From Gemmobacter caeni (GTDB taxonomy: Bacteria > Pseudomonadota > Alphaproteobacteria > Rhodobacterales > Rhodobacteraceae): a DNA stretch of 64,000 nucleotides. The notes under the pieces are model-generated. The model searched no databases. It had not been told where the DNA came from and saw only the letters and a list, made by a program, of their open reading frames with translations. Below are positions 1 through 64,000 of this stretch, one piece after another; position 1 is the first letter of the stretch; every line of letters begins with the position of its first letter. Location of the stretch: the NCBI RefSeq assembly GCF_003054195.1, contig NZ_QBKP01000010.1:18347-82346 (forward strand), read 5' to 3'. Position numbers and translations under genes: made by a program.

Positions 1-5
1 GAAAG

Positions 6-887
6 GGCTCTGTTGCAAACATGGGGCACGGCCGCGCGGCGTCACCCAGTTGGGGGATTAGGCAGCATTGGCGAAATGCTTATTGAGCATAATCATGGTT
101 TCGGTCAGGGCCGAGGGTCCAATTCCGAATGCTCTTTCAACCAGGCGCACCTCCCCCATGATACCTGGCTGCAGGCACCATGCCTGGGCCTGTCCTTTGC
201 GTAGGGCGCGCATGACCTCGAAGCCCTTGATCGTGGCGTAGGCCGTTGGCATCGACTTGAAGCCACGTACCGGCTTGATCAGCATCTTCAGCTTGCCGTG
301 GTCGGCCTCGAGCACGTTGTTCAGATATTTCACCTGCCGGTGCTCGGTTTCCGCCGCCAGTTTGCCTTCGCGTTTCAGCTCAGCGATTGCTGCGCCGTAG
401 CTGGGTGCCTTGTCGGTATTGAGTTTGGCCGGCTTTTCCCAGTCCTTCAGGCCACGAAGAGCTTTGCCCAGAAAGCGCTTCGCCGCTTTGGCGCTGCGTG
501 TCGATGACAGATAGAAATCAATCGTGTCGCCCCGTTTGTCGACCGCCCGGTACAGGTAGGTCCATTTGCCCCGCACCTTTACGTAGGTCTCATCCAGACG
601 CCAGCTCGGATCAAAGCCGCGCCGCCAGAACCAGCGGAGACGCTTCTCCATCTCCGGCGCGTAGCGCTGCACCCAGCGATAGATCGTCGTATGATCGACA
701 TCGATCCCACGCTCGGACAGCATTTCCTCGAGATCACGGTAGCTGATGCCGTATCGACAATACCAGCGCACCGCCCATAGGATGACCTCGCCGGTAAAAT
801 GCCGTCCTTTGAAATCGTTCATCGCAACTGACCTTGACAGTACATGAGCCCAATCTTGGAAACCGTGTCAGAGTTTGCAACAGAGCC
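6..887 (-). mobile_element. IS6-family insertion sequence (IS6100-like), copy 1
   Basis: A complete 882-bp element bounded by a perfect 15-bp terminal inverted repeat, GGCTCTGTTGCAAAC, with one transposase gene on the minus strand. A second copy with the same orientation and apparently identical sequence lies 14,781 bp downstream. The repeat begins like IS6100 (GGCTCTGTTGCAAA), but the transposase differs from IS6100 as I remember it, so this is a relative. The inner flank is CTCTCAAG, the same 8 bp as at the inner flank of copy 2. The outer flank is GAAAG, which matches the last five bases of the 8 bp outside copy 2. Confidence 0.95.
58..822 (-). CDS. IS6-family transposase, copy 1
   Basis: This 254-residue DDE transposase catalyses replicative transposition, the route by which IS6 elements fuse replicons into cointegrates. 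An N-terminal helix-turn-helix region (about 25-50) contains the family-typical stretch HTTIYRWVQRYAPEMEKR. The catalytic triad is visible as D77 (in LDETYVKV), D137 (in LNTDKAP) and E172 (in LEADHGKLK). The length is normal for the family and there is no frameshift. It fills nearly all of the element, leaving about 50-65 bp on each side for the terminal repeats. It should act on both copies in trans. Family assignment is certain; the exact IS name is not. Confidence 0.96.
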   Translation of the reverse strand: MNDFKGRHFTGEVILWAVRWYCRYGISYRDLEEMLSERGIDVDHTTIYRWVQRYAPEMEKRLRWFWRRGFDPSWRLDETYVKVRGKWTYLYRAVDKRGDTIDFYLSSTRSAKAAKRFLGKALRGLKDWEKPAKLNTDKAPSYGAAIAELKREGKLAAETEHRQVKYLNNVLEADHGKLKMLIKPVRGFKSMPTAYATIKGFEVMRALRKGQAQAWCLQPGIMGEVRLVERAFGIGPSALTETMIMLNKHFANAA

Positions 888-895
888 CTCTCAAG
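888..895. repeat. 8-bp target duplication CTCTCAAG, inner side of IS copy 1
   Basis: CTCTCAAG directly abuts the right end of IS copy 1 and recurs at 14779-14786 against the left end of copy 2. A duplication at the two inner junctions, rather than on both sides of one element, is the expected result of replicative fusion of two circular molecules. Confidence 0.93.
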
Positions 896-919
896 TATGT
901 GGAGTTCAGGCGACTTCAT
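888..919 (-). pseudogene. Severed 5' end of the plasmid P-loop kinase gene
   Basis: On the minus strand, ATG at 917-919 begins MKSPELHILER and then runs into the IS. Removing one copy of the 8-bp duplication and joining 896-919 to 14786-14199 gives a continuous frame, MKSPELHILERIEALRAELA, of 203 residues. These are therefore the first codons of the kinase whose body lies 13.3 kb away at the other end of the insert. The fragment shows that the insert is a circularly permuted plasmid. Confidence 0.9.
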
Positions 920-947
920 TGTTCAACCAATTTCGATGATGCTGCGT

Positions 948-1009
948 TGTCGCAAAAATTCCAAAACCCGCGACAGCTTTCTTGTCGCATAATAGGGATT
1001 TCCGCGACG
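948..1009. other. Putative res site of the adjacent serine resolvase
   Basis: Two imperfect dyads lie just upstream of the resolvase start. The first is TGTCGC-N16-GCGACA (948-975, 28 bp, the length of a Tn3-type crossover site). The second is TGTCGC-N15-GCGACG (983-1009). The same half-sites recur at 14006-14119. Position and layout suggest recombination or plasmid-multimer resolution, and perhaps autoregulation, because the dyads overlap the likely promoter. No third subsite is evident here. The function is inferred. Confidence 0.6.
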
Positions 1010-1033
1010 GTTTGCACGAGGTAGATTCCGGGC

Positions 1034-1627
1034 ATGTCGCCCACGAGGAAGCCCCTGCCCTTGCTTATCGGATATGCCCGCGTCTCGACCGACGGCCAGA
1101 CTCTCGACCAGCAGCGCGCGGCGCTGAAAGCGGCCGGCTGCAAGCGCGTGTTCGAGGAAAAGGCATCCGGCGCGCAGCGCGGCCGCCGCGAGCTGGCGAA
1201 GATGCTGGACCATTTGCAGCCCGGGAACGTGGTGACGGTGACGCGGCTTGATCGCCTCGCCCGATCGACGCGCGATCTTCTCGACATTGCTGAGCGGATC
1301 GGCCACGCCGAGGCCGGCTTGCGTTCGCTGGCCGAGCCGTGGGCCGACACGACGACGCCGGCCGGGCGCATGGTGCTGACTTTCTTCGCCGGCGTTGCCG
1401 AGTTCGAGCGCAGCTTGATCCATGAGCGCACGAGCGCCGGCCGCGCGGCGGCGAAGGCGAAGGGCGTTCGGTTCGGCCGCCCCCCTGCCCTGTCGGCCGA
1501 GCAGATCGCACACGCCCGCCAGCTCATCAGCGAGGACAAGAAGCCGGCCGAGGTTGCCCGGCTCTTGGGTGTGCATCGCTCTACCCTCTACCGGGCCATA
1601 GAACGCATTGACGTGGATACGCATTGA
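1034..1627 (+). CDS. Serine recombinase (resolvase family)
   Basis: This 197-residue resolvase/invertase probably resolves plasmid multimers or cointegrates at the res-like dyads just upstream. The N-terminal catalytic domain (about 10-140) has the nucleophile Ser18 in GYARVSTDGQ, and the arginine-rich stretch TRLDRLARSTRDL is typical of the family. The C-terminal region (about 150-190) is a helix-turn-helix of Hin/resolvase type (PAEVARLLGVHRSTLYRAIER). Length is normal for a small resolvase. It is the first gene at the left end of the plasmid insert. Whether it acts as resolvase or invertase cannot be read from sequence, but the adjacent paired dyads favour a resolvase. Confidence 0.9.
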   Translation: MSPTRKPLPLLIGYARVSTDGQTLDQQRAALKAAGCKRVFEEKASGAQRGRRELAKMLDHLQPGNVVTVTRLDRLARSTRDLLDIAERIGHAEAGLRSLAEPWADTTTPAGRMVLTFFAGVAEFERSLIHERTSAGRAAAKAKGVRFGRPPALSAEQIAHARQLISEDKKPAEVARLLGVHRSTLYRAIERIDVDTH

Positions 1628-1726
1628 CGCAACTACGTTTAGTCGCCCGGCCCTAGAAGTAGTGCCTTTCTCGCCCCCTTACGCAAAGGGTTGCAGAATC
1701 GGGCGATTTCGTCTCTTCATGTAGAC

Positions 1727-1942
1727 ATGGCGAGTCGCACCCGAGAACAAGTTAAGCTGGAAAGTGTCCGAAACCTGCGCGCCCGTTGGCGCGCGGAGGG
1801 CCGGATTCTTGTGCAGGCCGATCTGCCCGGCGAGCTGGTCGCGGCGATTGACCGCCTGAAGGACGACGCGGGCTTGCGAGGGCGCGCGCCGATCATCGAG
1901 GAAGCGTTGAGGTTCTATATCGAAGCGAAGCAAGGGACATAA
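1727..1942 (+). CDS. Small ribbon-helix-helix protein
   Basis: This 71-residue basic protein has a C-terminal segment (LVQADLPGELVAAIDRLKDD, then a helix ending EEALRFYIEAK) that resembles a CopG/Arc ribbon-helix-helix DNA-binding fold. I chose the ATG at 1727 (MASRTREQ); a TTG at 1691 would add 12 residues and has AAAGGG just before it. It lies between the resolvase and the replication gene and is followed at once by a strong terminator, so it is probably monocistronic. A role in copy control or plasmid regulation is plausible from position only. Confidence 0.6.
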   Translation: MASRTREQVKLESVRNLRARWRAEGRILVQADLPGELVAAIDRLKDDAGLRGRAPIIEEALRFYIEAKQGT

Positions 1943-1946
1943 CGGC

Positions 1947-1980
1947 AAAACGCCCGACCGTTGGCGCGGTCGAGCGTTTT
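1947..1980 (+). terminator. Rho-independent terminator after the small RHH gene
   Basis: The arms AAAACGCCCGACCG and CGGTCGAGCGTTTT pair over 13 of 14 positions around a short loop, starting 5 bp after the stop codon. The TTTT tract is part of the arm, so the structure could work in both directions. Confidence 0.75.
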
Positions 1981-2109
1981 ATAGGCCGTCAGACACACCG
2001 TAGAGCCGGGGCCATCAAAGTCTCCCCTTATCTACGCTAGAGCACTCCAATTCGCAAGATTGATTCTTGCGGAAACGGGGAAAGCTGTGCCTGCCGTCCG
2101 CGCTGTCAT

Positions 2110-2128
2110 GTCCTTCAAAAGGAAGGAC
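2110..2128 (+). promoter_or_regulatory. Leader hairpin close to the rep ribosome-binding site
   Basis: GTCCTTC, the loop AAAAG and GAAGGAC form a perfect 7-bp hairpin that holds an AAGGA-like Shine-Dalgarno sequence in its 3' arm, 8 bases before the rep start codon. A second candidate, GAGGG, lies just outside the stem. It could limit translation of the initiator, a common form of copy control. That role is inferred. Confidence 0.4.
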
Positions 2129-2136
2129 GAGGGCAT

Positions 2137-3015
2137 ATGTTGAGGACGCACTACGCGGCCGCGATCGGCTGCGCGCGCGGGAACGCGCTTGATGAAATCA
2201 TGCGGGAGGTTTGGACTCGATACGGCGCGGGCCAGCTCACCGACGACGAGGCCGGCGAGCTTACGACGCTCGCCCATGAGCGCCGGGCCGCCCTGCGGGG
2301 ATCGGGACAGACCGCGCTAGGGTTGATCTTTCCGCCCCCTGCCCCACGCTGCCCGACACCAGTTCGCCGGCATAGCCATATCCGGGGACGATCGGAGGGC
2401 CGCATATGGCGGCCGACGACGCGCAAGGACGTGCAGGCGATCTTGAAGGCGGCCGAAATCTACAACGAGGCCGGCTTGCACGAGAAGGGCGAGCGCAGCG
2501 GGCCGCTAGGATCGGTGGCGCTGGACGTGCTGCGGCTGTTCGTCAATCTCATCGACTTCCGCACCGGCCGGCTTGAGCCGTCAATCACCACGATCATGGA
2601 TCGGCTAGGCCGGTCGCGCGATACGATCGTGCGGGCGCTGAAGAATCTGCGGGCGCATGGCTTCATTGACTGGCTGCGGCGCTATGAGCCGACCGGGAAC
2701 GAAGGGCGCGGCCCACAGGTGCAGCAGGCCAGCAACGCCTATCGCCTGTCCCTGCCGGAGAAGGCCCGGCAGTTCCTTGGACGGTTCGGCAAGGCTCCAC
2801 CCCCGCCCGCCGATCATGGACAGGATCAGCGGGCTTGGAGCGAGGCAATCGACGCCTACAAGACCACCCTGCCCCTCGATGAGCGAACGCAGATCGACGC
2901 CGGCGATAGCCCGCTAGGACAGGCCCTTGTGCGCATGGCGAAAAACTTCATGAAACGTGAGTCCGATAACCAGACTGAATCCCCATCTGATCTTTATCTA
3001 AGAGGCAAAACATAA
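2137..3015 (+). CDS. Putative plasmid replication initiator (winged-helix protein)
   Basis: This 292-residue protein is probably the replication initiator of the 13.9-kb plasmid. The evidence is its position beside the partition genes, the absence of any other Rep candidate in the insert, and its resemblance to HTH-containing replication proteins of alphaproteobacterial plasmids. The central part (about 125-185) looks like a winged helix-turn-helix: GPLGSVALDVLRLFVNLIDF, then SITTIMDRLGRSRDTIVRAL and HGFIDWLRRYEP. The N-terminal 100 residues and the C-terminal tail show no motif I recognise. The start is supported by GAGGG three bases upstream. Two long hairpins follow the stop codon. It could instead be a plasmid regulator. 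Confidence 0.6.
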   Translation: MLRTHYAAAIGCARGNALDEIMREVWTRYGAGQLTDDEAGELTTLAHERRAALRGSGQTALGLIFPPPAPRCPTPVRRHSHIRGRSEGRIWRPTTRKDVQAILKAAEIYNEAGLHEKGERSGPLGSVALDVLRLFVNLIDFRTGRLEPSITTIMDRLGRSRDTIVRALKNLRAHGFIDWLRRYEPTGNEGRGPQVQQASNAYRLSLPEKARQFLGRFGKAPPPPADHGQDQRAWSEAIDAYKTTLPLDERTQIDAGDSPLGQALVRMAKNFMKRESDNQTESPSDLYLRGKT

Positions 3016-3020
3016 GCGGT

Positions 3021-3083
3021 CGCCGCTGTTCGGGCTGCTTACGCAGCCCTGCGGCGGTTCCGGCCCGCGTATAGGCGGGCCGG
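3021..3083. other. Two strong hairpins after rep (terminator or origin structure)
   Basis: CGCCGC/GCGGCG enclosing GGGCTGC-TTAC-GCAGCCC (3021-3056) is followed by a perfect 9-bp stem, CCGGCCCGC and GCGGGCCGG with a 6-base loop (3060-3083). Neither is followed by a T-run. They end the rep transcript or belong to an origin; sequence alone does not decide. The rest of the 277-bp gap up to the antitoxin gene contains the ACGTA-rich block listed next. Confidence 0.5.
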
Positions 3084-3182
3084 GAAACGGCACCCCCACT
3101 ACCTAATCCGCACCGCTCGCGCCTGCGACCAGCGTCCTATGGCTTTCGAGAGGGAGTGAAGGGCAAGGTCGGCGCTTAATTA

Positions 3183-3217
3183 TTTACGTTAATACGTATT
3201 GACGTGTAAACGTATTA
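3183..3217. promoter_or_regulatory. ACGTA-rich operator or centromere block before the toxin-antitoxin genes
   Basis: This AT-rich patch contains TTACGTTAATACGTATT and AAACGTATTA, with the palindrome AATACGTATT at 3191-3200. The same 10-bp palindrome is repeated at 3901-3910 in front of parA, and related ACGTA sequences flank the parB-like gene. A shared ribbon-helix-helix operator or a partition site are both possible. Confidence 0.5.
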
Positions 3218-3292
3218 CCTTGATAGAAGGCGATGGCGGCGGCCGGGAAAACGTGCTAGAGTGTACACAATTCAACACACGGAGGCGATTCC

Positions 3293-3562
3293 ATGACCGC
3301 CAGCACCACCATGACGATTCGGGTTAGGCCCGATGTGAAAGAAAAGCTCGACCGGATCGCGAACGACACGCAGCGAAGCAAATCCTTCCTCGCCGGCGAG
3401 GCCGTCGCCGCCTATGTCGATCGCGAGCTTGAAATCATCGACGGTATCAAGCGCGGCATGGCTGATGCAGCGGCCGGCCGAGTGATCCCCCATGCGCAGG
3501 CCGTCGCGGAAATGCGTGAGGTTATCGAGGAAGCGAAGCGCCGGAAAGCCGCGCGCGGATGA
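3293..3562 (+). CDS. ParD-like ribbon-helix-helix antitoxin
   Basis: This 89-residue antitoxin should bind and neutralise the toxin encoded immediately downstream and repress the pair. The N-terminal half is a ribbon-helix-helix domain: strand TMTIRVRPDVKEKLDRIA and helices ending in FLAGEAVAAYVDRELE. The acidic and basic C-terminal tail (EMREVIEEAKRRK) would wrap the toxin. Its stop overlaps the toxin start by four bases (ATGA), giving the usual translational coupling. GGAGGCGATTCC before the ATG is a good ribosome-binding site. The ACGTA block upstream is a candidate operator. A stability function for the plasmid follows from the family. Confidence 0.85.
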   Translation: MTASTTMTIRVRPDVKEKLDRIANDTQRSKSFLAGEAVAAYVDRELEIIDGIKRGMADAAAGRVIPHAQAVAEMREVIEEAKRRKAARG

Positions 3563-3864
3563 GGCCGGTTGTCTGGTCGATTGAGGCGCAGCGGGATAAC
3601 CTCGAAATCCTGCGCTATATCGCAGAGGACAACCCATTCGCCGCCGAACGGGTCGTGGATGCGATCGAGGACGCCGGGAACAAGCTCGGCGAATTTGCGA
3701 CCGGCCGGCCGGGGCGGGTGAGCGGAACCTATGAAAAGTCCCTCGCCCGTCATCCCTACATCATCGCCTATGAGCTGCGGGACGTGGGGGGCCGGGAAAG
3801 CGTCGTGATCGTGCGCGTCATCCACACGTCGCGCGACTGGCCGGCCGAGGAATGGCCGCACTAG
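3559..3864 (+). CDS. RelE/ParE-family toxin
   Basis: This 101-residue toxin belongs to the RelE/ParE superfamily. Typical features are the start VVWSIEAQRDNLEILRYIAEDNP, a central NKLGEFATGRPGRVSGTYE and the C-terminal strand SVVIVRVIHTSRDW with its conserved histidine. ParE proteins poison DNA gyrase and RelE proteins cut mRNA; the ParD-like partner favours the ParE type. It overlaps the antitoxin gene by four bases. Length is normal and there is no disruption, so the pair is probably active and would select for keeping the integrated plasmid. Confidence 0.85.
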   Translation: MRPVVWSIEAQRDNLEILRYIAEDNPFAAERVVDAIEDAGNKLGEFATGRPGRVSGTYEKSLARHPYIIAYELRDVGGRESVVIVRVIHTSRDWPAEEWPH

Positions 3865-3886
3865 CTTAAAGACGTAGTAACGTCCT

Positions 3887-3910
3887 TAGCTATATGCTTC
3901 AATACGTATT
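3887..3910. promoter_or_regulatory. AATACGTATT palindrome before parA
   Basis: TTAGCTAT followed by AATACGTATT lies 21 bp before the parA start. The palindrome is identical to that in front of the toxin-antitoxin pair, and TAGCTA is shared with the 19-bp repeats around the parB-like gene. It is a candidate operator or centromere element of the partition system. Confidence 0.5.
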
Positions 3911-3931
3911 CACGCAAAGAAGGATTGACGC

Positions 3932-4555
3932 ATGAACGTCATTGCGTTTTTGAGCCAGAAGGGCGGGAGCGGAAAAACCACGCTTTCGGTTCATACCGCC
4001 GTGGCGGCCGAGGCGACCGGCGAACGGGTTTGCGTCATCGACGCGGACCCACAGGAGAGCGCGACCGCATGGGCGAGCGCGCGGGAAGCCGGAACGCCGA
4101 TCGTCGCCACGGCGCAGGCCGGGGAGCTGGACGCCGCGCTTAGGGCGGCCGAGGGCGAGGGCATGACCTTGGCCGTAGTGGACGCCCCGCCCCATGCCGC
4201 CCCGGCGGCCGGCCAGATCGCCCGAAGGTCGGAGCTGGTCTTGATTCCGGTCAGACCGTCCGCGTTTGACCTCGCTGCGGTCCCGGCCGCCGTCGAGATC
4301 GTGGCGGCCGCGAAAGTGCGCGGCGCGTTCGTCCTGTCTGCCTGCCCGTTCCGTGCGCCCGAGATCGGGGAGACGCGCGCGGCGCTGGAAGCCTACGGAC
4401 TGCCGATCGTTCCCGGCGAGATTACCGACCGGCGCGCGTTCGCCCGCGCCGTCACGACTGGCAGCGCCGTGACGGAGTTCGAGGCCGAAGGGAAAGCAGC
4501 GGAGGAAATCCGGGCTTTGTGGGCGTGGATTAAAGGCACGTTAGAACGTAAATAG
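3932..4555 (+). CDS. parA: ParA-family partition ATPase
   Basis: This 207-residue ATPase belongs to the short ParA class and should position plasmid copies along the nucleoid with a small DNA-binding partner. The deviant Walker A motif KGGSGKTT is at residues 10-17 and the A' motif VIDADPQESATAW follows near residue 33. The switch region LAVVDAPPH is near residue 80. It lacks the N-terminal HTH of long ParA proteins, so regulation should fall to the partner gene 36 bp downstream. The ribosome-binding site AAGGA lies about 9 bases before the ATG. Confidence 0.9.
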   Translation: MNVIAFLSQKGGSGKTTLSVHTAVAAEATGERVCVIDADPQESATAWASAREAGTPIVATAQAGELDAALRAAEGEGMTLAVVDAPPHAAPAAGQIARRSELVLIPVRPSAFDLAAVPAAVEIVAAAKVRGAFVLSACPFRAPEIGETRAALEAYGLPIVPGEITDRRAFARAVTTGSAVTEFEAEGKAAEEIRALWAWIKGTLERK

Positions 4556-4564
4556 CTAAATACG
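4546..4564. repeat. 19-bp direct repeat, copy A (putative parS or operator)
   Basis: ACGTAAATAGCTAAATACG overlaps the end of parA and occurs again, without mismatch, at 4890-4908 just after the parB-like gene. Each copy is an imperfect palindrome centred on TAGCTA. Flanking the partition partner gene is a usual place for a centromere or operator. Confidence 0.6.
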
Positions 4565-4591
4565 TAAGCGCGTATTGAAGGAGCGAAACCT

Positions 4592-4888
4592 ATGGCAAAG
4601 AAAGCAACCGGCCTCGCGGCCTTCACCCGCCCGAAGGCCGGCGCGGAGGCCACCAGCCTTGCAGCGATCGAGGACGATCGCCCGGCCGTGGAAATCCCGA
4701 CGCCGAGGCGAAAGAGGGGAGGGGGCGAGACTGTCGCGCTTACGGTCAAGGTCCGGCGATCGGACTGGCAGCGCCTTCGCCAGCTCGCGGATGCAGAGGG
4801 AACGACAATTCAGGCGATGGCCGAGGCCGGGCTTTCGGCGGTTCTGGCACAGCACGGATTGCCGCCGATCGAGCCTTATGCACGTTGA
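4592..4888 (+). CDS. Small ParB-like partition partner
   Basis: This 98-residue protein follows parA and is its likely DNA-binding partner. The N-terminal half is basic and low in structure, ending in TPRRKRGGG. The C-terminal half (TVALTVKVRRSDWQRLRQLA and a second helix, TIQAMAEAGLSAVLA) resembles a ribbon-helix-helix domain, as in the small ParB-type partners of short ParA proteins. Exact 19-bp repeats flank the gene on both sides and are the obvious candidate binding sites. The start follows AAGGAGCGAAACCT. It is not a homologue of the large ParB/Spo0J proteins. Confidence 0.7.
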   Translation: MAKKATGLAAFTRPKAGAEATSLAAIEDDRPAVEIPTPRRKRGGGETVALTVKVRRSDWQRLRQLADAEGTTIQAMAEAGLSAVLAQHGLPPIEPYAR

Positions 4889-4889
4889 T

Positions 4890-4908
4890 ACGTAAATAGC
4901 TAAATACG
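4890..4908. repeat. 19-bp direct repeat, copy B (putative parS or operator)
   Basis: The copy of ACGTAAATAGCTAAATACG is identical to the one at 4546-4564. It begins one base after the parB-like stop codon and is preceded by TTGAT, so an ACGT-TGATACGTA run extends the motif. Confidence 0.6.
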
Positions 4909-4930
4909 CTAATGCTTGCGCGCGTGGCCC

Positions 4931-4984
4931 GCCCCCCGGCCGTCCCTACGGCCCTAGATGATGAGAGCGGGCCGGCCGGGGGGC
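4931..4984. other. Perfect 12-bp inverted repeat between convergent genes
   Basis: GCCCCCCGGCCG (4931-4942) and CGGCCGGGGGGC (4973-4984) are perfectly complementary across a 30-base loop. They sit between the parB-like gene and the convergent traG-like gene, so a two-way terminator is the simplest reading. Nothing else was recognised in the roughly 270-bp gap. Confidence 0.5.
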
Positions 4985-5160
4985 TATCGTCGCGGCCGTG
5001 GCGTTTCCCTGAATAGAGCTTGCACCAGGTCGGCGGGTGGATCGCGGCGCAAGCCGCGCCGGCCCGGAGGCGAACGCGCTCCCCAATAGCGCCGTAGAGA
5101 GCCGGAGGGCCGTTCGTAACAAAGTCCCGGCGCTATGCGCCGGGTCCGCTTCTTGTCACG

Positions 5161-6825
5161 TCAGGCAGCGTCATACAGCCCCCGGAACTCTGCATCGGCA
5201 TAATAGGCGAGCTTGCCGGCGACGATCGGCCGTTGCCCGGCGAGGAACAGCAATTCGACATGCTGCGGCAGGTTGCGGACCTCATCGGGGGTCAGCAGCG
5301 GGCGGGCCGTGTGTTGCTCGCCGTAGGAGATGCCGGATTTATCGGAATCGAGCGCCCGGCTCATGGTCTGGAACACAACGGTTTCCTGCCCGAGCAGATC
5401 GGAGACAAGCCGGGCGCTGTCGTGATCGTTGACGCCGAACACCTGTAGGACGCCGGCATTTGACAGGAAGGTGCCGGCGCGTTGCCCGTAGGTGGCGCGG
5501 AGCTGGTGAACGTCTTGCAGGATCGGCCAGAGCTGGACGCCGTAGCCGGCCATGAGGCCCATTGCGCGCTCGACGGGGGCCAGATGGCCGAGGGCGGCGA
5601 ACTCATCGAGCAGATAGAGGACCGGCACGGCCGGCTTGGCGGGATCGCGGGCCATGTCGGTGAGGCTTTGCGCGACGAGCAGGCGCAGCCAGCGGGAATA
5701 GGTGGCGAGCCGATCGGGCGGCAGGACGAGGAACACCGAGACGTTGCGGCGCTTGAGATCGGCAAAGCCGAAATCGGATCGGTCGAGGACGGCGACCATG
5801 CGCGGGCTGTCGAGGAAATGGGTATGGCGCTGCGCGGCCGAGAGGACGCCGGCCGCCTCGCGGTCGGATTTGCCGAGGTGGCGGTTTGCAGCGCGGGCGA
5901 TCAGGCCGGAGGCGGCCGTTGATGCCTGCATGTCCTTCAGGAGCGCCGCGAAGGCTTCAGGGGCGAGGGTGAGATATTCGCGCAGGGTGGCGAGGTTCCG
6001 CCTGTCGCGCGGCGCGCTGGCGGCAATATGGAGGATCAGGCCGGCAATGAGCGCCTTGGCTTCCTCGTTCCAATGCGCTTCGCCGGCCATGCCCGGTTCA
6101 TCGAACACGAGGGCGTCGGCCAAGGTGCTTGCATCTTCCGCGACATCGAGGCCGGCCGGGTCGAGCTGGTCGAGGGGATTGAAGGCGGCCGAGGGCTGGC
6201 CGGTGACGCCGAAGGGGTCGAGGACATGGACCGGGCCGAATTGCTGGCGGGCGCGGCCGGCGATCTTGGCATTTTCGCCCTTGGGGTCGATGCAGATCAC
6301 GGAGCGGTCGGCGGTGAGCAGGTTGGGGATGATGGTTCCCACCCCTTTGCCGGTGCGCGTCGGTGCCATCGTCAGCAGATGGGCCGGGCCGTCATAGCGC
6401 AGGAGCTTTCCGGTCTTGCCGTCGCGGCCGATCAGCAGGCCGGAATCGGCGCGGGCGAGGGCGGCGGTTTCCTTGTCGGTGGCGAAGCGGGCCGAGCCGT
6501 GGGTTTCGCCGTCCATATCCCCGAAATGGATAATCAGCGGATTGGTGAGGAAGCGGAAGGCGAGCGCCAGCAGCACCAGCAGCGTGACGAGATCGAGCAG
6601 GAGAACCGGAACCGAGCCGACGCGAAAGCCGATTTGTTCGAGAGCGAAGCGGCCGCCGAAGCCGACGACGAACAGGACGATAACAAGGAGGAACAGAAGC
6701 CCGAGAAGCGGTTTCCAGATGCGGAAAGGTGCGGCGAGCAGAGCGACGAACGCCCATAGCGGATCACGCGCGGCCTGCCGCACCATGTTCTTGAACGCAC
6801 CCCATGCAAGTCTCGCCTGACTCAT
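5161..6825 (-). CDS. traG: TraG/VirD4-type coupling protein (T4CP)
   Basis: This 554-residue inner-membrane ATPase couples the relaxosome to a type IV secretion channel. Two N-terminal membrane segments (about 41-57 and 71-95) precede the cytoplasmic motor. The Walker A motif is APTRTGKG (about 154-161) and the Walker B motif is LYLLDEFAALG (near 415). The stretch MAGYGVQLWPILQD is also typical of the VirD4/TraG family. No mating-pair-formation genes are present, so transfer would need a helper. Its start overlaps the end of the upstream accessory gene by four bases. Confidence 0.93.
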   Translation of the reverse strand: MSQARLAWGAFKNMVRQAARDPLWAFVALLAAPFRIWKPLLGLLFLLVIVLFVVGFGGRFALEQIGFRVGSVPVLLLDLVTLLVLLALAFRFLTNPLIIHFGDMDGETHGSARFATDKETAALARADSGLLIGRDGKTGKLLRYDGPAHLLTMAPTRTGKGVGTIIPNLLTADRSVICIDPKGENAKIAGRARQQFGPVHVLDPFGVTGQPSAAFNPLDQLDPAGLDVAEDASTLADALVFDEPGMAGEAHWNEEAKALIAGLILHIAASAPRDRRNLATLREYLTLAPEAFAALLKDMQASTAASGLIARAANRHLGKSDREAAGVLSAAQRHTHFLDSPRMVAVLDRSDFGFADLKRRNVSVFLVLPPDRLATYSRWLRLLVAQSLTDMARDPAKPAVPVLYLLDEFAALGHLAPVERAMGLMAGYGVQLWPILQDVHQLRATYGQRAGTFLSNAGVLQVFGVNDHDSARLVSDLLGQETVVFQTMSRALDSDKSGISYGEQHTARPLLTPDEVRNLPQHVELLFLAGQRPIVAGKLAYYADAEFRGLYDAA

Positions 6826-7127
6826 GCGGCCGTCCCCCCGGCGCTGCCTGTCGTCTCCCCGGCCGGCGCGTTGTCGATCAGGTCGGCAAACAGTTCCTTG
6901 TCACCGGGGCGCGTCAGGAAGTCGGGCAGCTCACGCTTGAGCCATTCGCCCAAGCGCCGGGAAAATTCTTCATCCTTGCCGTGTTCGAGGCGATGCAGGA
7001 CGAGCGCGCCGAGCAGCACCTTGCGGCGCGTGTCGTTGGCGCGTTCCTGCTTCGACAGACGGGCCTTGAGCGTGGCACGCTGCGCATCCAGTTCGGCCAA
7101 GCGTTGTTCGATCGTTTTGCGCGCCAT
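6822..7127 (-). CDS. Mobilisation accessory protein (TraC/TraD-like)
   Basis: This 101-residue charged, largely helical protein begins MARKTIEQRLAELDAQRATLKARLSKQER, a coiled-coil-like opening typical of the small accessory proteins beside MobQ/Ti-type relaxases. It lies between oriT and the coupling protein gene, with which it overlaps by four bases, so both are translated from one leftward transcript. It probably helps assemble the relaxosome. The assignment rests on position and general character, not on a catalytic motif. Confidence 0.7.
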   Translation of the reverse strand: MARKTIEQRLAELDAQRATLKARLSKQERANDTRRKVLLGALVLHRLEHGKDEEFSRRLGEWLKRELPDFLTRPGDKELFADLIDNAPAGETTGSAGGTAA

Positions 7128-7310
7128 TCCTCAAATCTCCTTTTCCGGTTGTTCGCCTAGACTATCATTCCCGACCGTCTTTTCCAGCGTTTGCCTGTTG
7201 CGCTTGAGTTTTCAGCGGTTTTGCAGCACAATTCCGGCCTCAGTTCATTGCATCGACCTTGCCGCGAGCGCCACACCGATCAGCGAAAGAGCGTAGCGAT
7301 TGAGTTGAGA

Positions 7311-7340
7311 AGGGCGCACTTACGAGTTACTGCGTAACTC
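7311..7340 (-). other. oriT: oriT of RSF1010/MobQ type
   Basis: Read on the minus strand, a perfect hairpin (GAGTTAC, loop GCA, GTAACTC) is followed at once by GTAAGTGCGCCCT. This reproduces the RSF1010-type oriT layout, in which an inverted repeat precedes the nick region TAAGTGCG/CCCT. It lies between the divergent accessory gene and the TraA relaxase gene, as expected. The predicted nick falls between G and C within GTGCG|CCCT. The rest of the 271-bp intergenic region must also carry both promoters. Confidence 0.85.
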
Positions 7341-7398
7341 AGCGCGCCGCCAGCTTGGAGGCTGGCGGGAAAGGCGGAAACGGGATCGAGGCAACGGG

Positions 7399-10300
7399 TT
7401 GGCAATCTACCATTTCAGCATGAAGCCAGTTTCGCGGGCGGGTGGCCGTAGCGCCGTCGCCTCAATGGCTTATCGTGCCGGGGAGAAGCTGACCAACGAG
7501 CGCGACGGGATCACGCACGACTACACGGCCAAGCAGGGTGTTGAACATGCCGAGATCGTCTTGCCGGAAGGCGTGAACGCCGATTGGGCGCGGGATCGGT
7601 CGGACTTGTGGAACGCCGCCGAATTTGCCGAGAAGCGGAAGGACGCTCGCGTTGCGCGGGAGTTCGAGATTGCCTTGCCGCATGAGCTTTCGGCCGAGCA
7701 GCGGCTAGAGGCGGCGCGGGAGATGGCGCAGGAGCTGGCCGACCGCTACGGCGCGGCCGTGGACTTCGCCATTCATGCGCCGCACGAGGCGAGCGACGTT
7801 CGCAATCACCATGCCCATTTGCTTATGACCACGCGGCAGGTGACGGAGGGCGGGTTAGGCGACAAGACCTATCTTGAGCGCGAAAACAAATGGCTGTTGG
7901 CGCACGACCTGCCGACGACCGATATGCAGCTCCGCGACCTTCGCCAGAGGTGGGAGGGGATCGCCAACGAGCGCCTTGCGATGGCCGGGCTAGATATTCG
8001 CATTGACCATCGTTCGCACATGGAGCGCGGGCTAGAGATCGCGCCGACCGAGCATATGGGCGTCCATGCCACGCAGATGGAGCGGCGCGGCCTCGACGTG
8101 TCGCGGTCGCGGCTGGACGAGGAAGCGGCCCGGCGCAATGCCGAGCTGATCCGAGAGAAGCCCGAGCAGGTTCTAACCCTCATCACCGGCGAAAAGAGCG
8201 TGTTCGACCGGCACGACGTTGCGCGGGCGCTGCATCGCTACATCAACGACGACCCGCAGGAGTTCCAGAGCGCCTTTGCGAAGGTGATGGCCTCGCCGGC
8301 GCTGGTCGAGTTGCAGCCCGAGCGCGCGGACCCGGCAACGGGCGAGATCGAGCTTGCGCGGTATTCGACGCGGGAAATGGTCGAGATCGAATCCGGCATG
8401 ATCGAGAGCGCGCAGCGGATGCACGGCGCGCATGGTCATGGCGTCGATCGCCGGCATGTCGAGCGGGCGATAGATCGGCAGGACGCCGCCATTCAGCGCA
8501 GCGCCGGCGATGCTTCCGCCCGGCTGTCGGACGAGCAGCGCCGGGCGATCGAGCATATCACCGGGCCGGAGAGGATCGCGGCCGTTGTCGGTTATGCCGG
8601 CGCTGGCAAGTCCACCATGCTCGCGGCCGCGCGCGAGGCGTGGGAGGCCGAGGGCTATCAGGTCCACGGCGCGGCGCTGTCGGGCAAGGCGGCCGAGGGC
8701 TTGGAGGAATCTTCCGGCATCCAGAGCCGCACCCTCGCGTCATGGTCCCGCGGTTGGGAGAACGACCGCGGCACACTCGGCCGCGGCGACGTGTTCGTGA
8801 TCGACGAGGCGGGCATGGTCGGGAGCCGCCAGCTCGCCCGCTTCGTTGGCGAGGCCGAGGCGCGCGGGGCGAAGATCGTCCTTGTAGGCGACCATGAGCA
8901 GTTGCAGGCGATCGGGGCGGGCGCACCGTTTAGGGCGATCACGGAGGAAATCGGCCATGCCGAGCTGTCCGAGATTCGCCGGCAGCGCGTGGACTGGCAG
9001 CGGGAGGCGTCGGTTGACTTCGCCACGCACCGGACGGCCGAGGGGCTGGCGGCCTATCGGGATCGCGGCAATATCAGCTTTGCCGAAACCGGCGAGGACG
9101 CGCGGGGTCAGATCGTGCGCGACTACCTTGCCGATCGCGACGAGCGCCCGGACGGCACCCGCGTAGCGATGGCGCATCGCCGGGCCGATGTTCGCGCCAT
9201 CAACGACGCGATCCGGGCCGAGCTACAGGACCGGGGCGAGCTGGCGCAGGGCGAGGACGCCGGCGCGCTGACCTTCCAGACCAATGACGGCAAGCGGGAG
9301 TTCGCGCCCGGCGACCGCATCGTGTTCTTGGAGAACAACCGCGACCTTGGCGTGAAAAACGGGATGCTAGGCACGGTCGATCATGTCGAGCCGGGCCGCA
9401 TCATTGCCACGCTCGACGGCCGGGGCGGCGATAGTGTTTCCGTGCCGATGGGCGATTATCAGGCGATCGACCACGGCTATGCGACGACGATTCACAAAAA
9501 TCAGGGGGCGACGGTGGACCGCGCCTATGTGATGGCGTCGGGGACGATGGACCGGCATCTAACCTATGTCGCCATGACCCGGCATCGTGACGGGGTGCAG
9601 CTCTACGCGGCACAGGACGAGTTCACCAATGCCGGCCGGCTGGTCGAGCATGGGGCCGCGCCCTATGAGCATGACCCGCAGAAGTCCGACAGCTATTTCG
9701 TGACGCTGGAAAACGACAAGGGCGAGCAGCGCACCCTATGGGGCGTCGATCTTGAGCGCGCCATGAAGGAGGCCGCGCCCGAGATCGGGGAGAAGATCGG
9801 CCTACAGCATGAGGGTTCCACCCCCGTCACCTTGCCGGATGGGACGCAGACGCACCGCAACACATGGAAGGTTCAGGACGCCGGCGAGCTGGCCTATAGC
9901 CAGCTAGAGCGCCGCCTGTCGCGGTCGGGCGTGAAGGAAACGACGCTCGACTATACCCGCGACTTTGCCGAGCGGCGCGGGATCGCGGAGCAAATGGGCG
10001 TCCGCAGCGAGATCGAGATTCCGGCCGAGCGCACCGGGCTACGTGCGGAACGGGAGTCGACGGCCGGGGATCATGCCCTTGATCGGAGATCCTCGCAAAA
10101 AGTTCGCGCGGATCTCGCGCAGGATCTTCGTGCAGATCCGCGCGAGGATCTCGCCGGCGATCGACAGCAGCGCCAACGGCCGTTCGAGGGCCTGAAACTC
10201 GGCCGCCGCGCCGCGCCCGAGAGCCGCGAGCCAGACCGCGCCGGCGCGGACGGCCCGCAGATCGACCAGAAACGGCCGCAGCAGGCCGAGAAGCAGCGGC

Positions 10301-11001
10301 GCGGTATGTTCGCCGGCCTCAAGCTCAATGCGCGTCCTGCCCCCTCACAGGAGCGCACAGAGCGGCCGGAAAGGGAAGGGAGCTTGCGGCAGGCGCCTGC
10401 GCCCGACCGGCTGGCCGAGCGGGCGCGGGGGCAGTCGCCGCTTGAGGCCGCCGTTGACCGCTATTCGCGGGCCTATCAGTCGATCGACCAGCACCGGCGC
10501 GAGGGCTTGCCGGTCCTCGACATGCAGCGGCAGGAAATAGGCGATGCCGGCCGGCAGCTCGACCAGGTGCAGGGCGGCATGAAAGATTTGCTGCGCTCGA
10601 CGTTGCAAAACGACCCGGCGACGGTGCGCGCCATGACCGAGCTTTCCGGCCGGGAGCGTGTCGCGCAGGTTATCGACGGGATGAAGCGCGAAAACGCGGC
10701 GCTGCAAGACCCGAATATCAGGGCCGAGCGGTTCGTTGAACGCTGGCAGGAGCTACAGGGCCAGCGCCGGGAGCTTCGCGGCTGGCAGCACGACGATGCC
10801 CGCGCCAAGGTCGAAAGCCAGATGAACGGCATGACCAAGAGCCTTGAGCGTGACCCGCAGGTAGATTCCATCCTGCGCAATCGCCGTCAGGAACTCGGAA
10901 TCGGGCAGCAGCAGCGCCGGGGGCAGAGCATCGCCCACGAGCTGCAAGAGGAAATGTCACGCAGCCGGCAACTTAGCCGGGGCATCGGTTTGGGAAGGTA
11001 G
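7399..11001 (+). CDS. traA: TraA-type MobQ relaxase with C-terminal helicase
   Basis: This 1200-residue two-part protein nicks oriT and unwinds the transferred strand. The MobA/MobL relaxase domain (about 1-240) starts MAIYHFSMKPVSRAGGRSAV, has the likely nucleophile tyrosine in ASMAYRAG (about residue 25) and the metal-binding histidines in NHHAHLLMTTR. A RecD-like helicase follows, with Walker A GYAGAGKST (about 400) and Walker B VFVIDEAGM (about 465). The C-terminal 350 residues are charged and repetitive, with LKLGRRAA and LKLNARPA segments. The start is a TTG; using the first ATG would remove the conserved MAIYH strand. Length matches Ti-plasmid TraA proteins. Confidence 0.93.
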   Translation: MAIYHFSMKPVSRAGGRSAVASMAYRAGEKLTNERDGITHDYTAKQGVEHAEIVLPEGVNADWARDRSDLWNAAEFAEKRKDARVAREFEIALPHELSAEQRLEAAREMAQELADRYGAAVDFAIHAPHEASDVRNHHAHLLMTTRQVTEGGLGDKTYLERENKWLLAHDLPTTDMQLRDLRQRWEGIANERLAMAGLDIRIDHRSHMERGLEIAPTEHMGVHATQMERRGLDVSRSRLDEEAARRNAELIREKPEQVLTLITGEKSVFDRHDVARALHRYINDDPQEFQSAFAKVMASPALVELQPERADPATGEIELARYSTREMVEIESGMIESAQRMHGAHGHGVDRRHVERAIDRQDAAIQRSAGDASARLSDEQRRAIEHITGPERIAAVVGYAGAGKSTMLAAAREAWEAEGYQVHGAALSGKAAEGLEESSGIQSRTLASWSRGWENDRGTLGRGDVFVIDEAGMVGSRQLARFVGEAEARGAKIVLVGDHEQLQAIGAGAPFRAITEEIGHAELSEIRRQRVDWQREASVDFATHRTAEGLAAYRDRGNISFAETGEDARGQIVRDYLADRDERPDGTRVAMAHRRADVRAINDAIRAELQDRGELAQGEDAGALTFQTNDGKREFAPGDRIVFLENNRDLGVKNGMLGTVDHVEPGRIIATLDGRGGDSVSVPMGDYQAIDHGYATTIHKNQGATVDRAYVMASGTMDRHLTYVAMTRHRDGVQLYAAQDEFTNAGRLVEHGAAPYEHDPQKSDSYFVTLENDKGEQRTLWGVDLERAMKEAAPEIGEKIGLQHEGSTPVTLPDGTQTHRNTWKVQDAGELAYSQLERRLSRSGVKETTLDYTRDFAERRGIAEQMGVRSEIEIPAERTGLRAERESTAGDHALDRRSSQKVRADLAQDLRADPREDLAGDRQQRQRPFEGLKLGRRAAPESREPDRAGADGPQIDQKRPQQAEKQRRGMFAGLKLNARPAPSQERTERPEREGSLRQAPAPDRLAERARGQSPLEAAVDRYSRAYQSIDQHRREGLPVLDMQRQEIGDAGRQLDQVQGGMKDLLRSTLQNDPATVRAMTELSGRERVAQVIDGMKRENAALQDPNIRAERFVERWQELQGQRRELRGWQHDDARAKVESQMNGMTKSLERDPQVDSILRNRRQELGIGQQQRRGQSIAHELQEEMSRSRQLSRGIGLGR

Positions 11002-11012
11002 GCACGGAGAAT

Positions 11013-11771
11013 ATGGCGGAGCTGGACGACGACAGGGAAGGAATCGAGCCGGAAGCACTGGACGAGGACGCCGGCGACCCGGCCGCCGCGTTCGACGCGC
11101 TCCGGCGCACGATCGAGACGCAGGGCGCGCAGATCGGCGCGGAAATGACCGTGATGCGGCGCGGGCTGGAAGCGGCTTTCGACCAGCTCGAAAAGATCGA
11201 GCCGGCGCAGGACTACAAGCCCCAGCTCGCCCAGCTCGTGCAGGCGCTCGACAATGTTGCGGAGCGGCTGCACGGCGTAGAGCAATCGCCTATTCTCCGG
11301 CAGGGTGCGACACACTATGCGGCGCTCCTCGAGCGCAGCGGCGAGGCCCTGATACGCACCGCCGCGCAGCAGCTCGAGCGGCAGGCGTCCGACCTCGAGC
11401 GCGCCGGCCGGAACCTCGCCGCTCATACGAAAAGCGCCTACGACCGGAAAAGTCAGGATTTCCGCATATGGATGGCCGGCCTTGTCGGGCTGTTCGTCGG
11501 CATATTCCTGATTTTGCTGTTGCCGCGTTTCCTGCCCTTCTCGGCCGACACCCATGTTGCGGCGACCGTCATAGGTCAGGACCGATGGAACGCCGGCGTC
11601 ACCATGATGCGGGTGGCCGATCCCCGAAGCTGGCGCGGCGTGGCCGATTCCTCGCAGCTCGTGCGCGACAATGCCGAGGCGATCGGGCAATGCGCCGAGG
11701 CCGCGCGCACGGCCGGTTCAGATCAGCAATGCACCATCACCGTGAAAGCGCCGGCAGCACCGGCGCAGTAG
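11013..11771 (+). CDS. Membrane protein, probably DUF6118 family
   Basis: This 252-residue protein starts 11 bp after traA and is probably co-transcribed with it. The first 150 residues are charged and helical (FDALRRTIETQGAQIGAEM, QQLERQASDLERAGRNLAAH), suggesting a coiled coil. One membrane segment follows (WMAGLVGLFVGIFLILLLP, about 152-170), and the last 80 residues carry two cysteines (about 230 and 243). I associate this layout with the DUF6118 proteins found next to traA on alphaproteobacterial mobilisable plasmids. Its function is unknown; a structural role in transfer is only a guess from position. Confidence 0.65.
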   Translation: MAELDDDREGIEPEALDEDAGDPAAAFDALRRTIETQGAQIGAEMTVMRRGLEAAFDQLEKIEPAQDYKPQLAQLVQALDNVAERLHGVEQSPILRQGATHYAALLERSGEALIRTAAQQLERQASDLERAGRNLAAHTKSAYDRKSQDFRIWMAGLVGLFVGIFLILLLPRFLPFSADTHVAATVIGQDRWNAGVTMMRVADPRSWRGVADSSQLVRDNAEAIGQCAEAARTAGSDQQCTITVKAPAAPAQ

Positions 11772-11790
11772 GGTTGTGGGGGGACACCAG

Positions 11791-12357
11791 TTATTTCGGG
11801 AGGTTTTCTTCCGCCTCAACAGGTCCGGCGGCCATCGCGACGAGGCGCGCCGCGATACGCTTGCGCAGTTGCTCGGGGAGCGGGCGCGACGACAGCGCCT
11901 CGTGAATCCACAGCCCATCGGCGGCAAGGCGCGAAATGAACCTGTCCAACTCGGCAGCGTCGTTTCCAATCGGCGCAGGAGGTGCCCAGCGGTCGATGAC
12001 CTGTTGCCACAGATCGCCAAGCTGCCGATTGTCGGAGCTTTCCAGCATGAGCAGTAGTTCGACCCGCCGGGCAGCTCTTGCGCAGGTGTTGATGTAGGCG
12101 GCGTGTCGTTCGGCGTCTGTCGCCCTGTCCGAGGTGTTGCCGGCGCTCGCTTCCAGCTCCTGTTCCCATGAGCGAGTCAGATGCTCATGGGTGGCGAGGA
12201 TCAGGGCTTCGCGCGACGGGAAATGATACAGAAGGCCGGCGCGTGTCATGCCGGTTTCGAGCGCTACGGCGTCGAGGGTGACGGCGGTGAGGCCGTCACG
12301 CTCGATGATGCTCACAATGGCTTCAAGCACTTCGAGGCGCTTGCTGGCTCTCGCCAT
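11791..12357 (-). CDS. TetR-family repressor of the adjacent exporter
   Basis: This 188-residue regulator has an N-terminal TetR HTH (about 8-55): VLEAIVSIIERDGLTAVTLDAVALETGMTRAGLLYHFPSREALI is the canonical pattern. The C-terminal helical part would bind the inducer. It lies 10 bp downstream of the MFS exporter gene on the same strand, so both form one transcript and the repressor is probably self-regulated through the palindrome upstream of the exporter. The effector is likely a substrate of the pump. Confidence 0.88.
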   Translation of the reverse strand: MARASKRLEVLEAIVSIIERDGLTAVTLDAVALETGMTRAGLLYHFPSREALILATHEHLTRSWEQELEASAGNTSDRATDAERHAAYINTCARAARRVELLLMLESSDNRQLGDLWQQVIDRWAPPAPIGNDAAELDRFISRLAADGLWIHEALSSRPLPEQLRKRIAARLVAMAAGPVEAEENLPK

Positions 12358-12367
12358 GTCGGCTTCC

Positions 12368-13879
12368 TTAGTGTTGTGTGGGATAGGCTGACGATTGCGA
12401 GCCGGGACCGTAGCGCCGCAACAGGATGCCGGTGATCAGGGCACCCACGGCCAGAACACCCGCCGCCACGTACATGACGACCGTATAGGCGTGGTCGAAT
12501 GCGATTCCTGCCGCTTGACGCACGACAACACCATCGGCCCCCGCCTCGTTGGCAAAGACCAGCGCCGACGCCATGCTGTCGCGGGCCGCTTCCGAGGTTC
12601 CGGCGGGGAACACGACGTTGACCGTATAGAGGTAGGCCAAAAGACTTCCGAGAATTGTGACAGCGAACAGACTGCCAAACTCGTAGGACACTTCCTCGAC
12701 CGACGACGCCATGCCGGCGCGATGCACAGGCACATTGCCCACAATAGCCGTTGATGCCACCGACATTGTTGCACCTACGCCGGCACCGGTCAGCGCCAGA
12801 CCGGCGATCAGCCAGCCAAGGCCATGAGTGATGCCCCATGTCGCAAGCAGGACCGCCAGCGATCCCGCCGCAAGCCCGCCAGCTATAAGGATACGTAGGC
12901 CAATACGATGCAGGAATGCACCACCGAGCAGCGCAGTCGGCAATGATCCGAGCGCCGCCGCCGAAACCAGCATCCCGGCTTCCAGCGGCGTGAAGCCCGC
13001 AACGAGCTGGAAGCGTTGCGTCGTAGCAAGCTCAACACCGCCGATGGCGAACAGGGAGAACGCGGCCGCTAGAACGCCCGATGTGAACGCGGCATTGCGG
13101 AAGATCGAGAAGTCGAGCAGCGGGAACGGCAGGCGCAGTTGCCGGCGGACGAACAGCGCTCCGGCGAGGATGGCAACCAGCAGCGAAATAGCGGGGACGG
13201 CCCACGACTGCCCGGCATGGGCAGATTCCTTGATCGCGATCACAAAAGCCGACAGCGCCACCAATGCCTGAAACGACGACACCACGTCCCAAGGCTTGGT
13301 CGCATCGCCGGCCACCTTCGGCGCAACGATCAGCGCCGAAATGAAGGCAGCGACCACTACCGGCACATTGATGAGGAACACCGACCCCCACCAGAAATGG
13401 CCGAGCAGAAAACCGCCGATGATCGGTCCGAGCGCAGCGCCGACGACCGACAACGACCCCCAGATCGCAATGGCGATGTTGCGTTCCCGGTCATCCTCGA
13501 AGGTGACGCGGATGAGGGCGAGTGTCGCGGGCATCATCGCCGCCGCGCCGACCGCCAGAAAGGCCCGCGCCCCGATCAGGATTTCCGCTGTAGGCGAATA
13601 GGCCGCCACAATCGACGCGACACCGAACAGCACGAGGCCGATGAGGAACATGCGCCGGTGACCGATCCTGTCACCCAGCGTCCCGGTGCCGAGCAGCAGG
13701 CCGGCCATGACGAGGGGGTATGCGTTGATGATCCACAACCCTTGCGTTGCCGTCGCGCCAAGCTCGCGCGTCAGGGTAGGCAGGGCCGTGTAGAGGACCG
13801 AATTGTCCAGAACGATAAGCAGGAGACCGGCGGCGACGGTCACCAGAAGAACCCAGCGGTTCGAGTGGGCGGCAGGCAT
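12368..13879 (-). CDS. MFS drug exporter, DHA2 (SmvA/QacA-like) family
   Basis: This 503-residue, 14-segment proton-driven exporter is the main phenotypic cargo of the plasmid. The DHA2 signature is present: LLLIVLDNSVLYTALPTL with the conserved acidic residue in the first segment, LWIINAYPLVMAGLLL in the second, and the motif-A loop GTLGDRIGHRRMFLIG. Motif C-like glycine runs (GAALGPIIGGFLLG) follow in segment 5. Members export quaternary ammonium compounds, dyes or methyl viologen; the substrate here cannot be told. It forms an operon with tetR and is preceded by a TetR-type operator. Confidence 0.88.
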   Translation of the reverse strand: MPAAHSNRWVLLVTVAAGLLLIVLDNSVLYTALPTLTRELGATATQGLWIINAYPLVMAGLLLGTGTLGDRIGHRRMFLIGLVLFGVASIVAAYSPTAEILIGARAFLAVGAAAMMPATLALIRVTFEDDRERNIAIAIWGSLSVVGAALGPIIGGFLLGHFWWGSVFLINVPVVVAAFISALIVAPKVAGDATKPWDVVSSFQALVALSAFVIAIKESAHAGQSWAVPAISLLVAILAGALFVRRQLRLPFPLLDFSIFRNAAFTSGVLAAAFSLFAIGGVELATTQRFQLVAGFTPLEAGMLVSAAALGSLPTALLGGAFLHRIGLRILIAGGLAAGSLAVLLATWGITHGLGWLIAGLALTGAGVGATMSVASTAIVGNVPVHRAGMASSVEEVSYEFGSLFAVTILGSLLAYLYTVNVVFPAGTSEAARDSMASALVFANEAGADGVVVRQAAGIAFDHAYTVVMYVAAGVLAVGALITGILLRRYGPGSQSSAYPTQH

Positions 13880-13907
13880 GATAGCACCATTCAGTGAGAG
13901 TAGCCAA

Positions 13908-13931
13908 ACTTTACAGACAAGTTAGTAAAGT
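13908..13931. promoter_or_regulatory. TetR-type operator upstream of the exporter
   Basis: The perfect 7-bp arms ACTTTAC and GTAAAGT are separated by 10 bp, 28 bp before the exporter start codon. It is the only good dyad in the exporter leader and the expected site for the TetR protein encoded in the same operon. Confidence 0.7.
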
Positions 13932-14005
13932 ATCAAGCGCCTGCCCGTGAGGAACTTCAGACAATGGCCGACAGCGGGGCTTCGCATTCCGGGGCGCGAT
14001 CAATT

Positions 14006-14119
14006 TGTCGCGAAATTCCTGATTTTTGCGACAAAATCGCCGGCGCTGATTTTGCAGGGAAAAATCTGTCGCAAAAATCAGGTGCGAAAGTCAAACTTGT
14101 GCGACTGACTTTCGCGACA
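14006..14119. other. Second res-like array with three resolvase half-site dyads
   Basis: Three elements are visible: TGTCGC-N16-GCGACA (14006-14033, 28 bp), TGTCGC-N11-GCGA (14067-14087) and TGTGCG-N10-GCGACA (14098-14119). The first has the same length and half-sites as the dyad next to the resolvase gene. In the plasmid circle this array and the one at 948-1009 flank the kinase gene. It fills much of the 319-bp gene-free stretch between the exporter and the kinase; nothing else was recognised there apart from the operator. Confidence 0.6.
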
Positions 14120-14198
14120 CGTCGCGGCCCGGATTCCGCGCCGCTGCGGACGTGGTGCAGGTTTCAGGATTTGCGCGACATAAGGGGCGCGAAGGAAT

Positions 14199-14810
14199 TT
14201 AATTCTGGATCACCAGATCAAAAGACCTTGGCGGGCAGACGCGCTCGAAATAGTAGCTTTCAACATCGTCCCAAACAGCGTGCCACGCGGCTAAAAAGCC
14301 CTCCGCGCCCTGTTCGCGCGCAGCAGTCCGTTCATGCCGCACTTTGGTCGGCACATCCACGATCACGGCGAGGTCGATCAAATCCCGAAGGAACGGAGAT
14401 GCGGAATAAGCTCCTTCGAGCAGAATCGTGGGCGCTGGCGCGACTTCGGTAAATTCGTTCTTGAGGCTGTAAGTGCCATCCGGGCCTAGTCCCTGCATGA
14501 AGTCGAAAGCTCGCCACTGTGCAGGTTCCCCCTTGCGTAGAGGCTCTATTGCCTCGCGAACGCGGTCCCACTCAAAAACGCGATTCAACCGCTCCGCCAC
14601 GGTTTTGTGAGGCCACTCGGATTCGGGAACCTGCGTTTGATAGAAATCATCGAGCGTAACCAAGGCTATGTCGGTCAGCTTCGCCAACCTTGCCGCAATC
14701 GTTGACTTACCGGAGCCGCTTCCCCCGTCAAGCGCCACGACAACAGGACGTGCGAGTTCGGCGCGGAGGGCTTCTATTCTCTCAAGGGCTCTGTTGCAAA
14801 CATGGGGCAC
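14199..14810 (-). CDS. Uridine-kinase-like P-loop kinase with IS-supplied start
   Basis: This 203-residue P-loop kinase resembles the uridine kinase/phosphoribulokinase superfamily. The Walker A motif is GGSGSGKST (about 29-37), followed by TLDDFYQT (the lid and substrate-binding part of uridine kinases) and ILLEGAYSA. The natural first eight codons (MKSPELHI) lie at 896-919 beyond IS copy 1. Here the end of IS copy 2 supplies a GTG and eight in-frame codons (MPHVCNRA), so the frame keeps its original length. The P-loop is untouched, so the product may still work if translated; no good ribosome-binding site is visible. The substrate is unknown. Confidence 0.8.
   Translation of the reverse strand: MPHVCNRALERIEALRAELARPVVVALDGGSGSGKSTIAARLAKLTDIALVTLDDFYQTQVPESEWPHKTVAERLNRVFEWDRVREAIEPLRKGEPAQWRAFDFMQGLGPDGTYSLKNEFTEVAPAPTILLEGAYSASPFLRDLIDLAVIVDVPTKVRHERTAAREQGAEGFLAAWHAVWDDVESYYFERVCPPRSFDLVIQN
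14779..14786. repeat. 8-bp target duplication CTCTCAAG, inner side of IS copy 2
   Basis: This is the partner of 888-895. It encodes the LERI codons of the kinase on the minus strand, so the duplication lies inside that gene. Confidence 0.93.
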
Positions 14811-15668
14811 GGCCGCGCGGCGTCACCCAGTTGGGGGATTAGGCAGCATTGGCGAAATGCTTATTGAGCATAATCATGGTTTCGGTCAGGGCCGAGGGTC
14901 CAATTCCGAATGCTCTTTCAACCAGGCGCACCTCCCCCATGATACCTGGCTGCAGGCACCATGCCTGGGCCTGTCCTTTGCGTAGGGCGCGCATGACCTC
15001 GAAGCCCTTGATCGTGGCGTAGGCCGTTGGCATCGACTTGAAGCCACGTACCGGCTTGATCAGCATCTTCAGCTTGCCGTGGTCGGCCTCGAGCACGTTG
15101 TTCAGATATTTCACCTGCCGGTGCTCGGTTTCCGCCGCCAGTTTGCCTTCGCGTTTCAGCTCAGCGATTGCTGCGCCGTAGCTGGGTGCCTTGTCGGTAT
15201 TGAGTTTGGCCGGCTTTTCCCAGTCCTTCAGGCCACGAAGAGCTTTGCCCAGAAAGCGCTTCGCCGCTTTGGCGCTGCGTGTCGATGACAGATAGAAATC
15301 AATCGTGTCGCCCCGTTTGTCGACCGCCCGGTACAGGTAGGTCCATTTGCCCCGCACCTTTACGTAGGTCTCATCCAGACGCCAGCTCGGATCAAAGCCG
15401 CGCCGCCAGAACCAGCGGAGACGCTTCTCCATCTCCGGCGCGTAGCGCTGCACCCAGCGATAGATCGTCGTATGATCGACATCGATCCCACGCTCGGACA
15501 GCATTTCCTCGAGATCACGGTAGCTGATGCCGTATCGACAATACCAGCGCACCGCCCATAGGATGACCTCGCCGGTAAAATGCCGTCCTTTGAAATCGTT
15601 CATCGCAACTGACCTTGACAGTACATGAGCCCAATCTTGGAAACCGTGTCAGAGTTTGCAACAGAGCC
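14787..15668 (-). mobile_element. IS6-family insertion sequence (IS6100-like), copy 2
   Basis: The second complete 882-bp copy has the same terminal repeats and orientation as copy 1 and apparently the same sequence. The 8 bp to its right, GCCGAAAG, belong to a host gene; their last five bases match the five bases to the left of copy 1 at the window edge. This fits an outer 8-bp duplication of the host target. Confidence 0.95.
14839..15603 (-). CDS. IS6-family transposase, copy 2
   Basis: This 254-residue protein is identical to the one encoded by copy 1, including the DDE residues D77, D137 and E172. Identity of both copies shows that the duplication is recent or maintained by recombination. 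Two direct copies 14 kb apart also allow RecA-dependent deletion of the plasmid, leaving a single IS. Confidence 0.96.
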   Translation of the reverse strand: MNDFKGRHFTGEVILWAVRWYCRYGISYRDLEEMLSERGIDVDHTTIYRWVQRYAPEMEKRLRWFWRRGFDPSWRLDETYVKVRGKWTYLYRAVDKRGDTIDFYLSSTRSAKAAKRFLGKALRGLKDWEKPAKLNTDKAPSYGAAIAELKREGKLAAETEHRQVKYLNNVLEADHGKLKMLIKPVRGFKSMPTAYATIKGFEVMRALRKGQAQAWCLQPGIMGEVRLVERAFGIGPSALTETMIMLNKHFANAA

Positions 15669-15863
15669 GCCGAAAGCGATGACGATCGTCTGTTGCGCAG
15701 CTTCGTCACCGGCGAGCCGGTCCGCGCTGGCGAGGTGATCGGTCAGCGTGCGGACGGCAGCCCGATCACCGCGCCGCATGACGGGGCGGTGATCTTTGCC
15801 AGCGGCAAGGTGAAGGCAGGAACCGAGATGTGCTTCCTCTGCCTTCACGGCGCCGCCGGGTAG
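15669..15863 (+). pseudogene. 3' remnant of a succinylglutamate desuccinylase/aspartoacylase-like gene
   Basis: The 64 codons after the IS read AESDDDRLLRSFVTGEPVR and continue with GEVIGQRADGSPITAPHDG and FASGKVKAGTEMCFL before a stop. This matches the C-terminal beta domain of AstE/AspA-family zinc deacylases, in which the turns PVxAGExIG, APxDG and VxxGTE are typical. The zinc-binding catalytic part is missing and should lie left of position 1, outside the window. The IS end adds an in-frame start upstream, but such a product would lack the active site. Family is likely; the substrate is unknown. Confidence 0.7.
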
Positions 15864-15871
15864 TGGCACGG

Positions 15872-17482
15872 TCAGGGCTGGCGGAGTTCGCGAAACAGGG
15901 CCTGCAGCTTTTCATAGGCGGCGAAACGTCTGTCGTGCAGGGCGCGGCAGGCCGGGTCCGGCGTGATCGTCTCTTCCGCCACCGACATCGCGGCCATGGC
16001 CGTCGGCAGGTCGGGCCGGGCGCCATCTGCAATCGCGGCAGTCATCGCCGCGCCCAGCAGGACCGGCTCTTCCGTCGCGCAAACCGCGATGGCGGTGCCA
16101 CTGGCATCGGCCAGCAACCGCCGCACCAGCGCACTGCGCCCCGCGCCGCCGCTGATCACCACGGTTTGCAGATCGGCGCCGCCCGCCTTCAGCGCGGCAA
16201 CGATCTGGCGAAGCCCATAGCCGATGGCGCAGATCCCGGCGAGGTAAAGCGCGATCAGGCTGTTCTCGTCTTCCTCCAGCCCGAGGCCCGCGATAATGGC
16301 GCGGGCGCCCGGATCGGCGAAAGGCGCGCGGTTGCCAAGAAATTCCGGAACCACATGCAGATCATCCAGCAGACCGGCAAGTGGCCGGTCCACCAGTGCG
16401 CGCGCGGCCTGTGCCTCGATCCAGCCGACAAGGCCGTGCCCGGCGGCTTCGGCCTGCCGCGTTGCCTCCGGGGCCAGCGGATGCAGTCGCACCAGATGAT
16501 CTATCGCCGCCCCTGCCGCAGATTGCCCACCTTCGCTCAGCCAGAGACCGGGCACCAGTGCCGAGAAGTAAGGCCCCCAGACGCCCGACACGAACGCCGG
16601 CTCAGCCGAAACGTTCAGCGTGCAGGCCGAGGTGCCAAAGACATAGGCCATGCGCTGAGCCAGATCGCCCGGCAGGCCCTGCGCCCCCAGCGTGCCCACC
16701 GCCCCGGCATGGGCGTCGATCAGCCCCATGCCCACGGCCACCCCGGCCGGAAGCCCAAGCTCCGCCGCGGCTGCGGCCTGCAGCGCGCCGGGAATGGCGG
16801 TGCCGGGCGGGCGGATCTCCGGCCCGATGCGGGCAAAACCCGCCTCCGCCAGATCCGCGAGGCCGATGGCCCGGAAATAGGAGGCATCCCATGCCTGCTC
16901 ATGCGCCATATAGGTCCATTTGCAGGCCACCGTGCAGGTGGATCGCCACAGGCTGCCGGTGGCTTTCCACGTCAGGAAATCCGTCAGATCCATGAAATGC
17001 GCCGCCCCGGCATAGGTGTCGGGCAGATGCTCTTTCAGCCACAGAAGCTTCGGCGTCTCCATCTCGGGTGAGATTCGCCCGCCCACATGGTCAAGCACCC
17101 GATGGCGGGTGGCGTTGATCCGCCCGGCCTGCGCCTCGGCGCGGTGGTCCATCCAGACGATCACATTGCGGTCCGCCTCGCCTGCGTCATTCACTGGCAG
17201 GGGACGGCCTTCAGGGCCAAGGACGACCAGCGAGCAGGTCGCGTCAAAGCCGATGCCACGCACAGCCTGCGGCGACCGGCCCGACAGCGCCAGCGCACTG
17301 CGCGTGGCCTGACACACCGCTGCCCAGATATCCGCCGAGGATTGTTCCACATGATGCGGCCTGGGGCGCCAGATCTTCAGCGGGTGGCTGGCGGTCGCAA
17401 GCAGCTGTCCGCTTGCGTCAAAGACACCGGCCCGCGCACTGCCGGTTCCGACATCGACGCCGATGTAACAGGCCGGGGTCAT
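15872..17482 (-). CDS. rbtK: FGGY-family pentulose kinase, probable D-ribulokinase
   Basis: This 536-residue cytoplasmic sugar kinase probably phosphorylates the D-ribulose made by the ribitol dehydrogenase encoded 10 bp upstream. The FGGY N-terminal phosphate-binding loop IGVDVGTGSARAGVFD is at residues 7-22. MDHRAEAQ and GRISPEMETPKLLWLKEHLP are characteristic of the pentulose-kinase branch, and the C-terminal domain has VISGGAGRSALVRRLLAD. The ATG at 17482 is preceded by AAGGAGGGT, better than the upstream in-frame ATG. It is the last gene of the ribitol operon. Specificity is inferred from context. Confidence 0.82.
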   Translation of the reverse strand: MTPACYIGVDVGTGSARAGVFDASGQLLATASHPLKIWRPRPHHVEQSSADIWAAVCQATRSALALSGRSPQAVRGIGFDATCSLVVLGPEGRPLPVNDAGEADRNVIVWMDHRAEAQAGRINATRHRVLDHVGGRISPEMETPKLLWLKEHLPDTYAGAAHFMDLTDFLTWKATGSLWRSTCTVACKWTYMAHEQAWDASYFRAIGLADLAEAGFARIGPEIRPPGTAIPGALQAAAAAELGLPAGVAVGMGLIDAHAGAVGTLGAQGLPGDLAQRMAYVFGTSACTLNVSAEPAFVSGVWGPYFSALVPGLWLSEGGQSAAGAAIDHLVRLHPLAPEATRQAEAAGHGLVGWIEAQAARALVDRPLAGLLDDLHVVPEFLGNRAPFADPGARAIIAGLGLEEDENSLIALYLAGICAIGYGLRQIVAALKAGGADLQTVVISGGAGRSALVRRLLADASGTAIAVCATEEPVLLGAAMTAAIADGARPDLPTAMAAMSVAEETITPDPACRALHDRRFAAYEKLQALFRELRQP

Positions 17483-17492
17483 CACACCCTCC

Positions 17493-18221
17493 TTACAGGT
17501 CAAGATTGCGGGGCACGATCACCAGATCGCGGATCGTGACATTCGGGTCGCGGGTCAGCATGAATATCACCGCCTCCGCCACTTCGGCGGGCTGCATCAG
17601 GCTGCCTTCGGCCAGGGCCTGCTCCAGCTTCTCGCGCGGCCAGTCGTCAATCAGGGGCGTCACCACCGGGCCGGGCAACACCGCGCCCACACGGATGCCC
17701 TGCCCCATCACCTGCCGCCGCACGGTGTGAACGAAGGCCTGCACCGCGAATTTGGAGGCGGTGTAGATCGGCTCCCAGATCACCGGCACCACCCCCGCCA
17801 CCGAGGAGGTCATGATGATGTCGCCGGAACCGCGCTGCACCATATGGCCCAGAACCGCATGAACCGAGCGGAAGGCCGCGTTGATGTTCAGGTTCAGCAC
17901 CCGGTCCCAGACGGCGGGGTCGCCCCCGGCCACCGCGCCGCCGACATAGGCCCCGGCATTGGCGTGGAAGATGTCCAGCCCCGATGCCCGATCCAGAATG
18001 GCGGGCATCATCCCGGCCACGCTTTCGGCGTCCAGCAGATCGACGACCAGCGGAAGGGCCGCAGGCCCGAGTTCGGCTACCGCCCGGTCCAGCGCAGCGG
18101 CATCACGGTCGATGAGGAAGGTTCGCACCCCGGCCCCCACCAGATGCCGCGCACATTCCAGCCCGATCCCCGAGGCGGCCCCGGTGATTGCCGCTGTCTT
18201 TCCGTTCAGTGTCTGTGCCAT
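17493..18221 (-). CDS. rbtD: Ribitol 2-dehydrogenase (SDR family)
   Basis: This 242-residue NAD-dependent short-chain dehydrogenase oxidises ribitol to D-ribulose. The Rossmann motif TGAASGIG (about 14-21), HANAG (about 86) and the catalytic YTASK with the upstream serine in MTSSVAGV are present. Large blocks agree with the Klebsiella ribitol dehydrogenase as I remember it: [58 protein letters not shown] and [17 protein letters not shown]. That agreement is the main evidence for the substrate of the whole operon. Confidence 0.92.
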
Positions 18222-18232
18222 GTCGCTTTATC

Positions 18233-19327
18233 TCAATGGGGGGTGCCGGGCTGATCCGGCAGGTCGCTTGCCGGAAACAGGCGGACATCGGCGGGGGCGA
18301 AGGAAAAGGTGATGTCCTGCCCCGGTTGCAGCTCCAGGTCGCCGGGCACGACGGCCAGAACGGACTGGCCGCTATGCAGGCGCAGATTGACCACGGTTTC
18401 CGTGCCCATCCGCTCCAGCAGGACAACATGGCCGTGCAGGGGGCTGCGGTCTGCGGCCTGATCCGGTTTCAACGCCTGCGGACGAATGCTCAGAATGGCC
18501 GGGCCGGGCATGGTGATGCGCCCGGCGGCCACCGCCACCGGCCCGACCCCGGCGGCAGAGACCTGCGCCATGCCACCACTGAGACTGTCAACCGTCACCG
18601 GCAGGAAGTTCATCCGGGGGCTGCCGATGAAGCCCGCGACAAAGGCGTTGCAAGGGTCGCGGAACAGGTCGATCGGGCGGCCGACCTGCTGCACGATCCC
18701 GCCGTTCAGCACGACGATCCTGTCCGCCAGCGTCATCGCCTCGACCTGATCATGGGTCACATAGATCATCGTCGCGCCCAGATCGCGGTGCAGCCTGGCA
18801 ATCTCCATCCGCATGTCCATGCGCAGCGCCGCGTCGAGGTTCGACAGCGGCTCGTCGAACAGGAAGACCGAAGGTTCGCGCACGATGGCACGGCCGATGG
18901 CGACCCGCTGGCGCTGGCCCCCGGAAAGCTGGCTGGGCTTGCGGTCCAGAAGATGTGTGATTTGCAGGATCTCGGCGGCGCGGGCAACGCGGGCGGTGGC
19001 TTCGGCGCGCGGCGTCTTGCGCAGCGACAGTCCGAAGCCCATGTTTTCGGCCACCGTCAGATGCGGATAAAGCGCATAGGACTGGAAGACCATGGCAATG
19101 CCCCGGTCGCGTGGTGACAGGTCATTGGCGCGCTTGCCACCGATGTCGAGCGTCCCGTCCGAGATCTCCTCAAGCCCCGCAATCATCCGCAGCAGCGTGG
19201 ACTTGCCGCACCCGGAAGGTCCCACGAAAACGACAAACTCGCCGTCGCGGATTTCCAGATCCACGCCCTTGATGACGGAATGTCCGCCGTAATCCTTCTT
19301 CACACCTGTAAGCCGCAGATCGGCCAT
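18233..19327 (-). CDS. ABC importer ATPase, MalK/UgpC type (ribitol)
   Basis: This 364-residue ATPase would power the importer formed by the two permeases of the operon. Walker [10 protein letters not shown] (about 37-45), signature [10 protein letters not shown] (about 135) and Walker [17 protein letters not shown] are intact, followed by the H-loop [10 protein letters not shown]. The C-terminal 120 residues form the regulatory OB-fold (TOBE) domain typical of MalK/UgpC. It lies between the FAD oxidoreductase and ribitol dehydrogenase genes, an unusual separation from its permeases but still in the same transcript. AACGGAGGA precedes the ATG. Confidence 0.92.
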
Positions 19328-19354
19328 GGTGTCCTCCGTTGTTAGGCAGGTGAC

Positions 19355-19375
19355 GGGCCCCGCAGGCCGGGGCCC
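19355..19375. other. Intercistronic stem-loop before the ATPase gene
   Basis: The perfect 8-bp stem GGGCCCCG and CGGGGCCC with a 5-base loop lies between the FAD oxidoreductase and ATPase genes. There is no T-run in the direction of transcription, so mRNA processing or stability is more likely than full termination. Confidence 0.5.
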
Positions 19376-19387
19376 TTTGTCGGCGGG

Positions 19388-20833
19388 TCAGCCGGGAATG
19401 GCGACCGCCTCGGTCTCGGGGGTCAGCCGCTCGCCCATCAGGCCGCGCAGATAGGCACCGTGGGTCAGCAAGTCGCGGCGCAGGGCATGAATATCAACCT
19501 CATGTGGCCGGATATCCTGCCGGATCGCCAGCGCGGCGGCGCGACCCGCAGCCTCGCCCATCGCCATGCAGGTCGCCATCACACGGATCGCACCCATCGC
19601 CTCATGCGTGGTGGAAATCGCGCGCCCGGCCACGATCAGGTTTTCCACCCGCTGCGGCAGAAGCGAGCGATAGGGGATGTCATAGCAATCCCCGCACCAG
19701 ATCAGGGTACAGCCTTCGTCGCCGGGGCGGTGAATGTCGATGGGGTAAGAGGCAACGGCAATCGCATCCTCGAAATGGCGGCACCCCAGGACATCCTGTT
19801 CGTTCATCACATAGCGCCCGACGATGCGCCGGGTTTCGCGAATGCCGAGGAAAGGCGCGGTCTTGGTAAAATGCGCCTTCTCGAACCCCGGAACATAGTT
19901 GACCAGATATTCCACGATATCGTCGATCTGCCGCCGGGCCACGATCTCGCCATTGGACAACGAGCGGGCATCGGTGCCATCGGTGCCCGCGACGCGGGTC
20001 ATGTTGATCCAGGCCTCGCCTTTCTTCAGCCCTGTGATGATGATCGTGCGCTCGTTCGGAATATCAAGATCGCGCTCCTGCCTGGCCTTCGCCATCAACT
20101 CGCGCAGACCCACCACGATGAACTGGTGGTTCTGGCCGAAGTAATCAGCCGGAATGAAATCGGTCAGATAGGTGCGCGCCTCTTTCGGGGCATTGGCGAT
20201 GGCCATGCGCAGCTTGTCGGTATCCACGTCCGACAGACAGAACATCAGCGTGGGCGGCTGCATCCCGCCATGTTCATTGCCCTTTTCGGTCACGACCCCG
20301 GCGCGGTGGGCCACATCTGCATCGCCGGTACAGTCGATCACGACGCGGGCCATCACGGCGCTGCGCCCCGATTTGCTTTCGGTGATGACGCCCCGGATCG
20401 TGTGGTCGTCCTCATCCATCACCACGCCCGCGACGAAGGTGTAGAACACCACATCCACCCCGGCTTCCGTCAGCATCTCAAGGCCCACGGTCTTGACGGC
20501 CTCGGGTTCCACCAGTGTGATACCCATATGCAGCGGGCAGGCCCGGTGTTCCGAGGCCGCCTCGCGCGCCTTCAGCCGGTCGATGAATTTCTGTGGCAGC
20601 CCTTCGATGATCTGGTTGCCCTTCTGCCCAAGGAAGCCCAGCACCGGCAGGCCGATGGTCATGTTGCCGCCGACGAAGCTGCGGCTTTCCAGCAGACCGA
20701 CCCGCAGACCGCTTTCCGCCGCTGCCAGCGCCGAAGTCAGCCCCGCCGGGCCGCCGCCGACGACAAGCACATCATAGTCCGCGCTGACGGGGATTTCGCG
20801 GGCGGGTTCGTGGATGGTGGCAGTCTGTGCCAT
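19388..20833 (-). CDS. FAD-dependent oxidoreductase (FAD_oxidored-like) in the ribitol operon
   Basis: This 481-residue flavoprotein has an N-terminal dinucleotide-binding motif VLVVGGGPAGLTSALAAAESG (residues about 21-41). It also has the typical second FAD stretch VVIDCTGDADVAHRAG near 200 and a C-terminal block, RAISTTHEAMGAIRVMATCMAMGEAAG. It looks like the FAD-dependent oxidoreductases of PF12831. Its reaction is unknown; ribitol dehydrogenase and kinase alone suffice for ribitol catabolism, so it may handle a second polyol or an oxidised side product. The ATG at 20833 gives the normal domain start; in-frame codons upstream overlap the preceding gene. No signal peptide is seen. Confidence 0.85.
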   Translation of the reverse strand: MAQTATIHEPAREIPVSADYDVLVVGGGPAGLTSALAAAESGLRVGLLESRSFVGGNMTIGLPVLGFLGQKGNQIIEGLPQKFIDRLKAREAASEHRACPLHMGITLVEPEAVKTVGLEMLTEAGVDVVFYTFVAGVVMDEDDHTIRGVITESKSGRSAVMARVVIDCTGDADVAHRAGVVTEKGNEHGGMQPPTLMFCLSDVDTDKLRMAIANAPKEARTYLTDFIPADYFGQNHQFIVVGLRELMAKARQERDLDIPNERTIIITGLKKGEAWINMTRVAGTDGTDARSLSNGEIVARRQIDDIVEYLVNYVPGFEKAHFTKTAPFLGIRETRRIVGRYVMNEQDVLGCRHFEDAIAVASYPIDIHRPGDEGCTLIWCGDCYDIPYRSLLPQRVENLIVAGRAISTTHEAMGAIRVMATCMAMGEAAGRAAALAIRQDIRPHEVDIHALRRDLLTHGAYLRGLMGERLTPETEAVAIPG

Positions 20834-20876
20834 GTTTCGCAGATCCTGATCGTGGAATTCGGAAAAGGGGAAGGAC

Positions 20877-20899
20877 GGCGGGGCCATGACAGCCCCGCC
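20877..20899. other. Stem-loop after the binding-protein gene
   Basis: GGCGGGGC and GCCCCGCC pair perfectly around a 7-base loop, just past the binding-protein stop codon. Such structures commonly stabilise the upstream binding-protein message and lower downstream expression in importer operons. Confidence 0.55.
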
Positions 20900-20912
20900 C
20901 GAAGCCTGAGGG

Positions 20913-22187
20913 TCAGGGCAGCAGCGGTGCCACCCGTTCGGAGATCGCGGCCACCGCCTCGGCCGGGGTCTTGCGGCCCATGACGGCAAGCTGGACTTCC
21001 TCAAGGAGCAGCGCCTGCGCGCGGGCGGCTTCGGGGAAGGGCGGGAAGGCACCGCGCGCATTGGCCAGCGCCTCAGCCTCAATGGCGGCCAGCGGGTTCT
21101 TCTCGATCAGCCTGGGGTCCGAGAAGGTCGAGACCCGCGCCGCGCCATTGCCGTTCAGCGCCATGCCCAGCGTGGTTTCTGGTGAGGAAACCTGCCTGAT
21201 GTAGCTCCAGGCCAGATCCTTGTCCCTGGCATTGGCCGGGATCACCATGGCCCAGGCCTCCACCACCGCCGCCATCGGAGTCTTGCCGACCAGTCCCCCC
21301 GTCACCGGGAAGCCCACCGCCTTGATGCGGCCGGGGAATTTGGATTGCTCAGGATTGTTGAGCTGCGCCGCACGGGCAAAGGGCAGCACGGTGAAGGCTG
21401 CACGCCCCTGCTGCATCCAGGTGACCTGATCGTCATTCTTGGTGGTGGCATAACTGCGTGGCAATGAGCCGTCGGCGAACATTCCCGCAAGCACCGTCAG
21501 TGCCTGTTCCATCGCGGCGGGATCGGGCAGCAGCCTGAAATCCTGCGTGAGGAAATCGCCACCGAAAGCACGGGCAAACATCACCGGGAAGACCGCCAGA
21601 TCCGAGGCCAGCACCATGCCGGTCGCGATCTTGTCGGCCGAAATCTTCTGCGCCTGCGCGACCAGCTCCTCCAGCGTGGCGGGCGGTGCGGTGAAGCCCG
21701 CCTGTTCCAGCAGATCTTCGTTGTAGAACAGCGCCTGCGTCGCCGTGCGCACCGGAATGCCGATCAGCTTGCCGTCGATGGTCATGCCTTTGATCAGACC
21801 GGGGGCCAGATCCGCGAAATCGGCAATCGGGTCTTTTTCCTGCCAGCCATCCAGCGGCTCGAACAAACGTGCGATATCCGAGGTGGGGCGGTTGTCGACC
21901 ATGTAGCCCAAGCTGAATTCGGTTTCCGGCAGGCTCGCCTCGCGGAACAGCCGGTCCATCAGCGGGTTGGAATCGAAGGTGGTGAAGGCCAGATCGGCGT
22001 CATTGGCCGTTTTCCAGCCCGCCATCAGATCGCCCTCACCCTCGCCCAGAACCGCCTGATGGACCCGGTGACTGAGGATATTCAGCACCTTGCCCGCCGC
22101 AAGGGCCGGGGCGGCCGCCAGCAGCGCCAGCGTGCCGGTCGCGCTGGCCAGAAATCCACGGCGGTTCATCTGCATCGGTCTTGTCAT
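20913..22187 (-). CDS. Extracellular solute-binding protein, family 1 (ribitol importer)
   Basis: This 424-residue periplasmic protein captures the substrate for the importer. It has a twin-arginine-like signal (MNRRGFLASATGTLALLAAAPALA, cut after about residue 31), so folding before export is possible. The mature part has family-1 features: GMTIDGKLIGIPVRTATQALFYNEDLLEQAG, and W/F-rich hinge blocks. The ATG at 22187 has GGGAGGAG 5 bp upstream, better than the in-frame codon 21 bp before. A polyol, probably ribitol, is inferred from the dehydrogenase in the operon. Confidence 0.88.
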   Translation of the reverse strand: MTRPMQMNRRGFLASATGTLALLAAAPALAAGKVLNILSHRVHQAVLGEGEGDLMAGWKTANDADLAFTTFDSNPLMDRLFREASLPETEFSLGYMVDNRPTSDIARLFEPLDGWQEKDPIADFADLAPGLIKGMTIDGKLIGIPVRTATQALFYNEDLLEQAGFTAPPATLEELVAQAQKISADKIATGMVLASDLAVFPVMFARAFGGDFLTQDFRLLPDPAAMEQALTVLAGMFADGSLPRSYATTKNDDQVTWMQQGRAAFTVLPFARAAQLNNPEQSKFPGRIKAVGFPVTGGLVGKTPMAAVVEAWAMVIPANARDKDLAWSYIRQVSSPETTLGMALNGNGAARVSTFSDPRLIEKNPLAAIEAEALANARGAFPPFPEAARAQALLLEEVQLAVMGRKTPAEAVAAISERVAPLLP

Positions 22188-22211
22188 GGTGTCTCCTCCC
22201 AGAAACATGGA

Positions 22212-23045
22212 TCAGCCTTTGGTGGCACCGGCGGTCAGCCCGGCCACGAGGTAGCGGTTCATCAGGATCACGAAGGCCAGAACCGGCGCGAGCTGGACGG
22301 TCGAGGCGGCGAACAGCACGCCCCAGTCCACCCCGTCGATCGAGCCGATCATCTCGGAAATCACGAGCGGCGCGGTCTTGGCATTGGTCCCGGTGAAGAT
22401 GAAAGCGAACAGGAATTCGTTCCAGGCGAAGACGATCACGAAGACCGCCACCGCAAGGATACCGGGCGCCGCCAGCGGCACGATCACCCGCCACAGGATT
22501 GTAAGCCGCGATGCACCGTCGATGGCCGCCGCCTCGTCCAGATCGCGGGGGATCTGGTCGATGAAGGTGCGCATCAGCACCGTGCCCAGCGAAACGAAGA
22601 AGGTCGCGTAAAGCACGATCAGCACCAGATGGGTGTCGGCCAGCCCCAGACGGTTCACGATGGGAAACAGCGGCAGCGTCACCACGATGGGCGGGATCAG
22701 ACGTACCGCGATCAGCGCGACGACCGACAGGTCCAGCCAGCGCGCGGCATGGCGCGAAAAGGCATAGCCCGCGCAGGTCGAGGCCACGACGGCCAGCACC
22801 GTCGCCCCGATGGTGATGAGGAGCGAATTCCAGAGCCCGCGGAAGAATACCCCCCATTGTGCCCAGAGCGTCGCGTAATGCTGCAAGGTCGGCTCGAAAA
22901 CCCATTGCGGCGGCACGGCGAAGATGTCCTGTCCCGGCTTCACCGACGAGGCGACGATGAAGACGATCGGGAACAACGACCAGACAAGGATCGCGGCCAC
23001 GGCCAGCGTCTTGCCAATCGGAACGAGAAGGGATTCAGCGCGCAT
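22212..23045 (-). CDS. ABC importer permease, MalG type
   Basis: This 277-residue inner-membrane permease has about six membrane segments, starting with TLAVAAILVWSLFPIVFIVASS. The cytoplasmic EAA loop that contacts the ATPase reads DEAAAIDGASRLTILWRVIVPLAAPG. It is the second permease of the ribitol importer and its start lies within the last bases of the MalF-type gene (11-bp overlap), which implies translational coupling and fixed stoichiometry. Confidence 0.92.
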   Translation of the reverse strand: MRAESLLVPIGKTLAVAAILVWSLFPIVFIVASSVKPGQDIFAVPPQWVFEPTLQHYATLWAQWGVFFRGLWNSLLITIGATVLAVVASTCAGYAFSRHAARWLDLSVVALIAVRLIPPIVVTLPLFPIVNRLGLADTHLVLIVLYATFFVSLGTVLMRTFIDQIPRDLDEAAAIDGASRLTILWRVIVPLAAPGILAVAVFVIVFAWNEFLFAFIFTGTNAKTAPLVISEMIGSIDGVDWGVLFAASTVQLAPVLAFVILMNRYLVAGLTAGATKG

Positions 23046-23907
23046 TCTTCACCTGCCGACGCAAGAGCCAGATATAACCGGATGCCAGCACCAGAGAGGC
23101 GATCACCATCAGCAGCGCCGTGGCCGAGGCGGTGCCGAAAGCGTTGTAGCTGAACGCCTCCTGATACAGATAAACCGCCACCACTTCGGTCGAGCGGGCC
23201 GGGCCACCCCCGGTCAGCAGCCAGACTTCGGAAAACATGCGGAACGCAAAGATATAGCGGAACAGCAGTGCCACGATGATCGCCGGCCCCATCAGCGGCA
23301 GCGTCACCCGCCAGAAACATTGCAGCCGCGTGGCGCCGTCGATCCGCGCCGCCTCGTACAGGTCGGCAGGCATGGCCAGCCGGGCCGCATAGAGGATGAC
23401 GAAGGTGAAGGGCAGATGCATCCAGATGGTCAGCAGGATGATCATGATCATCGCATGGCTGGGCTCGTAGGACCATTCGAGCACGGGCAGACCCAGCGCC
23501 TGCAAGGCAAGCGTGACCGGGCCGATGTCCAGATCGAACAGAAAGCGCCACATCGCGACCGCGACCACCTCGGACACCGCATAGGGCGCCAGAACGGCAA
23601 CCAGCAGGAAGCGGCGGAACTTCACCCCGCTGTTGCACAGCAGCGCCATCCCCAGCGCGACAAGCATTTCCAGATGCACCGCGACCACCACGATGATCAC
23701 CGTGTTCCACATTGCACTGCGGAACGCCGGGTCCGACAGGACGCGCAGATAATTCTGCCACCCGACGAATTCCGGTGCCTGACCGAAGCTCGACAGATGA
23801 AAGCTCAGCCAGACGACATAGAGCGCTGGCAGGATCACGACGCACAGCAGCAACAGCTGCACGGGCGCAAGCAGGGGTATTACCCCCAGAAACGTGGTCT
23901 TCCTCAC
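23035..23907 (-). CDS. ABC importer permease, MalF/UgpA type
   Basis: This 290-residue permease has six predicted membrane segments. The first is LAPVQLLLLCVVILPALYVVWLSF. Its EAA loop is YEAARIDGATRLQCFWRVTLPLMGP. It pairs with the overlapping MalG-type gene. It is the first structural gene after lacI, 55 bp away. That gap holds a short hairpin (GACCGGC and GCCGGTC) but no operator, so transcription probably starts before lacI. Confidence 0.92.
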   Translation of the reverse strand: MRKTTFLGVIPLLAPVQLLLLCVVILPALYVVWLSFHLSSFGQAPEFVGWQNYLRVLSDPAFRSAMWNTVIIVVVAVHLEMLVALGMALLCNSGVKFRRFLLVAVLAPYAVSEVVAVAMWRFLFDLDIGPVTLALQALGLPVLEWSYEPSHAMIMIILLTIWMHLPFTFVILYAARLAMPADLYEAARIDGATRLQCFWRVTLPLMGPAIIVALLFRYIFAFRMFSEVWLLTGGGPARSTEVVAVYLYQEAFSYNAFGTASATALLMVIASLVLASGYIWLLRRQVKNAR

Positions 23908-23962
23908 GGCATATCTCCCCGACCGGCGCGAGGCCGGTCTCTCCTTCGCTCGGCCGGTCCGG

Positions 23963-24970
23963 TCAGGCCGGAACCGCCCCCACGGAATCGCGGCGTTGCA
24001 GCGGCGCCTCCAGCACGATCCGGGCCGGTGCTTCCTCGGAACCGTCCATTCTTTCCATCAGCCTGGTCCAGGCCGCAGCCGCGATGTCGCGGATCGGCTG
24101 GCGTACGGCAGAGAGCGGCACCTTGCGGGCCGTCATCCAGGCGTAGTCGTCAAATCCCACCAGCGAGACCGCCCCCGGAATGTCGATTCCGCGCTGTGCA
24201 AAGGCGGTCAGAACCGCGAGTGTGGTCACGTTGGTCATTGCGATCACCGCTGTCGGATGGCTGTTCCGGGCCAGCCATGCCTCCAGCCGGGCCGCCCCGG
24301 TTTCCACTTCGGGACCAAGCTCGATGATCCGGGGCGGCTGGCCTGCGTGGTGATGGCAGGCTCCGCTGATGCCACGGATACGCTCGGCAATCGGACGCAA
24401 GGCCGCGACGGAGGCCGCGATCAGGATATCCCGGTGCCCCAGATCCAGCACATGCTCGGCCGCCTCGCGCCCGGCGGTATGGTTATCCACTGTCACGGTG
24501 TCGACCGGCAGGTCGTCCTCACCGATACGGTCGACCAGAACCATTGGCAGGCCCGGAAATTCGCGGCGCAGATTTTCGGGGATCTGGTTGGTGCAGGGCA
24601 CCGCGATCAGGCCCGAAGGCTTCCACCCCAGCAGCGCGTCGAGCTGCGCCCTTTCGTGGCGGGCATCATCGCGCGAGGTGGCGACCAGCACCTGAAAGCC
24701 GTCAGCCTCGGCCAGTTCCTCAAGATGCGACACCAGCGAGGCGAAGAATGTATCCGCGAGGCTGGGCACCAGCACGCCCACCACCCGTACCCTGCCCGAC
24801 CGCAACTGCGAGGCGGCGATGTTCTTCTGATAGCCAAGCGCGCGGGCGGCTTCCTCAACCCGCTGGATAATATCGGGGCTGACAGATTTCCGCCCGCTGA
24901 ACGCATTGGAAACCGTTGCGATCGACACGCCCGCCTGTGCCGCCACATCCTTGATGGTGATTCTTGACAC
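23963..24970 (-). CDS. LacI-family regulator of the ribitol operon
   Basis: This 335-residue repressor has an N-terminal LacI HTH (SRITIKDVAAQAGVSIATVSNAFSGRKSVSPDIIQRV) and a periplasmic-binding-like effector domain (VRVVGVLVPSLADTFFASLVSHLEE onwards). I place the start at GTG 24970, which puts the HTH at residue 2 as is usual. A GTG at 25024 would add 18 residues (MKVKRLTNEVKRFAKRGA), but those codons are the operator sequences. It is the first gene of the leftward operon and should control itself and everything downstream, with ribitol or ribulose as likely inducer. Confidence 0.88.
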   Translation of the reverse strand: MSRITIKDVAAQAGVSIATVSNAFSGRKSVSPDIIQRVEEAARALGYQKNIAASQLRSGRVRVVGVLVPSLADTFFASLVSHLEELAEADGFQVLVATSRDDARHERAQLDALLGWKPSGLIAVPCTNQIPENLRREFPGLPMVLVDRIGEDDLPVDTVTVDNHTAGREAAEHVLDLGHRDILIAASVAALRPIAERIRGISGACHHHAGQPPRIIELGPEVETGAARLEAWLARNSHPTAVIAMTNVTTLAVLTAFAQRGIDIPGAVSLVGFDDYAWMTARKVPLSAVRQPIRDIAAAAWTRLMERMDGSEEAPARIVLEAPLQRRDSVGAVPA

Positions 24971-24983
24971 GGCGCCTCGCTTG

Positions 24984-25018
24984 GCAAAACGTTTAACTTC
25001 ATTCGTTAAACGTTTAAC
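24984..25018. promoter_or_regulatory. Tandem LacI-type operators upstream of lacI
   Basis: A perfect 14-bp palindrome GTTAAACGTTTAAC (25005-25018) and a second site matching it at 12 of 14 positions (24984-24997) are spaced 21 bp apart, two helical turns. The central CG palindrome is typical of LacI-family operators. Both lie just before the chosen start codon, so they suggest autoregulated control of the whole ribitol operon. The remaining 216 bp up to the next gene show only an imperfect 11-bp dyad at 25090-25120. Confidence 0.85.
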
Positions 25019-25234
25019 CTTCACTGCAACCTTCTGTCAACCGGGATCTTTCGCCGGGACGTTTTGCGGGACACCCGATGCTCATACTTATGCGACCGGA
25101 CCTTGCCGATCCGGCCGCATGGGGATGTCAAATGCCCGGAGCAGCCGCCCCGAACCCGTGATCTGCCGCACATTGTGCAGAGCGAACCGTTTCGCGCGGC
25201 CACGGCAGGCAGCATGCCGGTCCGTGGCTGAAGG

Positions 25235-25816
25235 TCACAGCCAGAGCCCGCCCTCCTTATGCGCCATCCGCCTCGGCGCAGTGGCGAGCGGCTCCGGGCG
25301 CAGCATGGCGGCCAGGGCCTTCCCCTGCGGCCAGGGCCCATAGCCCGAGGCGACATTCACATGACCGGCGTCGCCCAGATCAACCAGTTGCGCCCCCCAC
25401 ACACCGGCCAGCGCGCTGGCGCGTTCAAACGACATCCACGGATCATTGCGACTGCCCACGACAATTGCAGGCAGATCCAGCGATTGCTCTGGAATGGCGC
25501 CAAAATGGCCGATGTGATCATTTCCCGCCGTCTCCGCCGGGGCAACCAGCAAGGCCGCCGACACGCGCAGATGCGGCCATTTCGTCAGCAGCCGTGCGAT
25601 CAGCACCGCACCAAGCGAATGACCGACAAGCACCGTATCGGGATGTTGCAGGATTGCGCCCGCAAGCTCAAACTCCCAGACCTCGGGCGAGGGATGATGC
25701 GGGAAGGACAGATCTACCATCTGCGCATGGGGATCGGTCTGCGCCCACCAATGCTGCCAGTGCGGCGCGGGTGATCCATCAAGGCCGGGCACGATCAGCG
25801 TCTTGGTCATGGTCAT
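25235..25816 (-). CDS. Small serine hydrolase, RBBP9/YdeN-like
   Basis: This 193-residue alpha/beta hydrolase belongs to the RBBP9/YdeN group. It starts TKTLIVPGLDGSPAPHWQHWW, the oxyanion region typical of the family. It has the nucleophile elbow GHSLGAVL (Ser about 72), an acid in GSRNDPWMS and the catalytic histidine in DAGHVN. All triad residues are present, so it should be active on a small ester or amide, but the substrate is unknown. The start at 25816 is preceded by AAAGGAGCC. It stands alone between the Lrp gene and lacI. Confidence 0.85.
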   Translation of the reverse strand: MTMTKTLIVPGLDGSPAPHWQHWWAQTDPHAQMVDLSFPHHPSPEVWEFELAGAILQHPDTVLVGHSLGAVLIARLLTKWPHLRVSAALLVAPAETAGNDHIGHFGAIPEQSLDLPAIVVGSRNDPWMSFERASALAGVWGAQLVDLGDAGHVNVASGYGPWPQGKALAAMLRPEPLATAPRRMAHKEGGLWL

Positions 25817-25911
25817 GGCGGGCTCCTTTCCTCGGGTTGCACCAGATAAATCTATCAATCTTATCGTGATTTTTGTTTCCAAAGACTCCCCCCTTGCAGG
25901 AAAAATCTTTC

Positions 25912-26385
25912 TCAGCGGCTGCGGGTATCCACCGGATAGGCGGTGGTGAACTTCATCCGTTCCATCGCGAAATGCGAGGTGACATTCCTGATCGGCACCG
26001 CATCGGTCAGCCGTTTGTACAGCGTGTCGAACGCCGTCATGTCCGGTACCGCGATGCGCAGCAGGTAATCCATCTCGCCCGCCATACGATAGACTTCCAT
26101 GATCTCGGGCAGGCTCGCCACTGCCCGGGTGAAGGCCGCACGCCAGTCTGCGCCATGATCCGGCGCCTCGATCCCGACGAAGATGGTCAGGCCAAAGCCC
26201 AGCTTGGCCGGATCGGCCATGGCCACCCTTGCAGTCAGCACGCCACTTTCCTGAAGCCGCTGGATACGCTTCCAGCACGGCGTCTGCGACAGGCCGACCT
26301 TCTCGCCGATCTGGGCCAGAGGCAGTGTGGCGTCGCGCATGAGTTCGGCCACGATCTTGCGGTCGATCAGATCAAGTGCCTCCAT
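25912..26385 (-). CDS. Lrp/AsnC-family regulator
   Basis: This 157-residue regulator has an N-terminal winged HTH (LDLIDRKIVAELMRDATLPLAQIGEKVGLSQTPCWKRIQRLQESGV) and a C-terminal ligand-binding domain (PEIMEVYRMAGEMDYLLRIAVPDMTAFDTLYKRL) with the usual aromatic and glycine positions. Such proteins form octamers and respond to amino acids. CAGGAGGA precedes the ATG. No amino-acid transporter or enzyme is adjacent, so the target is unclear; the AT-rich region on its upstream side is the likely site of autoregulation. Confidence 0.9.
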   Translation of the reverse strand: MEALDLIDRKIVAELMRDATLPLAQIGEKVGLSQTPCWKRIQRLQESGVLTARVAMADPAKLGFGLTIFVGIEAPDHGADWRAAFTRAVASLPEIMEVYRMAGEMDYLLRIAVPDMTAFDTLYKRLTDAVPIRNVTSHFAMERMKFTTAYPVDTRSR

Positions 26386-26685
26386 CTTTGGTCCTCCTGA
26401 CGGGATGAGCTGCGATGAACTTCCGGGCCAACACCTCCAGCATGGCAGGGTTTGAAGAAATGTCTACATACTTGATCGTGTTTTTGCGGCACTCAGTTTA
26501 CTCACAAGATATTGATTCTTTTATCTTAAAGAACGGGCCTTCAGCCAGAAGAGCGCCCGCAGCAGGAAAATTCCATATACACGACAAAAATGAACGTGAA
26601 TTTTCTCTGGAAATACTCGATCAAGTATGTCGTTATTAATGAGCAACGGCGGCAGCCCGCCGCCCCAAGCAAAGGAGATCGCAAG
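26386..26685. other. AT-rich promoter region between lrp and a small-gene pair
   Basis: These 300 bp between divergent genes are clearly lower in GC than the rest, with T-rich and A-rich runs from about 26440 to 26640. They should hold the promoters of lrp (leftward) and of the small genes (rightward). A GC-rich stem (GGCGG and CCGCC) is near 26648-26664, just before the AAAGGAG ribosome-binding site of the small gene. No coding sequence is supported here. Confidence 0.5.
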
Positions 26686-26925
26686 ATGACCGTATTTGCC
26701 GCCCATGCGCAGCCCGTGTCGATGCACAAGATGCAAGGCGATCTGCGCACCTGTGCCGTGCGTCTGGTCGACCGGCGCACCGGCGCCCTGCACCGGATCA
26801 ACGGGAGGCCGCTGACCCTGTTCTCGCGCCGTCCGGCCGAAGCCGCAGCAGAGTTGCTGGAGGGGCGCGACCCTGCGGTCTGGGAAGCACTTATCGAACC
26901 GCTTGACCCGCTGGCACGCCGATGA
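26686..26925 (+). CDS. Small protein of unknown function
   Basis: This 79-residue protein (MTVFAAHAQPVSMHKMQGDL...) is probably real. It has a clear ribosome-binding site (AAAGGAGATCGCAAG before ATG), GC-rich third positions, and an ATGA overlap with a second small gene. It has no signal peptide or membrane segment. The middle part, VRLVDRRTGALHRINGRPLTLF, looks like a small beta hairpin; the rest is helical (PAEAAAELLEG). I do not recognise the family. Confidence 0.6.
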   Translation: MTVFAAHAQPVSMHKMQGDLRTCAVRLVDRRTGALHRINGRPLTLFSRRPAEAAAELLEGRDPAVWEALIEPLDPLARR

Positions 26926-27161
26926 CCATGGCCTTTCCTGCCATCCCGCTGGGGCTTCTGCCCATTTCCCCTCGTTTTGCCGCGCATCGCCCGGCCCCCG
27001 AAACGAAAGAGACCGACATGCTGATCACGATCAAACTCGCCGGAACCGTCACTGCCCAGGGCCTGAAAGTGGCCGAACTGAATGACGGCCGTGTCACCAT
27101 CGAAACCGGGCGCGAGCGCCTGACCGGCTGGCCGGTGCCGCGCGTGATGCGGGGCAACTGA
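26922..27161 (+). CDS. Second small protein, translationally coupled
   Basis: This frame starts in the stop codon of the previous gene (ATGA) and encodes 79 residues. The C-terminal 47 (MLITIKLAGTVTAQGLKVAELNDGRVTIETG...) look like a compact beta-rich domain. The N-terminal 32 residues are proline-rich. The ATG at 27018 may be the true start, but the ATGA overlap supports 26922. It is followed by a strong hairpin. Function is unknown. Confidence 0.5.
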   Translation: MTMAFPAIPLGLLPISPRFAAHRPAPETKETDMLITIKLAGTVTAQGLKVAELNDGRVTIETGRERLTGWPVPRVMRGN

Positions 27162-27191
27162 CCACCGCGCAGGAGTGCGGCCTGCGCAACT

Positions 27192-27220
27192 GCCGCCGGG
27201 GCCTTCTTGGCCCCGGCGGC
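27192..27220. terminator. Perfect 12-bp hairpin between convergent genes
   Basis: GCCGCCGGGGCC and GGCCCCGGCGGC pair without mismatch around TTCTT, 30 bp after the small-gene pair and 55 bp from the end of the convergent RTX gene. A second short stem (CCCGGC/GCCGGG) follows. There is no long T-run. It probably stops transcription from both sides. Confidence 0.7.
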
Positions 27221-27274
27221 TCCCGGCATTCAGCCGGGCCGCGCAAGATCAGGGGGGCGTCCGCCGGTTGACGG

Positions 27275-30200
27275 TCAGACGAAGATCATCGCCTCGGACA
27301 GCGCCTGGATCGTGGTGTCGCGGAGGATCAGGGTATCGCCCTCGCCGAACCGGATCACCACGTCGCCGTCAACCCGAGTGGCAAGGGCCCGCACCTCGCT
27401 GAACGAGGATACACCCAGGTCGCGCAGCTGGATCATGTCGGCAGACTTGCGGAAATCGGTGATGACATCGCGCCCCGAGCCTGCGGTGAAAACGAAGACA
27501 TCCGCCCCGCTGCCACCTGTCAGCACATCGCGTCCCGAGCCACCATCCAGCGTGTCGGCCCCGGTGCCACCTTTCAGAAGGTCATTGCCCTGCCCCCCGG
27601 TCAGCCGGTCATTGCCGCCGCCGCCATTCAGCGTATCGTTGCCGCGCGCGCCATTCAGCGTGTTGCGGCCGCTGTTGCCGGTCATCAGGTTCGCGGAGCT
27701 GTTGCCGACGGCCGTCAGATCGGCCTTTCCGGTCATCGTGAGATTTTCCACATTGGCGGCAAGCGTCAGATCAACCGAGGTCCGCACATGATCCACGCCG
27801 CCCCGCCGCGCCTCGCTGATAAGATCGCCCGTCGCATTCACGATATAGGTATCGTTTCCGCTGCCTCCGGCCATTCTGTCCGCTCCACCGCCGCCGTCCA
27901 TCGTATCCGCCCCTGCCCCGCCGCGCAGCAGATCCTGGCCCGAACCGCCGAACAGCCTGTCGTTGCCGCTGCCGCCATCAAGCGTGTCGACCCCGGTTCC
28001 GCCTTTCAGCTCGTCGCCGCCCGAACCGCCGAACAGCTTGTCGTTTCCGGCCCGGCCATCAAGCGTGTCATTGCCACCGCCCCCCCGGATCGTGTCATTC
28101 CGATGCGATCCGGTCAGCGTGTCCTTTGCGGATGTTCCCACCAGCGGTTCCAGCGGAACGCGCGCTGTAGCGGCAGAGGTGATGGTTTCGCGCGTGCCAT
28201 CGCCATCCTCGTAGCGCACGCGGACAGACAGTCTTGCCCCGATATCCGCCACCGACGGAATATAGGCGGCCTCCGTTGCACTGCGGATCGCTTTGCCGTC
28301 GCGCAACCATTGAAACGCAAATGCGCCAAGCCCGTCAGCATCGGCAAGCGCCGAGACATCGGCACGCACGGCAGTGCCGACATGCACTGACTTGTCGATC
28401 AGGATACGCCCGGTCGGCGCATCGTTGACCGGCAGGATGGCCAGCCTGAATTCATCGCTGACCTTCCATCGGCCATCGCTTGCCGTCACACGGATATCAA
28501 GAGCGCCGTTGAAGTTCGCGGGCGGTGTCCCGGTAAAGCTGCCTGTCGCGGTATCAAAGCTCAACCAGGCAGGCAGGGCCCGCCCGTTTGCCAGCCTTGC
28601 CGAAAGGACGGTCATCTTGCCCTCGGGGTCAGTGAAACTGTCGGACGGTAGGGTGAAGCTGAACCTGCCGCTGTCCTCCGCAAACCTGCGGTTCGCCAGC
28701 GGCCGGGTCACAACGGGCGCATCGTCCAGCGAGGCTGACAAGGGCGAGATATTTCCCGGCGCGAAAGCCGCGGCATCCGTGTCGCGGAAGGTGACCAGCC
28801 TGACTGCCTCAGCCGCCCCGTCCCCGTCGCTGTCCAGCCAAAGAACCGCATCGCCCCCCGCCTGGCGGAGGGAAAGCATCCCCTCGGCAAAGGGATCACG
28901 GCCCGCGCCGAACAGCCGGTCCAGCACCAGCACATCACCGCCTGTTCCTGCCTGAAAATCGGTAATTTCCAGTTTGTTGTCGACGGCTTCCGACCAGTTC
29001 TGAAGCACCACCCGGTCCTTCCCGGCGCCGGTCGTCACGCGGATCTCGTTCTGCGCATCGACGTTCAGCGTATCCGCCCCGTCCCCCAGATCGACCTCGC
29101 CGGAAACATCCGCCCAGACGAGCAGCGTATCATCGCCATCGCCCCCCGACAGGGTGACGACACCGGCGGAAGTTGCTGAAACGTCGAAATAGTCGCTCCC
29201 TGCCCCGCCATCGGCGACCAGCTCGCCGCCATAAAGCGTGCCGTAGATCGTATCGTTCCCCGCCCCGCCGTAGATCGAGGCGCCGTCATGGCCGGACAGG
29301 TTGTCATTCCCATCACCGCCGAACAGCGTGTCATTTCCGCTGCCCTGCCCGTCCAGCGTATCGTCTCCGGCGCCGCCATCCAGCAGGTCATCCCCATCAC
29401 CGCCAAGCAGGTAATCCTGCCCCTCACCGCCATAGGCCGAGTCGTTTCCGCCCTCGCCCTGCAATTCATCATCGCCCAGGCCGCCATACAGAAGATCGGC
29501 GCCGCCGCCGCCATAAAGGCTGTCGGACGCCGCCGCGCCGCTCAGTGTGTCATGCCCTTCACCGCCCGAGATTTGATCTTCGCGCAGGCCGCCGGTGATG
29601 CTGTCATTGCCACCGGCAGCATCGAAGATGCTTTCCAGATCGTAAATCCGGGTATTGCCCTGATAACTGACCTCGATCCTGCCGGTATCGGAAAGCACCA
29701 CGACATCGGCGTCCTCCCCACCGCTGGCAAGCGGGTGATCACCATAGAGGATCGCAAGCGATTGCAGCCCGGACAGCGCATTGAAGTTCACCACTTCATC
29801 ATAAAGATCGTAGTCAACCGCGAAGGAGTCCGTCCACCAGGTCCAGCTTTGATAGACGAGCGAGGTCTCGTCCGACCCGCTGGAAACGTTGCCGTAATCG
29901 TTCCGATACCACTCTGCCGTGCCAAAGAGGGTGTCGTAGGCATTGGTTCCCGGGCCGTATCCCACGAACCATTCCGTGATGGCGCCGTTGGCGTACCACA
30001 TGTCCCAGGTGTTTGAATAAGAATGTGAATAGGTCGCATAGGTCTCGCTGAGCGAGGTATTCAGCGTGCCAAGCATGTGCCGCAGTTGTTCGACCAGAAT
30101 GAACTCGAACGCCTGCCCTTCCACACTGCCCGTGAACACCAGATCCTGCGCCGCCTCGTTCAGCGAGGCCCCGGTCGGGTCACCGGAATCGCTGAAGCTG

Positions 30201-30292
30201 TAAGGATCGTAGGTCTCTGCGTAACTGTAAAAAGCTGATCGCGAATCCAGTGTGTATTCAATGCGCATGGAGACGGGGATGTAAAAGCTCAT
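27275..30292 (-). CDS. Large RTX calcium-binding protein with an internal cadherin-like domain
   Basis: This 1005-residue, very acidic, cysteine-poor protein was probably secreted by a type I system. A unique N-terminal region of about 225 residues, rich in Tyr, Trp and Ser, is followed by an RTX block (about 227-395, GGxGxDxLx nonapeptides). Next come a cadherin-like domain (about 525-625: FAEDSGRFSFTLP, LPAWLSFDTATGSFTGTP), an Ig-like segment (about 626-712: FQWLRDGKAI) and a second RTX block (about 714-985). There is no N-terminal signal peptide, as expected for a C-terminal secretion signal. No type I exporter gene is nearby. No catalytic motif is seen in the N-terminal part. Confidence 0.9.
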   Translation of the reverse strand: MSFYIPVSMRIEYTLDSRSAFYSYAETYDPYSFSDSGDPTGASLNEAAQDLVFTGSVEGQAFEFILVEQLRHMLGTLNTSLSETYATYSHSYSNTWDMWYANGAITEWFVGYGPGTNAYDTLFGTAEWYRNDYGNVSSGSDETSLVYQSWTWWTDSFAVDYDLYDEVVNFNALSGLQSLAILYGDHPLASGGEDADVVVLSDTGRIEVSYQGNTRIYDLESIFDAAGGNDSITGGLREDQISGGEGHDTLSGAAASDSLYGGGGADLLYGGLGDDELQGEGGNDSAYGGEGQDYLLGGDGDDLLDGGAGDDTLDGQGSGNDTLFGGDGNDNLSGHDGASIYGGAGNDTIYGTLYGGELVADGGAGSDYFDVSATSAGVVTLSGGDGDDTLLVWADVSGEVDLGDGADTLNVDAQNEIRVTTGAGKDRVVLQNWSEAVDNKLEITDFQAGTGGDVLVLDRLFGAGRDPFAEGMLSLRQAGGDAVLWLDSDGDGAAEAVRLVTFRDTDAAAFAPGNISPLSASLDDAPVVTRPLANRRFAEDSGRFSFTLPSDSFTDPEGKMTVLSARLANGRALPAWLSFDTATGSFTGTPPANFNGALDIRVTASDGRWKVSDEFRLAILPVNDAPTGRILIDKSVHVGTAVRADVSALADADGLGAFAFQWLRDGKAIRSATEAAYIPSVADIGARLSVRVRYEDGDGTRETITSAATARVPLEPLVGTSAKDTLTGSHRNDTIRGGGGNDTLDGRAGNDKLFGGSGGDELKGGTGVDTLDGGSGNDRLFGGSGQDLLRGGAGADTMDGGGGADRMAGGSGNDTYIVNATGDLISEARRGGVDHVRTSVDLTLAANVENLTMTGKADLTAVGNSSANLMTGNSGRNTLNGARGNDTLNGGGGNDRLTGGQGNDLLKGGTGADTLDGGSGRDVLTGGSGADVFVFTAGSGRDVITDFRKSADMIQLRDLGVSSFSEVRALATRVDGDVVIRFGEGDTLILRDTTIQALSEAMIFV

Positions 30293-30503
30293 TCAAATTC
30301 CTCCGGAATCGCCGGACGCACGCAATCACATGCGACGTCACAGGGGGACGGCACGCCCTGATCCACCGGGGCATGCGCCCTCGGTCAGCATGGCAACCAA
30401 CAGATTTAATTGAGAATTTAACTCAAATCCCTGCCACCCGCTTCCCCCCTGGGGGGGATAGCCGGGCGATTGTCGGTCTGGCGCTGCCACGGGAAGGCCG
30501 GTT
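30293..30503. promoter_or_regulatory. RTX gene leader with an AT-rich dyad
   Basis: This 211-bp gap contains CGGAGGAATTTGA before the RTX start codon and an AT-rich dyad, TTGAG-N7-CTCAA (30410-30426), in an otherwise GC-rich stretch. The dyad is a reasonable operator or promoter candidate for the RTX gene. A run of six C and seven G (about 30444-30457) lies next to the MFS gene end. Confidence 0.4.
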
Positions 30504-31769
30504 TTACCGGGCACCGCGCAACAGCAGCGCCGCCGCGATCAGGCAGCAGGCCAGCGCGGGCAGCGAAGCCGCCCAGCCGATCAGGCTGTCACCACCCCCG
30601 GCACGGGGCGGGACAAGCGACAGCGCGATGCCGTTAATCATCGCCGCCCCACCTGCCGCCAGCTTGTTGATGAAGGTGAAGGCCGCCGAGGTCAGCCCCT
30701 CCCCCGGCGCTTCTGCCATCTGCTGCGCCCGGTCGACCGTCTGCGGGATCAGCACCCAGGCCGCAAGCGCCAGACCGGACAGGCCCGCACCGCAGATCAC
30801 TGCAAGCGCGAAGATCGGGGCAGACAGCCCGGCGGGCAGAAAGGGCATCACCACCAGAGCGCAAGCCGTTATCCCCAGCGCGGCAAGCGTCTGGCTTCTG
30901 GCGCTGACACGCTGCGCGATGCGGGACCAGACCGGAAAGGCCAGCAAAGCGGTGGCGAAGACTGCGCCCAGCACCGGAAACTGCCGCTCAGCCGGCAGGC
31001 CGATATGCAGGCTCAGATAGAAGGGCAGTACGGATTGCAGCAGGAATGGCGCGAGCACCAGCAGGAAGAACCGGCCGAATGGCAGCCTCTGCCGCAGCCG
31101 TCGCAGCCGCGCGAGACCCTGCCGCAATGTCAGGGGGGCTTCCGCACCCTGCGGATGCAGCATCCTGTCATCAACCCGCAGCAGAAACGGCAGATAGAAC
31201 GCCAGTCCGATGACTGCGACGACCGCAGCCGCAAGCCCCCAGGTCAGCGGGGCTTCGGTATGGCGGGCCGCCTGACCGACCAGCGCGGGAAATGCCGCCG
31301 AGGCCATCCCGACCGCAAACCATGCGACGACCATGTCGATGGCGACCTGACGGATCCGTTCGGGTCGTGTGCGGGCATAGCCCGGCAACAGCGCAATGCG
31401 CGGCACGGCAACCAGTGTGTAGAACAGGGCAAACAGTGAGAACCCTGCCGTCGCCGCCAGAAAAACCACGGTATGCGAGGTGCCCATCGCCGGGGCCAGC
31501 CACATCACCACAAAGGCACATGCCGCAAGCGGCAGCGAGACGCCGATCAGCCGCACCCGCCCGCCCCTGCGCGCCATCCGGTCGGACAGGAAGCCCACCG
31601 GAACATCCAGCACCGCATCCAGCACGCGCCCGATCAGGAACACCGCCCCCGCAAGTGCAGGCGAAAGCCCGAGCACGGTGACGAGGTAATACAGAAACCA
31701 GCCATTCACCGAGGCAAACATCAGGTTTTGCGAAAGCTCAGGCATGGCAAAGACAAGTCGGCGCAACAT
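30504..31769 (-). CDS. MFS transporter, GPH-like (MFS_2) group
   Basis: This 421-residue transporter has about 12 membrane segments. The start FAMPELSQNLMFASVNGWFLYYLVTVLGLSPALAGAVFLIGRVLDAVLDVPVGFLSDR is typical of the glycoside-pentoside-hexuronide:cation symporter group, including the D-rich segment that binds the co-transported cation. The substrate cannot be inferred: it stands between the RTX gene and a regulator-like protein with no catabolic enzyme adjacent. It ends 211 bp before the RTX gene on the same strand. Confidence 0.8.
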   Translation of the reverse strand: MLRRLVFAMPELSQNLMFASVNGWFLYYLVTVLGLSPALAGAVFLIGRVLDAVLDVPVGFLSDRMARRGGRVRLIGVSLPLAACAFVVMWLAPAMGTSHTVVFLAATAGFSLFALFYTLVAVPRIALLPGYARTRPERIRQVAIDMVVAWFAVGMASAAFPALVGQAARHTEAPLTWGLAAAVVAVIGLAFYLPFLLRVDDRMLHPQGAEAPLTLRQGLARLRRLRQRLPFGRFFLLVLAPFLLQSVLPFYLSLHIGLPAERQFPVLGAVFATALLAFPVWSRIAQRVSARSQTLAALGITACALVVMPFLPAGLSAPIFALAVICGAGLSGLALAAWVLIPQTVDRAQQMAEAPGEGLTSAAFTFINKLAAGGAAMINGIALSLVPPRAGGGDSLIGWAASLPALACCLIAAALLLRGAR

Positions 31770-31797
31770 CAGGAACTCTCGTTACATCGGGAACCGG

Positions 31798-33324
31798 CTA
31801 GGTCCGGGGCACGAGACCCGCCAGCAGGCGAAACATCCGCCGCAGGCTTGGCCCCATCAGCAATTGCCCGGTTTCAGGCATGACATGCAACTCTGCGTCG
31901 GGCAATCCGGCAGCCAGCGCGCGGATCATGGGCAGCGGGTGGATGCTGTCCTGCGCGCCATGCAGGATATGAAGCGGCATTTTCAGATGCCGGGCCTGAT
32001 CCCACTCAAGATCAAGCTGGAAGGCGAAATCGTTGCGGATTGAATGCAGCGAAAGCTCGATCGCCTCCTTGATACGGTGCCCGCCTGCAACTTCGTCCAG
32101 CTCGTAGCGGATGATCGCCCCATCCGCCGGATTTTCGGCAAACTGGTCCGTAAGGAAGCGGCGGAACCGGCGCTCTGACAGCAGGTGGCTCGTCGCGATC
32201 CGCAGGGCACCCTCTGCCAGCCAGGGCGTCCGGTCCAGAATGTCGAGAATGCTTTTGGCCAGCCGCCGGTTCGCGGTCTGCGGCCGCCCGCGCAACACAC
32301 AGACCGCCGCAGTGCAGATCATGTTCACCCGCTCGGGGTGCCGCCGGGCATAGGCCAGGGCAATCTTCGAGGCCGCCGCAATGCTGACCAGTGTCGCCGT
32401 CGGCCCGCAAAAACAACTACGCACAAGGTCGATCCCGCGCAGCGCGTGGCGGATCGTTTCCTCTTCCGATGCGGGCCTGTCGTGCGGGGCAAGCTGACCG
32501 ATCCGCAGCGGCCAGTACAGCCGCAGGTTCAGCCTGTGCAGTTCCTCGATATCCTCACCGGCGATACTTGGCAGGATCAGGGGATGCAGCATGATGACGG
32601 GCCGCCCCGCCACCGGCCCCATCGCCAGAACGCGGCACGGTTCACCATCGCGGCCCAAAAGGACCAGCGATTGCACGCCCTCGGGGTAGAAACGGTCGAT
32701 ATGGGCGTGGAAGGCCTGACTGTCGGCGCGCTGACGCTGGCTCGCCGCGGCCTCGACCCGGCGCAGGATGAAAGCACCGACAATGCGGCCAACCTCTTCG
32801 GTCGTGGCAAGACCGAACCTGTCGCGCAACGCACGGGCTTGTGTCTTGCGGGTCTCGGCGGATCGCAGGTCATCCTGATGGCCCGTCTTGATCGGGATAC
32901 CTGCAAGAACCGCTGCAAGCAGTTGCAAAAGGGCTGGTGTCAGGCGCACGTCGGGAAAATCTGCGGCAAGGCAGCGCGCGAGCGACGACATGTCCAGAAA
33001 GACCACCATGCCCATGCCGCGTTCGGCCTCCGGCCGGATCACAAGCAGCTGGCCGTTGATCAGCCCGCAGGGATCACGCCGTCCCTCCCGCAACTGATCG
33101 ACCATCGCCTGCCCGGCGGCAACCGGCGCGGCTATTTCGGCGGGCAGGTTTGGCGGCGCAAGAATGCGCCAGTGCGAGAAATAAAGCGCGGGCACGATCT
33201 GGCCTGCAAGCTCGATGCCTGGCAACAGGTTGAAGCTGTGCGCCGGATCACCCCAATAGCGGGTCTCGCCGCGCGGATCGCGCACGACATTGTGCAGGTT
33301 ATCAAGAAGTTCGCGGATCGACAT
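31798..33324 (-). CDS. LuxR-type HTH fused to a catalytically dead alpha/beta-hydrolase fold
   Basis: This 508-residue protein has three parts. Residues 1-125 form a domain I do not recognise. Residues about 128-185 resemble a LuxR-type HTH (LTPALLQLLAAVLAG, then SAETRKTQARALRDRFGLATTEEVGRIV). Residues about 215-508 look like an alpha/beta hydrolase (AGRPVIMLHPLI, ALAYARRHPERV, LKMPLHILHGAQDSIHP). The usual Gly-X-Ser-X-Gly elbow is replaced by SCFCGPTATL and the catalytic histidine position reads PETGQLLM, so the fold probably senses a ligand rather than hydrolyses one. I prefer the ATG at 33324; a GTG lies 21 bp upstream. Fairly sure of the fold, less so of the role. Confidence 0.7.
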   Translation of the reverse strand: MSIRELLDNLHNVVRDPRGETRYWGDPAHSFNLLPGIELAGQIVPALYFSHWRILAPPNLPAEIAAPVAAGQAMVDQLREGRRDPCGLINGQLLVIRPEAERGMGMVVFLDMSSLARCLAADFPDVRLTPALLQLLAAVLAGIPIKTGHQDDLRSAETRKTQARALRDRFGLATTEEVGRIVGAFILRRVEAAASQRQRADSQAFHAHIDRFYPEGVQSLVLLGRDGEPCRVLAMGPVAGRPVIMLHPLILPSIAGEDIEELHRLNLRLYWPLRIGQLAPHDRPASEEETIRHALRGIDLVRSCFCGPTATLVSIAAASKIALAYARRHPERVNMICTAAVCVLRGRPQTANRRLAKSILDILDRTPWLAEGALRIATSHLLSERRFRRFLTDQFAENPADGAIIRYELDEVAGGHRIKEAIELSLHSIRNDFAFQLDLEWDQARHLKMPLHILHGAQDSIHPLPMIRALAAGLPDAELHVMPETGQLLMGPSLRRMFRLLAGLVPRT

Positions 33325-33455
33325 TGCAGCAGCCCAGCTTCCCACGGGATGCTAGCAGGGTTTCCCGCAGCGGGAGAATGCCAAAATTCCCGGCAACCCG
33401 CAGTCAGCCCGCCGAACGGCCGCAGAAGCAGGGTTTGCGACAGGCGCGTGATGCG

Positions 33456-35510
33456 TCAGGGAACCACCAGCGCCGCTGACCGACAGGGCGCCTCCAGCAG
33501 GCCTGCAAGCTCGTCATCCAGATGCAGAAGCGTCAGCGACACGCCCGCCATGTCGAGGGAGGTGTAGTAAGGCCCGACCAGACTGCTGTGGACCTCGATC
33601 CCCCGCGATTTCAGTCGCTGCCGCACCCGGCGCAGAATGATGTAAAGCTCCATCGCCGGTGTGCCACCCAGCGAATTGACCAGAACCGCCACCCGGTCCC
33701 CTTCATGCGGGGCCATTTCGGCGAGGATGCGATCCAGAAGCAGGTCGGCACAATCATCCGCAGGGGCCAGTGGCTGACGCACCACCCCCGGCTCGCCATG
33801 TACGCCGACGCCGATTTCGATGTCGTTCGGGCCAAGCTCGAAACTGGGTCGCCGGGTTTCCGGCAGGCTGCCCGGTTCCAGCGCCAGCCCCATGGTGTAG
33901 GTGCGCGCATTGGCCCGCCGCACAAGCGCGTCGCAGGCTTCCAGCGGCAGCATCCGGTCGGCTGCCGCCCCGGCGATCTTGAAGATGAACACATTGCCCG
34001 CCACACCGCGCCGCGCCGCGCGGCTCTCTACCGGGGAGGAGGCGATATCGTCGGTCGTGACCACGGCACGCACCGCAATTCCCTCGGCCATGGCCAGCTC
34101 TGCCGCCATGTCGAAGTTCATCACATCGCCGGAAAAGTTGCCGTAGATATACAGAACACCTGCCCCGCCATCCACAGCCTGTGTCGCAGCGAGGATCGGG
34201 CCGGGCGGCGGCGAAGCGAAGAGGTTGCCAATCGCTGCGGCATCGGCCAGCCCCCGGCCGACATAGCCCCAGAACCCCGGCTCATGCCCGGCGCCGCCAC
34301 CTATCACGATGCCCACCTTGCCCGCACGCGGGCCTTCCAGCGCACGGATCGCGCGGGGGCTGCCCGGCAGCGCGGCGATCAGATGCTCATGCGCCAGAAG
34401 CGCGCCTTTCAGCGCCTCGTCCACCGCGTCCTGCGGCGCGTTGATCAGCTTTTTCACATGGCTGCGCGCGGTCAGCGGCGCCTGAACCGGCGGCGGGCTG
34501 CGGCGCGGCGTGTCCTTGTAGCCTTCTGCGGTCAGAATCCCGCGCCCGGTCACCACATCGGTGACCAGCACATTGACATAGCCCCCGCGCAATGCCGCCA
34601 GAATGGCTGGCAGCTTGTCCACTCCGCCTGCGACCGCGATGCGTTGCGGGATGCGGCGCAGGGCGTCGAGGTCGATGCCGATTGTGCGTTCATGCATCGG
34701 CCCGATCACCGACTCGCCGCGCGCGTTGATGAAGCGGCCGATGATGCTGCCCACGGCATCCTGATAATGCGCATGTTGCACGCCGCCATCCAGAAAGCCG
34801 CTGCTGTGGATCGTGCTTTCCGGCCGCAGCGAGGAAATCCCCATCACGATCCGGTCAGCCTCGGCCAGAATGGCCAGTTGCTCGGCCAGAACCGGCTCCT
34901 GCATCAGCATGGCGCGGATCTCGGGCGAAGACACTGTCGCGGGAGCCGAAATCGGGATGCTGCGCGCATTCAGCGCCTCGGCGAGACGCGAGGCGCAGGC
35001 CTCGGGTGTCCACGGGATCTTCGCCGTGGTGCCGCCGGTGGCCTGCACCACCCGCACATCCTGCAACCCCGGACGGTCCAGCGCCTCGGCCAGCGCCAGA
35101 ACGGTGCGGCCCCAGGTCACGGCCAGCGTGTCTCCGGATTTGACGAAGCGCTGCAAGGTCTGTGCGCCGGCTGCCCCCAGCCGGGCGATCAGCGAACGGT
35201 CACCGCCCTCGGTCGGGATCACCAGACAATCCTGCAAGCCGAAATGATCGCGCAGCGCCTGCGCGATGGACAGGCTGCGGAACTTGTCGGGCGCGATCTC
35301 GATATTCACGATGCCGCGCGTGCGGGCATCGGCCAGATAGGCATTCACCGAGGCGCGGGACAGACCCATCTTCTCGGCGATCTCGCCCTGGGTCAGCCCT
35401 TCCTCGTAATAAAGCCATGCCGCCCAGAGCAGGGGATCGTCGCCATAGCGCAGCGGCATGGCAGAAGCGGTATCCCCGTCACCTGATTTGCTGCCCGGAC
35501 GCGGCGCCAT
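33456..35510 (-). CDS. SorC-family regulator fused to a DhaK kinase subunit
   Basis: This 684-residue fusion has a SorC/DeoR-type HTH (about 30-65: EEGLTQGEIAEKMGLSRASVNAYLADARTRG), then a SorC sugar-binding domain (about 75-335: GDTLAVTWGRTVLALAEAL, LVTDVVTGRGIL), a proline-rich linker, and a full DhaK domain (about 352-684). DhaK residues are intact: GGGAGHEPGFWGYVG, NFSGDVMNFDMA and the histidine that binds the ketose covalently in GVGVHGEPG. It would both regulate the operon and provide a kinase subunit for the DhaL encoded just upstream (1-bp overlap). It is the last gene of the operon. A similar domain order is annotated in other alphaproteobacteria. Confidence 0.9.
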   Translation of the reverse strand: MAPRPGSKSGDGDTASAMPLRYGDDPLLWAAWLYYEEGLTQGEIAEKMGLSRASVNAYLADARTRGIVNIEIAPDKFRSLSIAQALRDHFGLQDCLVIPTEGGDRSLIARLGAAGAQTLQRFVKSGDTLAVTWGRTVLALAEALDRPGLQDVRVVQATGGTTAKIPWTPEACASRLAEALNARSIPISAPATVSSPEIRAMLMQEPVLAEQLAILAEADRIVMGISSLRPESTIHSSGFLDGGVQHAHYQDAVGSIIGRFINARGESVIGPMHERTIGIDLDALRRIPQRIAVAGGVDKLPAILAALRGGYVNVLVTDVVTGRGILTAEGYKDTPRRSPPPVQAPLTARSHVKKLINAPQDAVDEALKGALLAHEHLIAALPGSPRAIRALEGPRAGKVGIVIGGGAGHEPGFWGYVGRGLADAAAIGNLFASPPPGPILAATQAVDGGAGVLYIYGNFSGDVMNFDMAAELAMAEGIAVRAVVTTDDIASSPVESRAARRGVAGNVFIFKIAGAAADRMLPLEACDALVRRANARTYTMGLALEPGSLPETRRPSFELGPNDIEIGVGVHGEPGVVRQPLAPADDCADLLLDRILAEMAPHEGDRVAVLVNSLGGTPAMELYIILRRVRQRLKSRGIEVHSSLVGPYYTSLDMAGVSLTLLHLDDELAGLLEAPCRSAALVVP

Positions 35511-36160
35511 CAGGGCCGTGCCTCGGACAGATACCGCGCCAGCGCGTCACGCAGGGCGGCGATGACGATGACAGCCGAAGCGGCACCGGGGTCGATGTGC
35601 CCAAGGCTGCGCTCGCCCAGCCGCGCCGCGCGACCGACAGAGGCGACCATGGCACGCGTCGCGTCGCGCCCTTCCTCGGCTACGCGCAGCGCACGATCCA
35701 GCCGCGCAAGGGGATCGCCCGGCAGTTCCGCCGCCCGCGCGGCAGGCGCCCAGACATCCATCATGGTCTTGTCACCCGGCTGGGCCTTGCCCCGATCCCG
35801 GATGCCCGCCGCGAAGGCCGAAACCAGAGCAGGCACATCCTCTGCCGCGATTTCGGCCCGTCCGGCGAATTGCTGCCCCGCCCGCAACAGGGCGCTGGCA
35901 TAAAGCGGGCCGGTCGTGGCCCCAACGGCATTCAGGAAGGCCCGGCCCGCAACGGCGAACAGATCCCCCGCTGCGCAACCCGCCGCCGCCGCTTCAGCGC
36001 TGGCCCGCACCACGGCGGCAAAGCCATCGGCCATGGAATTGCCGTGGTCCGCATCCCCGATAGCACCGTCCAGCACACCAAGTTCCGACCGCGCCTCGGC
36101 AAGACGCCGGGCGATCACACGAAAAAGGGCAACAATCTGATTGGCGTCCAGCGGGCTCAT
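35510..36160 (-). CDS. dhaL: DhaL-type kinase subunit 1
   Basis: This 216-residue ADP-binding subunit of a dihydroxyacetone-kinase-like enzyme has the metal-binding triad in LDGAIGDADHGNSMADGF and the typical GATTGPLYASALL and AQPGDKTMMDVWAPA blocks. Its stop overlaps the start of the SorC-DhaK fusion by one base, so the two are probably made together and form one kinase. In PTS-linked systems DhaL keeps bound ADP and gets phosphate from DhaM. No DhaM is present here, so ATP-dependent phosphorylation is more likely. An in-frame ATG 18 bp upstream is an alternative start. Confidence 0.9.
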   Translation of the reverse strand: MSPLDANQIVALFRVIARRLAEARSELGVLDGAIGDADHGNSMADGFAAVVRASAEAAAAGCAAGDLFAVAGRAFLNAVGATTGPLYASALLRAGQQFAGRAEIAAEDVPALVSAFAAGIRDRGKAQPGDKTMMDVWAPAARAAELPGDPLARLDRALRVAEEGRDATRAMVASVGRAARLGERSLGHIDPGAASAVIVIAALRDALARYLSEARP

Positions 36161-36222
36161 GTGGTCACTTGGCCCCAATCCCCGCCCCGACGCAAGAGCC
36201 GAAGCGGGAGCGGCCTCCTGGC

Positions 36223-36858
36223 TCAGGCCAGCCTGCGCTGTACCGATTGCGCGAGGGTCGTGAGGATCATGCAGCAGGAGGTCGCCCCCGCATCCAGCAC
36301 CCCGCGTGACCTTTCGCCAAGCCGGCTGGCCCGCCCGATCTTCGCCACCAGATCAATCGTACTGTCGCGCCCGGTTTCCGCCGCCGCAGCCATAGCCCGA
36401 AGCGCTGCGGCAAAACCCTGCCCCTGCGCTGCGTCAAAGGCCGCGACGGCGGGAACCAGCGTATCCATCAGCGTCTTGTCGCCCACCTCGGCCGATCCGA
36501 CGCCGCGCACGCCCTCCAGCCCGGCATTGAGCATGGTGGAGAAGGTCGCCGCGTCAATCACCTCCCGGCCTGTCAGCGCCCCGGCCATATCCTCGAACAT
36601 CAGCCCGTAAAGCGGACCCATTGAACCGCCGATTTCTGACATCAGCACATCGGACAGCACCAGCATGGCGGCATCCAGCGTCATGTCCTTGCCATGGATA
36701 CGTTCCGCCGCGCGGCCAAATCCCTTGGCCATGTTGATCCCATGGTCGCCATCGCCGATCTTGCCGTCGATTTCCGACAGGAAGGCCTTGTTGGCCACGA
36801 TCACCGCGGCCAGTTCCTCGACGATGGTGGCCTGATCTGCATTCTGGATTGTGGTCAT
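36223..36858 (-). CDS. DhaL-type kinase subunit 2
   Basis: This 211-residue second DhaL homologue has the metal-binding sequence IDGKIGDGDHGINMAKGF and the conserved GGSMGPLYGLMF and EVGDKTLMDTLVPA stretches. It follows the stand-alone dhaK by 7 bp, so that pair should form the main kinase of the pathway. The two DhaL proteins differ clearly, arguing against a recent duplication. The ATG at 36858 is chosen because an ATG 39 bp upstream lies inside dhaK. Confidence 0.9.
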   Translation of the reverse strand: MTTIQNADQATIVEELAAVIVANKAFLSEIDGKIGDGDHGINMAKGFGRAAERIHGKDMTLDAAMLVLSDVLMSEIGGSMGPLYGLMFEDMAGALTGREVIDAATFSTMLNAGLEGVRGVGSAEVGDKTLMDTLVPAVAAFDAAQGQGFAAALRAMAAAAETGRDSTIDLVAKIGRASRLGERSRGVLDAGATSCCMILTTLAQSVQRRLA

Positions 36859-36865
36859 GTCAACC

Positions 36866-37858
36866 TCACAGTGCCGGAGATGCGGTTTCAAGATCAAGCA
36901 ACGCCTTCAGTTCGGCATCCAGCGCCATCACGGTCAGCGTGGCGCCAACCATTTCGAGCGAAGTGAAATAGTTGCCGACCAGCGCCCGGTGGATCCCCAT
37001 GCCCATGGCCGTCAGCCCCGCCTCGATCCGGTCGTAAAGCACATAAAGCTCGTTCACCGGCGTGGCACCAAGGCCGGAAACCAGCACGGCAAGTTCGGTC
37101 CCTGCAGGCAGGGCGTGATCTTCCATCACGATCTTCAGCATGTCATCGGCCACTTCGTTGGCCGTCTTGAGCGCTTCGACCCGCGTGCCCGGCTCCCCAT
37201 GATGGCCGATGCCCACTTCCATCGTGCCCGGCTCGATCTGAAAGTTCGGGTGCCCGACGCCCGGCAGCGTGCAGGGACCAAGGCCCACGCCGACAGACCG
37301 GCAGGCATCAATCGCCTTCTGCGCCGCCGCCTGCACTTCGGCGAGGCTCGCACCCTGCGCGGCTTTCGCCCCGCCGATCTTCCACATGAAAATCTCGCCC
37401 GCGACGCCACGCCGCTTGGCGCGTTCCCCGGGCGGGGCCGAACAGACGTCATCATTGGCGACGACGGTAGCGACCTCAATACCCTCCCTGGCCACCATCC
37501 GGGCGGCCATTTTCACATTCATGTTGTCGCCCGCATAATTGCCATACAGCACCGCGACCCCGGCCCCGCCATCTGCGGCCCTGATCGCATCGGCAAAGCT
37601 TTTCGCCGTGGGCGAGGAAAACAGCTCTCCCACCGCCACCGCATCGACCATATTGCGCCCGGCATAGCCGATGAAGGCCGGTTCATGGCCGGAGCCTCCG
37701 CCGGTCACAATGCCGACGCGGCCCTGTTGCGGCGCGGCATTCGACACGACCACACGCGGATTTCCGGCATCCAGATGCACCAGATCCCGGTGCACCTTCA
37801 CGAAACCCGCGACGGTTTCATCGACCAGATCGTCGGGATTGTTAATGAATCTCTGCAT
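36866..37858 (-). CDS. DhaK-type ketose kinase subunit
   Basis: This 330-residue subunit binds the ketose covalently. The signatures GGGSGHEPAFIGYAG (about 53-67), YGNYAGDNMNVKMAAR and the hemiaminal histidine in VGIGHHGEPG (about 218) are intact. The stretch NDDVCSAPPGERAKRRGVAGEIFMWKIGGAKAA is what I associate with ketotetrose (erythrulose) kinases rather than classical dihydroxyacetone kinases. The gene lies 7 bp after an SDR polyol dehydrogenase gene. The substrate is therefore probably erythrulose, with dihydroxyacetone as the alternative. Confidence 0.88.
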   Translation of the reverse strand: MQRFINNPDDLVDETVAGFVKVHRDLVHLDAGNPRVVVSNAAPQQGRVGIVTGGGSGHEPAFIGYAGRNMVDAVAVGELFSSPTAKSFADAIRAADGGAGVAVLYGNYAGDNMNVKMAARMVAREGIEVATVVANDDVCSAPPGERAKRRGVAGEIFMWKIGGAKAAQGASLAEVQAAAQKAIDACRSVGVGLGPCTLPGVGHPNFQIEPGTMEVGIGHHGEPGTRVEALKTANEVADDMLKIVMEDHALPAGTELAVLVSGLGATPVNELYVLYDRIEAGLTAMGMGIHRALVGNYFTSLEMVGATLTVMALDAELKALLDLETASPAL

Positions 37859-37865
37859 GTTCGTC

Positions 37866-38624
37866 TCACTTCACGGTATAGCCGCCATCGACCAGAAGGT
37901 CGGCGCCATTGATCATTGCGGCCTCGGCGGAGGCCAGAAAGACAGCTGCCGCCGCAATTTCATGCGGTTCAGCAAAACGGCCTGCGGGGATCTGCGCTTT
38001 CATCGCCTCACCCTTCGGCCCGTCCCAGGCCTTGCGACCCAGATCGGTCAGCACCACTGTTGGCGAGATGGAGTTAACCGTGATGCCGTGGCGGCCCCAT
38101 TCCAGCGCCAGCGTTCTGGTGACGCCGATAATCCCGAATTTCGAGGCGCAATAGGCGACATGGCCGTCAATCGCCACCGAGCCCGCCTGGCTTGCCAGAT
38201 TGACGATGCGGCCGCCGCGCCCGGCGGCGATCATCGCCCGGCCCACTGCCTGCGCCATCAGAAAGCTGCCGGTCAGGTTCACTGCGATGGTGCGATCCCA
38301 TGCGACGGGTCCCAAATCCTCGGCCGGGGCAAGATCGACGATCCCGGCGCTGTTCACCAGAATGTCGATGGCGCCCATCTCGGTCTGCACCCTGGCCACG
38401 GCAGCGGCGACGCTATCCGCATCGGTCACATTACAGGCAAAGGCCGCAGCCCCCGGCAGGTCCGCCGCGCGGGCGGCAGCTGCCTCGCCGTTCATGTCCA
38501 GAAGCGCGACGCGCGCGCCCTTGGCGGCAAAGGCTTCGGCAATCGCCGCGCCGATGCCCGAGGCCGCGCCGGTCACGACGGCCAGCTTGCCGGCAAGTGA
38601 AAAGTCGAAAGTCGGAGCGACCAT
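37866..38624 (-). CDS. SDR polyol dehydrogenase, D-threitol dehydrogenase-like
   Basis: This 252-residue short-chain dehydrogenase has the cofactor motif TGAASGIG, the NSAGIVD block and the catalytic S/Y/K set (NLASQAGSV, then AYCASKFG). The C-terminal stretch SPTVVLTDLGRKAW and MINGADLLVDGGYT matches what I remember of D-threitol dehydrogenase, which makes D-erythrulose, the presumed substrate of the DhaK pair downstream. Galactitol or other polyol dehydrogenases are possible alternatives. AAGGAACAGAACC precedes the ATG at 38624. It is the first enzyme after the importer genes. Confidence 0.75.
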   Translation of the reverse strand: MVAPTFDFSLAGKLAVVTGAASGIGAAIAEAFAAKGARVALLDMNGEAAAARAADLPGAAAFACNVTDADSVAAAVARVQTEMGAIDILVNSAGIVDLAPAEDLGPVAWDRTIAVNLTGSFLMAQAVGRAMIAAGRGGRIVNLASQAGSVAIDGHVAYCASKFGIIGVTRTLALEWGRHGITVNSISPTVVLTDLGRKAWDGPKGEAMKAQIPAGRFAEPHEIAAAAVFLASAEAAMINGADLLVDGGYTVK

Positions 38625-38662
38625 GGTTCTGTTCCTTGAGATTGCAGCCCTGTCGAAAGGCA

Positions 38663-38701
38663 CCCGGGGCCGGGACGGGAGCGAGAAGCCCGGCCCTCGG
38701 G
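38663..38701. other. Stem-loop after the RbsB-like gene
   Basis: CCCGGGGCCGGG and CCCGGCCCTCGGG pair with one bulged base, downstream of the binding-protein gene and before the SDR gene on the minus strand. It probably stabilises the upstream message or reduces read-through. Confidence 0.5.
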
Positions 38702-38718
38702 TCTGTGGCCCGTGTCGG

Positions 38719-39702
38719 TTACTGGCGGGTAGCCAGCAGCGCGTCCACGTTGTCCGCCGTCACCGGCGTCCACGGCACATTGTATTCTTTGGCCTTGCCA
38801 TCAGCCCAGGGCATGTCGGGATATTGCGACCAGATTTCCGACATCGGCTTGTAATCCGGCAGCACGGCGGCAATGGCCAGATCCAGGGCACCCTGCGCCT
38901 GCGCATGGCCATCCTGAAGGATCGAAGCCATATCGCCAGCCTTCACGGCATGCAGCGCGTCGGTCACGCCGTCGATGCCCGCGATGGCGAAATCGGTCGG
39001 CTTGAGACCCGCGGCTTTCACGGCCTCGATCGCGCCAAGTGCCATCTCATCATTCTGGCCGATGATCCCGGCGATCTCACCCGGATGCGCAGTCAGCCAG
39101 TTTTCCATAAGGGTCTGCGCCTCGGCACGGCTCCAGTTCGCGGTCTGCTGCTCGATCACCTTCACATCAGGGCATTCGGCCAGGGCCTTCTGGTTGCCTT
39201 CAAGCCGCTGGATCTGCGCCGACTGACCAATCGGCCCCTCGATGATCACGACATTGCCCTTGCAACCGATCTTGTCGAGCACATGCTTGGCTTCCATATA
39301 GCCCGACTGCACGTCGTCCGACCCGACATAGGCCGTCAGCTTGTCGCTGTTCACGCGGGTATTCGACCCGAAAACCGGGATGCCTGCCGCAGCGGCGGCA
39401 TCAACGGCGGCGGCACCGGCCTCGATGTCGATGGGCACAAAGACAATGGCCTTGTAGCCCTGGGTGATCATCGTCTCGAACTGTTCCTGCTGGACCAGCG
39501 CATCATAGCGGCCGTCGAATACGGTCAGTTCCACCAGACCTTCCTTCACCGCCGGGTGGTTCTCGGCCGCCTGGGCCCAGATCTGCATGAACTCGGCATT
39601 GAGCCCGTAGACAGCAGCCCCGATCTTCGGCTTGTCCTGCGCCCCGGCCAGACCGGCCACCAGCGACAGCGCCGTCGCAAGCATCAGCGTCTTCTTGGTC
39701 AT
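38719..39702 (-). CDS. RbsB-like periplasmic sugar/polyol-binding protein
   Basis: This 327-residue type I periplasmic-binding protein has a Sec signal peptide (MTKKTLMLATALSLVAGLAGAQ, cut near residue 22) and the family pattern YKAIVFVPIDIEAGAAAVDAAAAAGIPVFGSNTRVNSDKLTAYVGSDD. GIIGQNDEMALGAIEAVKAAG and IAGIDGVTDALHAV follow. The importer genes (permease and ATPase) are immediately upstream on the same strand. The ligand is probably the polyol or ketose used by the downstream enzymes. The ATG at 39702 fits the signal peptide and has GGGAGGAAG upstream. Confidence 0.9.
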   Translation of the reverse strand: MTKKTLMLATALSLVAGLAGAQDKPKIGAAVYGLNAEFMQIWAQAAENHPAVKEGLVELTVFDGRYDALVQQEQFETMITQGYKAIVFVPIDIEAGAAAVDAAAAAGIPVFGSNTRVNSDKLTAYVGSDDVQSGYMEAKHVLDKIGCKGNVVIIEGPIGQSAQIQRLEGNQKALAECPDVKVIEQQTANWSRAEAQTLMENWLTAHPGEIAGIIGQNDEMALGAIEAVKAAGLKPTDFAIAGIDGVTDALHAVKAGDMASILQDGHAQAQGALDLAIAAVLPDYKPMSEIWSQYPDMPWADGKAKEYNVPWTPVTADNVDALLATRQ

Positions 39703-39776
39703 TTGCGTTCTTCCTCCCATTTGGATCACGCGGTCATGGCGGCGGGCCGTTCGCCCGCGCCTCAAGTCGAGGACGG

Positions 39777-40772
39777 TCAGTCCTGCTTGTTCTTGGATTG
39801 GTCGAGCATCACGGCAGCCACGATCAGGAAGCCCTTGATGACCTGCTGGTAGTAGGATTCGACCCCCATCAGATCGAGCCCGTTGTTCATCACGCCGATC
39901 AGCAGCGCCCCGATCAGCGTGCCGGACACCCGCCCCACCCCGCCCGCAAGGCTTGTGCCGCCGATCACCACCGCCGCGATGGCGTCCAGTTCATAGGCGA
40001 TACCCGCCTGCGGCAGCGCCGATCCCGTGCGCGCGGCAAGGATCATCCCGGCCAGCCCGGCGAGCGCACCAGAGATCACATAGACCATGAAGCGGATGCG
40101 GTTCACCGGCAGGCCCGAAACCTTGGCTGCATGCGGATTGCCGCCCACGGCGTAGATGTGGCGACCGAACCGAGTCTGGGTCAGCACGAAATGCGCGGCG
40201 GCAAAGGTGCCCAGCAGGACGAAGATCGGGACCGGGATGCCCAGAACGCTGCCGGTGCCAATCCAGCGGAAGGAATCGCTCAGCGCCGGGATGGGGCGGC
40301 CGCTGGAATAAAGCAGGGTCAGCCCGCGCGCCGCCGACAGCATGCCCAGTGTCGCCACGAAGGCCGGCACGCGGAACCGCGCCACGATTACCCCGGAAAC
40401 GCCGCCGCAGCCCATGCCGACCAGCAGCCCGATGGCGATGGCCACCAGCGCAGGCCAGGGCGCGCCCGGAATGAACCCGGCCGAGGATGTGGTCGCGAAA
40501 GAGGCGGAAAACACCCCGGTCAGCGCCACAACCGAACCGACCGACAGATCAATCCCGCGCGTCAGGATGACAAAGGTCATGCCAATCGCCAGAACCCCGT
40601 TGATCGAGGTCTGCCGCAGAACATTCAGGACGTTACGCGTGGTCAGAAAGTTCTCGTTGATCAGCGTCAGCGTCAGACAGGCCAGAAGCAGCGCGAAGAC
40701 GATGCCGTATTTCTGCACGATCTGTCCGGCCGACAGACCACCGCCCGCCGGGGTCTTTGCCTTGAGTTCCAT
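39777..40772 (-). CDS. RbsC-type ABC permease
   Basis: This 331-residue permease of the ribose/autoinducer-2 type has about ten membrane segments. Hallmarks are ENFLTTRNVLNVLRQTSINGVLAIGMTFVILTRGIDLSVGSVVAL and, near the C-terminus, YELDAIAAVVIGGTSLAGGVGRVSGTLIGALLIGVMNNGLDLMGV. It works as a homodimer with the RbsA-type ATPase encoded 27 bp upstream. It is in line with the binding protein gene 74 bp downstream. Confidence 0.93.
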   Translation of the reverse strand: MELKAKTPAGGGLSAGQIVQKYGIVFALLLACLTLTLINENFLTTRNVLNVLRQTSINGVLAIGMTFVILTRGIDLSVGSVVALTGVFSASFATTSSAGFIPGAPWPALVAIAIGLLVGMGCGGVSGVIVARFRVPAFVATLGMLSAARGLTLLYSSGRPIPALSDSFRWIGTGSVLGIPVPIFVLLGTFAAAHFVLTQTRFGRHIYAVGGNPHAAKVSGLPVNRIRFMVYVISGALAGLAGMILAARTGSALPQAGIAYELDAIAAVVIGGTSLAGGVGRVSGTLIGALLIGVMNNGLDLMGVESYYQQVIKGFLIVAAVMLDQSKNKQD

Positions 40773-40799
40773 ATCCCTGTCCTCCCTCTGCGCCTGCCG

Positions 40800-42278
40800 T
40801 CACGCGGCCAGATGCAGCAATCCTTCCGCCGAGAGCGCATCCCGGCCCAGTTCTCCGGCCATGCGACCGTCCTTCAGCACGATGACCCGATCCGCCATGC
40901 CCAGCATTTCGTCGGTTTCTGAGGACACCATCAGCACGGTGCCGCCCGCGCGGGCGAAATCGGACATCACGCGATAGATCTCGCGCTTGGCGCCGACGTC
41001 GACGCCGCGTGTCGGCTCGTCCAGCAAAAGGATGCGCGGCGCGGTGAGAAACCACTTGCCCAACACCACCTTCTGCTGATTGCCACCGGACAGATGCCCG
41101 ACACCCAGCGCATCGCTGGCGGTCTTGATCTTCAGCTCGTCGATCATCCGCGCCGCCGCATCGCCCTCCTGCGCCGCGCGCATCACACCCGCGCGGGACA
41201 GCGCCGCCAGCGTGGCAAGGCAAAGGTTGTCGCGCACGCTGCCCGACAGCACGAGGCCCGAGCCCTTGCGATCCTCGGTCACATAGGCGATGCCCGCGGC
41301 AATGGCCTCGGCAGGCGAGCGCAGCAGCACCTGCCGCCCCCCCACCGCGATCTGCCCGCCGGTTTCCGCGCAAAGGCCGAACAGGCGGTCGAAAATCTCG
41401 GTCCGGCCCGATCCCATCAGGCCATAAAGCCCGAGGATTTCGCCCCGGTGCGCGGTGAAAGAGATATCGCGCACGCCGCGCGCCGCCGACAAACCGCTGA
41501 CGCTCAGCACGGCTTCCGTGCCCGGCGTGTTTTCCTTGATGAATTCCTCGGTCAGCGGGCGGCCGACGATCAGCTGGATCAACTGGTCCTTGCTGATCTC
41601 TGCCATGGCGCCGGTCTGGACGAAGCTGCCATCGCGGAACACGGTGTAGCTGTCGGCGATGGAAAAGATTTCCGACAGGCGGTGGCTGACATAGATCACC
41701 CCCTTGCCTCGCGCCTTCATCGTGGCAATCGCGGCGAACAGATGTCCGGCCTCCGCCTCGCCAAGCGCCGAAGTCGGCTCGTCCAGAATGATGACCTCGG
41801 CATCATAGCTCAGCGCCTTGGCAATCTCGACCAGCTGGGTCTGCGCGACGGTCAGATCCATCATCAGATCAGTCGCCCGGATGGAGAAGCCGAAACCATC
41901 CAGCAAATCCTGCGTCTGACGATTGAGGGTGGCAAAGTCGATACGGCCAAAACGGCCCACCGGCTCGCGCCCCATATAGATGTTCTCGGCCACCGACATG
42001 GCGGGCACCGGCGAAAGCTCCTGCTCCACGATGGCGATGCCGTTGGCCAGCGCCTCGGCCGGGCTGGAAAAGCTGACCTCGTCCCCGCGGCGCCGGATCA
42101 CACCGCTGTCGCGCGGCTGGATGCCCATGACGATCTTCAGAAAGGTCGATTTGCCCGCACCATTGCCGCCGCACAGCGCATGGACCGAGCCGGGTTCCAG
42201 CCGGAACCGCCCATCCCGCAACGCCGGAACACCTGAAAAGCTTTTCACGAGGTCCGAGACCTCCAGCAGTGCCGCCAT
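40800..42278 (-). CDS. RbsA-type dual ABC ATPase
   Basis: This 492-residue tandem ATPase powers the RbsC-type permease. The first cassette has Walker A GGNGAGKST and Walker B VIILDEPTSALGEAE; the second has GLMGSGRTE, a degenerate Walker A typical of this family, and ILLLDEPTRGVDVGAKREIY after the signature HLSGGNQQKV. It is the first gene of the leftward polyol operon. The start at 42278 has GGAGGGGAAG directly before it; an ATG 24 bp upstream is the alternative. Confidence 0.93.
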   Translation of the reverse strand: MAALLEVSDLVKSFSGVPALRDGRFRLEPGSVHALCGGNGAGKSTFLKIVMGIQPRDSGVIRRRGDEVSFSSPAEALANGIAIVEQELSPVPAMSVAENIYMGREPVGRFGRIDFATLNRQTQDLLDGFGFSIRATDLMMDLTVAQTQLVEIAKALSYDAEVIILDEPTSALGEAEAGHLFAAIATMKARGKGVIYVSHRLSEIFSIADSYTVFRDGSFVQTGAMAEISKDQLIQLIVGRPLTEEFIKENTPGTEAVLSVSGLSAARGVRDISFTAHRGEILGLYGLMGSGRTEIFDRLFGLCAETGGQIAVGGRQVLLRSPAEAIAAGIAYVTEDRKGSGLVLSGSVRDNLCLATLAALSRAGVMRAAQEGDAAARMIDELKIKTASDALGVGHLSGGNQQKVVLGKWFLTAPRILLLDEPTRGVDVGAKREIYRVMSDFARAGGTVLMVSSETDEMLGMADRVIVLKDGRMAGELGRDALSAEGLLHLAA

Positions 42279-42302
42279 CTTCCCCTCCCCGGTATCGACC
42301 AT

Positions 42303-42629
42303 AAGTCACCAAATGGTCGACATTTGTAAGATATCTCCGAACTGACTAATGTCAATTAAATGATGACTTTTGAAACTTTTTGCCGCGGTATGGAGACATC
42401 GTATTGATAATGTTAAAATTTTTAGAAATCCGACGCGCCGGACATTTTCAGGACGACCCAAAGCAAACCCGAGCCGACGAATCATCCGGCCCAAAGCCAC
42501 CCTCGGAGGGCCACGCGAAATTGGGGGCGACTGTTCGCCAGACTGAACACTGTGTCTGCAAGCAAGGGCTGTCTCGCCACCCCGGTGGCGGCTAGTCTGC
42601 CCCTGCATCCTGACACCAAGGACAAAGCC
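42303..42629. promoter_or_regulatory. Divergent promoter region of the polyol operon and reductase gene
   Basis: The first 120 bp are AT-rich and should hold the leftward operon promoter. A dyad AAATG-N5-CATTT lies at 42311-42325, 33 bp before the ATPase start, and TGTCAATTAAATGATGACTT near 42350 is a second partly symmetric stretch. Either may bind the SorC-type regulator encoded at the end of the operon. The right half is GC-rich and carries no recognised gene or structure. Confidence 0.4.
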
Positions 42630-43634
42630 ATGACCTCAAACCCCACTTGGACCCTCAAACGCTTCCCGACCGGCATGCCTGCCCCGGAGGATTTCAGCCT
42701 TGAGGACCGGCCTGCCCCCGTTGCCGGACCCGGCGAGCTTCTGGTGCGCACGCTCTGGCTGTCGGTGGACCCCTACATGCGCGCGAGGCTGAGCCCGGCG
42801 AAGAACTATGCTGCCGGGCAGCAGATCGGCGAGGTGATGCAGGGCGGCGGGGTGGGCGAGGTCGTCACTTCGAACTCTCCGCTGTTTCGCCCGGGCGATA
42901 TCATTCAGGCCGATGATTTCGGCTGGCAGCCCTACACCACCGTGGCGGCGGATACCGCCATGCGGCTGGACCCTGATGCCGCGCCTGTGCAAACCTCGCT
43001 GGGATGCCTCGGGATGCCGGGCCTAAGCGCCTATTTCGCCTTGCTGAATGTCGGCCGCCCCAAAGCAGGCGAGACGGTGCTGATTTCGGCCGCCTCGGGC
43101 GCGCTGGGTCAGATTGCCGGCCAGATTGCCCGGATCAAGGGGTTCAATCCGGTCGCCATCGCCGGGTCCGATGCCAAGGTCGAATGGTGCAGGAGCATCG
43201 GCTATCAGGCCGGGATCAACCACCGGACAGCGGGCGACCTGACCGCCGCCATCGCGCGCGCCTGCCCCGATGGCGTCGATGTCTTCCTCGACAATACCGC
43301 AGGCCCGCTGCATGACGCAGCCCTGCTGAACCTCAACACCTTTGGCCGGATCGTCGTCGTTGGCACTGTGGCGCTTGCCGACAGGTTCGACCAGCCCGAC
43401 ATCGGGCCGCGCTTCCTGCGCCGCATTCTGGTCACCCGCGCCCGGATCGAGGGCTTCCTGCTGAATGACTTCGAGGCACATTATGCCGAGGCGCGCCGCG
43501 ATCTGACCGCCTGGTATCAGCAGGGCCTGCTGGAGGCGCGCGAGGATGTGGCCGAAGGCATCGAAGCCGCGCCGCAAGCCTTCATTCGCATGCTGAAGGG
43601 CGAGAATTTCGGCAAGCAGCTGGTGAAGCTCTGA
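42630..43634 (+). CDS. NADP-dependent oxidoreductase, zinc-independent MDR (CurA/YncB-like)
   Basis: This 334-residue medium-chain reductase resembles leukotriene B4 12-hydroxydehydrogenase-like enzymes that reduce alpha,beta-unsaturated carbonyls with NADPH. It has an N-terminal GroES-like part (PGELLVRTLWLSVDPYMRARLS) and a Rossmann part with AASGALGQIAGQIARIKG (about residues 152-169). Catalytic zinc ligands are lacking. The ATG at 42630 has AAGGACAAAGCC before it. It is not in the polyol operon and is followed after 70 bp by a LysR gene on the same strand. Confidence 0.88.
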   Translation: MTSNPTWTLKRFPTGMPAPEDFSLEDRPAPVAGPGELLVRTLWLSVDPYMRARLSPAKNYAAGQQIGEVMQGGGVGEVVTSNSPLFRPGDIIQADDFGWQPYTTVAADTAMRLDPDAAPVQTSLGCLGMPGLSAYFALLNVGRPKAGETVLISAASGALGQIAGQIARIKGFNPVAIAGSDAKVEWCRSIGYQAGINHRTAGDLTAAIARACPDGVDVFLDNTAGPLHDAALLNLNTFGRIVVVGTVALADRFDQPDIGPRFLRRILVTRARIEGFLLNDFEAHYAEARRDLTAWYQQGLLEAREDVAEGIEAAPQAFIRMLKGENFGKQLVKL

Positions 43635-43704
43635 TCCAGAGGCCATTGCGGGCTGCCGGTCATGCCGGATACTGTTCCACGAGCCGGACATTACGGGTGA
43701 CAAG

Positions 43705-44607
43705 GTGGACAGTCTGGATGACATGATCCTTCTGGCCGAGGTGGCCGAAACCGGCAGCTTCACACAAGGCGGTCAACGGCTTGGCATCCCGAAATCGACT
43801 GTCAGCCAACGCATTGCCCAGCTTGAGGCCCGGCTGGGCCTGCGCCTTCTGAACCGATCCACCCGGCAGGTGACGCTGACGGCGGCGGGCGAGGTCTATC
43901 TGGCCTATTGCCGGAGGGTCAGGGAAGAGGCGCAGAACGCCGCCGTGGCCATGGGCCATCTCAAGACGCAACCGGAAGGCCAGTTGCGCATCACCTGCCC
44001 CGAGATCACCGCCAGCCATTTCATGCCGCGCTTCCTGCACGGCTTTACAGGCCGCCATCCGGGCATCACGGTCGAGTTGCTCGCCACCAACCGTCCGCTG
44101 GACCTGCTGCGCGAACGGATCGACTTTGCCTTCCGTGTCGGCGTCCCACAGGGGCAGGACATGATCCTGCGGCGGATCTCCGCCATTCAGCGGTTGCTGG
44201 TCGCCGCCCCGGCCTATCTGGCAACCTGCACCTCACCAAGCCATCCCGCCGAGCTTGTGCAGCACCGCTGTCTTGTCCATGACACCCAGCCCGACTGGAT
44301 CTTCCACGGGGCGGAACAGGTCAGCCTGCGACCACCGGCCTCGTTTTCCTCGGATTCCATGGGGTTCCTGCTGCAATCCACCCTGCTTGGCAGCGGCATC
44401 GCGTTGTTGCCCGCCTATGTCTGCCAGCCCGCACTGGCCAGCGGCGCCCTCGTCCGCCTGCTGCCGGGCTGGACCCCTGCGCCCTACGAGATGACGATGA
44501 TCTTCCCGAGCCGGGAGAACCCGTCCCGCGCTCAACTGGCCTTTCGGGATCATGTGGACGGGTATGATTTTTCTGCTTTTGCAGCACCTCTGCCGGGAAC
44601 AGGATGA
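43705..44607 (+). CDS. LysR-family regulator
   Basis: This 300-residue regulator has an N-terminal winged HTH (MILLAEVAETGSFTQGGQRLGIPKSTVSQRIAQLEARLGLRLLNRSTR) and a LysR substrate domain of the DsdC/AaeR-like group (GQLRITCPEITASHFMPRFLHGFTGRHPGITVEL). The start is GTG 43705, directly before the conserved SLDDM. It probably regulates the reductase gene upstream on the same strand or genes outside the window. It converges on a second LysR gene with a 30-bp gap. Confidence 0.88.
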   Translation: MDSLDDMILLAEVAETGSFTQGGQRLGIPKSTVSQRIAQLEARLGLRLLNRSTRQVTLTAAGEVYLAYCRRVREEAQNAAVAMGHLKTQPEGQLRITCPEITASHFMPRFLHGFTGRHPGITVELLATNRPLDLLRERIDFAFRVGVPQGQDMILRRISAIQRLLVAAPAYLATCTSPSHPAELVQHRCLVHDTQPDWIFHGAEQVSLRPPASFSSDSMGFLLQSTLLGSGIALLPAYVCQPALASGALVRLLPGWTPAPYEMTMIFPSRENPSRAQLAFRDHVDGYDFSAFAAPLPGTG

Positions 44608-44637
44608 CGCCCCGACACGCCGTCAGGGATCAGACTG

Positions 44638-45543
44638 TCAGACCTGTATTTCGGCACAGACCTCCGTCATCTCGCGGATGAAACTGGTGACGAGCGGGCG
44701 ATGCGCCGGACGGCGGCGGTAGACGATGCCGATACTGCGCGTCCACAACGGCACATCCAGTTTCAGCGGCACCAGCTGCGCCGATGCGCCGCGCGCGAAG
44801 GCGCTGGTGTTCGACAAATAGCTGAGCCAGGGCGAACCAGCCAGCATCGACACCTGAAAGGTGGAGGAGGTCGTCTCGCAGATCGCCTGCGGCAGCGGCA
44901 GTAGCGCATTGGCGAAAAGCGCATCCAGCGCCGTGCGGTCCGGGTCAGGGCGGGCAGGAATGATCCACAACCAGTCCCGCAGGTCGGCAAGCCGGAGGCT
45001 GTCACGAGCGGCGAGGGGATGCGCCCGGTCGGCCACGATCACCAGAGGCACCTTGATCAGATCGCGATATTCCAGTTCCTCATCGGGAAAGTCGCGTGGG
45101 CGCGACATCAGCGCGATGTCGATGGTTCCGTTCAGCACCTGATGTTGCAGGGCGGGGCTCAACTCTTCGTTCAGGGTCAGGTTCACGCCGGGGTGGCTTG
45201 CAAGAAAGCGCCGTGCCGCATTCGGCAGGATCGTGCGCAAGGTTGTGGCAATCCCACCGACCCGCAGCCGCCCGCGCTGCGCCCCCCGCATCGCATCCAG
45301 CTCGTCCCGCGCCTCGTCGGTCAGGGCCAGAACCGCCTCGGCATATTCGATCAGGCGCTCGCCGAACGCGGTCGGGCGCACGCCCCATGGCCCACGGTCC
45401 AGAAGGCGCACCCCGGTCGCCTGTTCCAGCGCGCGGATGCTTTTGCTCAGAGCGGGCTGAGTGACGTTCAGCTTGTCGGCGGCAACACCGAAGCTGGCGT
45501 AACGGGCGACAAAGACAAGATTTCTCAACTGCCGGAAATCCAT
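44638..45543 (-). CDS. LysR-family regulator of the peptide-transport operon
   Basis: This 301-residue LysR protein has an N-terminal HTH MDFRQLRNLVFVARYASFGVAADKLNVTQPALSKSIRALEQATGVRLLDRG and a ligand domain with RLRVGGIATTLRTILPNAARRFLASHPGVNLTLNE. It is transcribed away from the peptide importer operon starting 306 bp to the right, the usual arrangement of a LysR regulator and its target. The inverted repeat in between is a possible binding site. Confidence 0.88.
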   Translation of the reverse strand: MDFRQLRNLVFVARYASFGVAADKLNVTQPALSKSIRALEQATGVRLLDRGPWGVRPTAFGERLIEYAEAVLALTDEARDELDAMRGAQRGRLRVGGIATTLRTILPNAARRFLASHPGVNLTLNEELSPALQHQVLNGTIDIALMSRPRDFPDEELEYRDLIKVPLVIVADRAHPLAARDSLRLADLRDWLWIIPARPDPDRTALDALFANALLPLPQAICETTSSTFQVSMLAGSPWLSYLSNTSAFARGASAQLVPLKLDVPLWTRSIGIVYRRRPAHRPLVTSFIREMTEVCAEIQV

Positions 45544-45849
45544 GGCCTCCTGCGATCCTCTGACCGGAATAACAATGATTTATGGCGCTATCCCGTTATT
45601 ACATCAAGTTTTGGCCATGTCATTATAACTTATATTCATCGCTACGGGCGGGTAAGTTCATTGCATCCCGGCAGGAACCGACCCAGATTTCCCCTGCCCG
45701 CCACGGCTCCGAACCGGCACCGGCGGGCGAATGCAGCAGGTACACCGGGAAACGGGGCCATGCGCAGGCCGGGCAGGCCCACTGCGCGCAGCAATGCAAG
45801 ACAACAGCGATGCCGCGTGGCCCCGAGCCTGCGGCGAAGAGGATTTGAC
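45544..45849. promoter_or_regulatory. Divergent promoter region with an AATAAC/GTTATT dyad
   Basis: An AT-rich segment lies just upstream of the LysR start. AATAAC (45568-45573) and GTTATT (45595-45600) form an inverted repeat with a 21-bp spacer, a candidate LysR box. The promoter of the importer operon should be in the right part of this region. The 306-bp stretch carries no supported gene; frames open across it look like chance. Confidence 0.4.
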
Positions 45850-47433
45850 ATGCGCCTGACCAGACACCGCCTTCTGACCGCCACCGCTTTCGCCGGGCTG
45901 ACGCTTGGCGGACCCGCCCTTGCCGACGATCTGACCATTGGCCTCAAATCCGAGCCCTCGTCGCTGGACCCGCAGTTCCATGTGCTGTCGCCGAATATGC
46001 AGGTTGCCCTGTCGATCTTCGAGGCCCTGACCACGCAAGATCCGACCGGCGCGGTCAAACCCCTGCTGGCGGAAAGCTGGGCACTGGCCAGCCCGACCGA
46101 ATGGGATTTCAAGCTGCGGCCCGGCGTCACCTTCTCGGACGGCAGCCCGCTGACGGCAGCGGATGTGGTTTTCACCTTCGACCGCGTCGCCAAGGTGCCG
46201 AACAGCCCGACCGCCTTCACCCTGTTCACCCGCAAGATCGCCTCTGTCACCGCGCTGGATGATGCAACCGTGCGGATCACGACGACAGTGCCCTATCCGC
46301 TGCTGCTGGTCGACATCGTGAACATTCCGATCCTGTCGAAGACTGCCGCCTCCGGCCCCGCCCCCGAAGGCCGCACCACGACCGAGATGAACCGCGGCGA
46401 GGGCCTGATCGGCACCGGCCCCTTCACCTTCGTGTCCTGGCAGAAGGGGGCTGACCTCGTTCTGGCCCGCAACGAACATTATTGGGGCACTGCCCCGGCC
46501 TGGGACCGCGTGGTCATGCGCCCGATGACCAACCCCGCCGCGCGGGCGGCGGCGCTGCTGGCCGGGGATATCGACATGATGGAAGACCTGCCCACCGCCA
46601 GCATCGCGGATTTCAGGGCGAATAAGGCGGTCAATGTGGTTTCGGCCCCGCCTGCGCGCTCCATCTATATCGCGCTGGATCAGGAGCGGGATGACAGCCC
46701 CGGCATCGGGGGCGCCGGGGGCAAGAACCCGCTGAAGGACAAGCGCGTGCGTGAGGCCCTGTCACTGGCCATCGACCGCGCGGCCATTGTCGAGCGCATC
46801 ATGGGCGGTGCGGCGGTGGCAGCGGGCAGCCTTGGCACCGGCACCATGTTCGGCACCAGCCCGGCGCATGTCGACGCGCCCAGGCCGGACACTGAACGCG
46901 CCAGGGCGCTGCTGGCCGAAGCAGGCTGGGGCAACGGCTTTACCATTACCCTCGGTTCGCCCAGCGGACGTTATGTGAATGATGCCCGCGTCAGCCAGAC
47001 CGTCGCCGCGATGTGGAGCCGGATCGGCGTTACCACCGCCGTCGATGCTGTCGCACCCCCGGTGTACTTCAAGAACCGTGATGCGCTGGATTACAGCGCC
47101 TATCTGGGCAGCTGGGGCAATAACACGGCCGAAATCGGCACGACGCTGACGGCGCAGCTGATGACTTATGACAAGGCAAAGGGCCAGGGCACGGCGAATG
47201 GCGGGCGTTATTCCAACCCCGAGCTTGATCGCCTGCTGGACGAGGCCAGCGGCACGATGGACGACGCGGCCCGTAAGGCTCTGCTGGAACAGGCGGATGC
47301 GCTGGCGATGGAAGATTACGCCATCCTTCCACTGCATTTCGAAGTGCCGTCCTGGGCGCTGCGCAGCGGGCTGACCTATGCGGCGCGCGCCGACCAGTTC
47401 ACCCTGCCGCAATTCGTGACGACGGAAAACTGA
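45850..47433 (+). CDS. Peptide/opine-type solute-binding protein (SBP_bac_5)
   Basis: This 527-residue periplasmic protein captures the importer substrate. It has a Sec signal peptide (MRLTRHRLLTATAFAGLTLGGPALA, cleavage near 25). The family-5 pattern begins LTIGLKSEPSSLDPQFHVLSPNMQVALSIFEALTTQDPTGAVKPLLAESWAL, with later KLRPGVTFSDGSPLTAADVVFTFDRV and ALSLAIDRAAIVERI. Its ligand is a peptide or an acylated amino acid; the M20 hydrolase at the operon end makes an N-acyl amino acid plausible. A longer in-frame reading upstream is not supported because the signal peptide starts here. Confidence 0.9.
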   Translation: MRLTRHRLLTATAFAGLTLGGPALADDLTIGLKSEPSSLDPQFHVLSPNMQVALSIFEALTTQDPTGAVKPLLAESWALASPTEWDFKLRPGVTFSDGSPLTAADVVFTFDRVAKVPNSPTAFTLFTRKIASVTALDDATVRITTTVPYPLLLVDIVNIPILSKTAASGPAPEGRTTTEMNRGEGLIGTGPFTFVSWQKGADLVLARNEHYWGTAPAWDRVVMRPMTNPAARAAALLAGDIDMMEDLPTASIADFRANKAVNVVSAPPARSIYIALDQERDDSPGIGGAGGKNPLKDKRVREALSLAIDRAAIVERIMGGAAVAAGSLGTGTMFGTSPAHVDAPRPDTERARALLAEAGWGNGFTITLGSPSGRYVNDARVSQTVAAMWSRIGVTTAVDAVAPPVYFKNRDALDYSAYLGSWGNNTAEIGTTLTAQLMTYDKAKGQGTANGGRYSNPELDRLLDEASGTMDDAARKALLEQADALAMEDYAILPLHFEVPSWALRSGLTYAARADQFTLPQFVTTEN

Positions 47434-47449
47434 CGCTCCCCGACTGGCC

Positions 47450-47479
47450 GCATCACAGGGTTTTCGGGCTCTGTGATGC
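47450..47479. other. Stem-loop after the binding-protein gene
   Basis: GCATCACAG and CTGTGATGC pair perfectly over nine bases around a 12-base loop, 16 bp after the stop codon. It lies inside the operon and is probably a message-stabilising structure that sets a higher level for the binding protein. Confidence 0.6.
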
Positions 47480-47509
47480 CGCCCCTTTCTTTCTGAGGAC
47501 CGCCGCCCC

Positions 47510-48484
47510 GTGCTTGTCTTTGTCATCAACCGGCTGCTCCAGTCCGTCATCGTCCTTCTGGTGATGTCGGTTCTGGTATTCGTCGGCATCTTCCTCATCG
47601 GCGATCCGACCGCGATGCTGGTCAGCCCCGAGGCAACCGATCTGGAACGCCAGATGGTGCGCGAGGCGCTTGGCCTCGACCGGTCCATGCTGGTGCAATA
47701 CCTGTCTTTCATGGGCAATGCCTTGCAGGGCGATTTCGGGCGCAGCTTCCTGACCGGGCAGCCCGCGCTTCAGCTGATCCTCGAACGGATGCCCGCCACA
47801 TTCGAGCTGGTGATCGTCGCCATGGGCTTTGCCGTGCTCATGGGCGTGCCGCTGGGCATGCTTGCCGGGATGCGGCCCGAGGCGCCGTCCTCGCGCGCCA
47901 TCATGGCCCTGTCGATCTTCGGCTTCAGCCTGCCGACCTTCTGGATCGGGCTCATGCTCATCATGGTTTTCGCCGTGCAGCTGGGCCTGCTGCCCGCCTC
48001 GGGGCGGGGGCCGACGGTCGAGGTGGGGCCGCTGAAGCTCAGCCTGCTGACGCTGCAAGGCTGGTATCATGTGGCACTGCCTGCCCTGACGCTCGGCCTT
48101 GCCAAGGCCGCGCTGCTGATCCGCGTCACCCGCGCCGCGACGCGCGAGGTGTTGCCGATGGACTACATCAAATTCGCCCGCGCCAAGGGCCTGCCCGCGC
48201 GGCGCATCTTTGGCGTTCATCTGCTGAAGAACATCATGATCCCGATCCTGACGGTCAGCGGGCTGGAATTCGGGCAGGCCATCGCTTTTGCGGTCGTAAC
48301 GGAATCCGTCTTTTCCTGGCCCGGCATGGGCAAGCTGCTGATCGATTCCATCATCACGCTGGATCGGCCGGTGGTCGTGGCCTACGTCCTGATCATGGTG
48401 TTCTTCCTGGTCATCCTGAACCTGGTGGTGGACCTGCTTTACATGGCCATCGACCCCAGCTCCCGCGAGAAGGTGCGCGACTGA
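47510..48484 (+). CDS. Peptide ABC permease, DppB type
   Basis: This 324-residue permease has six membrane segments, starting VFVINRLLQSVIVLLVMSVLVFVGIFLIGDP. The cytoplasmic EAA loop is RAATREVLPMDYIKFARAKGLPARRIFGVHLLKN, as in DppB/OppB proteins. The GTG at 47510 is the only start before the conserved N-terminal helix. It is joined to the DppC-type gene by an overlap of one base (stop TGA and start ATG). Confidence 0.92.
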   Translation: MLVFVINRLLQSVIVLLVMSVLVFVGIFLIGDPTAMLVSPEATDLERQMVREALGLDRSMLVQYLSFMGNALQGDFGRSFLTGQPALQLILERMPATFELVIVAMGFAVLMGVPLGMLAGMRPEAPSSRAIMALSIFGFSLPTFWIGLMLIMVFAVQLGLLPASGRGPTVEVGPLKLSLLTLQGWYHVALPALTLGLAKAALLIRVTRAATREVLPMDYIKFARAKGLPARRIFGVHLLKNIMIPILTVSGLEFGQAIAFAVVTESVFSWPGMGKLLIDSIITLDRPVVVAYVLIMVFFLVILNLVVDLLYMAIDPSSREKVRD

Positions 48485-49389
48485 TGGCAGCTCCCATGAT
48501 CCCTGCGGCAAAGACCGCCAGCCCGCGCCGCCTGTTGATGCAGCGCTTTGCCGAAAGCCCGCTGGCCGTACTGGGCCTCGGGACGCTGCTGCTGCTTCTG
48601 GGGTTTGCTGCATTGGCCCCATGGGTTGCGCCGCAAAACCCTTATGACATCGGCGCGCTCGAGATCTTCGATTCCCAGCTTCCCCCCGGATCAGTCTCTG
48701 AATTCACCGGCACGACCTACTGGCTGGGCACCGATGGACAGGCGCGGGATGTACTGTCCGCGATGCTGTACGGCATGCGCACCAGCCTGATCGTCGCCGT
48801 GACATCGGTGCTGGGGGCACTGCTGATCGGCACGACAATCGGCATGGTCGCGGCCTATATCGGTGGCTGGGTCGATGCGGTGCTGATGCGCATTGTCGAT
48901 CTCCAGCTGTCCTTCCCCGCCATTCTTGTCGCGCTCGTGCTGCTGTCGGTACTGGGCCAAGGCGTCGACAAGGTGATCCTTGCGCTGGTCATCGTGCAAT
49001 GGGCCTATTTCGCCCGCACGGCCCGCAGCACGGCGATGGTGGAACGGAACCGGGAATATGTACTGGCCGCGCGCTGTCTCAACCTGGGGTCGCGCCGGAT
49101 CATCTTTCGCCACATGCTGCCCAACTGCCTGCCGCCGCTGATCGTGATCGCCACCATCGACCTCGCCCATGCCATCGCCGCCGAGGCAACGCTGTCCTTT
49201 CTGGGGATCGGCGTCCCGGTGACCGAACCCTCGCTGGGCATGCTGATCGCCAACGGCTTTGAATTCATGATGTCCGGGCAATACTGGATCTCGTTCTTTC
49301 CGGGCATGGCGCTGGCCCTGCTGATCCTTGCGATCAATCTGGTGGGCGATCATCTGCGCGACATCCTGAACCCGAGGAATGCCCAATGA
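48484..49389 (+). CDS. Peptide ABC permease, DppC type
   Basis: This 301-residue permease has an N-terminal amphipathic segment and six membrane segments. The TYWLGTDGQARDVLSAMLYGMRTSLIV block and the EAA loop RNREYVLAARCLNLGSRRIIFRHMLPN are typical of DppC/OppC. It pairs with the DppB-type permease and is followed by the first ATPase gene with a 4-bp overlap. Confidence 0.92.
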   Translation: MAAPMIPAAKTASPRRLLMQRFAESPLAVLGLGTLLLLLGFAALAPWVAPQNPYDIGALEIFDSQLPPGSVSEFTGTTYWLGTDGQARDVLSAMLYGMRTSLIVAVTSVLGALLIGTTIGMVAAYIGGWVDAVLMRIVDLQLSFPAILVALVLLSVLGQGVDKVILALVIVQWAYFARTARSTAMVERNREYVLAARCLNLGSRRIIFRHMLPNCLPPLIVIATIDLAHAIAAEATLSFLGIGVPVTEPSLGMLIANGFEFMMSGQYWISFFPGMALALLILAINLVGDHLRDILNPRNAQ

Positions 49390-50369
49390 CCGCAGCCGAA
49401 CGGCCCCTTCTGTCGGTCGAGCGCCTTCAGACCCACTTCCACACCCGCGCTGGCGTGGTGAAGGCAGTGGACGGGGTCGACCTCACGCTCAGGCGTGGCG
49501 AAATCCTGGGCCTTGTCGGGGAATCCGGTTCGGGCAAGTCGATCACAGGCTTCTCGATCCTTGGTCTGATCGACCCGCCAGGCCGCATCTCAGGCGGGCG
49601 CATCGGCTTTGACGGCCGCGATCTGGTGACGCTGCCCGAGGCCGAGCGCCGCCGCCTGCGCGGCAAGGACATCGCGATGATCTTTCAGGACCCGTCGATG
49701 ACGTTGAACCCGGTTCTGCGCATCGACACCCAGATGATCGAGGCGGTTCAGGCCCATGAAAAGATCAGTCGGCAGGCGGCGTTGCGCCGCGCCCGCGACG
49801 TGCTGGTCGCCGTCGGCATCCCCTCGCCCGACGAACGGCTGCAAGCCTATCCGTTCGAACTGTCCGGCGGGATGCGCCAGCGGATCGCGATTGCCATTGC
49901 GATGATCAACCGCCCGCGCCTGATCATCGCGGATGAGCCGACAACCGCGCTGGATGTGTCGATCCAGGGACAGATCATCCATGAGGTGAAGGCCCTGTGC
50001 CGCCAGACCGGCACCGCGCTGATCTGGATTACCCATGATCTGGCGGTGGTGGCGGGTCTCGCCGACCGCATCGCCGTGATGTATGCGGGCCGCGTGGTCG
50101 AAACGGGCACAACCGCCGAGGTCATCCGCAATCCGCAACATCCCTATACGCAGGGGCTGATCGCCTCGGTCCCCTCGCGCGAGACGCGGGGACACCGGCT
50201 GTATCAAATTCCGGGCATGACGCCTTCGCTGCTGAACCTGCCGCCGGGCTGCGCCTTCAGTGCCCGCTGCGCTCATGCCACCGAAACCTGCCGCACTGCC
50301 CCCGAACTGACCGAGACCGGCGCGGGGCGCGCCTTCCGTTGCTGGCATCCTGTCGGAGACCGCCGATGA
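49386..50369 (+). CDS. Peptide ABC ATPase, DppD type
   Basis: This 327-residue ATPase has Walker [10 protein letters not shown] (about 41-49), signature [12 protein letters not shown] and Walker [17 protein letters not shown]. The C-terminal oligopeptide-transporter extension ([52 protein letters not shown] in this region) carries cysteines that bind an Fe-S cluster in DppD proteins. It overlaps the DppF-type gene by four bases. Confidence 0.93.
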
Positions 50370-51370
50370 CCCAGCCGATCCTTGAACTGCGCGGCCTGAC
50401 CAAGACTTTCGTCAAGCCCGTCTCCGTCGCGGGGCATATCGCAAACCTGTTTGGCGCCAGACAGAAGAAGGTCGAGGTTCGCGCGGCGGCCGGGGTCGAT
50501 CTGGCCGTCCTGCCCGGCGAGGTGGTCGGCATCGTCGGTGAGTCCGGCTGCGGCAAATCCACCGTGGCGCGGATGCTGGCTGGCATCAGCAGCCGGACGG
50601 AAGGTGATATCCTGTGGAAGGGCGTCTCTGACCGCGCGATGACCGCAGATCAGAAACGCGACTTCGCCTTGCAGGTGCAGATGATCTTCCAGGATCCTTT
50701 CGCCTCGCTGAACCCCCGGATGCAGGTGCTGGACATCATCGGCGAGGCGCCGGTCTGTCACGGCATCATCCCTGCTTCGGAAAAGCGGGCCTATGTAACC
50801 GCGCTGATGGAAAAGGTGGGCCTGTCCGGCGCCTATGCCGACCGCTTTCCGCACCAGTTTTCCGGTGGTCAGCGCCAGCGCATCGGGATCGCCCGCGCGC
50901 TGGCCGTGAAACCGAAGCTGATCATCTGTGACGAGGCGGTGGCCGCGCTTGATGTGTCCATTCAGGCGCAGGTGCTGAACCTGTTCATGGACCTGCGGGA
51001 TGAGTTCGGCCTGACCTACCTGTTCATCTCGCACAATCTGGGGGTCGTCGAACATATCTCGGACCGGGTGGTGATCATGTATCTGGGCCGGGTCGTGGAA
51101 ATCGCTCCGACCGAGGCGCTGTTTTCTGACCCGAACCATCCCTACACCCGGTTGCTGATGGAACAACTGCCGGTGCTGGAGCCAGGCGCGCGGGACTATC
51201 AGCCGATCCGGGGTGAATTGCCCTCGCCGCTGGCGCCCCCGCCCGGCTGCCCCTTCCATCCGCGCTGCCCCGCCGCCACCGCGCGCTGCCGGGCCGAGGC
51301 CCCCGCCCTGCGCCCCATCGCAGCGGACCGGCTGTCAGCCTGCCACCTCAACGACCGCACTGCGGTCTGA
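50366..51370 (+). CDS. Peptide ABC ATPase, DppF type
   Basis: This 334-residue partner ATPase has Walker A GESGCGKST, signature FSGGQRQRIGIARALA and Walker B LIICDEAVAALDVSIQ, in which DEA replaces the usual DEP. The C-terminal cysteine region (GCPFHPRCPAATARC) is intact. It begins within the stop codon of the DppD-type gene. An upstream in-frame ATG is ruled out by the domain start ([13 protein letters not shown]). Confidence 0.93.
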   Translation: MTQPILELRGLTKTFVKPVSVAGHIANLFGARQKKVEVRAAAGVDLAVLPGEVVGIVGESGCGKSTVARMLAGISSRTEGDILWKGVSDRAMTADQKRDFALQVQMIFQDPFASLNPRMQVLDIIGEAPVCHGIIPASEKRAYVTALMEKVGLSGAYADRFPHQFSGGQRQRIGIARALAVKPKLIICDEAVAALDVSIQAQVLNLFMDLRDEFGLTYLFISHNLGVVEHISDRVVIMYLGRVVEIAPTEALFSDPNHPYTRLLMEQLPVLEPGARDYQPIRGELPSPLAPPPGCPFHPRCPAATARCRAEAPALRPIAADRLSACHLNDRTAV

Positions 51371-51395
51371 CCCTTCCCCGACCGGAGTATTTGAC

Positions 51396-52865
51396 ATGGA
51401 CCGCTCGCCGCTTCCGGGCCGCAACGATTTGCTGAACACTGATCAGATCCTTGCCTGCGCAGACCGCAAGGCCGCCACTTTCATCGCCCTCAGCGACCGG
51501 GTCTGGGCCATGCCCGAACTGCGGTTCGAGGAATTCCGCTCGGTCGAGGAACATATCACCGCGCTGGAGGCGGAAGGCTTCACCATCACCCGCGATATCG
51601 CAGGCATGCCCACCGCCTTCATGGCCGAGTCGGGCAGCGGCGATGTAACCATCGGCTTTCTTGGGGAATTTGACGCGCTGGCGGGCCTGTCACAGGTTGC
51701 GGGCGCGCTGGAACCCGATCCGGTGCTGGCCGGGGGGAATGGCCATGGCTGCCATCACAACCTTCTGGGCGCGGCTTCGCTGTTGGCGGCGGTTGCGCTG
51801 CGCGATGCGCTGGCAGAAGCAGGGGTCGCGGCCCGGGTGCGCTATTACGGCTGCCCGGCCGAAGAGGGCGGATCGGGCAAGACCTATATGGCGCAAGCCG
51901 GGGCTTTCGACGGGCTGGACGCCGCCTTCTGCTGGCACCCGGCCGATTACAACCATGTCATGTCGGCAGCGACGCTTGCCAATATCCAGGCCTATTTCCG
52001 GTTCACGGGCCGCGCTGCCCATGCCGCCGTCAGCCCGCAGGTCGGGCGGTCGGCACTGGATGCGCTGGAACTGATGAATGTCGGCATCAACTTCATGCGC
52101 GAACACATGCCCTCCGAGGCACGGGTGCATTACGCCATTACCCAGTCGGGCGGCGTTTCACCCAATGTGGTACAGCCCCATGCCGAGGGCCTGTATCTGA
52201 TCCGGGCGCCCCGGATGCAGGATGTGCAGGATCTCTTCCTCCGGGTGCAGAAGATCGCCGAGGGCGCCGCGCTGATGACGGAAACCCGTGTTGAGATGAT
52301 TTTTGACCGCGCCACCTCGGGGATCATGCCCAATCGCGCGCTGGAAGAGGTGATGCAGCAGGAATTTGAACACATCGGCCCCCCGCCCTTCGATGCCGCC
52401 GACTTCGACTATGCCGACCGGCTGGCCGCCGCGGCGCTGACCGATGCCGACCGCCGCGCCAGTGCCGAGGCTTTCAATGCGCCTCCGGGTTTTCCGCGCA
52501 ACCTGCATGATGAAATCCTGCCGCTGCCGCCGGAGCCACGGCAGTTCTACGGATCGACCGATGTGGGCGATGTCAGTTGTATCGTCCCCACCGCCCAATG
52601 CCTCACTGCGACCGCCGTTGTGGGCACGCCGTTCCATACATGGCAGACGGTGACGCAGGGCACGATGCCTCATGCCCACAAAGCGATGGTGACGGCAGCG
52701 AAGGTGATGGCCGCCACGGCCGCCCGCGTGGTCCGCGACCCCGAGTTGCGCACCCGCGCCTGGGCCGAACTGGAGCGCCGGGGCGGCGGCACGCGATATG
52801 CCTCCCCCCTGCCGCAGGGCACGACGCCCCCCCGCGATTCCTCGTCAAACCGAACGGCGCCCTGA
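51396..52865 (+). CDS. M20-family amidohydrolase, AbgB-like
   Basis: This 489-residue cytoplasmic amidohydrolase resembles AbgB, which cleaves p-aminobenzoyl-glutamate, and related N-acyl amino acid hydrolases. Metal-binding blocks are visible: FLGEFDALAG, GNGHGCHHNLLGAASLLAAVALRD and the catalytic AEEGGSGK. The second conserved histidine set is in WHPADYNHVM. It is the last gene of the peptide importer operon and starts 25 bp after dppF with CGGAG about 9 bases before the ATG. It should process the imported substrate. The exact substrate is not clear. Confidence 0.87.
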   Translation: MDRSPLPGRNDLLNTDQILACADRKAATFIALSDRVWAMPELRFEEFRSVEEHITALEAEGFTITRDIAGMPTAFMAESGSGDVTIGFLGEFDALAGLSQVAGALEPDPVLAGGNGHGCHHNLLGAASLLAAVALRDALAEAGVAARVRYYGCPAEEGGSGKTYMAQAGAFDGLDAAFCWHPADYNHVMSAATLANIQAYFRFTGRAAHAAVSPQVGRSALDALELMNVGINFMREHMPSEARVHYAITQSGGVSPNVVQPHAEGLYLIRAPRMQDVQDLFLRVQKIAEGAALMTETRVEMIFDRATSGIMPNRALEEVMQQEFEHIGPPPFDAADFDYADRLAAAALTDADRRASAEAFNAPPGFPRNLHDEILPLPPEPRQFYGSTDVGDVSCIVPTAQCLTATAVVGTPFHTWQTVTQGTMPHAHKAMVTAAKVMAATAARVVRDPELRTRAWAELERRGGGTRYASPLPQGTTPPRDSSSNRTAP

Positions 52866-52921
52866 CGCCGCGCGCACATCGCCTCGCTTTCAGAACTCGC
52901 ACCGCTTCGCCGGCGCCCGAG

Positions 52922-52950
52922 TGATCCGCCCCGGCAAATGCCGCGTATAG
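52922..52950 (+). promoter_or_regulatory. Sigma-E promoter of the DUF2177 gene
   Basis: TGATCC (52922-52927), a 17-base spacer and GTATAG (52945-52950) lie 148 bp before the DUF2177 start. The same layout, TGATCC-N17-GTA, occurs twice more between rpoE and the flavin oxidase gene. It agrees with the promoter pattern I recall for the Rhodobacter sphaeroides sigma-E (TGATCC then TA after 18 bases). Confidence 0.75.
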
Positions 52951-53098
52951 GATGGACGATCAGACTGCCGGTGCCCTGGAAATTCCCCCTCGCCCGGCGG
53001 ACAAGACCGCCAGAATGCATGCGGACCGATGGTGACCTGCGGCGCGACCCGCTCGCACTGCTCCGGGCAGACCGCGACTGACAGAGGACAGATGTATC

Positions 53099-53503
53099 AT
53101 GCTGCAAGCCGCGCTGCTTTATCTTGTCACCGCCGGGGTGTTTCTTGGCCTTGATGCCCTGGGCATCCGGTTCCTGATCCGCCCGGTCTTTGAACGCCAT
53201 ATCGGCGATCTTCTGGCCCAGCCGCTGCGGCTGGGTCCGGCAGCGCTGTTCTATCTCGCCTATGTCGCGGGCCTTGTCTGGATGGTCAGCTGGCCCGCGC
53301 TGAAGGCGGGTGATCCGTTGCAGGCGCTGATCGGCGGCATGGTGCTGGGGCTGCTGTGCTATGGCACTTATGAGATGACGAATTATGCCACGCTGGCCGC
53401 ATGGTCGCTGGAACAGGTGATCATCGACGGCATCTGGGGCACGGTCCTGACCGGCTTTGCCGCCTGGGCCGGTGTCGCGGCGCTAAGCGGGCGGCTGGCC
53501 TGA
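53099..53503 (+). CDS. DUF2177 membrane protein
   Basis: This 134-residue inner-membrane protein has four predicted membrane segments: LLYLVTAGVFLGLDALGIRFL, ALFYLAYVAGLVWMVSWP, LIGGMVLGLLCYGTYEMTNYATL and IIDGIWGTVLTGFAAW. It matches what I know of DUF2177, which often sits near the rpoE-chrR stress genes of Rhodobacteraceae. A sigma-E promoter precedes it, so it belongs to the regulon. The function is unknown; a role in the membrane lipid response is inferred from its neighbours. Confidence 0.85.
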   Translation: MLQAALLYLVTAGVFLGLDALGIRFLIRPVFERHIGDLLAQPLRLGPAALFYLAYVAGLVWMVSWPALKAGDPLQALIGGMVLGLLCYGTYEMTNYATLAAWSLEQVIIDGIWGTVLTGFAAWAGVAALSGRLA

Positions 53504-53507
53504 CAGA

Positions 53508-54242
53508 TCAGCCCAGCCGCCGCGTCAGGCGCAGCGACAGGCCATAGGGAAGCAGACGCAGCAGTTTCACGGCGAGGGTGAAGCGGCGCGGAAAGTGGAT
53601 CTCGAACCCGCGCCGGGCCAAACCGCGCAGAACAGCCCCGGCGGCTTCCTCGGGCGTGATGATCGCGGGCATGGCGAAACGGTTCTTGGCTGTCAGGCGG
53701 GTCTGGACAAAACCCGGACAGACCAGCCGCACCCGGATGCGGGGGCCCAGTTCTGCCGCCAGCGTTTCGGCCAGATTGTTGACGGCGGCCTTTGTCGCTG
53801 AATAGGGCTGCCCACCGGGAAGCCCCATATATCCGGCCACTGAGCCGAACAGCACCAATTGCCCGCCCTCTTTAATCAGCGGCGGGCAGAGCCGCGCAAC
53901 GTCAAGTGTCCCCAGAAGGTTTACCCGCACCATGGCCTCGGTGCGGGCGGGGTCCAGATCGGCGACGCGGGCAGGATCGTAAAGCGCCGCGGTGCAGATC
54001 ACCGCATCAAACGGCGCCAGATCGGCAAGCCGCGCCACCGTGGCGGCAAGCGCCCCCGCCTCGCCAAGGTCCAGAGGCTCGATACGGGCCTCGCCGCATT
54101 CGGCGGCAAGGGCGGAGAGCGCCGTTGCATCCCGTGCCGAAAGAACCAGCCGCGCACCCTGCCCGGCCAGCGCGCGGGCCAGAGCCGCCCCTATTCCGGC
54201 GCTGGCCCCGATGATCCAGATGCGCTGACCCGCGAAATCCAT
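53508..54242 (-). CDS. Short-chain dehydrogenase of the rpoE-chrR operon
   Basis: This 244-residue SDR has the cofactor motif IGASAGIGAALARALAGQG (about 11-29), CTAALYD in place of the usual NNAG, and the catalytic Ser-Tyr-Lys set (LFGSVAGYMG, YSATKAA). It lies 3 bp after chrR on the same strand, so it is co-transcribed with rpoE and chrR from the sigma-E promoter. Its substrate is unknown; the lipid-modifying enzymes of the neighbouring operon suggest an oxidised lipid or aldehyde. The C-terminus is basic and hydrophobic, consistent with membrane association. Confidence 0.85.
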   Translation of the reverse strand: MDFAGQRIWIIGASAGIGAALARALAGQGARLVLSARDATALSALAAECGEARIEPLDLGEAGALAATVARLADLAPFDAVICTAALYDPARVADLDPARTEAMVRVNLLGTLDVARLCPPLIKEGGQLVLFGSVAGYMGLPGGQPYSATKAAVNNLAETLAAELGPRIRVRLVCPGFVQTRLTAKNRFAMPAIITPEEAAGAVLRGLARRGFEIHFPRRFTLAVKLLRLLPYGLSLRLTRRLG

Positions 54243-54245
54243 CGC

Positions 54246-54875
54246 TCAGATCCGGAAGATCGGTTGCAGCAGACGTGGCAACAGCGCGTGGAAACGCAAC
54301 GGCGCATCGGTGGCGGCAAGACAGATGCAGGGCGCCCCCGGACCGGCAACAGGCTGATGGTCGATCGAGTCATGCGCTGTCTCGACATCGCCACGCAGGA
54401 AAGCCCCTTCGCTGTCGGAAAAACTGCCCTGCAAGACCAGCGTCAGTTCCAGGCCGCGATGGCCATGCTCCGGCACGGCGCGTCCCGGCGGGATGTAAAG
54501 CAGCCGCAATGCCCCTTCCCTGTCGGCGGAAAGGATCTGCTGGCGGATACCGCCACCCAGCATCCGCCATTGCGGCGGCTGCCCCCCCAGCGCGGCCACG
54601 ACCGGCGCGGGAAAGACACCGGATCCCCGGACAGGCGGCGGCGCGGGCGTATCAAGCGCATCCATCATGCGCTGACGCGCCCCTGCATCAAGCGCTTGCC
54701 CCTCCAGACCGTCCAGCAGGGCACCGCCGATCATGTCAGCGGTTTCCACCGCAGCGCGGCATTCATCGCAGAGCGACAGATGCGCCGCGACGACGACGGC
54801 ATAGGGGTGTGACAGGGCGCCCGCGCGCCAGGCATCAAGGATATCGTCCGGGATATGGTGTGTGATCTGGGTCAT
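54246..54875 (-). CDS. chrR: ChrR-type zinc anti-sigma factor
   Basis: This 209-residue anti-sigma factor keeps RpoE inactive until singlet oxygen or organic peroxide appears. The N-terminal zinc-binding set is HLSLCDEC (His32, Cys36, Cys39), as in the ZAS family. The C-terminal cupin domain (about 95-190) has PEHGHRGLELTLVLQGSF and a later histidine (DSIDHQPV), which hold a second zinc in the known ChrR. Length and domain order match Rhodobacter ChrR. It overlaps rpoE by four bases (ATGA), which suits fixed stoichiometry of the pair. Confidence 0.93.
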   Translation of the reverse strand: MTQITHHIPDDILDAWRAGALSHPYAVVVAAHLSLCDECRAAVETADMIGGALLDGLEGQALDAGARQRMMDALDTPAPPPVRGSGVFPAPVVAALGGQPPQWRMLGGGIRQQILSADREGALRLLYIPPGRAVPEHGHRGLELTLVLQGSFSDSEGAFLRGDVETAHDSIDHQPVAGPGAPCICLAATDAPLRFHALLPRLLQPIFRI

Positions 54876-55435
54876 GGGGCAATCTTCCTCAGTTCATGCC
54901 TGAGGCGTTCAAGGCCAAGCCGGATGCGGGATTTGATGGTGCCAAGCGGCAGACCCGTCATCTCGCTGATACGGCTGTGGGGAATATCGTCGAAATAAGC
55001 CGCCCGCAGTGCCTCTGCCTGTTCGGGGGCAAGCCGGCACAGGGCGGCGACCAGATGGCTGGCTTCCTGTTGCAGTGCAAGAATCTGCGCCGGATCGGGC
55101 GCATCGCTTTCGATCTCGGGCAGATCTTCCGGCTGGGCCAGAGGCCGCCGCCGCGCAAGGTCGATCCGGCGATTACGGGCGATGCCGTAGATCCAGCCTG
55201 CGGCATCGGCGCGATGCGGGTCGAACTGTGCTGCCTTGTGCCAGACTGCCAACATTACATCCTGCACCGCATCCTCGGCTGATCCGTCCCGCAGCCCGCC
55301 CTTCACCATCATCGCCTTCAGGCGCGGGGCGAAATGGTCGAACAATCGGCCAAAGGCGGCCCTGTCACGCTGATCGCGCACGGCGATCAGATCGCAGGTC
55401 TGGCTGGAAAGCGCCTGTATTACTGGCTCGTCCAT
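54872..55435 (-). CDS. rpoE: ECF sigma factor RpoE (ChrR-controlled)
   Basis: This 187-residue group IV sigma factor has region 2 (FGRLFDHFAPRLKAMMVKGG, ending GWIYGIARNRRIDLARR, about 28-95) and region 4 with a helix-turn-helix (AAYFDDIPHSRISEMTGLPLGTIKSRIRLGLERLR, about 145-180). This is the pattern of ChrR-dependent ECF11 sigma factors. The ATG at 55435 gives the length of the Rhodobacter protein; the frame is open upstream but unlike coding sequence. Its own promoter carries TGATCC-N17-GTA, so it activates itself. Confidence 0.93.
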   Translation of the reverse strand: MDEPVIQALSSQTCDLIAVRDQRDRAAFGRLFDHFAPRLKAMMVKGGLRDGSAEDAVQDVMLAVWHKAAQFDPHRADAAGWIYGIARNRRIDLARRRPLAQPEDLPEIESDAPDPAQILALQQEASHLVAALCRLAPEQAEALRAAYFDDIPHSRISEMTGLPLGTIKSRIRLGLERLRHELRKIAP

Positions 55436-55539
55436 TCCCTGCGCCCCCTGCGCGCAAAGCTGCTCCGCCAGATGCTCGGGCGGATTGTATCTGGCGCGGG
55501 GCCGTGGTCCGGCGGGCACGATTGCGGTTTCCATGTGCA

Positions 55540-55568
55540 ATATACGCCGAAGCCCGTCAAATGGATCA
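55540..55568 (-). promoter_or_regulatory. Sigma-E promoter of the rpoE-chrR operon
   Basis: On the minus strand, TGATCC (55563-55568), 17 bases and GTATAT (55540-55545) lie 104 bp before rpoE. The layout is identical to the promoters of the flavin oxidase operon and the DUF2177 gene. It implies positive autoregulation of rpoE-chrR. Confidence 0.75.
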
Positions 55569-55594
55569 TCGCGCAGGGAAATTTTCTGCCGAAG

Positions 55595-55623
55595 TGATCC
55601 GTTCCGGGCGCGGCGGCGTAGGA
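55595..55623 (+). promoter_or_regulatory. Sigma-E promoter of the lipid-modification operon
   Basis: TGATCC (55595-55600), 17 bases and GTAGGA (55618-55623) lie 25 bp before the flavin oxidase start codon. It is divergent from the rpoE promoter, with 26 bp between the two -35 elements. Confidence 0.75.
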
Positions 55624-55648
55624 CAGGGACAAACCAAGTGGAGCCCTG

Positions 55649-56926
55649 ATGCCCTTCGACCTTTCCAAAGGCGCCCCGAGGCGCATCGCCATCGTCGGCG
55701 GCGGCATTGCCGGTCTGGCCTCTGCCTGGGCCCTGTCCTCCTGCCACCATGTCACACTGTTTGAAAGTGAAAACCGGCTGGGGGGCCATGCCCGCACAGT
55801 CGTGGCCGGACGCCGGGGCGACCAGCCGGTCGATACCGGCTTCATTGTGTTCAACCATGTGAACTATCCGCATCTGACCGCGCTTTTCCGTGACCTCGAT
55901 ATTCCTGTCGAGAAAAGCGACATGAGCTATGGCGTGTCGCTGAACGGCGGGCGGGTGGAATATGCACTGCGGTCGGGCAACACGCTGTTCGCGCAACGGC
56001 GCAACCTGATTGACCCGCGCTTCTACCGGATGATCCGCGACATCCTGCGCTTCAACAGCAGGGCCGAGGATCTGGTCGCCGCCGCGCCGGATCTGTCGAT
56101 TGCGGAACTGATCGCGCAAATGGGGCTGGGACCGCGGTTCCGCGATCACTACCTTTTCCCCTTCTGCGGCGCCATCTGGTCTACACCCGACCGCGAGATC
56201 GGGGGCTTTCCCGCACAGGCGCTGCTACGGTTCATGCGCAATCACGGGCTGCTGTCGCGCACCGGACATCATCAGTGGTGGACCGTGGCGGGTGGCTCGA
56301 CCGTTTATGTCGCTCGTCTTGCGACGGCGCTGCAAAAATCCGGGGTCAAACTGCGGCGCGGGGCCGAGGTCAGGGCTGTCACGCGCCACGCCGGAACCGT
56401 GACACTGCGCGCCAAGGGGGCGGAGCCGGAGGAATTCGATCATGTCATTCTGGCCGCACATGCGGATCAGGCGCTGTCCCTGCTGACCGATGCCTCTGCC
56501 GAAGAACGCGCGGCGCTGTCGGCCATCCGGTTTCAGCCGAACAGGGCCGTGCTGCATGCCGATCCATCCATCATGCCGAAACGCCGCCTGTGCTGGAGCT
56601 CGTGGGTCAGCCATGGTGACTCGACGGGGGTGGGCGTGACCTACTGGATGAACCGGCTTCAGAATATCCCCGAGGATGATCCGCTGTTCGTGACGCTGAA
56701 CCCGGGGCAGGAGATTGATCCCCGGCTGATCCAGGACGAGACGGTCTTTCGCCATCCGGTATTCGATCAGGCGGCGCTGGAGGCGCAGACACAAATCGCG
56801 GCGATGCAAGGCCAGCGCAACACATGGTTTGCCGGAGCATGGCTGCGCAACGGCTTCCATGAAGACGGCTTTGCAAGTGCCATGCGGATCGCCCGGCGCC
56901 TCCGGCCGGAACAGGTGACGCCATGA
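55649..56926 (+). CDS. FAD-dependent amine-oxidase-like protein (sigma-E regulon)
   Basis: This 425-residue flavoprotein has an N-terminal FAD motif IAIVGGGIAGLASAWALS (about 13-30), then FESENRLGGHARTV, and QWWTVAGGSTVYVARLATALQ in the middle. The family includes proteins coded beside DUF1365 and cyclopropane-fatty-acid synthase genes, as here. In Rhodobacter sphaeroides related regulon genes make furan fatty acids through methylation, desaturation and oxygen insertion, so desaturation or oxidation of a phospholipid acyl chain is a reasonable inference. It overlaps the DUF1365 gene by four bases. Confidence 0.85.
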   Translation: MPFDLSKGAPRRIAIVGGGIAGLASAWALSSCHHVTLFESENRLGGHARTVVAGRRGDQPVDTGFIVFNHVNYPHLTALFRDLDIPVEKSDMSYGVSLNGGRVEYALRSGNTLFAQRRNLIDPRFYRMIRDILRFNSRAEDLVAAAPDLSIAELIAQMGLGPRFRDHYLFPFCGAIWSTPDREIGGFPAQALLRFMRNHGLLSRTGHHQWWTVAGGSTVYVARLATALQKSGVKLRRGAEVRAVTRHAGTVTLRAKGAEPEEFDHVILAAHADQALSLLTDASAEERAALSAIRFQPNRAVLHADPSIMPKRRLCWSSWVSHGDSTGVGVTYWMNRLQNIPEDDPLFVTLNPGQEIDPRLIQDETVFRHPVFDQAALEAQTQIAAMQGQRNTWFAGAWLRNGFHEDGFASAMRIARRLRPEQVTP

Positions 56927-57699
56927 CACTGGCCGCACGGCTGGACGCGGGCGAGGTGCTGGGCCTGCGGGCAGTGATTACCCATGCCCGCCGCGCGCCG
57001 CCGCATCATGCGTTCCGCACCTCTGCCGACCATGTACTGCTGGCCCCCGAAACCTGTCGCCCGCCCCGCCTGATGGGGCACAACCGCTTTAACCTGATTG
57101 CCTTTCACGATGCAGACCACGGCGGCAGACGCGGCGAAGGCTCCGGCGCGGGCTGGGCCTGGCAGCAATTTGCCACCGCCGGGATAGACCGCGCGCCGGG
57201 CCGCGTGCTTGCCCTGCTGACGCAGCCCCGGTTTCTGGGATACTGGTTCGCTCCGGTCAGCTTCTGGCTGCTGATCGAGGGGGATGCGCTGATTGCCGCC
57301 ATCGCCGAGGTCAACAATACCTTCGGGCAGCGGCATTCCTATCTGCTGATCCCGCCCGGCCAGGCGCCGATCACCGCCGCAACGCGGCTGTCCGCCCGCA
57401 AGATGTTTCATGTCTCGCCGTTTCAGGATCTGTCGGGGGACTATGAATTTGCTTTCGACCTGCACCCCGACCGCCTTGCCATCCGAATTGCGCGCAAGGA
57501 CGGTGCGGACGGGATTGATACCGCCATGGGCGGCCTGCTGCGCCCGTTGACCTCGGGCGGCATCCTGCGCGCGGCGCTGCAACGCCCCGGCGGCGCACTG
57601 CGGGTGATTGTGCAGATCTACTGGCATGCCCTTCGCCTCAGGATCAAGGGCGCCACCTACCGCCGTCTTCCCACCCCGCCCGAACAGGAGATCACCTGA
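56923..57699 (+). CDS. DUF1365 family protein
   Basis: This 258-residue protein begins with a hydrophobic-poor, histidine-rich stretch (VITHARRAPPHHAFR). It has the DUF1365 block LLTQPRFLGYWFAPVSFWLLIEGDALIAAIAEVNNTFGQRHSYLL and ARKMFHVSPFQDLSGDYEF. The conserved histidines and acidic residues suggest a metal or cofactor site, but no activity is known to me. It lies between the flavin oxidase and methyltransferase genes and overlaps both (4 bp and 1 bp), so the three products probably act in one pathway on membrane lipid. Confidence 0.88.
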   Translation: MTLAARLDAGEVLGLRAVITHARRAPPHHAFRTSADHVLLAPETCRPPRLMGHNRFNLIAFHDADHGGRRGEGSGAGWAWQQFATAGIDRAPGRVLALLTQPRFLGYWFAPVSFWLLIEGDALIAAIAEVNNTFGQRHSYLLIPPGQAPITAATRLSARKMFHVSPFQDLSGDYEFAFDLHPDRLAIRIARKDGADGIDTAMGGLLRPLTSGGILRAALQRPGGALRVIVQIYWHALRLRIKGATYRRLPTPPEQEIT

Positions 57700-58868
57700 T
57701 GACCACCATGACGCAGCGGGCACTCTCCGGCCGCTTCCTTGCGGCGCTGGAGCGGATCGAGCACGGGATTCTGACGCTCACCACGCCCGATGGCACGCGC
57801 CACAGGTTTGGCCATGCTGGCCCCGAGGCTGAATTGCATATCCGTGACTGGCGCCTCCTGCACCGGCTGGCCCTGCGCGGCGATGTGGGGTTTGGCGAGG
57901 GCTGGATCGCCGGTGACTGGCGCAGCGACACGCTGGAAAGCGTGCTGACGCTCGCGCTGCGCAATCTTGACGCGCTGTCCGGACTGGGAACGCCGGGGCC
58001 GGTGCAGGCCATCCGCATGCGGCTGTCCGATCTGTTCCTGCGCCGCAACAGCCGCCGGGGTGCCGCGCGCAATATCCGCGCCCATTACGATGTCGGGAAC
58101 GAGTTCTATCAGCTCTGGCTTGATCCCGGCATGACCTATTCCTCGGCCCTTTTCGGGCCCGGCGACGATCTGGAACAGGCGCAGGCCCGCAAGAACGGGC
58201 GCATCCTCTCCCGGCTGGGGAAAGGCGAGCGGCTGCTGGAAATCGGCTGCGGCTGGGGCGGCTTTGCCGAGGCCGCCGCCGAACGTGGCCACGCTGTTAC
58301 CGCGATCACGCTGTCGCATCAGCAGAAGGGTTATGCAGATGCGCGCCTTGATGGTCGTGCGGAAGTGCGGCTTCAGGATTACCGCGATGTCGGGGGCAGG
58401 TTCGACAATATCGTTTCGATCGAGATGATTGAGGCGGTGGGCGAGGCCTACTGGCCTGCCTATTTCACCGCGCTGAAGAACAGGCTGGCACCGGGCGGGC
58501 GGATCGTTCTGCAAGCCATTACCGTGCCCGATACCGAATTCTCGGTCTATCGGCGGCGGACGGATTTCATCCGCCAGCACGTCTTCCCCGGTGGCATGCT
58601 CCCCTGCGATACGGTGATCGGGCATCAGGCGGCAAAGGCCGGGCTGCGGGTGAAATCCAGCCATGCCTTCGGTCAGGATTATGCCCGCACCTGCCGGATC
58701 TGGTCTGAACGGATGATGCAGGAAAGCGCCCGCATCCGGCGGCTTGGCTATGACGATGCCTTCCTCCGCTGCTGGCAATTCTATCTGGAGGGCTGCGCCG
58801 CCACCTTCGCCAGCGGACGCTGCGATGTCGTGCAGGTGGACCTGACCCACGCCGCAGAAGCGGCGTGA
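57699..58868 (+). CDS. Cyclopropane-fatty-acid-synthase-like methyltransferase
   Basis: This 389-residue SAM-dependent methyltransferase acts on phospholipid acyl chains. The SAM-binding motif is LLEIGCGWGGFAEAAAERGH (about 178-197); HYDVGNEFYQLWLDPGMTYSSALF and the SIEMIEAVGEAYWPAYF block are typical of the CFA/CmaA family. Because it sits in a sigma-E operon, it may be the methylase of furan fatty acid formation rather than a housekeeping cyclopropane synthase. Sequence alone cannot separate the two. It is the last gene of the operon and converges on sitD. Confidence 0.88.
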   Translation: MTTMTQRALSGRFLAALERIEHGILTLTTPDGTRHRFGHAGPEAELHIRDWRLLHRLALRGDVGFGEGWIAGDWRSDTLESVLTLALRNLDALSGLGTPGPVQAIRMRLSDLFLRRNSRRGAARNIRAHYDVGNEFYQLWLDPGMTYSSALFGPGDDLEQAQARKNGRILSRLGKGERLLEIGCGWGGFAEAAAERGHAVTAITLSHQQKGYADARLDGRAEVRLQDYRDVGGRFDNIVSIEMIEAVGEAYWPAYFTALKNRLAPGGRIVLQAITVPDTEFSVYRRRTDFIRQHVFPGGMLPCDTVIGHQAAKAGLRVKSSHAFGQDYARTCRIWSERMMQESARIRRLGYDDAFLRCWQFYLEGCAATFASGRCDVVQVDLTHAAEAA

Positions 58869-58893
58869 ATCAGGAGGGGGACGCGGCCAGCCG

Positions 58894-59751
58894 TTACAGG
58901 CCAGACCCCCGCTCTGCACCGGAGGCAGACAGGGCAGCGCGACCATTGCGCAGATTGCGGGCCAGAAGCGCCGTAACGAACAGCCCGGTCAGGATCAGCA
59001 CGATGGTTGGCGCCGGGGCGGCGTCCAGCCAGAAAGACGCATAAACGCCGCCCGCTCCGGCCAGCACCGCAACCGCCACCGACGCCATCATCATGGTCAC
59101 GAACCGGCGTGTCAGCAGGAAGGCAATGGCGCCCGGCGCGATCAGATAGGCCACAGAGAGGATGATCCCGACCGAGGACAGCATTGCAACGATGGTGGCG
59201 GACAGGATGGCCAGCAGCCCGTAATGCAGCGCCCCCACCCGCAACCCGATCATCCGCGCCTGCACGGGGTCAAAGCTCTGGGCCAGGAAGTCGCGCCACT
59301 TCACCCCGAGGATCAGCGCCACCCCGCCCGAGATCAGCCCGCTGGTCCACAGATCCTGTGCGCCAACGCCCAGCATGTTGCCAAACAGGATGTGGTCCAG
59401 ATGCAGTGAGGTCTCGATCTGGGTGTAGATGACGATACCCAGACCGAACATGCCGGAAAAGACCACGCCCATCACGGTATCCTGCTTGATGCGGGAATTG
59501 TCCTTGATGAAGCCGGTGCCAAGCGCGCAGACCAGACCGGCGAGAAACGCGCCGATCAGCAGCGGAATACCGGCCACATAGGCCAGGACAACGCCCGGCA
59601 GAACCGCGTGGCTGGTGGCATCGCCCATCAGCGACCAGCCCTTCAGCACCAGAAAACAGCTCAGCAACGCGGCCGCCGGAGCAATCAGCAAGATGATCAG
59701 CAGCGCATTCTGCATGAAGGGGAATTGGAACGGCAACAACAGGTCGGCCAT
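58894..59751 (-). CDS. sitD: Manganese/iron ABC permease SitD
   Basis: This 285-residue permease has about eight membrane segments and the Sit/Mnt/Znu pattern: GWSLMGDATSHAVLPGVVLAYVAGIPLLIGAFLAG and KQDTVMGVVFSGMFGLGIVIY. It is the second permease of the locus and overlaps sitC (ATG inside its stop). The frame is open further upstream, but MADLLLPFQFPFMQNALL matches the family start. The C-terminal tail after the last segment is short. Confidence 0.9.
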   Translation of the reverse strand: MADLLLPFQFPFMQNALLIILLIAPAAALLSCFLVLKGWSLMGDATSHAVLPGVVLAYVAGIPLLIGAFLAGLVCALGTGFIKDNSRIKQDTVMGVVFSGMFGLGIVIYTQIETSLHLDHILFGNMLGVGAQDLWTSGLISGGVALILGVKWRDFLAQSFDPVQARMIGLRVGALHYGLLAILSATIVAMLSSVGIILSVAYLIAPGAIAFLLTRRFVTMMMASVAVAVLAGAGGVYASFWLDAAPAPTIVLILTGLFVTALLARNLRNGRAALSASGAERGSGL

Positions 59752-60605
59752 CACAGCGGCTCCTTCAGGGCAGCTTTCGCGCGGGCGCGGGCCGCCAGCA
59801 TGCCATGCTTGGGGGCGAAGAAGAACGCGGCCAGAAACAGCAGCGTCTGGAAGCAGACGATCACCGCCCCGGTCGCACCGTCGAGAAAATAGCTGAGATA
59901 GGCACCGAAGGCCGAAGTGACCGATCCGATGGCCACCGACAGCGCCAGCAGCCGGGGAAAGCGGTCGGTCAGCAGATAGGCGGTCGCGCCCGGGGTAACG
60001 ACAAGTGCGATCACCAGAAACGCCCCCACCGTCTGCATCGCCGCCACGGTCGAGGCCGAAAGCAGGGTGAAGAAGACCAGCCGCAGCGCCGTGACATTCA
60101 GCCCGATGGAACGCGCATGTGCCTCGTCGAAGAAGACCGCCAGCAGATCCCGCCATTTCGCCAGCAGAATGACCAGCGACACCCCCCCGATCAGCGCCAG
60201 TTGCAGCGTATCCTCGGGTGTGATGGCAAGGATATTGCCCATGATGATGGTCTGGATCGAGACAGCCATCGGGTTCAGCGACACCATGAACAGCCCCAGC
60301 CCGAAGAAGGCTGTGAAGATCAGGCCGATCACCACATCCTCCTTCAGACCCGACCGGCTGCGCAGGAACAGCATCGCCAGTGCGGCAAGCCCGCCCGACA
60401 GGAAGGCGCCAAGGGCGAAGGGCAGGCCCAGCATATAGGCCCCGGCCACCCCCGGCACGACAGAATGGGACAGCGCATCCCCGATCAGCGACCAGCCTTT
60501 CAGCATCAGATAGGCCGAAAGAAAGGCACAGACCGCGCCGACCAGCGCCGACACCCAGATCGCATTGGTCATGTAGCCATACTGAAAGGGCTCGAACCAG
60601 TTCAT
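59751..60605 (-). CDS. sitC: Manganese/iron ABC permease SitC
   Basis: This 284-residue permease begins with MNWFEPFQYGYMTNAIWVSALVGAVCAFLSAYLMLKGWSLIGDALSHSVVPGVAGAY, the characteristic SitC/MntB start. It forms the membrane pore with SitD. It overlaps sitB by four bases and sitD by one base, so all genes are coupled in one leftward operon. The two permeases are clearly distinct in sequence, as in other sitABCD loci. Confidence 0.92.
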   Translation of the reverse strand: MNWFEPFQYGYMTNAIWVSALVGAVCAFLSAYLMLKGWSLIGDALSHSVVPGVAGAYMLGLPFALGAFLSGGLAALAMLFLRSRSGLKEDVVIGLIFTAFFGLGLFMVSLNPMAVSIQTIIMGNILAITPEDTLQLALIGGVSLVILLAKWRDLLAVFFDEAHARSIGLNVTALRLVFFTLLSASTVAAMQTVGAFLVIALVVTPGATAYLLTDRFPRLLALSVAIGSVTSAFGAYLSYFLDGATGAVIVCFQTLLFLAAFFFAPKHGMLAARARAKAALKEPL

Positions 60606-61453
60606 TGCCGGCCCTTCAGGGTGCGGGCCCGGTCATCATAAACCACCAGCGGCCGTTCGTCGTCGGAATAGACTTCCAGACGGCGCGGGTCGGCATCGTC
60701 ATGCAGCCGTGGCCCCTCCAGCAGAAAGTGCCGCAGCACGCCGCCGAAGGTTTCGCGCAGCCGGTCCGGGGTAAAGACCTCCTCGGTCGGGCCATGCGCC
60801 AGAACCGTGCCCTTCACCAGCACAACCCGGTCGCAGAACTCGGGTACCGAGCCGAGGTTATGCGTGGCCACCAGCATCACCCGCCCTTCGGCCCGCATCT
60901 CGCGCAGCAGCGTGATGATCTGTTCCTCGGTCGTCACATCCACGCCGGTAAAGGGTTCGTCCAGCAGGATCACCTGCGCATTCTGGGCCAGTGCGCGGGC
61001 CAGAAAGACGCGCTTCTTCTGCCCGCCCGACAGCTCGCCGATCTGGCGATGCCGGAATTCGACCATGTTGACCCGTTGCAGCGCCGCTGTCGTGGCGGCA
61101 TGATCCGCCGCGCGCGGACGGCGCAGAAAGCCCATATGGCCATAGCGCCCCATCATCACCACGTCCTCGACCAACACCGGGAAGGTCCAGTCGATTTCCT
61201 CGGATTGCGGGACATAGGCGACGGCCTGTTTCTTCATCATGGCCTGAACCGGCTGGCCCAGAATCTCGATCTTTCCGGCGGAAACGGGGATGAACCCCAT
61301 CAACGCCTTGAACATCGTGGATTTGCCCGCACCGTTCACCCCCACCAGCGCCGCGATACTGCCGCGTGGGACGGCGAAACTGGCATCCCGCAACGCGGTA
61401 TGACCGTTGCGATAGGTAACCGTCAGGCCGCTGGCGCGGATGCCGTCGCTCAT
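60602..61453 (-). CDS. sitB: Manganese/iron ABC ATPase SitB
   Basis: This 283-residue ATPase has Walker A GVNGAGKST (about 38-46), signature LSGGQKKRVFLARAL and Walker B VILLDEPFTGVD. FIPVSAGKIEILGQPV and AYVPQSEEIDWTFPVLVEDVV are typical of the metal-chelate group. It overlaps sitA and sitC by four bases each. It powers uptake of Mn(II), and possibly Fe(II), through SitCD. Confidence 0.92.
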   Translation of the reverse strand: MSDGIRASGLTVTYRNGHTALRDASFAVPRGSIAALVGVNGAGKSTMFKALMGFIPVSAGKIEILGQPVQAMMKKQAVAYVPQSEEIDWTFPVLVEDVVMMGRYGHMGFLRRPRAADHAATTAALQRVNMVEFRHRQIGELSGGQKKRVFLARALAQNAQVILLDEPFTGVDVTTEEQIITLLREMRAEGRVMLVATHNLGSVPEFCDRVVLVKGTVLAHGPTEEVFTPDRLRETFGGVLRHFLLEGPRLHDDADPRRLEVYSDDERPLVVYDDRARTLKGRQ

Positions 61454-62349
61454 GGCTGAAGGCCCGTCACGATGGTTTCCGAGGTGACGCGCAGCAGGTC
61501 AAGATAGGTCGGCACCGGCCCGTCCGGTTCGGAGAGGCTGTCGACATACAGCGCTCCGCCATAGGCGGCGCCGGTCTCGCGTGCGACCTGCCGCGCGGGC
61601 TTGTCCGATACGGTGCTTTCGGAAAAGACCACCGGGATGCTTTCGGCCCGCACGGTGTCGATCACCGACCGCACCTGTTGCGGCGTGCCCTGCGCATCGG
61701 CATTGATCGGCCAGAGGTAAACCTCCTGCAATCCGAAATCCCGCGCGAGGTAGGAAAATGCGCCCTCCGATGTCACCAGCCAGCGGCGCCCTTCCGGCAG
61801 GGCCCGCGCTGCCTCGCGCAGCGGGCCGATGACCGCAGCCACCTGCCGTTTGTAGGCATCGGCATTTGCGGCATAGACGGCAGCATTGTCCGGGTCTGCG
61901 GCACTGAGCGCATCCCGAATGTTGTCGATGTAGATTTCGGCGGAGTCGAGCGCCATCCAGGCATGCGGATTGGGCTTGCCTGCATAATCGCCGCCCGCAA
62001 TGGCGATGGGCGCGATCCCGTTCGAAACGGTCGCGGCGGGGACATCGCGCAGATTCACAAAGAATTTCTCGAACCAGCGTTCAAGGTTCAGCCCGTTCCA
62101 CAGGATCAGATCCGCCCCCTGCGCCTTCACCAGATCACGCGGCGTCGGCTCGTATCCGTGAATCTCGGCACCGGGGCGGGTGATCGAAACCACCTCGGCC
62201 GCATCACCGGCCACATTCTGCGCCATATCGGCAATGATGGTGAAGGTGGTGACGACCTTCAGCCGCTCCTGCGCGGCGGCGGCGGCCCCCGTCAGGCCGG
62301 TCAGGGCAAGGCCTGTGGCCATGCCCAAAATTGCTCGTCTGCAGATCAT
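61450..62349 (-). CDS. sitA: Manganese/iron-binding periplasmic protein SitA
   Basis: This 299-residue cluster-9 metal-binding protein has a signal peptide with twin-arginine-like start (MICRRAILGMATGLALTGLTGAAAAA, cut near 26). The four metal ligands are visible: His in AEIHGYEPTP, His in KPNPHAWMALD, Glu in SEGAFSYLARD and Asp in LYVDSLSEPDGPVPTYLDLL. The mature sequence closely follows the SitA/YfeA type (ESTVSDKPARQVARETGA). The ATG at 62349 follows AGGGAGAATCC. It is the first gene of the sit operon. Confidence 0.93.
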   Translation of the reverse strand: MICRRAILGMATGLALTGLTGAAAAAQERLKVVTTFTIIADMAQNVAGDAAEVVSITRPGAEIHGYEPTPRDLVKAQGADLILWNGLNLERWFEKFFVNLRDVPAATVSNGIAPIAIAGGDYAGKPNPHAWMALDSAEIYIDNIRDALSAADPDNAAVYAANADAYKRQVAAVIGPLREAARALPEGRRWLVTSEGAFSYLARDFGLQEVYLWPINADAQGTPQQVRSVIDTVRAESIPVVFSESTVSDKPARQVARETGAAYGGALYVDSLSEPDGPVPTYLDLLRVTSETIVTGLQP

Positions 62350-62372
62350 CGGATTCTCCCTGTCGCCCCACA

Positions 62373-62425
62373 TGCATTTAGGAATGATTTGCAACTGTCA
62401 AGCCAGATGCGAGTCATTTGCATCT
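62373..62425. promoter_or_regulatory. Candidate Mur/Fur operators in the sit-mur intergenic region
   Basis: Two imperfect palindromes lie in the 116-bp divergent region. TGCATTTAGGAATGATTTGCA is at 62373-62393 and GATGC-N9-GCATC is at 62407-62425. Both contain the ATTTGCA half that resembles Mur-type manganese boxes. The first lies 24 bp before sitA and the second 41 bp before the regulator gene, so one protein could control both directions. Confidence 0.6.
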
Positions 62426-62465
62426 GAGACTTGCATCCGCACGGGAAAATGCGCGAAGAGAAAGT

Positions 62466-62909
62466 ATGACCGACCACGACCACAGAACCGAAAAGCTGAC
62501 AGACGCGCTGCGTCAGGCAGGCGTGCGCATCACCCGCCAGCGGGCGGCGCTGCTGTCGGTGCTTGCCGATGCCGAAGACCACCCCGAAGCCACCGAGCTT
62601 CACCGCCGCGCCGAAGAAGTGGTGCCGGGCATTTCCCTCTCGACCGTCTATCGCACCCTGACCGAGCTGGAGATGCAGGGTGTGATCCTGCGCCATCAGT
62701 TCGAAGGCACGCCCGCACGCTTTGAACATACCGAAACGCATCACCACGACCATATGATCGACGTGGAAACCGGCGAGGTGGTGGAATTTGCGAACGAACG
62801 GATCGAGCGGCTTCAGGCCGAGATCGCCGATGCGATGGGCTACGAAATCGTCCATCACCGGCTGGAGCTTTATGTCCGCAAAAAGCGAAGCCCAGCCCCG
62901 CAGGGGTAA
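62466..62909 (+). CDS. mur: Fur-family manganese regulator (Mur-like)
   Basis: This 147-residue metalloregulator is divergent from sitABCD, the typical place for Mur. The winged HTH reads ALRQAGVRITRQRAALLSVLADAEDHPEATELHRRAEEVVPGISLSTVYRTL. The metal-binding part (FEHTETHHHDHMIDVETGEVVEF) has histidines but lacks the CxxC pair of E. coli Fur, as usual for alphaproteobacterial Fur/Mur. It probably represses sit when Mn(II) is plentiful. The ATG at 62466 gives the usual length; 16 more codons are open upstream. Confidence 0.9.
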   Translation: MTDHDHRTEKLTDALRQAGVRITRQRAALLSVLADAEDHPEATELHRRAEEVVPGISLSTVYRTLTELEMQGVILRHQFEGTPARFEHTETHHHDHMIDVETGEVVEFANERIERLQAEIADAMGYEIVHHRLELYVRKKRSPAPQG

Positions 62910-63004
62910 GGGCGCGGAAATCCGCGATTACGGCGCGGCCCTTTGCAGCTTCCCCCGATGATCCGGCCATTTCCCTTGCCGCCGCAAGCTGGCAGACTGA
63001 TCCA

Positions 63005-64000
63005 ATGACCCGCCGCCTGCCTCTTCTGGAAAGCCCGGTGAAGCTTGCTGCCCTTGGCGTCGGGCTTGGCCTTGCCCTGCTGACGGGCCTTGGCCTCTGG
63101 CAACACCGGACGCTGACCACGGAACTTGCGCAGCAAACCGCTGTGCTGCACCGTCTGGCCTCGCAGCGGGCCGATCAGCATGACGCGCATCTGACCGCAC
63201 TTTCTGCCATTGCAGTGGCCAGCGACGAACCGGATCAACGGCTGTTTCTGGAGGTGGCGGCAACGATCACCCGCTTTTATCCGCGCATCAGCGCCGTCAC
63301 GCTGGTGCCGCTGATCGCGGAAGGCCGCACGGTCGGTGCCGCGATAAACCCGACCCTTGCCGCGAATATCCGGGCGGCTGCACTGGCGTCCGGGGGCGGG
63401 ATCGCGCTGCTGCCTGATCCGGGGCGGGAGGGCCACTACATCATGGTCAAGCGCAGCCCCAATTCCGCTGCCGCGCGCTATGGGCTCAGCCTGTCCATCG
63501 ACGCCGCCGGTCTGCTGGACGAGGCCGGGGACTACTGGCGCCAGCCCAGCGTGGGCGTGACCCTGTCGCTGCCCGATGGCACCCCGCTGCTTCACCATGG
63601 TGCGTTCGGCGCGGCGCACGAAACCCGGACCCTTGGCAGCGTCTCGCAGCCTCTGGTGCTGGAAACCACCCGCAGCGTCACCCCTTCCGATCTGTTTCCG
63701 CCGTTACGCACCGGCCTGATCCTGCTGGTCGCCATGCTTCTGGCCGGGGCGGCGCTGGCTCTTCTGCGTCAACGGCAACGCGCACGGCAGGCCCTGGAAC
63801 AGGCGCGGCTCAGCGCACTCGACTCGCGGCTGGCCCATGCGGCACGGGTGAATGCATTGGGCGAGCTGGCCAGCGGACTGACGCACGAGCTGACGCAGCC
63901 GCTGACCGCCATTCTGGCGCAGGCACAGGCCGGGCGGCGCTTGCTCGCGCGCGATGACCGGGACCGGCTTGCCTCCGTGCTGGAAGATACCGTGACGCAG
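63005..64000 (+). CDS. Membrane sensor histidine kinase, cut by the window end
   Basis: The first 332 residues of a two-component kinase are present and the frame runs off the right edge. A first membrane segment (LAALGVGLGLALLTGLGLW, about 14-32) and a second (TGLILLVAMLLAGAALALL, about 235-253) enclose a periplasmic sensor of about 200 residues. After a short helix comes HisKA with His294 in LASGLTHELTQPLTAILAQAQAGRRLL, a pattern close to DctB/FixL-type kinases. The ATP-binding domain is outside the window. The signal sensed is unknown. It follows the Fur gene by 95 bp, and no response regulator is visible. Confidence 0.85.
   Translation, partial: MTRRLPLLESPVKLAALGVGLGLALLTGLGLWQHRTLTTELAQQTAVLHRLASQRADQHDAHLTALSAIAVASDEPDQRLFLEVAATITRFYPRISAVTLVPLIAEGRTVGAAINPTLAANIRAAALASGGGIALLPDPGREGHYIMVKRSPNSAAARYGLSLSIDAAGLLDEAGDYWRQPSVGVTLSLPDGTPLLHHGAFGAAHETRTLGSVSQPLVLETTRSVTPSDLFPPLRTGLILLVAMLLAGAALALLRQRQRARQALEQARLSALDSRLAHAARVNALGELASGLTHELTQPLTAILAQAQAGRRLLARDDRDRLASVLEDTVTQ

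Follow-up and report, generated by a model that had tools for sequence, protein, structure and literature searches.

A 13,891-bp pAMI2-like plasmid and a chromosomal gene joined through two IS6-family copies in a Gemmobacter caeni assembly

Described IS6-family cointegrates and the element in the window

In the IS6 model, as given in the accessible part of PMC7986276, transposition yields a replicon fusion with distributed duplications, and the pBK32533-type IS26 cointegrate treated in that text follows a flank logic of X-IS-Y and Y-IS-X. Chromosomal cointegrates formed by IS6100 are described as stable in C. glutamicum in the accessible part of PMC1590026. The locus analysed here lies in a window of 64,000 nucleotides (the whole stretch of DNA that was analysed) from Gemmobacter caeni. 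It resembles these IS6100 and IS26 family cointegrates in its IS6-type DDE transposase, its GGCTCTGTTGCAAA ends, its 8-bp duplications and its direct IS copies at replicon boundaries. It differs in that two plasmids are joined in the pBK32533 type, whereas here the assembly joins a plasmid to a chromosomal gene, and in that its element shares 83% identity with IS6100 across 754 bp. The features are as follows.

1-5, no strand: left outer 8-bp duplication, last five bases (GAAAG); the full GCCGAAAG is at 18149-18156 of contig C10, past an N gap
6-887, minus: IS6-family copy 1, 882 bp, with 14-bp terminal inverted repeats GGCTCTGTTGCAAA; transposase at 58-822, minus strand
888-895, no strand: inner 8-bp duplication CTCTCAAG, left copy, read from the sequence
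888-919, minus: interrupted kinase gene, 5' end; both flanks contiguous in six IS-free relatives
1034-1627, plus: serine recombinase (resolvase family), directly preceded by TGTCGC-containing DNA that looks res-like by eye
1691-1942, plus: ribbon-helix-helix (CopG type) protein
2137-3015, plus: probable replication protein with a helix-turn-helix; no Rep family match, the name following from its position and from the replication protein A annotation of a relative
3293-3562, plus: RelB/CopG-like antitoxin, below the NCBIfam cut-off
3559-3864, plus: ParE-family toxin
3932-4555, plus: ParA partition ATPase
4592-4888, plus: ribbon-helix-helix-like protein in the partition-partner position, below the Pfam cut-off
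5161-6825, minus: VirD4/TraG-type coupling protein, above the Pfam cut-off and below the NCBIfam cut-offs
6822-7127, minus: mobilisation protein; no family match, named after its counterpart in the NZ_CP024589.1 gene table
7399-11001, plus: MOBQ / Ti-type TraA relaxase-helicase
11013-11771, plus: DUF6118 protein
11791-12357, minus: TetR-family regulator (cargo)
12368-13879, minus: MFS efflux-type transporter (cargo); best NCBIfam model the SmvA family, below cut-off
14199-14780, minus: uridine-kinase-like P-loop protein, 3' part of the interrupted gene
14779-14786, no strand: inner 8-bp duplication CTCTCAAG, right copy; the same base is adjoined by IS6100 in four other records
14787-15668, minus: IS6-family copy 2; transposase at 14839-15603
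15669-15676, no strand: outer 8-bp duplication GCCGAAAG, right copy, read from the sequence
15669-15863, plus: interrupted host gene, 3' end; YkuD and AstE/AspA-type domains in the intact relative

The element, labelled ISx here, is 882 bp long and so exceeds by two bases the 789-880 bp range quoted in the accessible text of PMC7986276. Its transposase matches NF033587 with 280.7 bits (cut-off 125) and PF13610 with 171.8 (cut-off 27), and its 14-bp terminal inverted repeats are identical to those of IS6100. As the initial annotation had claimed, there are two direct copies, identical over all 882 bp. Little about their age can be concluded from this, as short-read assemblers may enter a single collapsed repeat at two places. 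A DNA search of the 5.1-Mb genome (80 contigs) found these two as the only full copies, and they alone in the genome contain the IS6-type transposase domain. A third DNA match was rejected as an older copy, since its 93 bp (C10:18157-18249) form the end of a contig; between the left contig end and the start of the window there is an overlap of 98 bp.

The duplications are distributed between the two direct copies as in an IS6 cointegrate. In the style of the IS6/IS26 family, there are two 8-bp target duplications, each present twice: CTCTCAAG at the inner IS edges and GCCGAAAG at the outer ones. The outer flanks had been proposed to form a host duplication on the strength of five bases at the window start, and this agrees with contig C10 of the same genome, which carries the full sequence directly before 93 bp of ISx, with 97 N to the window start. 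Chance repeats are ruled out by the presence of two different duplications, each on both sides, together with uninterrupted sites in relatives. In the relatives G001 and G010 the host site is uninterrupted, and alignment coordinates indicate the same for G002, where the matching gene lies on a 3.38-Mb contig; this fits the earlier proposal of a large replicon as the target.

The plasmid and its IS-free relatives

The segment between the IS copies is 13,899 bp long, which becomes 13,891 bp once one 8-bp copy is removed. The initial annotation had predicted a circle of about this size with replication, partition, toxin-antitoxin and mobilisation functions, and had suggested looking for a free form with the kinase intact. 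Both predictions held: genes for a Rep-like protein, ParA, a toxin-antitoxin pair, a MOBQ relaxase and a coupling protein are present, and four other assemblies contain the plasmid free of any IS, with its kinase uninterrupted and at exactly 13,891 bp in each case. The insert is one whole plasmid. The IS-free contigs have terminal redundancies of 95, 77 and 99 bp in three of these assemblies and none in the fourth, and such circular contigs suggest that the plasmid replicates autonomously. Compared with the window, the circles carry 4, 5, 6 and 3 single-base changes; the circle with 3 changes, from Microvirga, additionally shows a single inversion of about 175 bp.

Judged by sequence and gene order, the backbone is pAMI2-like. 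The Paracoccus aminophilus plasmid pAMI2 (NC_010847.2; 85.2% identity over 41% of the query) shares the MOBQ type and an order of recombinase, ribbon-helix-helix protein, helix-turn-helix protein in the Rep position, ParA-type ATPase, TraA, DUF6118 and cargo. It differs in having its toxin-antitoxin pair after rather than before the par genes and a dimethylformamidase as cargo. A longer match, 92.8% over 74% of the query, was obtained with plasmid unnamed5 of Roseomonas sp. FDAARGOS_362 (NZ_CP024589.1), which has the relaxase, coupling protein, DUF6118, recombinase, Rep-position and toxin-antitoxin genes in common with the window plasmid; in contrast, it carries a phosphotransferase gene at the place of the MFS/kinase cargo and has no ParA in its gene table. 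The MFS/TetR cargo recurs at 99.9-100% identity on Citrobacter and Enterobacter plasmids from people, and the finding of an environmental plasmid's cargo there points to traffic of practical interest.

In searches covering 394, 397 and 385 genomes, the sole 100% matches to the kinase region were G000 and an already known Sphingobium record, the latter over 755 of 887 bases. One partial record was obtained from 5426 E. coli genomes, and no kinase relatives were found in viral contigs. A search of the Gemmobacter assembly for SSU rRNA gave no match. Among the papers listed on Gemmobacter IS6 elements, alphaproteobacterial IS6 cointegrates, identical plasmids and SPAdes gaps or misassembly, none was seen to mention the plasmid.

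Origin and present state of the fusion

That plasmid and chromosome were fused at some past time is well supported. The scenario we favor, at a probability of roughly 0.7, begins with a pAMI2-type mobilisable plasmid of 13,891 bp which would have gained the 882-bp ISx in its kinase gene, giving the CTCTCAAG duplication. In a host of the genus Gemmobacter, one replicative copy-in reaction of ISx into the YkuD/AstE-like chromosomal gene would then have produced the GCCGAAAG duplication and, with it, the plasmid-chromosome fusion. We infer the order of insertion, the copy-in mechanism and a sphingomonad source of ISx. Of 29 plasmid records that match the element, 16 do so with at least 99% identity, and every one of these comes from a sphingomonad; many plasmids of this group carry it at 100%.

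Intermolecular replicative transposition, proposed in the initial annotation, agrees with the flank pattern of the published IS6 cointegrate model (accessible part of PMC7986276), but that pattern is indistinguishable from the outcome of recombination between two earlier insertions. A chromosomal IS acquired first from another replicon, followed by homologous recombination or a targeted conservative IS reaction between the existing copies, would leave the same product and the same duplications, and the accessible text of PMC7986276 gives IS26 cointegrates as about 100-fold more frequent when the target also carries the IS. With just two full copies in the genome, however, that history needs an additional, earlier donor that has since disappeared, and we regard it as improbable. 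We think it similarly unlikely that a chromosomal IS attacked the IS-free plasmid, making CTCTCAAG the new duplication: the sequence pattern is symmetrical and, among the 11 identical copies that were found, 6 have the kinase in one piece, but this direction requires a chromosomal IS in a genome otherwise without any, and ISx characteristically occurs on plasmids of sphingomonads. Against the favored scenario, the searches gave no free plasmid that carries ISx in this kinase; the same kinase occurs in three of 24 plasmid matches, each time with IS6100 beside it.

The present form is a separate question from the favored history of copy-in fusion. The claims that the junctions are intact and that the cointegrate is seen before any resolution are not supported, as the source genome is a k=95 de Bruijn short-read assembly, the left-edge link resembles a fixed 100-N placeholder (N plus overlap equals 195 at both two-sided gaps met), and the computed k-mer content with multiplicity is identical, up to 886 bases, for the fused form and for a free plasmid plus a chromosomal IS. 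The DNA may be fused, resolved into a free plasmid and a chromosome with one IS each, or a mixture. The resolved state, in which the assembler would have chained into one scaffold a chromosome and a free 14,781-bp plasmid that carry one IS each, comes close to an even chance. It accords with these graph, gap and k-mer properties and with a plasmid that retains its rep-like, par and toxin-antitoxin genes and should therefore manage a free existence, whereas both joins were written by the assembler and stable IS6100 cointegrates are possible (accessible part of PMC1590026). Fused and resolved states together in one culture are also plausible, if tentatively so: the accessible text of PMC7986276 documents that direct IS copies can undergo RecA-dependent resolution, but the IS6100 cointegrates in C. 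glutamicum showed no loss in the accessible part of PMC1590026. Since these two readings concern the present state and the preceding two concern history, their likelihoods need not sum to one. More generally, when a short-read assembly displays an IS fusion with direct repeats, this does not show that the replicons are integrated now. What is documented is a whole plasmid with IS6 junctions into a chromosomal gene, near-identical (3-6 single-base changes, one small inversion) in four other assemblies.

A kinase site common to ISx and IS6100

In four gammaproteobacterial records, IS6100 adjoins the same kinase base as ISx and is oriented the same way; the ends of the two elements match exactly for 14 bp only. 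Two IS6 elements at one base are poorly predicted by random targeting. The CTCTCAAG site may be a true IS6 hot spot, or there may have been end-for-end exchange between non-identical IS6 elements; we consider this pair of readings doubtful, with a modest chance of being correct. A hot spot would be at odds with reports that IS6100 lacks a target preference, and exchange with the reported requirement for the same transposase and extended identity.

In the accessible part of PMC7885326, related elements gave cointegrates only if their transposase was the same and the identity extended well inward from the end that reacted; 16 shared bases were insufficient. Exchange between ISx and IS6100 by the targeted conservative route is unsupported by these requirements, the tests there having used IS1006/IS1008 and IS26 rather than the present two elements. 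As to a target preference of ISx, from 82 places found for it, a listing of 12, minus one repeat and one without a complete right end, left 10 distinct full places, among which none had matching 8-bp flanks and no motif was apparent by eye. The site common to the two elements offers a concrete test of IS6 site choice or exchange.

A single origin of the ISx and IS6100 insertions was considered as well. Insert base 11159 (window position 12046) is T in two empty copies and the four IS6100 copies, and C in three empty copies and the ISx copy; as all four combinations of base and insertion occur, two insertions, recombination or repeated mutation would be needed to account for them.

An IS-flanked plasmid assembled within a host gene

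An 882-bp IS6-family element (ISx) starts after five bases of the window and recurs as an identical copy in direct orientation, with a 13,899-bp insert between the two:

6-887, first ISx copy
14787-15668, second ISx copy, identical and in direct orientation

In order, the insert encodes a serine recombinase, an RHH protein, a probable Rep, an antitoxin, a ParE-type toxin, ParA, a coupling protein, a MOBQ/TraA relaxase, DUF6118, a TetR-MFS pair and a kinase split by the IS, and this gene order resembles that of plasmid pAMI2. The 8-bp sequence CTCTCAAG is found at the inner edges of both IS copies and GCCGAAAG at the right outer edge of the second. The window is bases 18347-82346 of contig C10 (the genome comprises 80 contigs, 5.1 Mb), and the sequence to its left runs from GCCGAAAG through 93 bp of this IS into a stretch of 97 N. 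The GCC that the initial annotation expected before GAAAG is therefore found there, though beyond the 97-N gap. Both 8-bp duplications are perfect. ISx is common at 100% identity on sphingomonad plasmids, where matching 8-bp flanks were present at none of 10 distinct full ISx places sampled; the whole Gemmobacter genome has just two full copies.

Of ten other genomes of the genus, three (G001, G002 and G010) align with the whole 1,157-base left host flank, G002 on a 3.38-Mb contig. G002 is 100% identical to a Gemmobacter fulvus plasmid record over 3,428 compared bases with matching coordinates, which identifies the genus, in the database's grouping, as Gemmobacter. In all three genomes the left-flank and the right-flank alignment share exactly the 8-bp site, so the host gene is uninterrupted in these relatives, as judged in G002 from alignment coordinates only. 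The site is GCGGAAAG in G001 and GCCGAAAG in G010. YkuD and AstE/AspA domains are present in the intact G001 gene and likewise in the left piece of the interrupted gene on C10.

Whole-circle counterparts

Among 210 matching plasmid records, none covered 80% of the insert at a single location. The genome collection had 56 loci with such a kinase, of which 7 matched it at 100%, and four of these seven contigs cover the whole circle. Once terminal redundancy is subtracted, each measures 13,891 bp, precisely the plasmid size that had been predicted from the window.

Contigs covering the whole circle (contig; length; terminal redundancy; differences from the window)
Peteryoungia; 13,891 bp; 0 bp; 4 single-base changes
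Rhizobium; 13,986 bp; 95 bp; 5 single-base changes
Microvirga; 13,968 bp; 77 bp; 3 single-base changes and an inverted segment
Alphaproteobacterial MAG; 13,990 bp; 99 bp; 6 single-base changes

Three changes are private to the window, at insert bases 6190 and 8221 (covered by four other copies) and 11168 (covered by ten). The inverted Microvirga segment, of about 175 bp, is itself 97.7% identical to the window. It corresponds to a rearrangement spot at window 14006-14180, a stretch with TGTCGC/GCGACA motifs that is res-like by eye. A MAG copy has 18 bp inserted there, and the match in a Sphingobium ummariense mosaic starts close by (loci L023, L027 and L025). These rearrangements were likely caused by the plasmid's own serine recombinase. 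In S. ummariense RL-3, the source of the mosaic, a single contig matches insert bases 1-4700 and 13145-13899 at 100% and lacks the rest, so the rep-par-kinase part is there joined to other DNA. Short TACGTATTGACG-type repeats around the rep, toxin-antitoxin and par genes (window 1600-1645, 3175-3220, 3885-3930, 4536-4580 and 4880-4908) are possible iterons or partition sites.

Insertion history and present state

PMC7986276 describes IS6 cointegrates in which the duplications of donor and target are shared out between the two IS copies, and the pattern here is exactly this one. The simplest history is that the IS would have inserted into the plasmid's kinase, the plasmid would then have been transferred to Gemmobacter, and a single copy-in fusion would have followed. 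Homologous recombination, or a targeted conservative route, between two pre-existing IS copies would leave the same sequence. The class of mechanism is already known.

As for whether the plasmid is now fused or resolved (a chromosome and a circle with one IS each), the comparison took in 100 of the 160 contig tips, namely the starts of contigs C1-C60 and the ends of contigs C1-C40. Seventy-one tip pairs began with at least 40 bp in common, and in 60 of them the shared stretch was exactly 95 bp; all five end-to-end contig overlaps were also 95 bp. These lengths are those of a de Bruijn assembly with k=95. Left of the window, 97 N stand between flanks that overlap by 98 bp. Within the roughly 0.57 Mb examined, a single further gap had sequence on either side; it lies in contig C57 (locus L194, 1336-1434) and combines 99 N with an overlap of 96 bp. 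The start of C51 is 2,500 N and is uninformative on gap type. Since N plus overlap is 195 (100 + 95) at both gaps, both resemble a placeholder of constant size (100 N) in which a few bases were filled in later. SPAdes may write placeholders of the 100-N type on passing through a loop; a literature search yielded nothing on such loop placeholders. Counted with multiplicity, the k-mers of the fused and resolved sets are identical at all nine lengths tried between 96 and 886, and they differ from 887 upward. Short reads therefore cannot separate the two states, and that the two IS copies are identical carries little weight. The initial annotation was correct in observing an IS-flanked plasmid, and its predictions held, but its claim of a fusion captured before any resolution outruns these data.

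IS6100 at the same kinase base

Eleven identical kinase copies (the window, three plasmids and seven genomes) comprise six that are uninterrupted, one with ISx (the window) and four with IS6100. In Pseudomonas mangrovi, Enterobacter kobei, E. roggenkampii and Pantoea stewartii, IS6100 adjoins the same kinase nucleotide in the same orientation, the E. kobei kinase-side copy being truncated by IS26. These four records hold the kinase-side junction only, the other plasmid flank being absent from them, and have as much as 1.8 kb of sul1-side DNA in common; their junctions probably represent one event.

The exact match between ISx and IS6100 extends for 14 bp at either end, and a 754-bp core shows 83% identity. 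If targeting were uniform, the probability of a second insertion hitting this base in this orientation would be about 1 in 27,800, or 1 in 2,090 counting the kinase and its spacers only, both being post hoc figures for one coincidence. PMC1590026 gives no target preference for IS6100 among 172 insertions, and PMC7885326 describes tests in which related elements sharing 16 end bases gave no reaction at that end. Insert base 11159 is T in the four IS6100 copies and two empty copies, and C in the window and three empty copies, a pattern that would speak against a single origin of the ISx and IS6100 insertions.

The TetR-MFS cargo (within window 11084-14786) occurs at 99.9-100% on Citrobacter, Enterobacter and Pantoea plasmids and a Pseudomonas contig, in part together with DUF6118 and the kinase (L006, L007, L009, L010 and L022), and adjoins sul1-side DNA and IS6100 in four of these five records.
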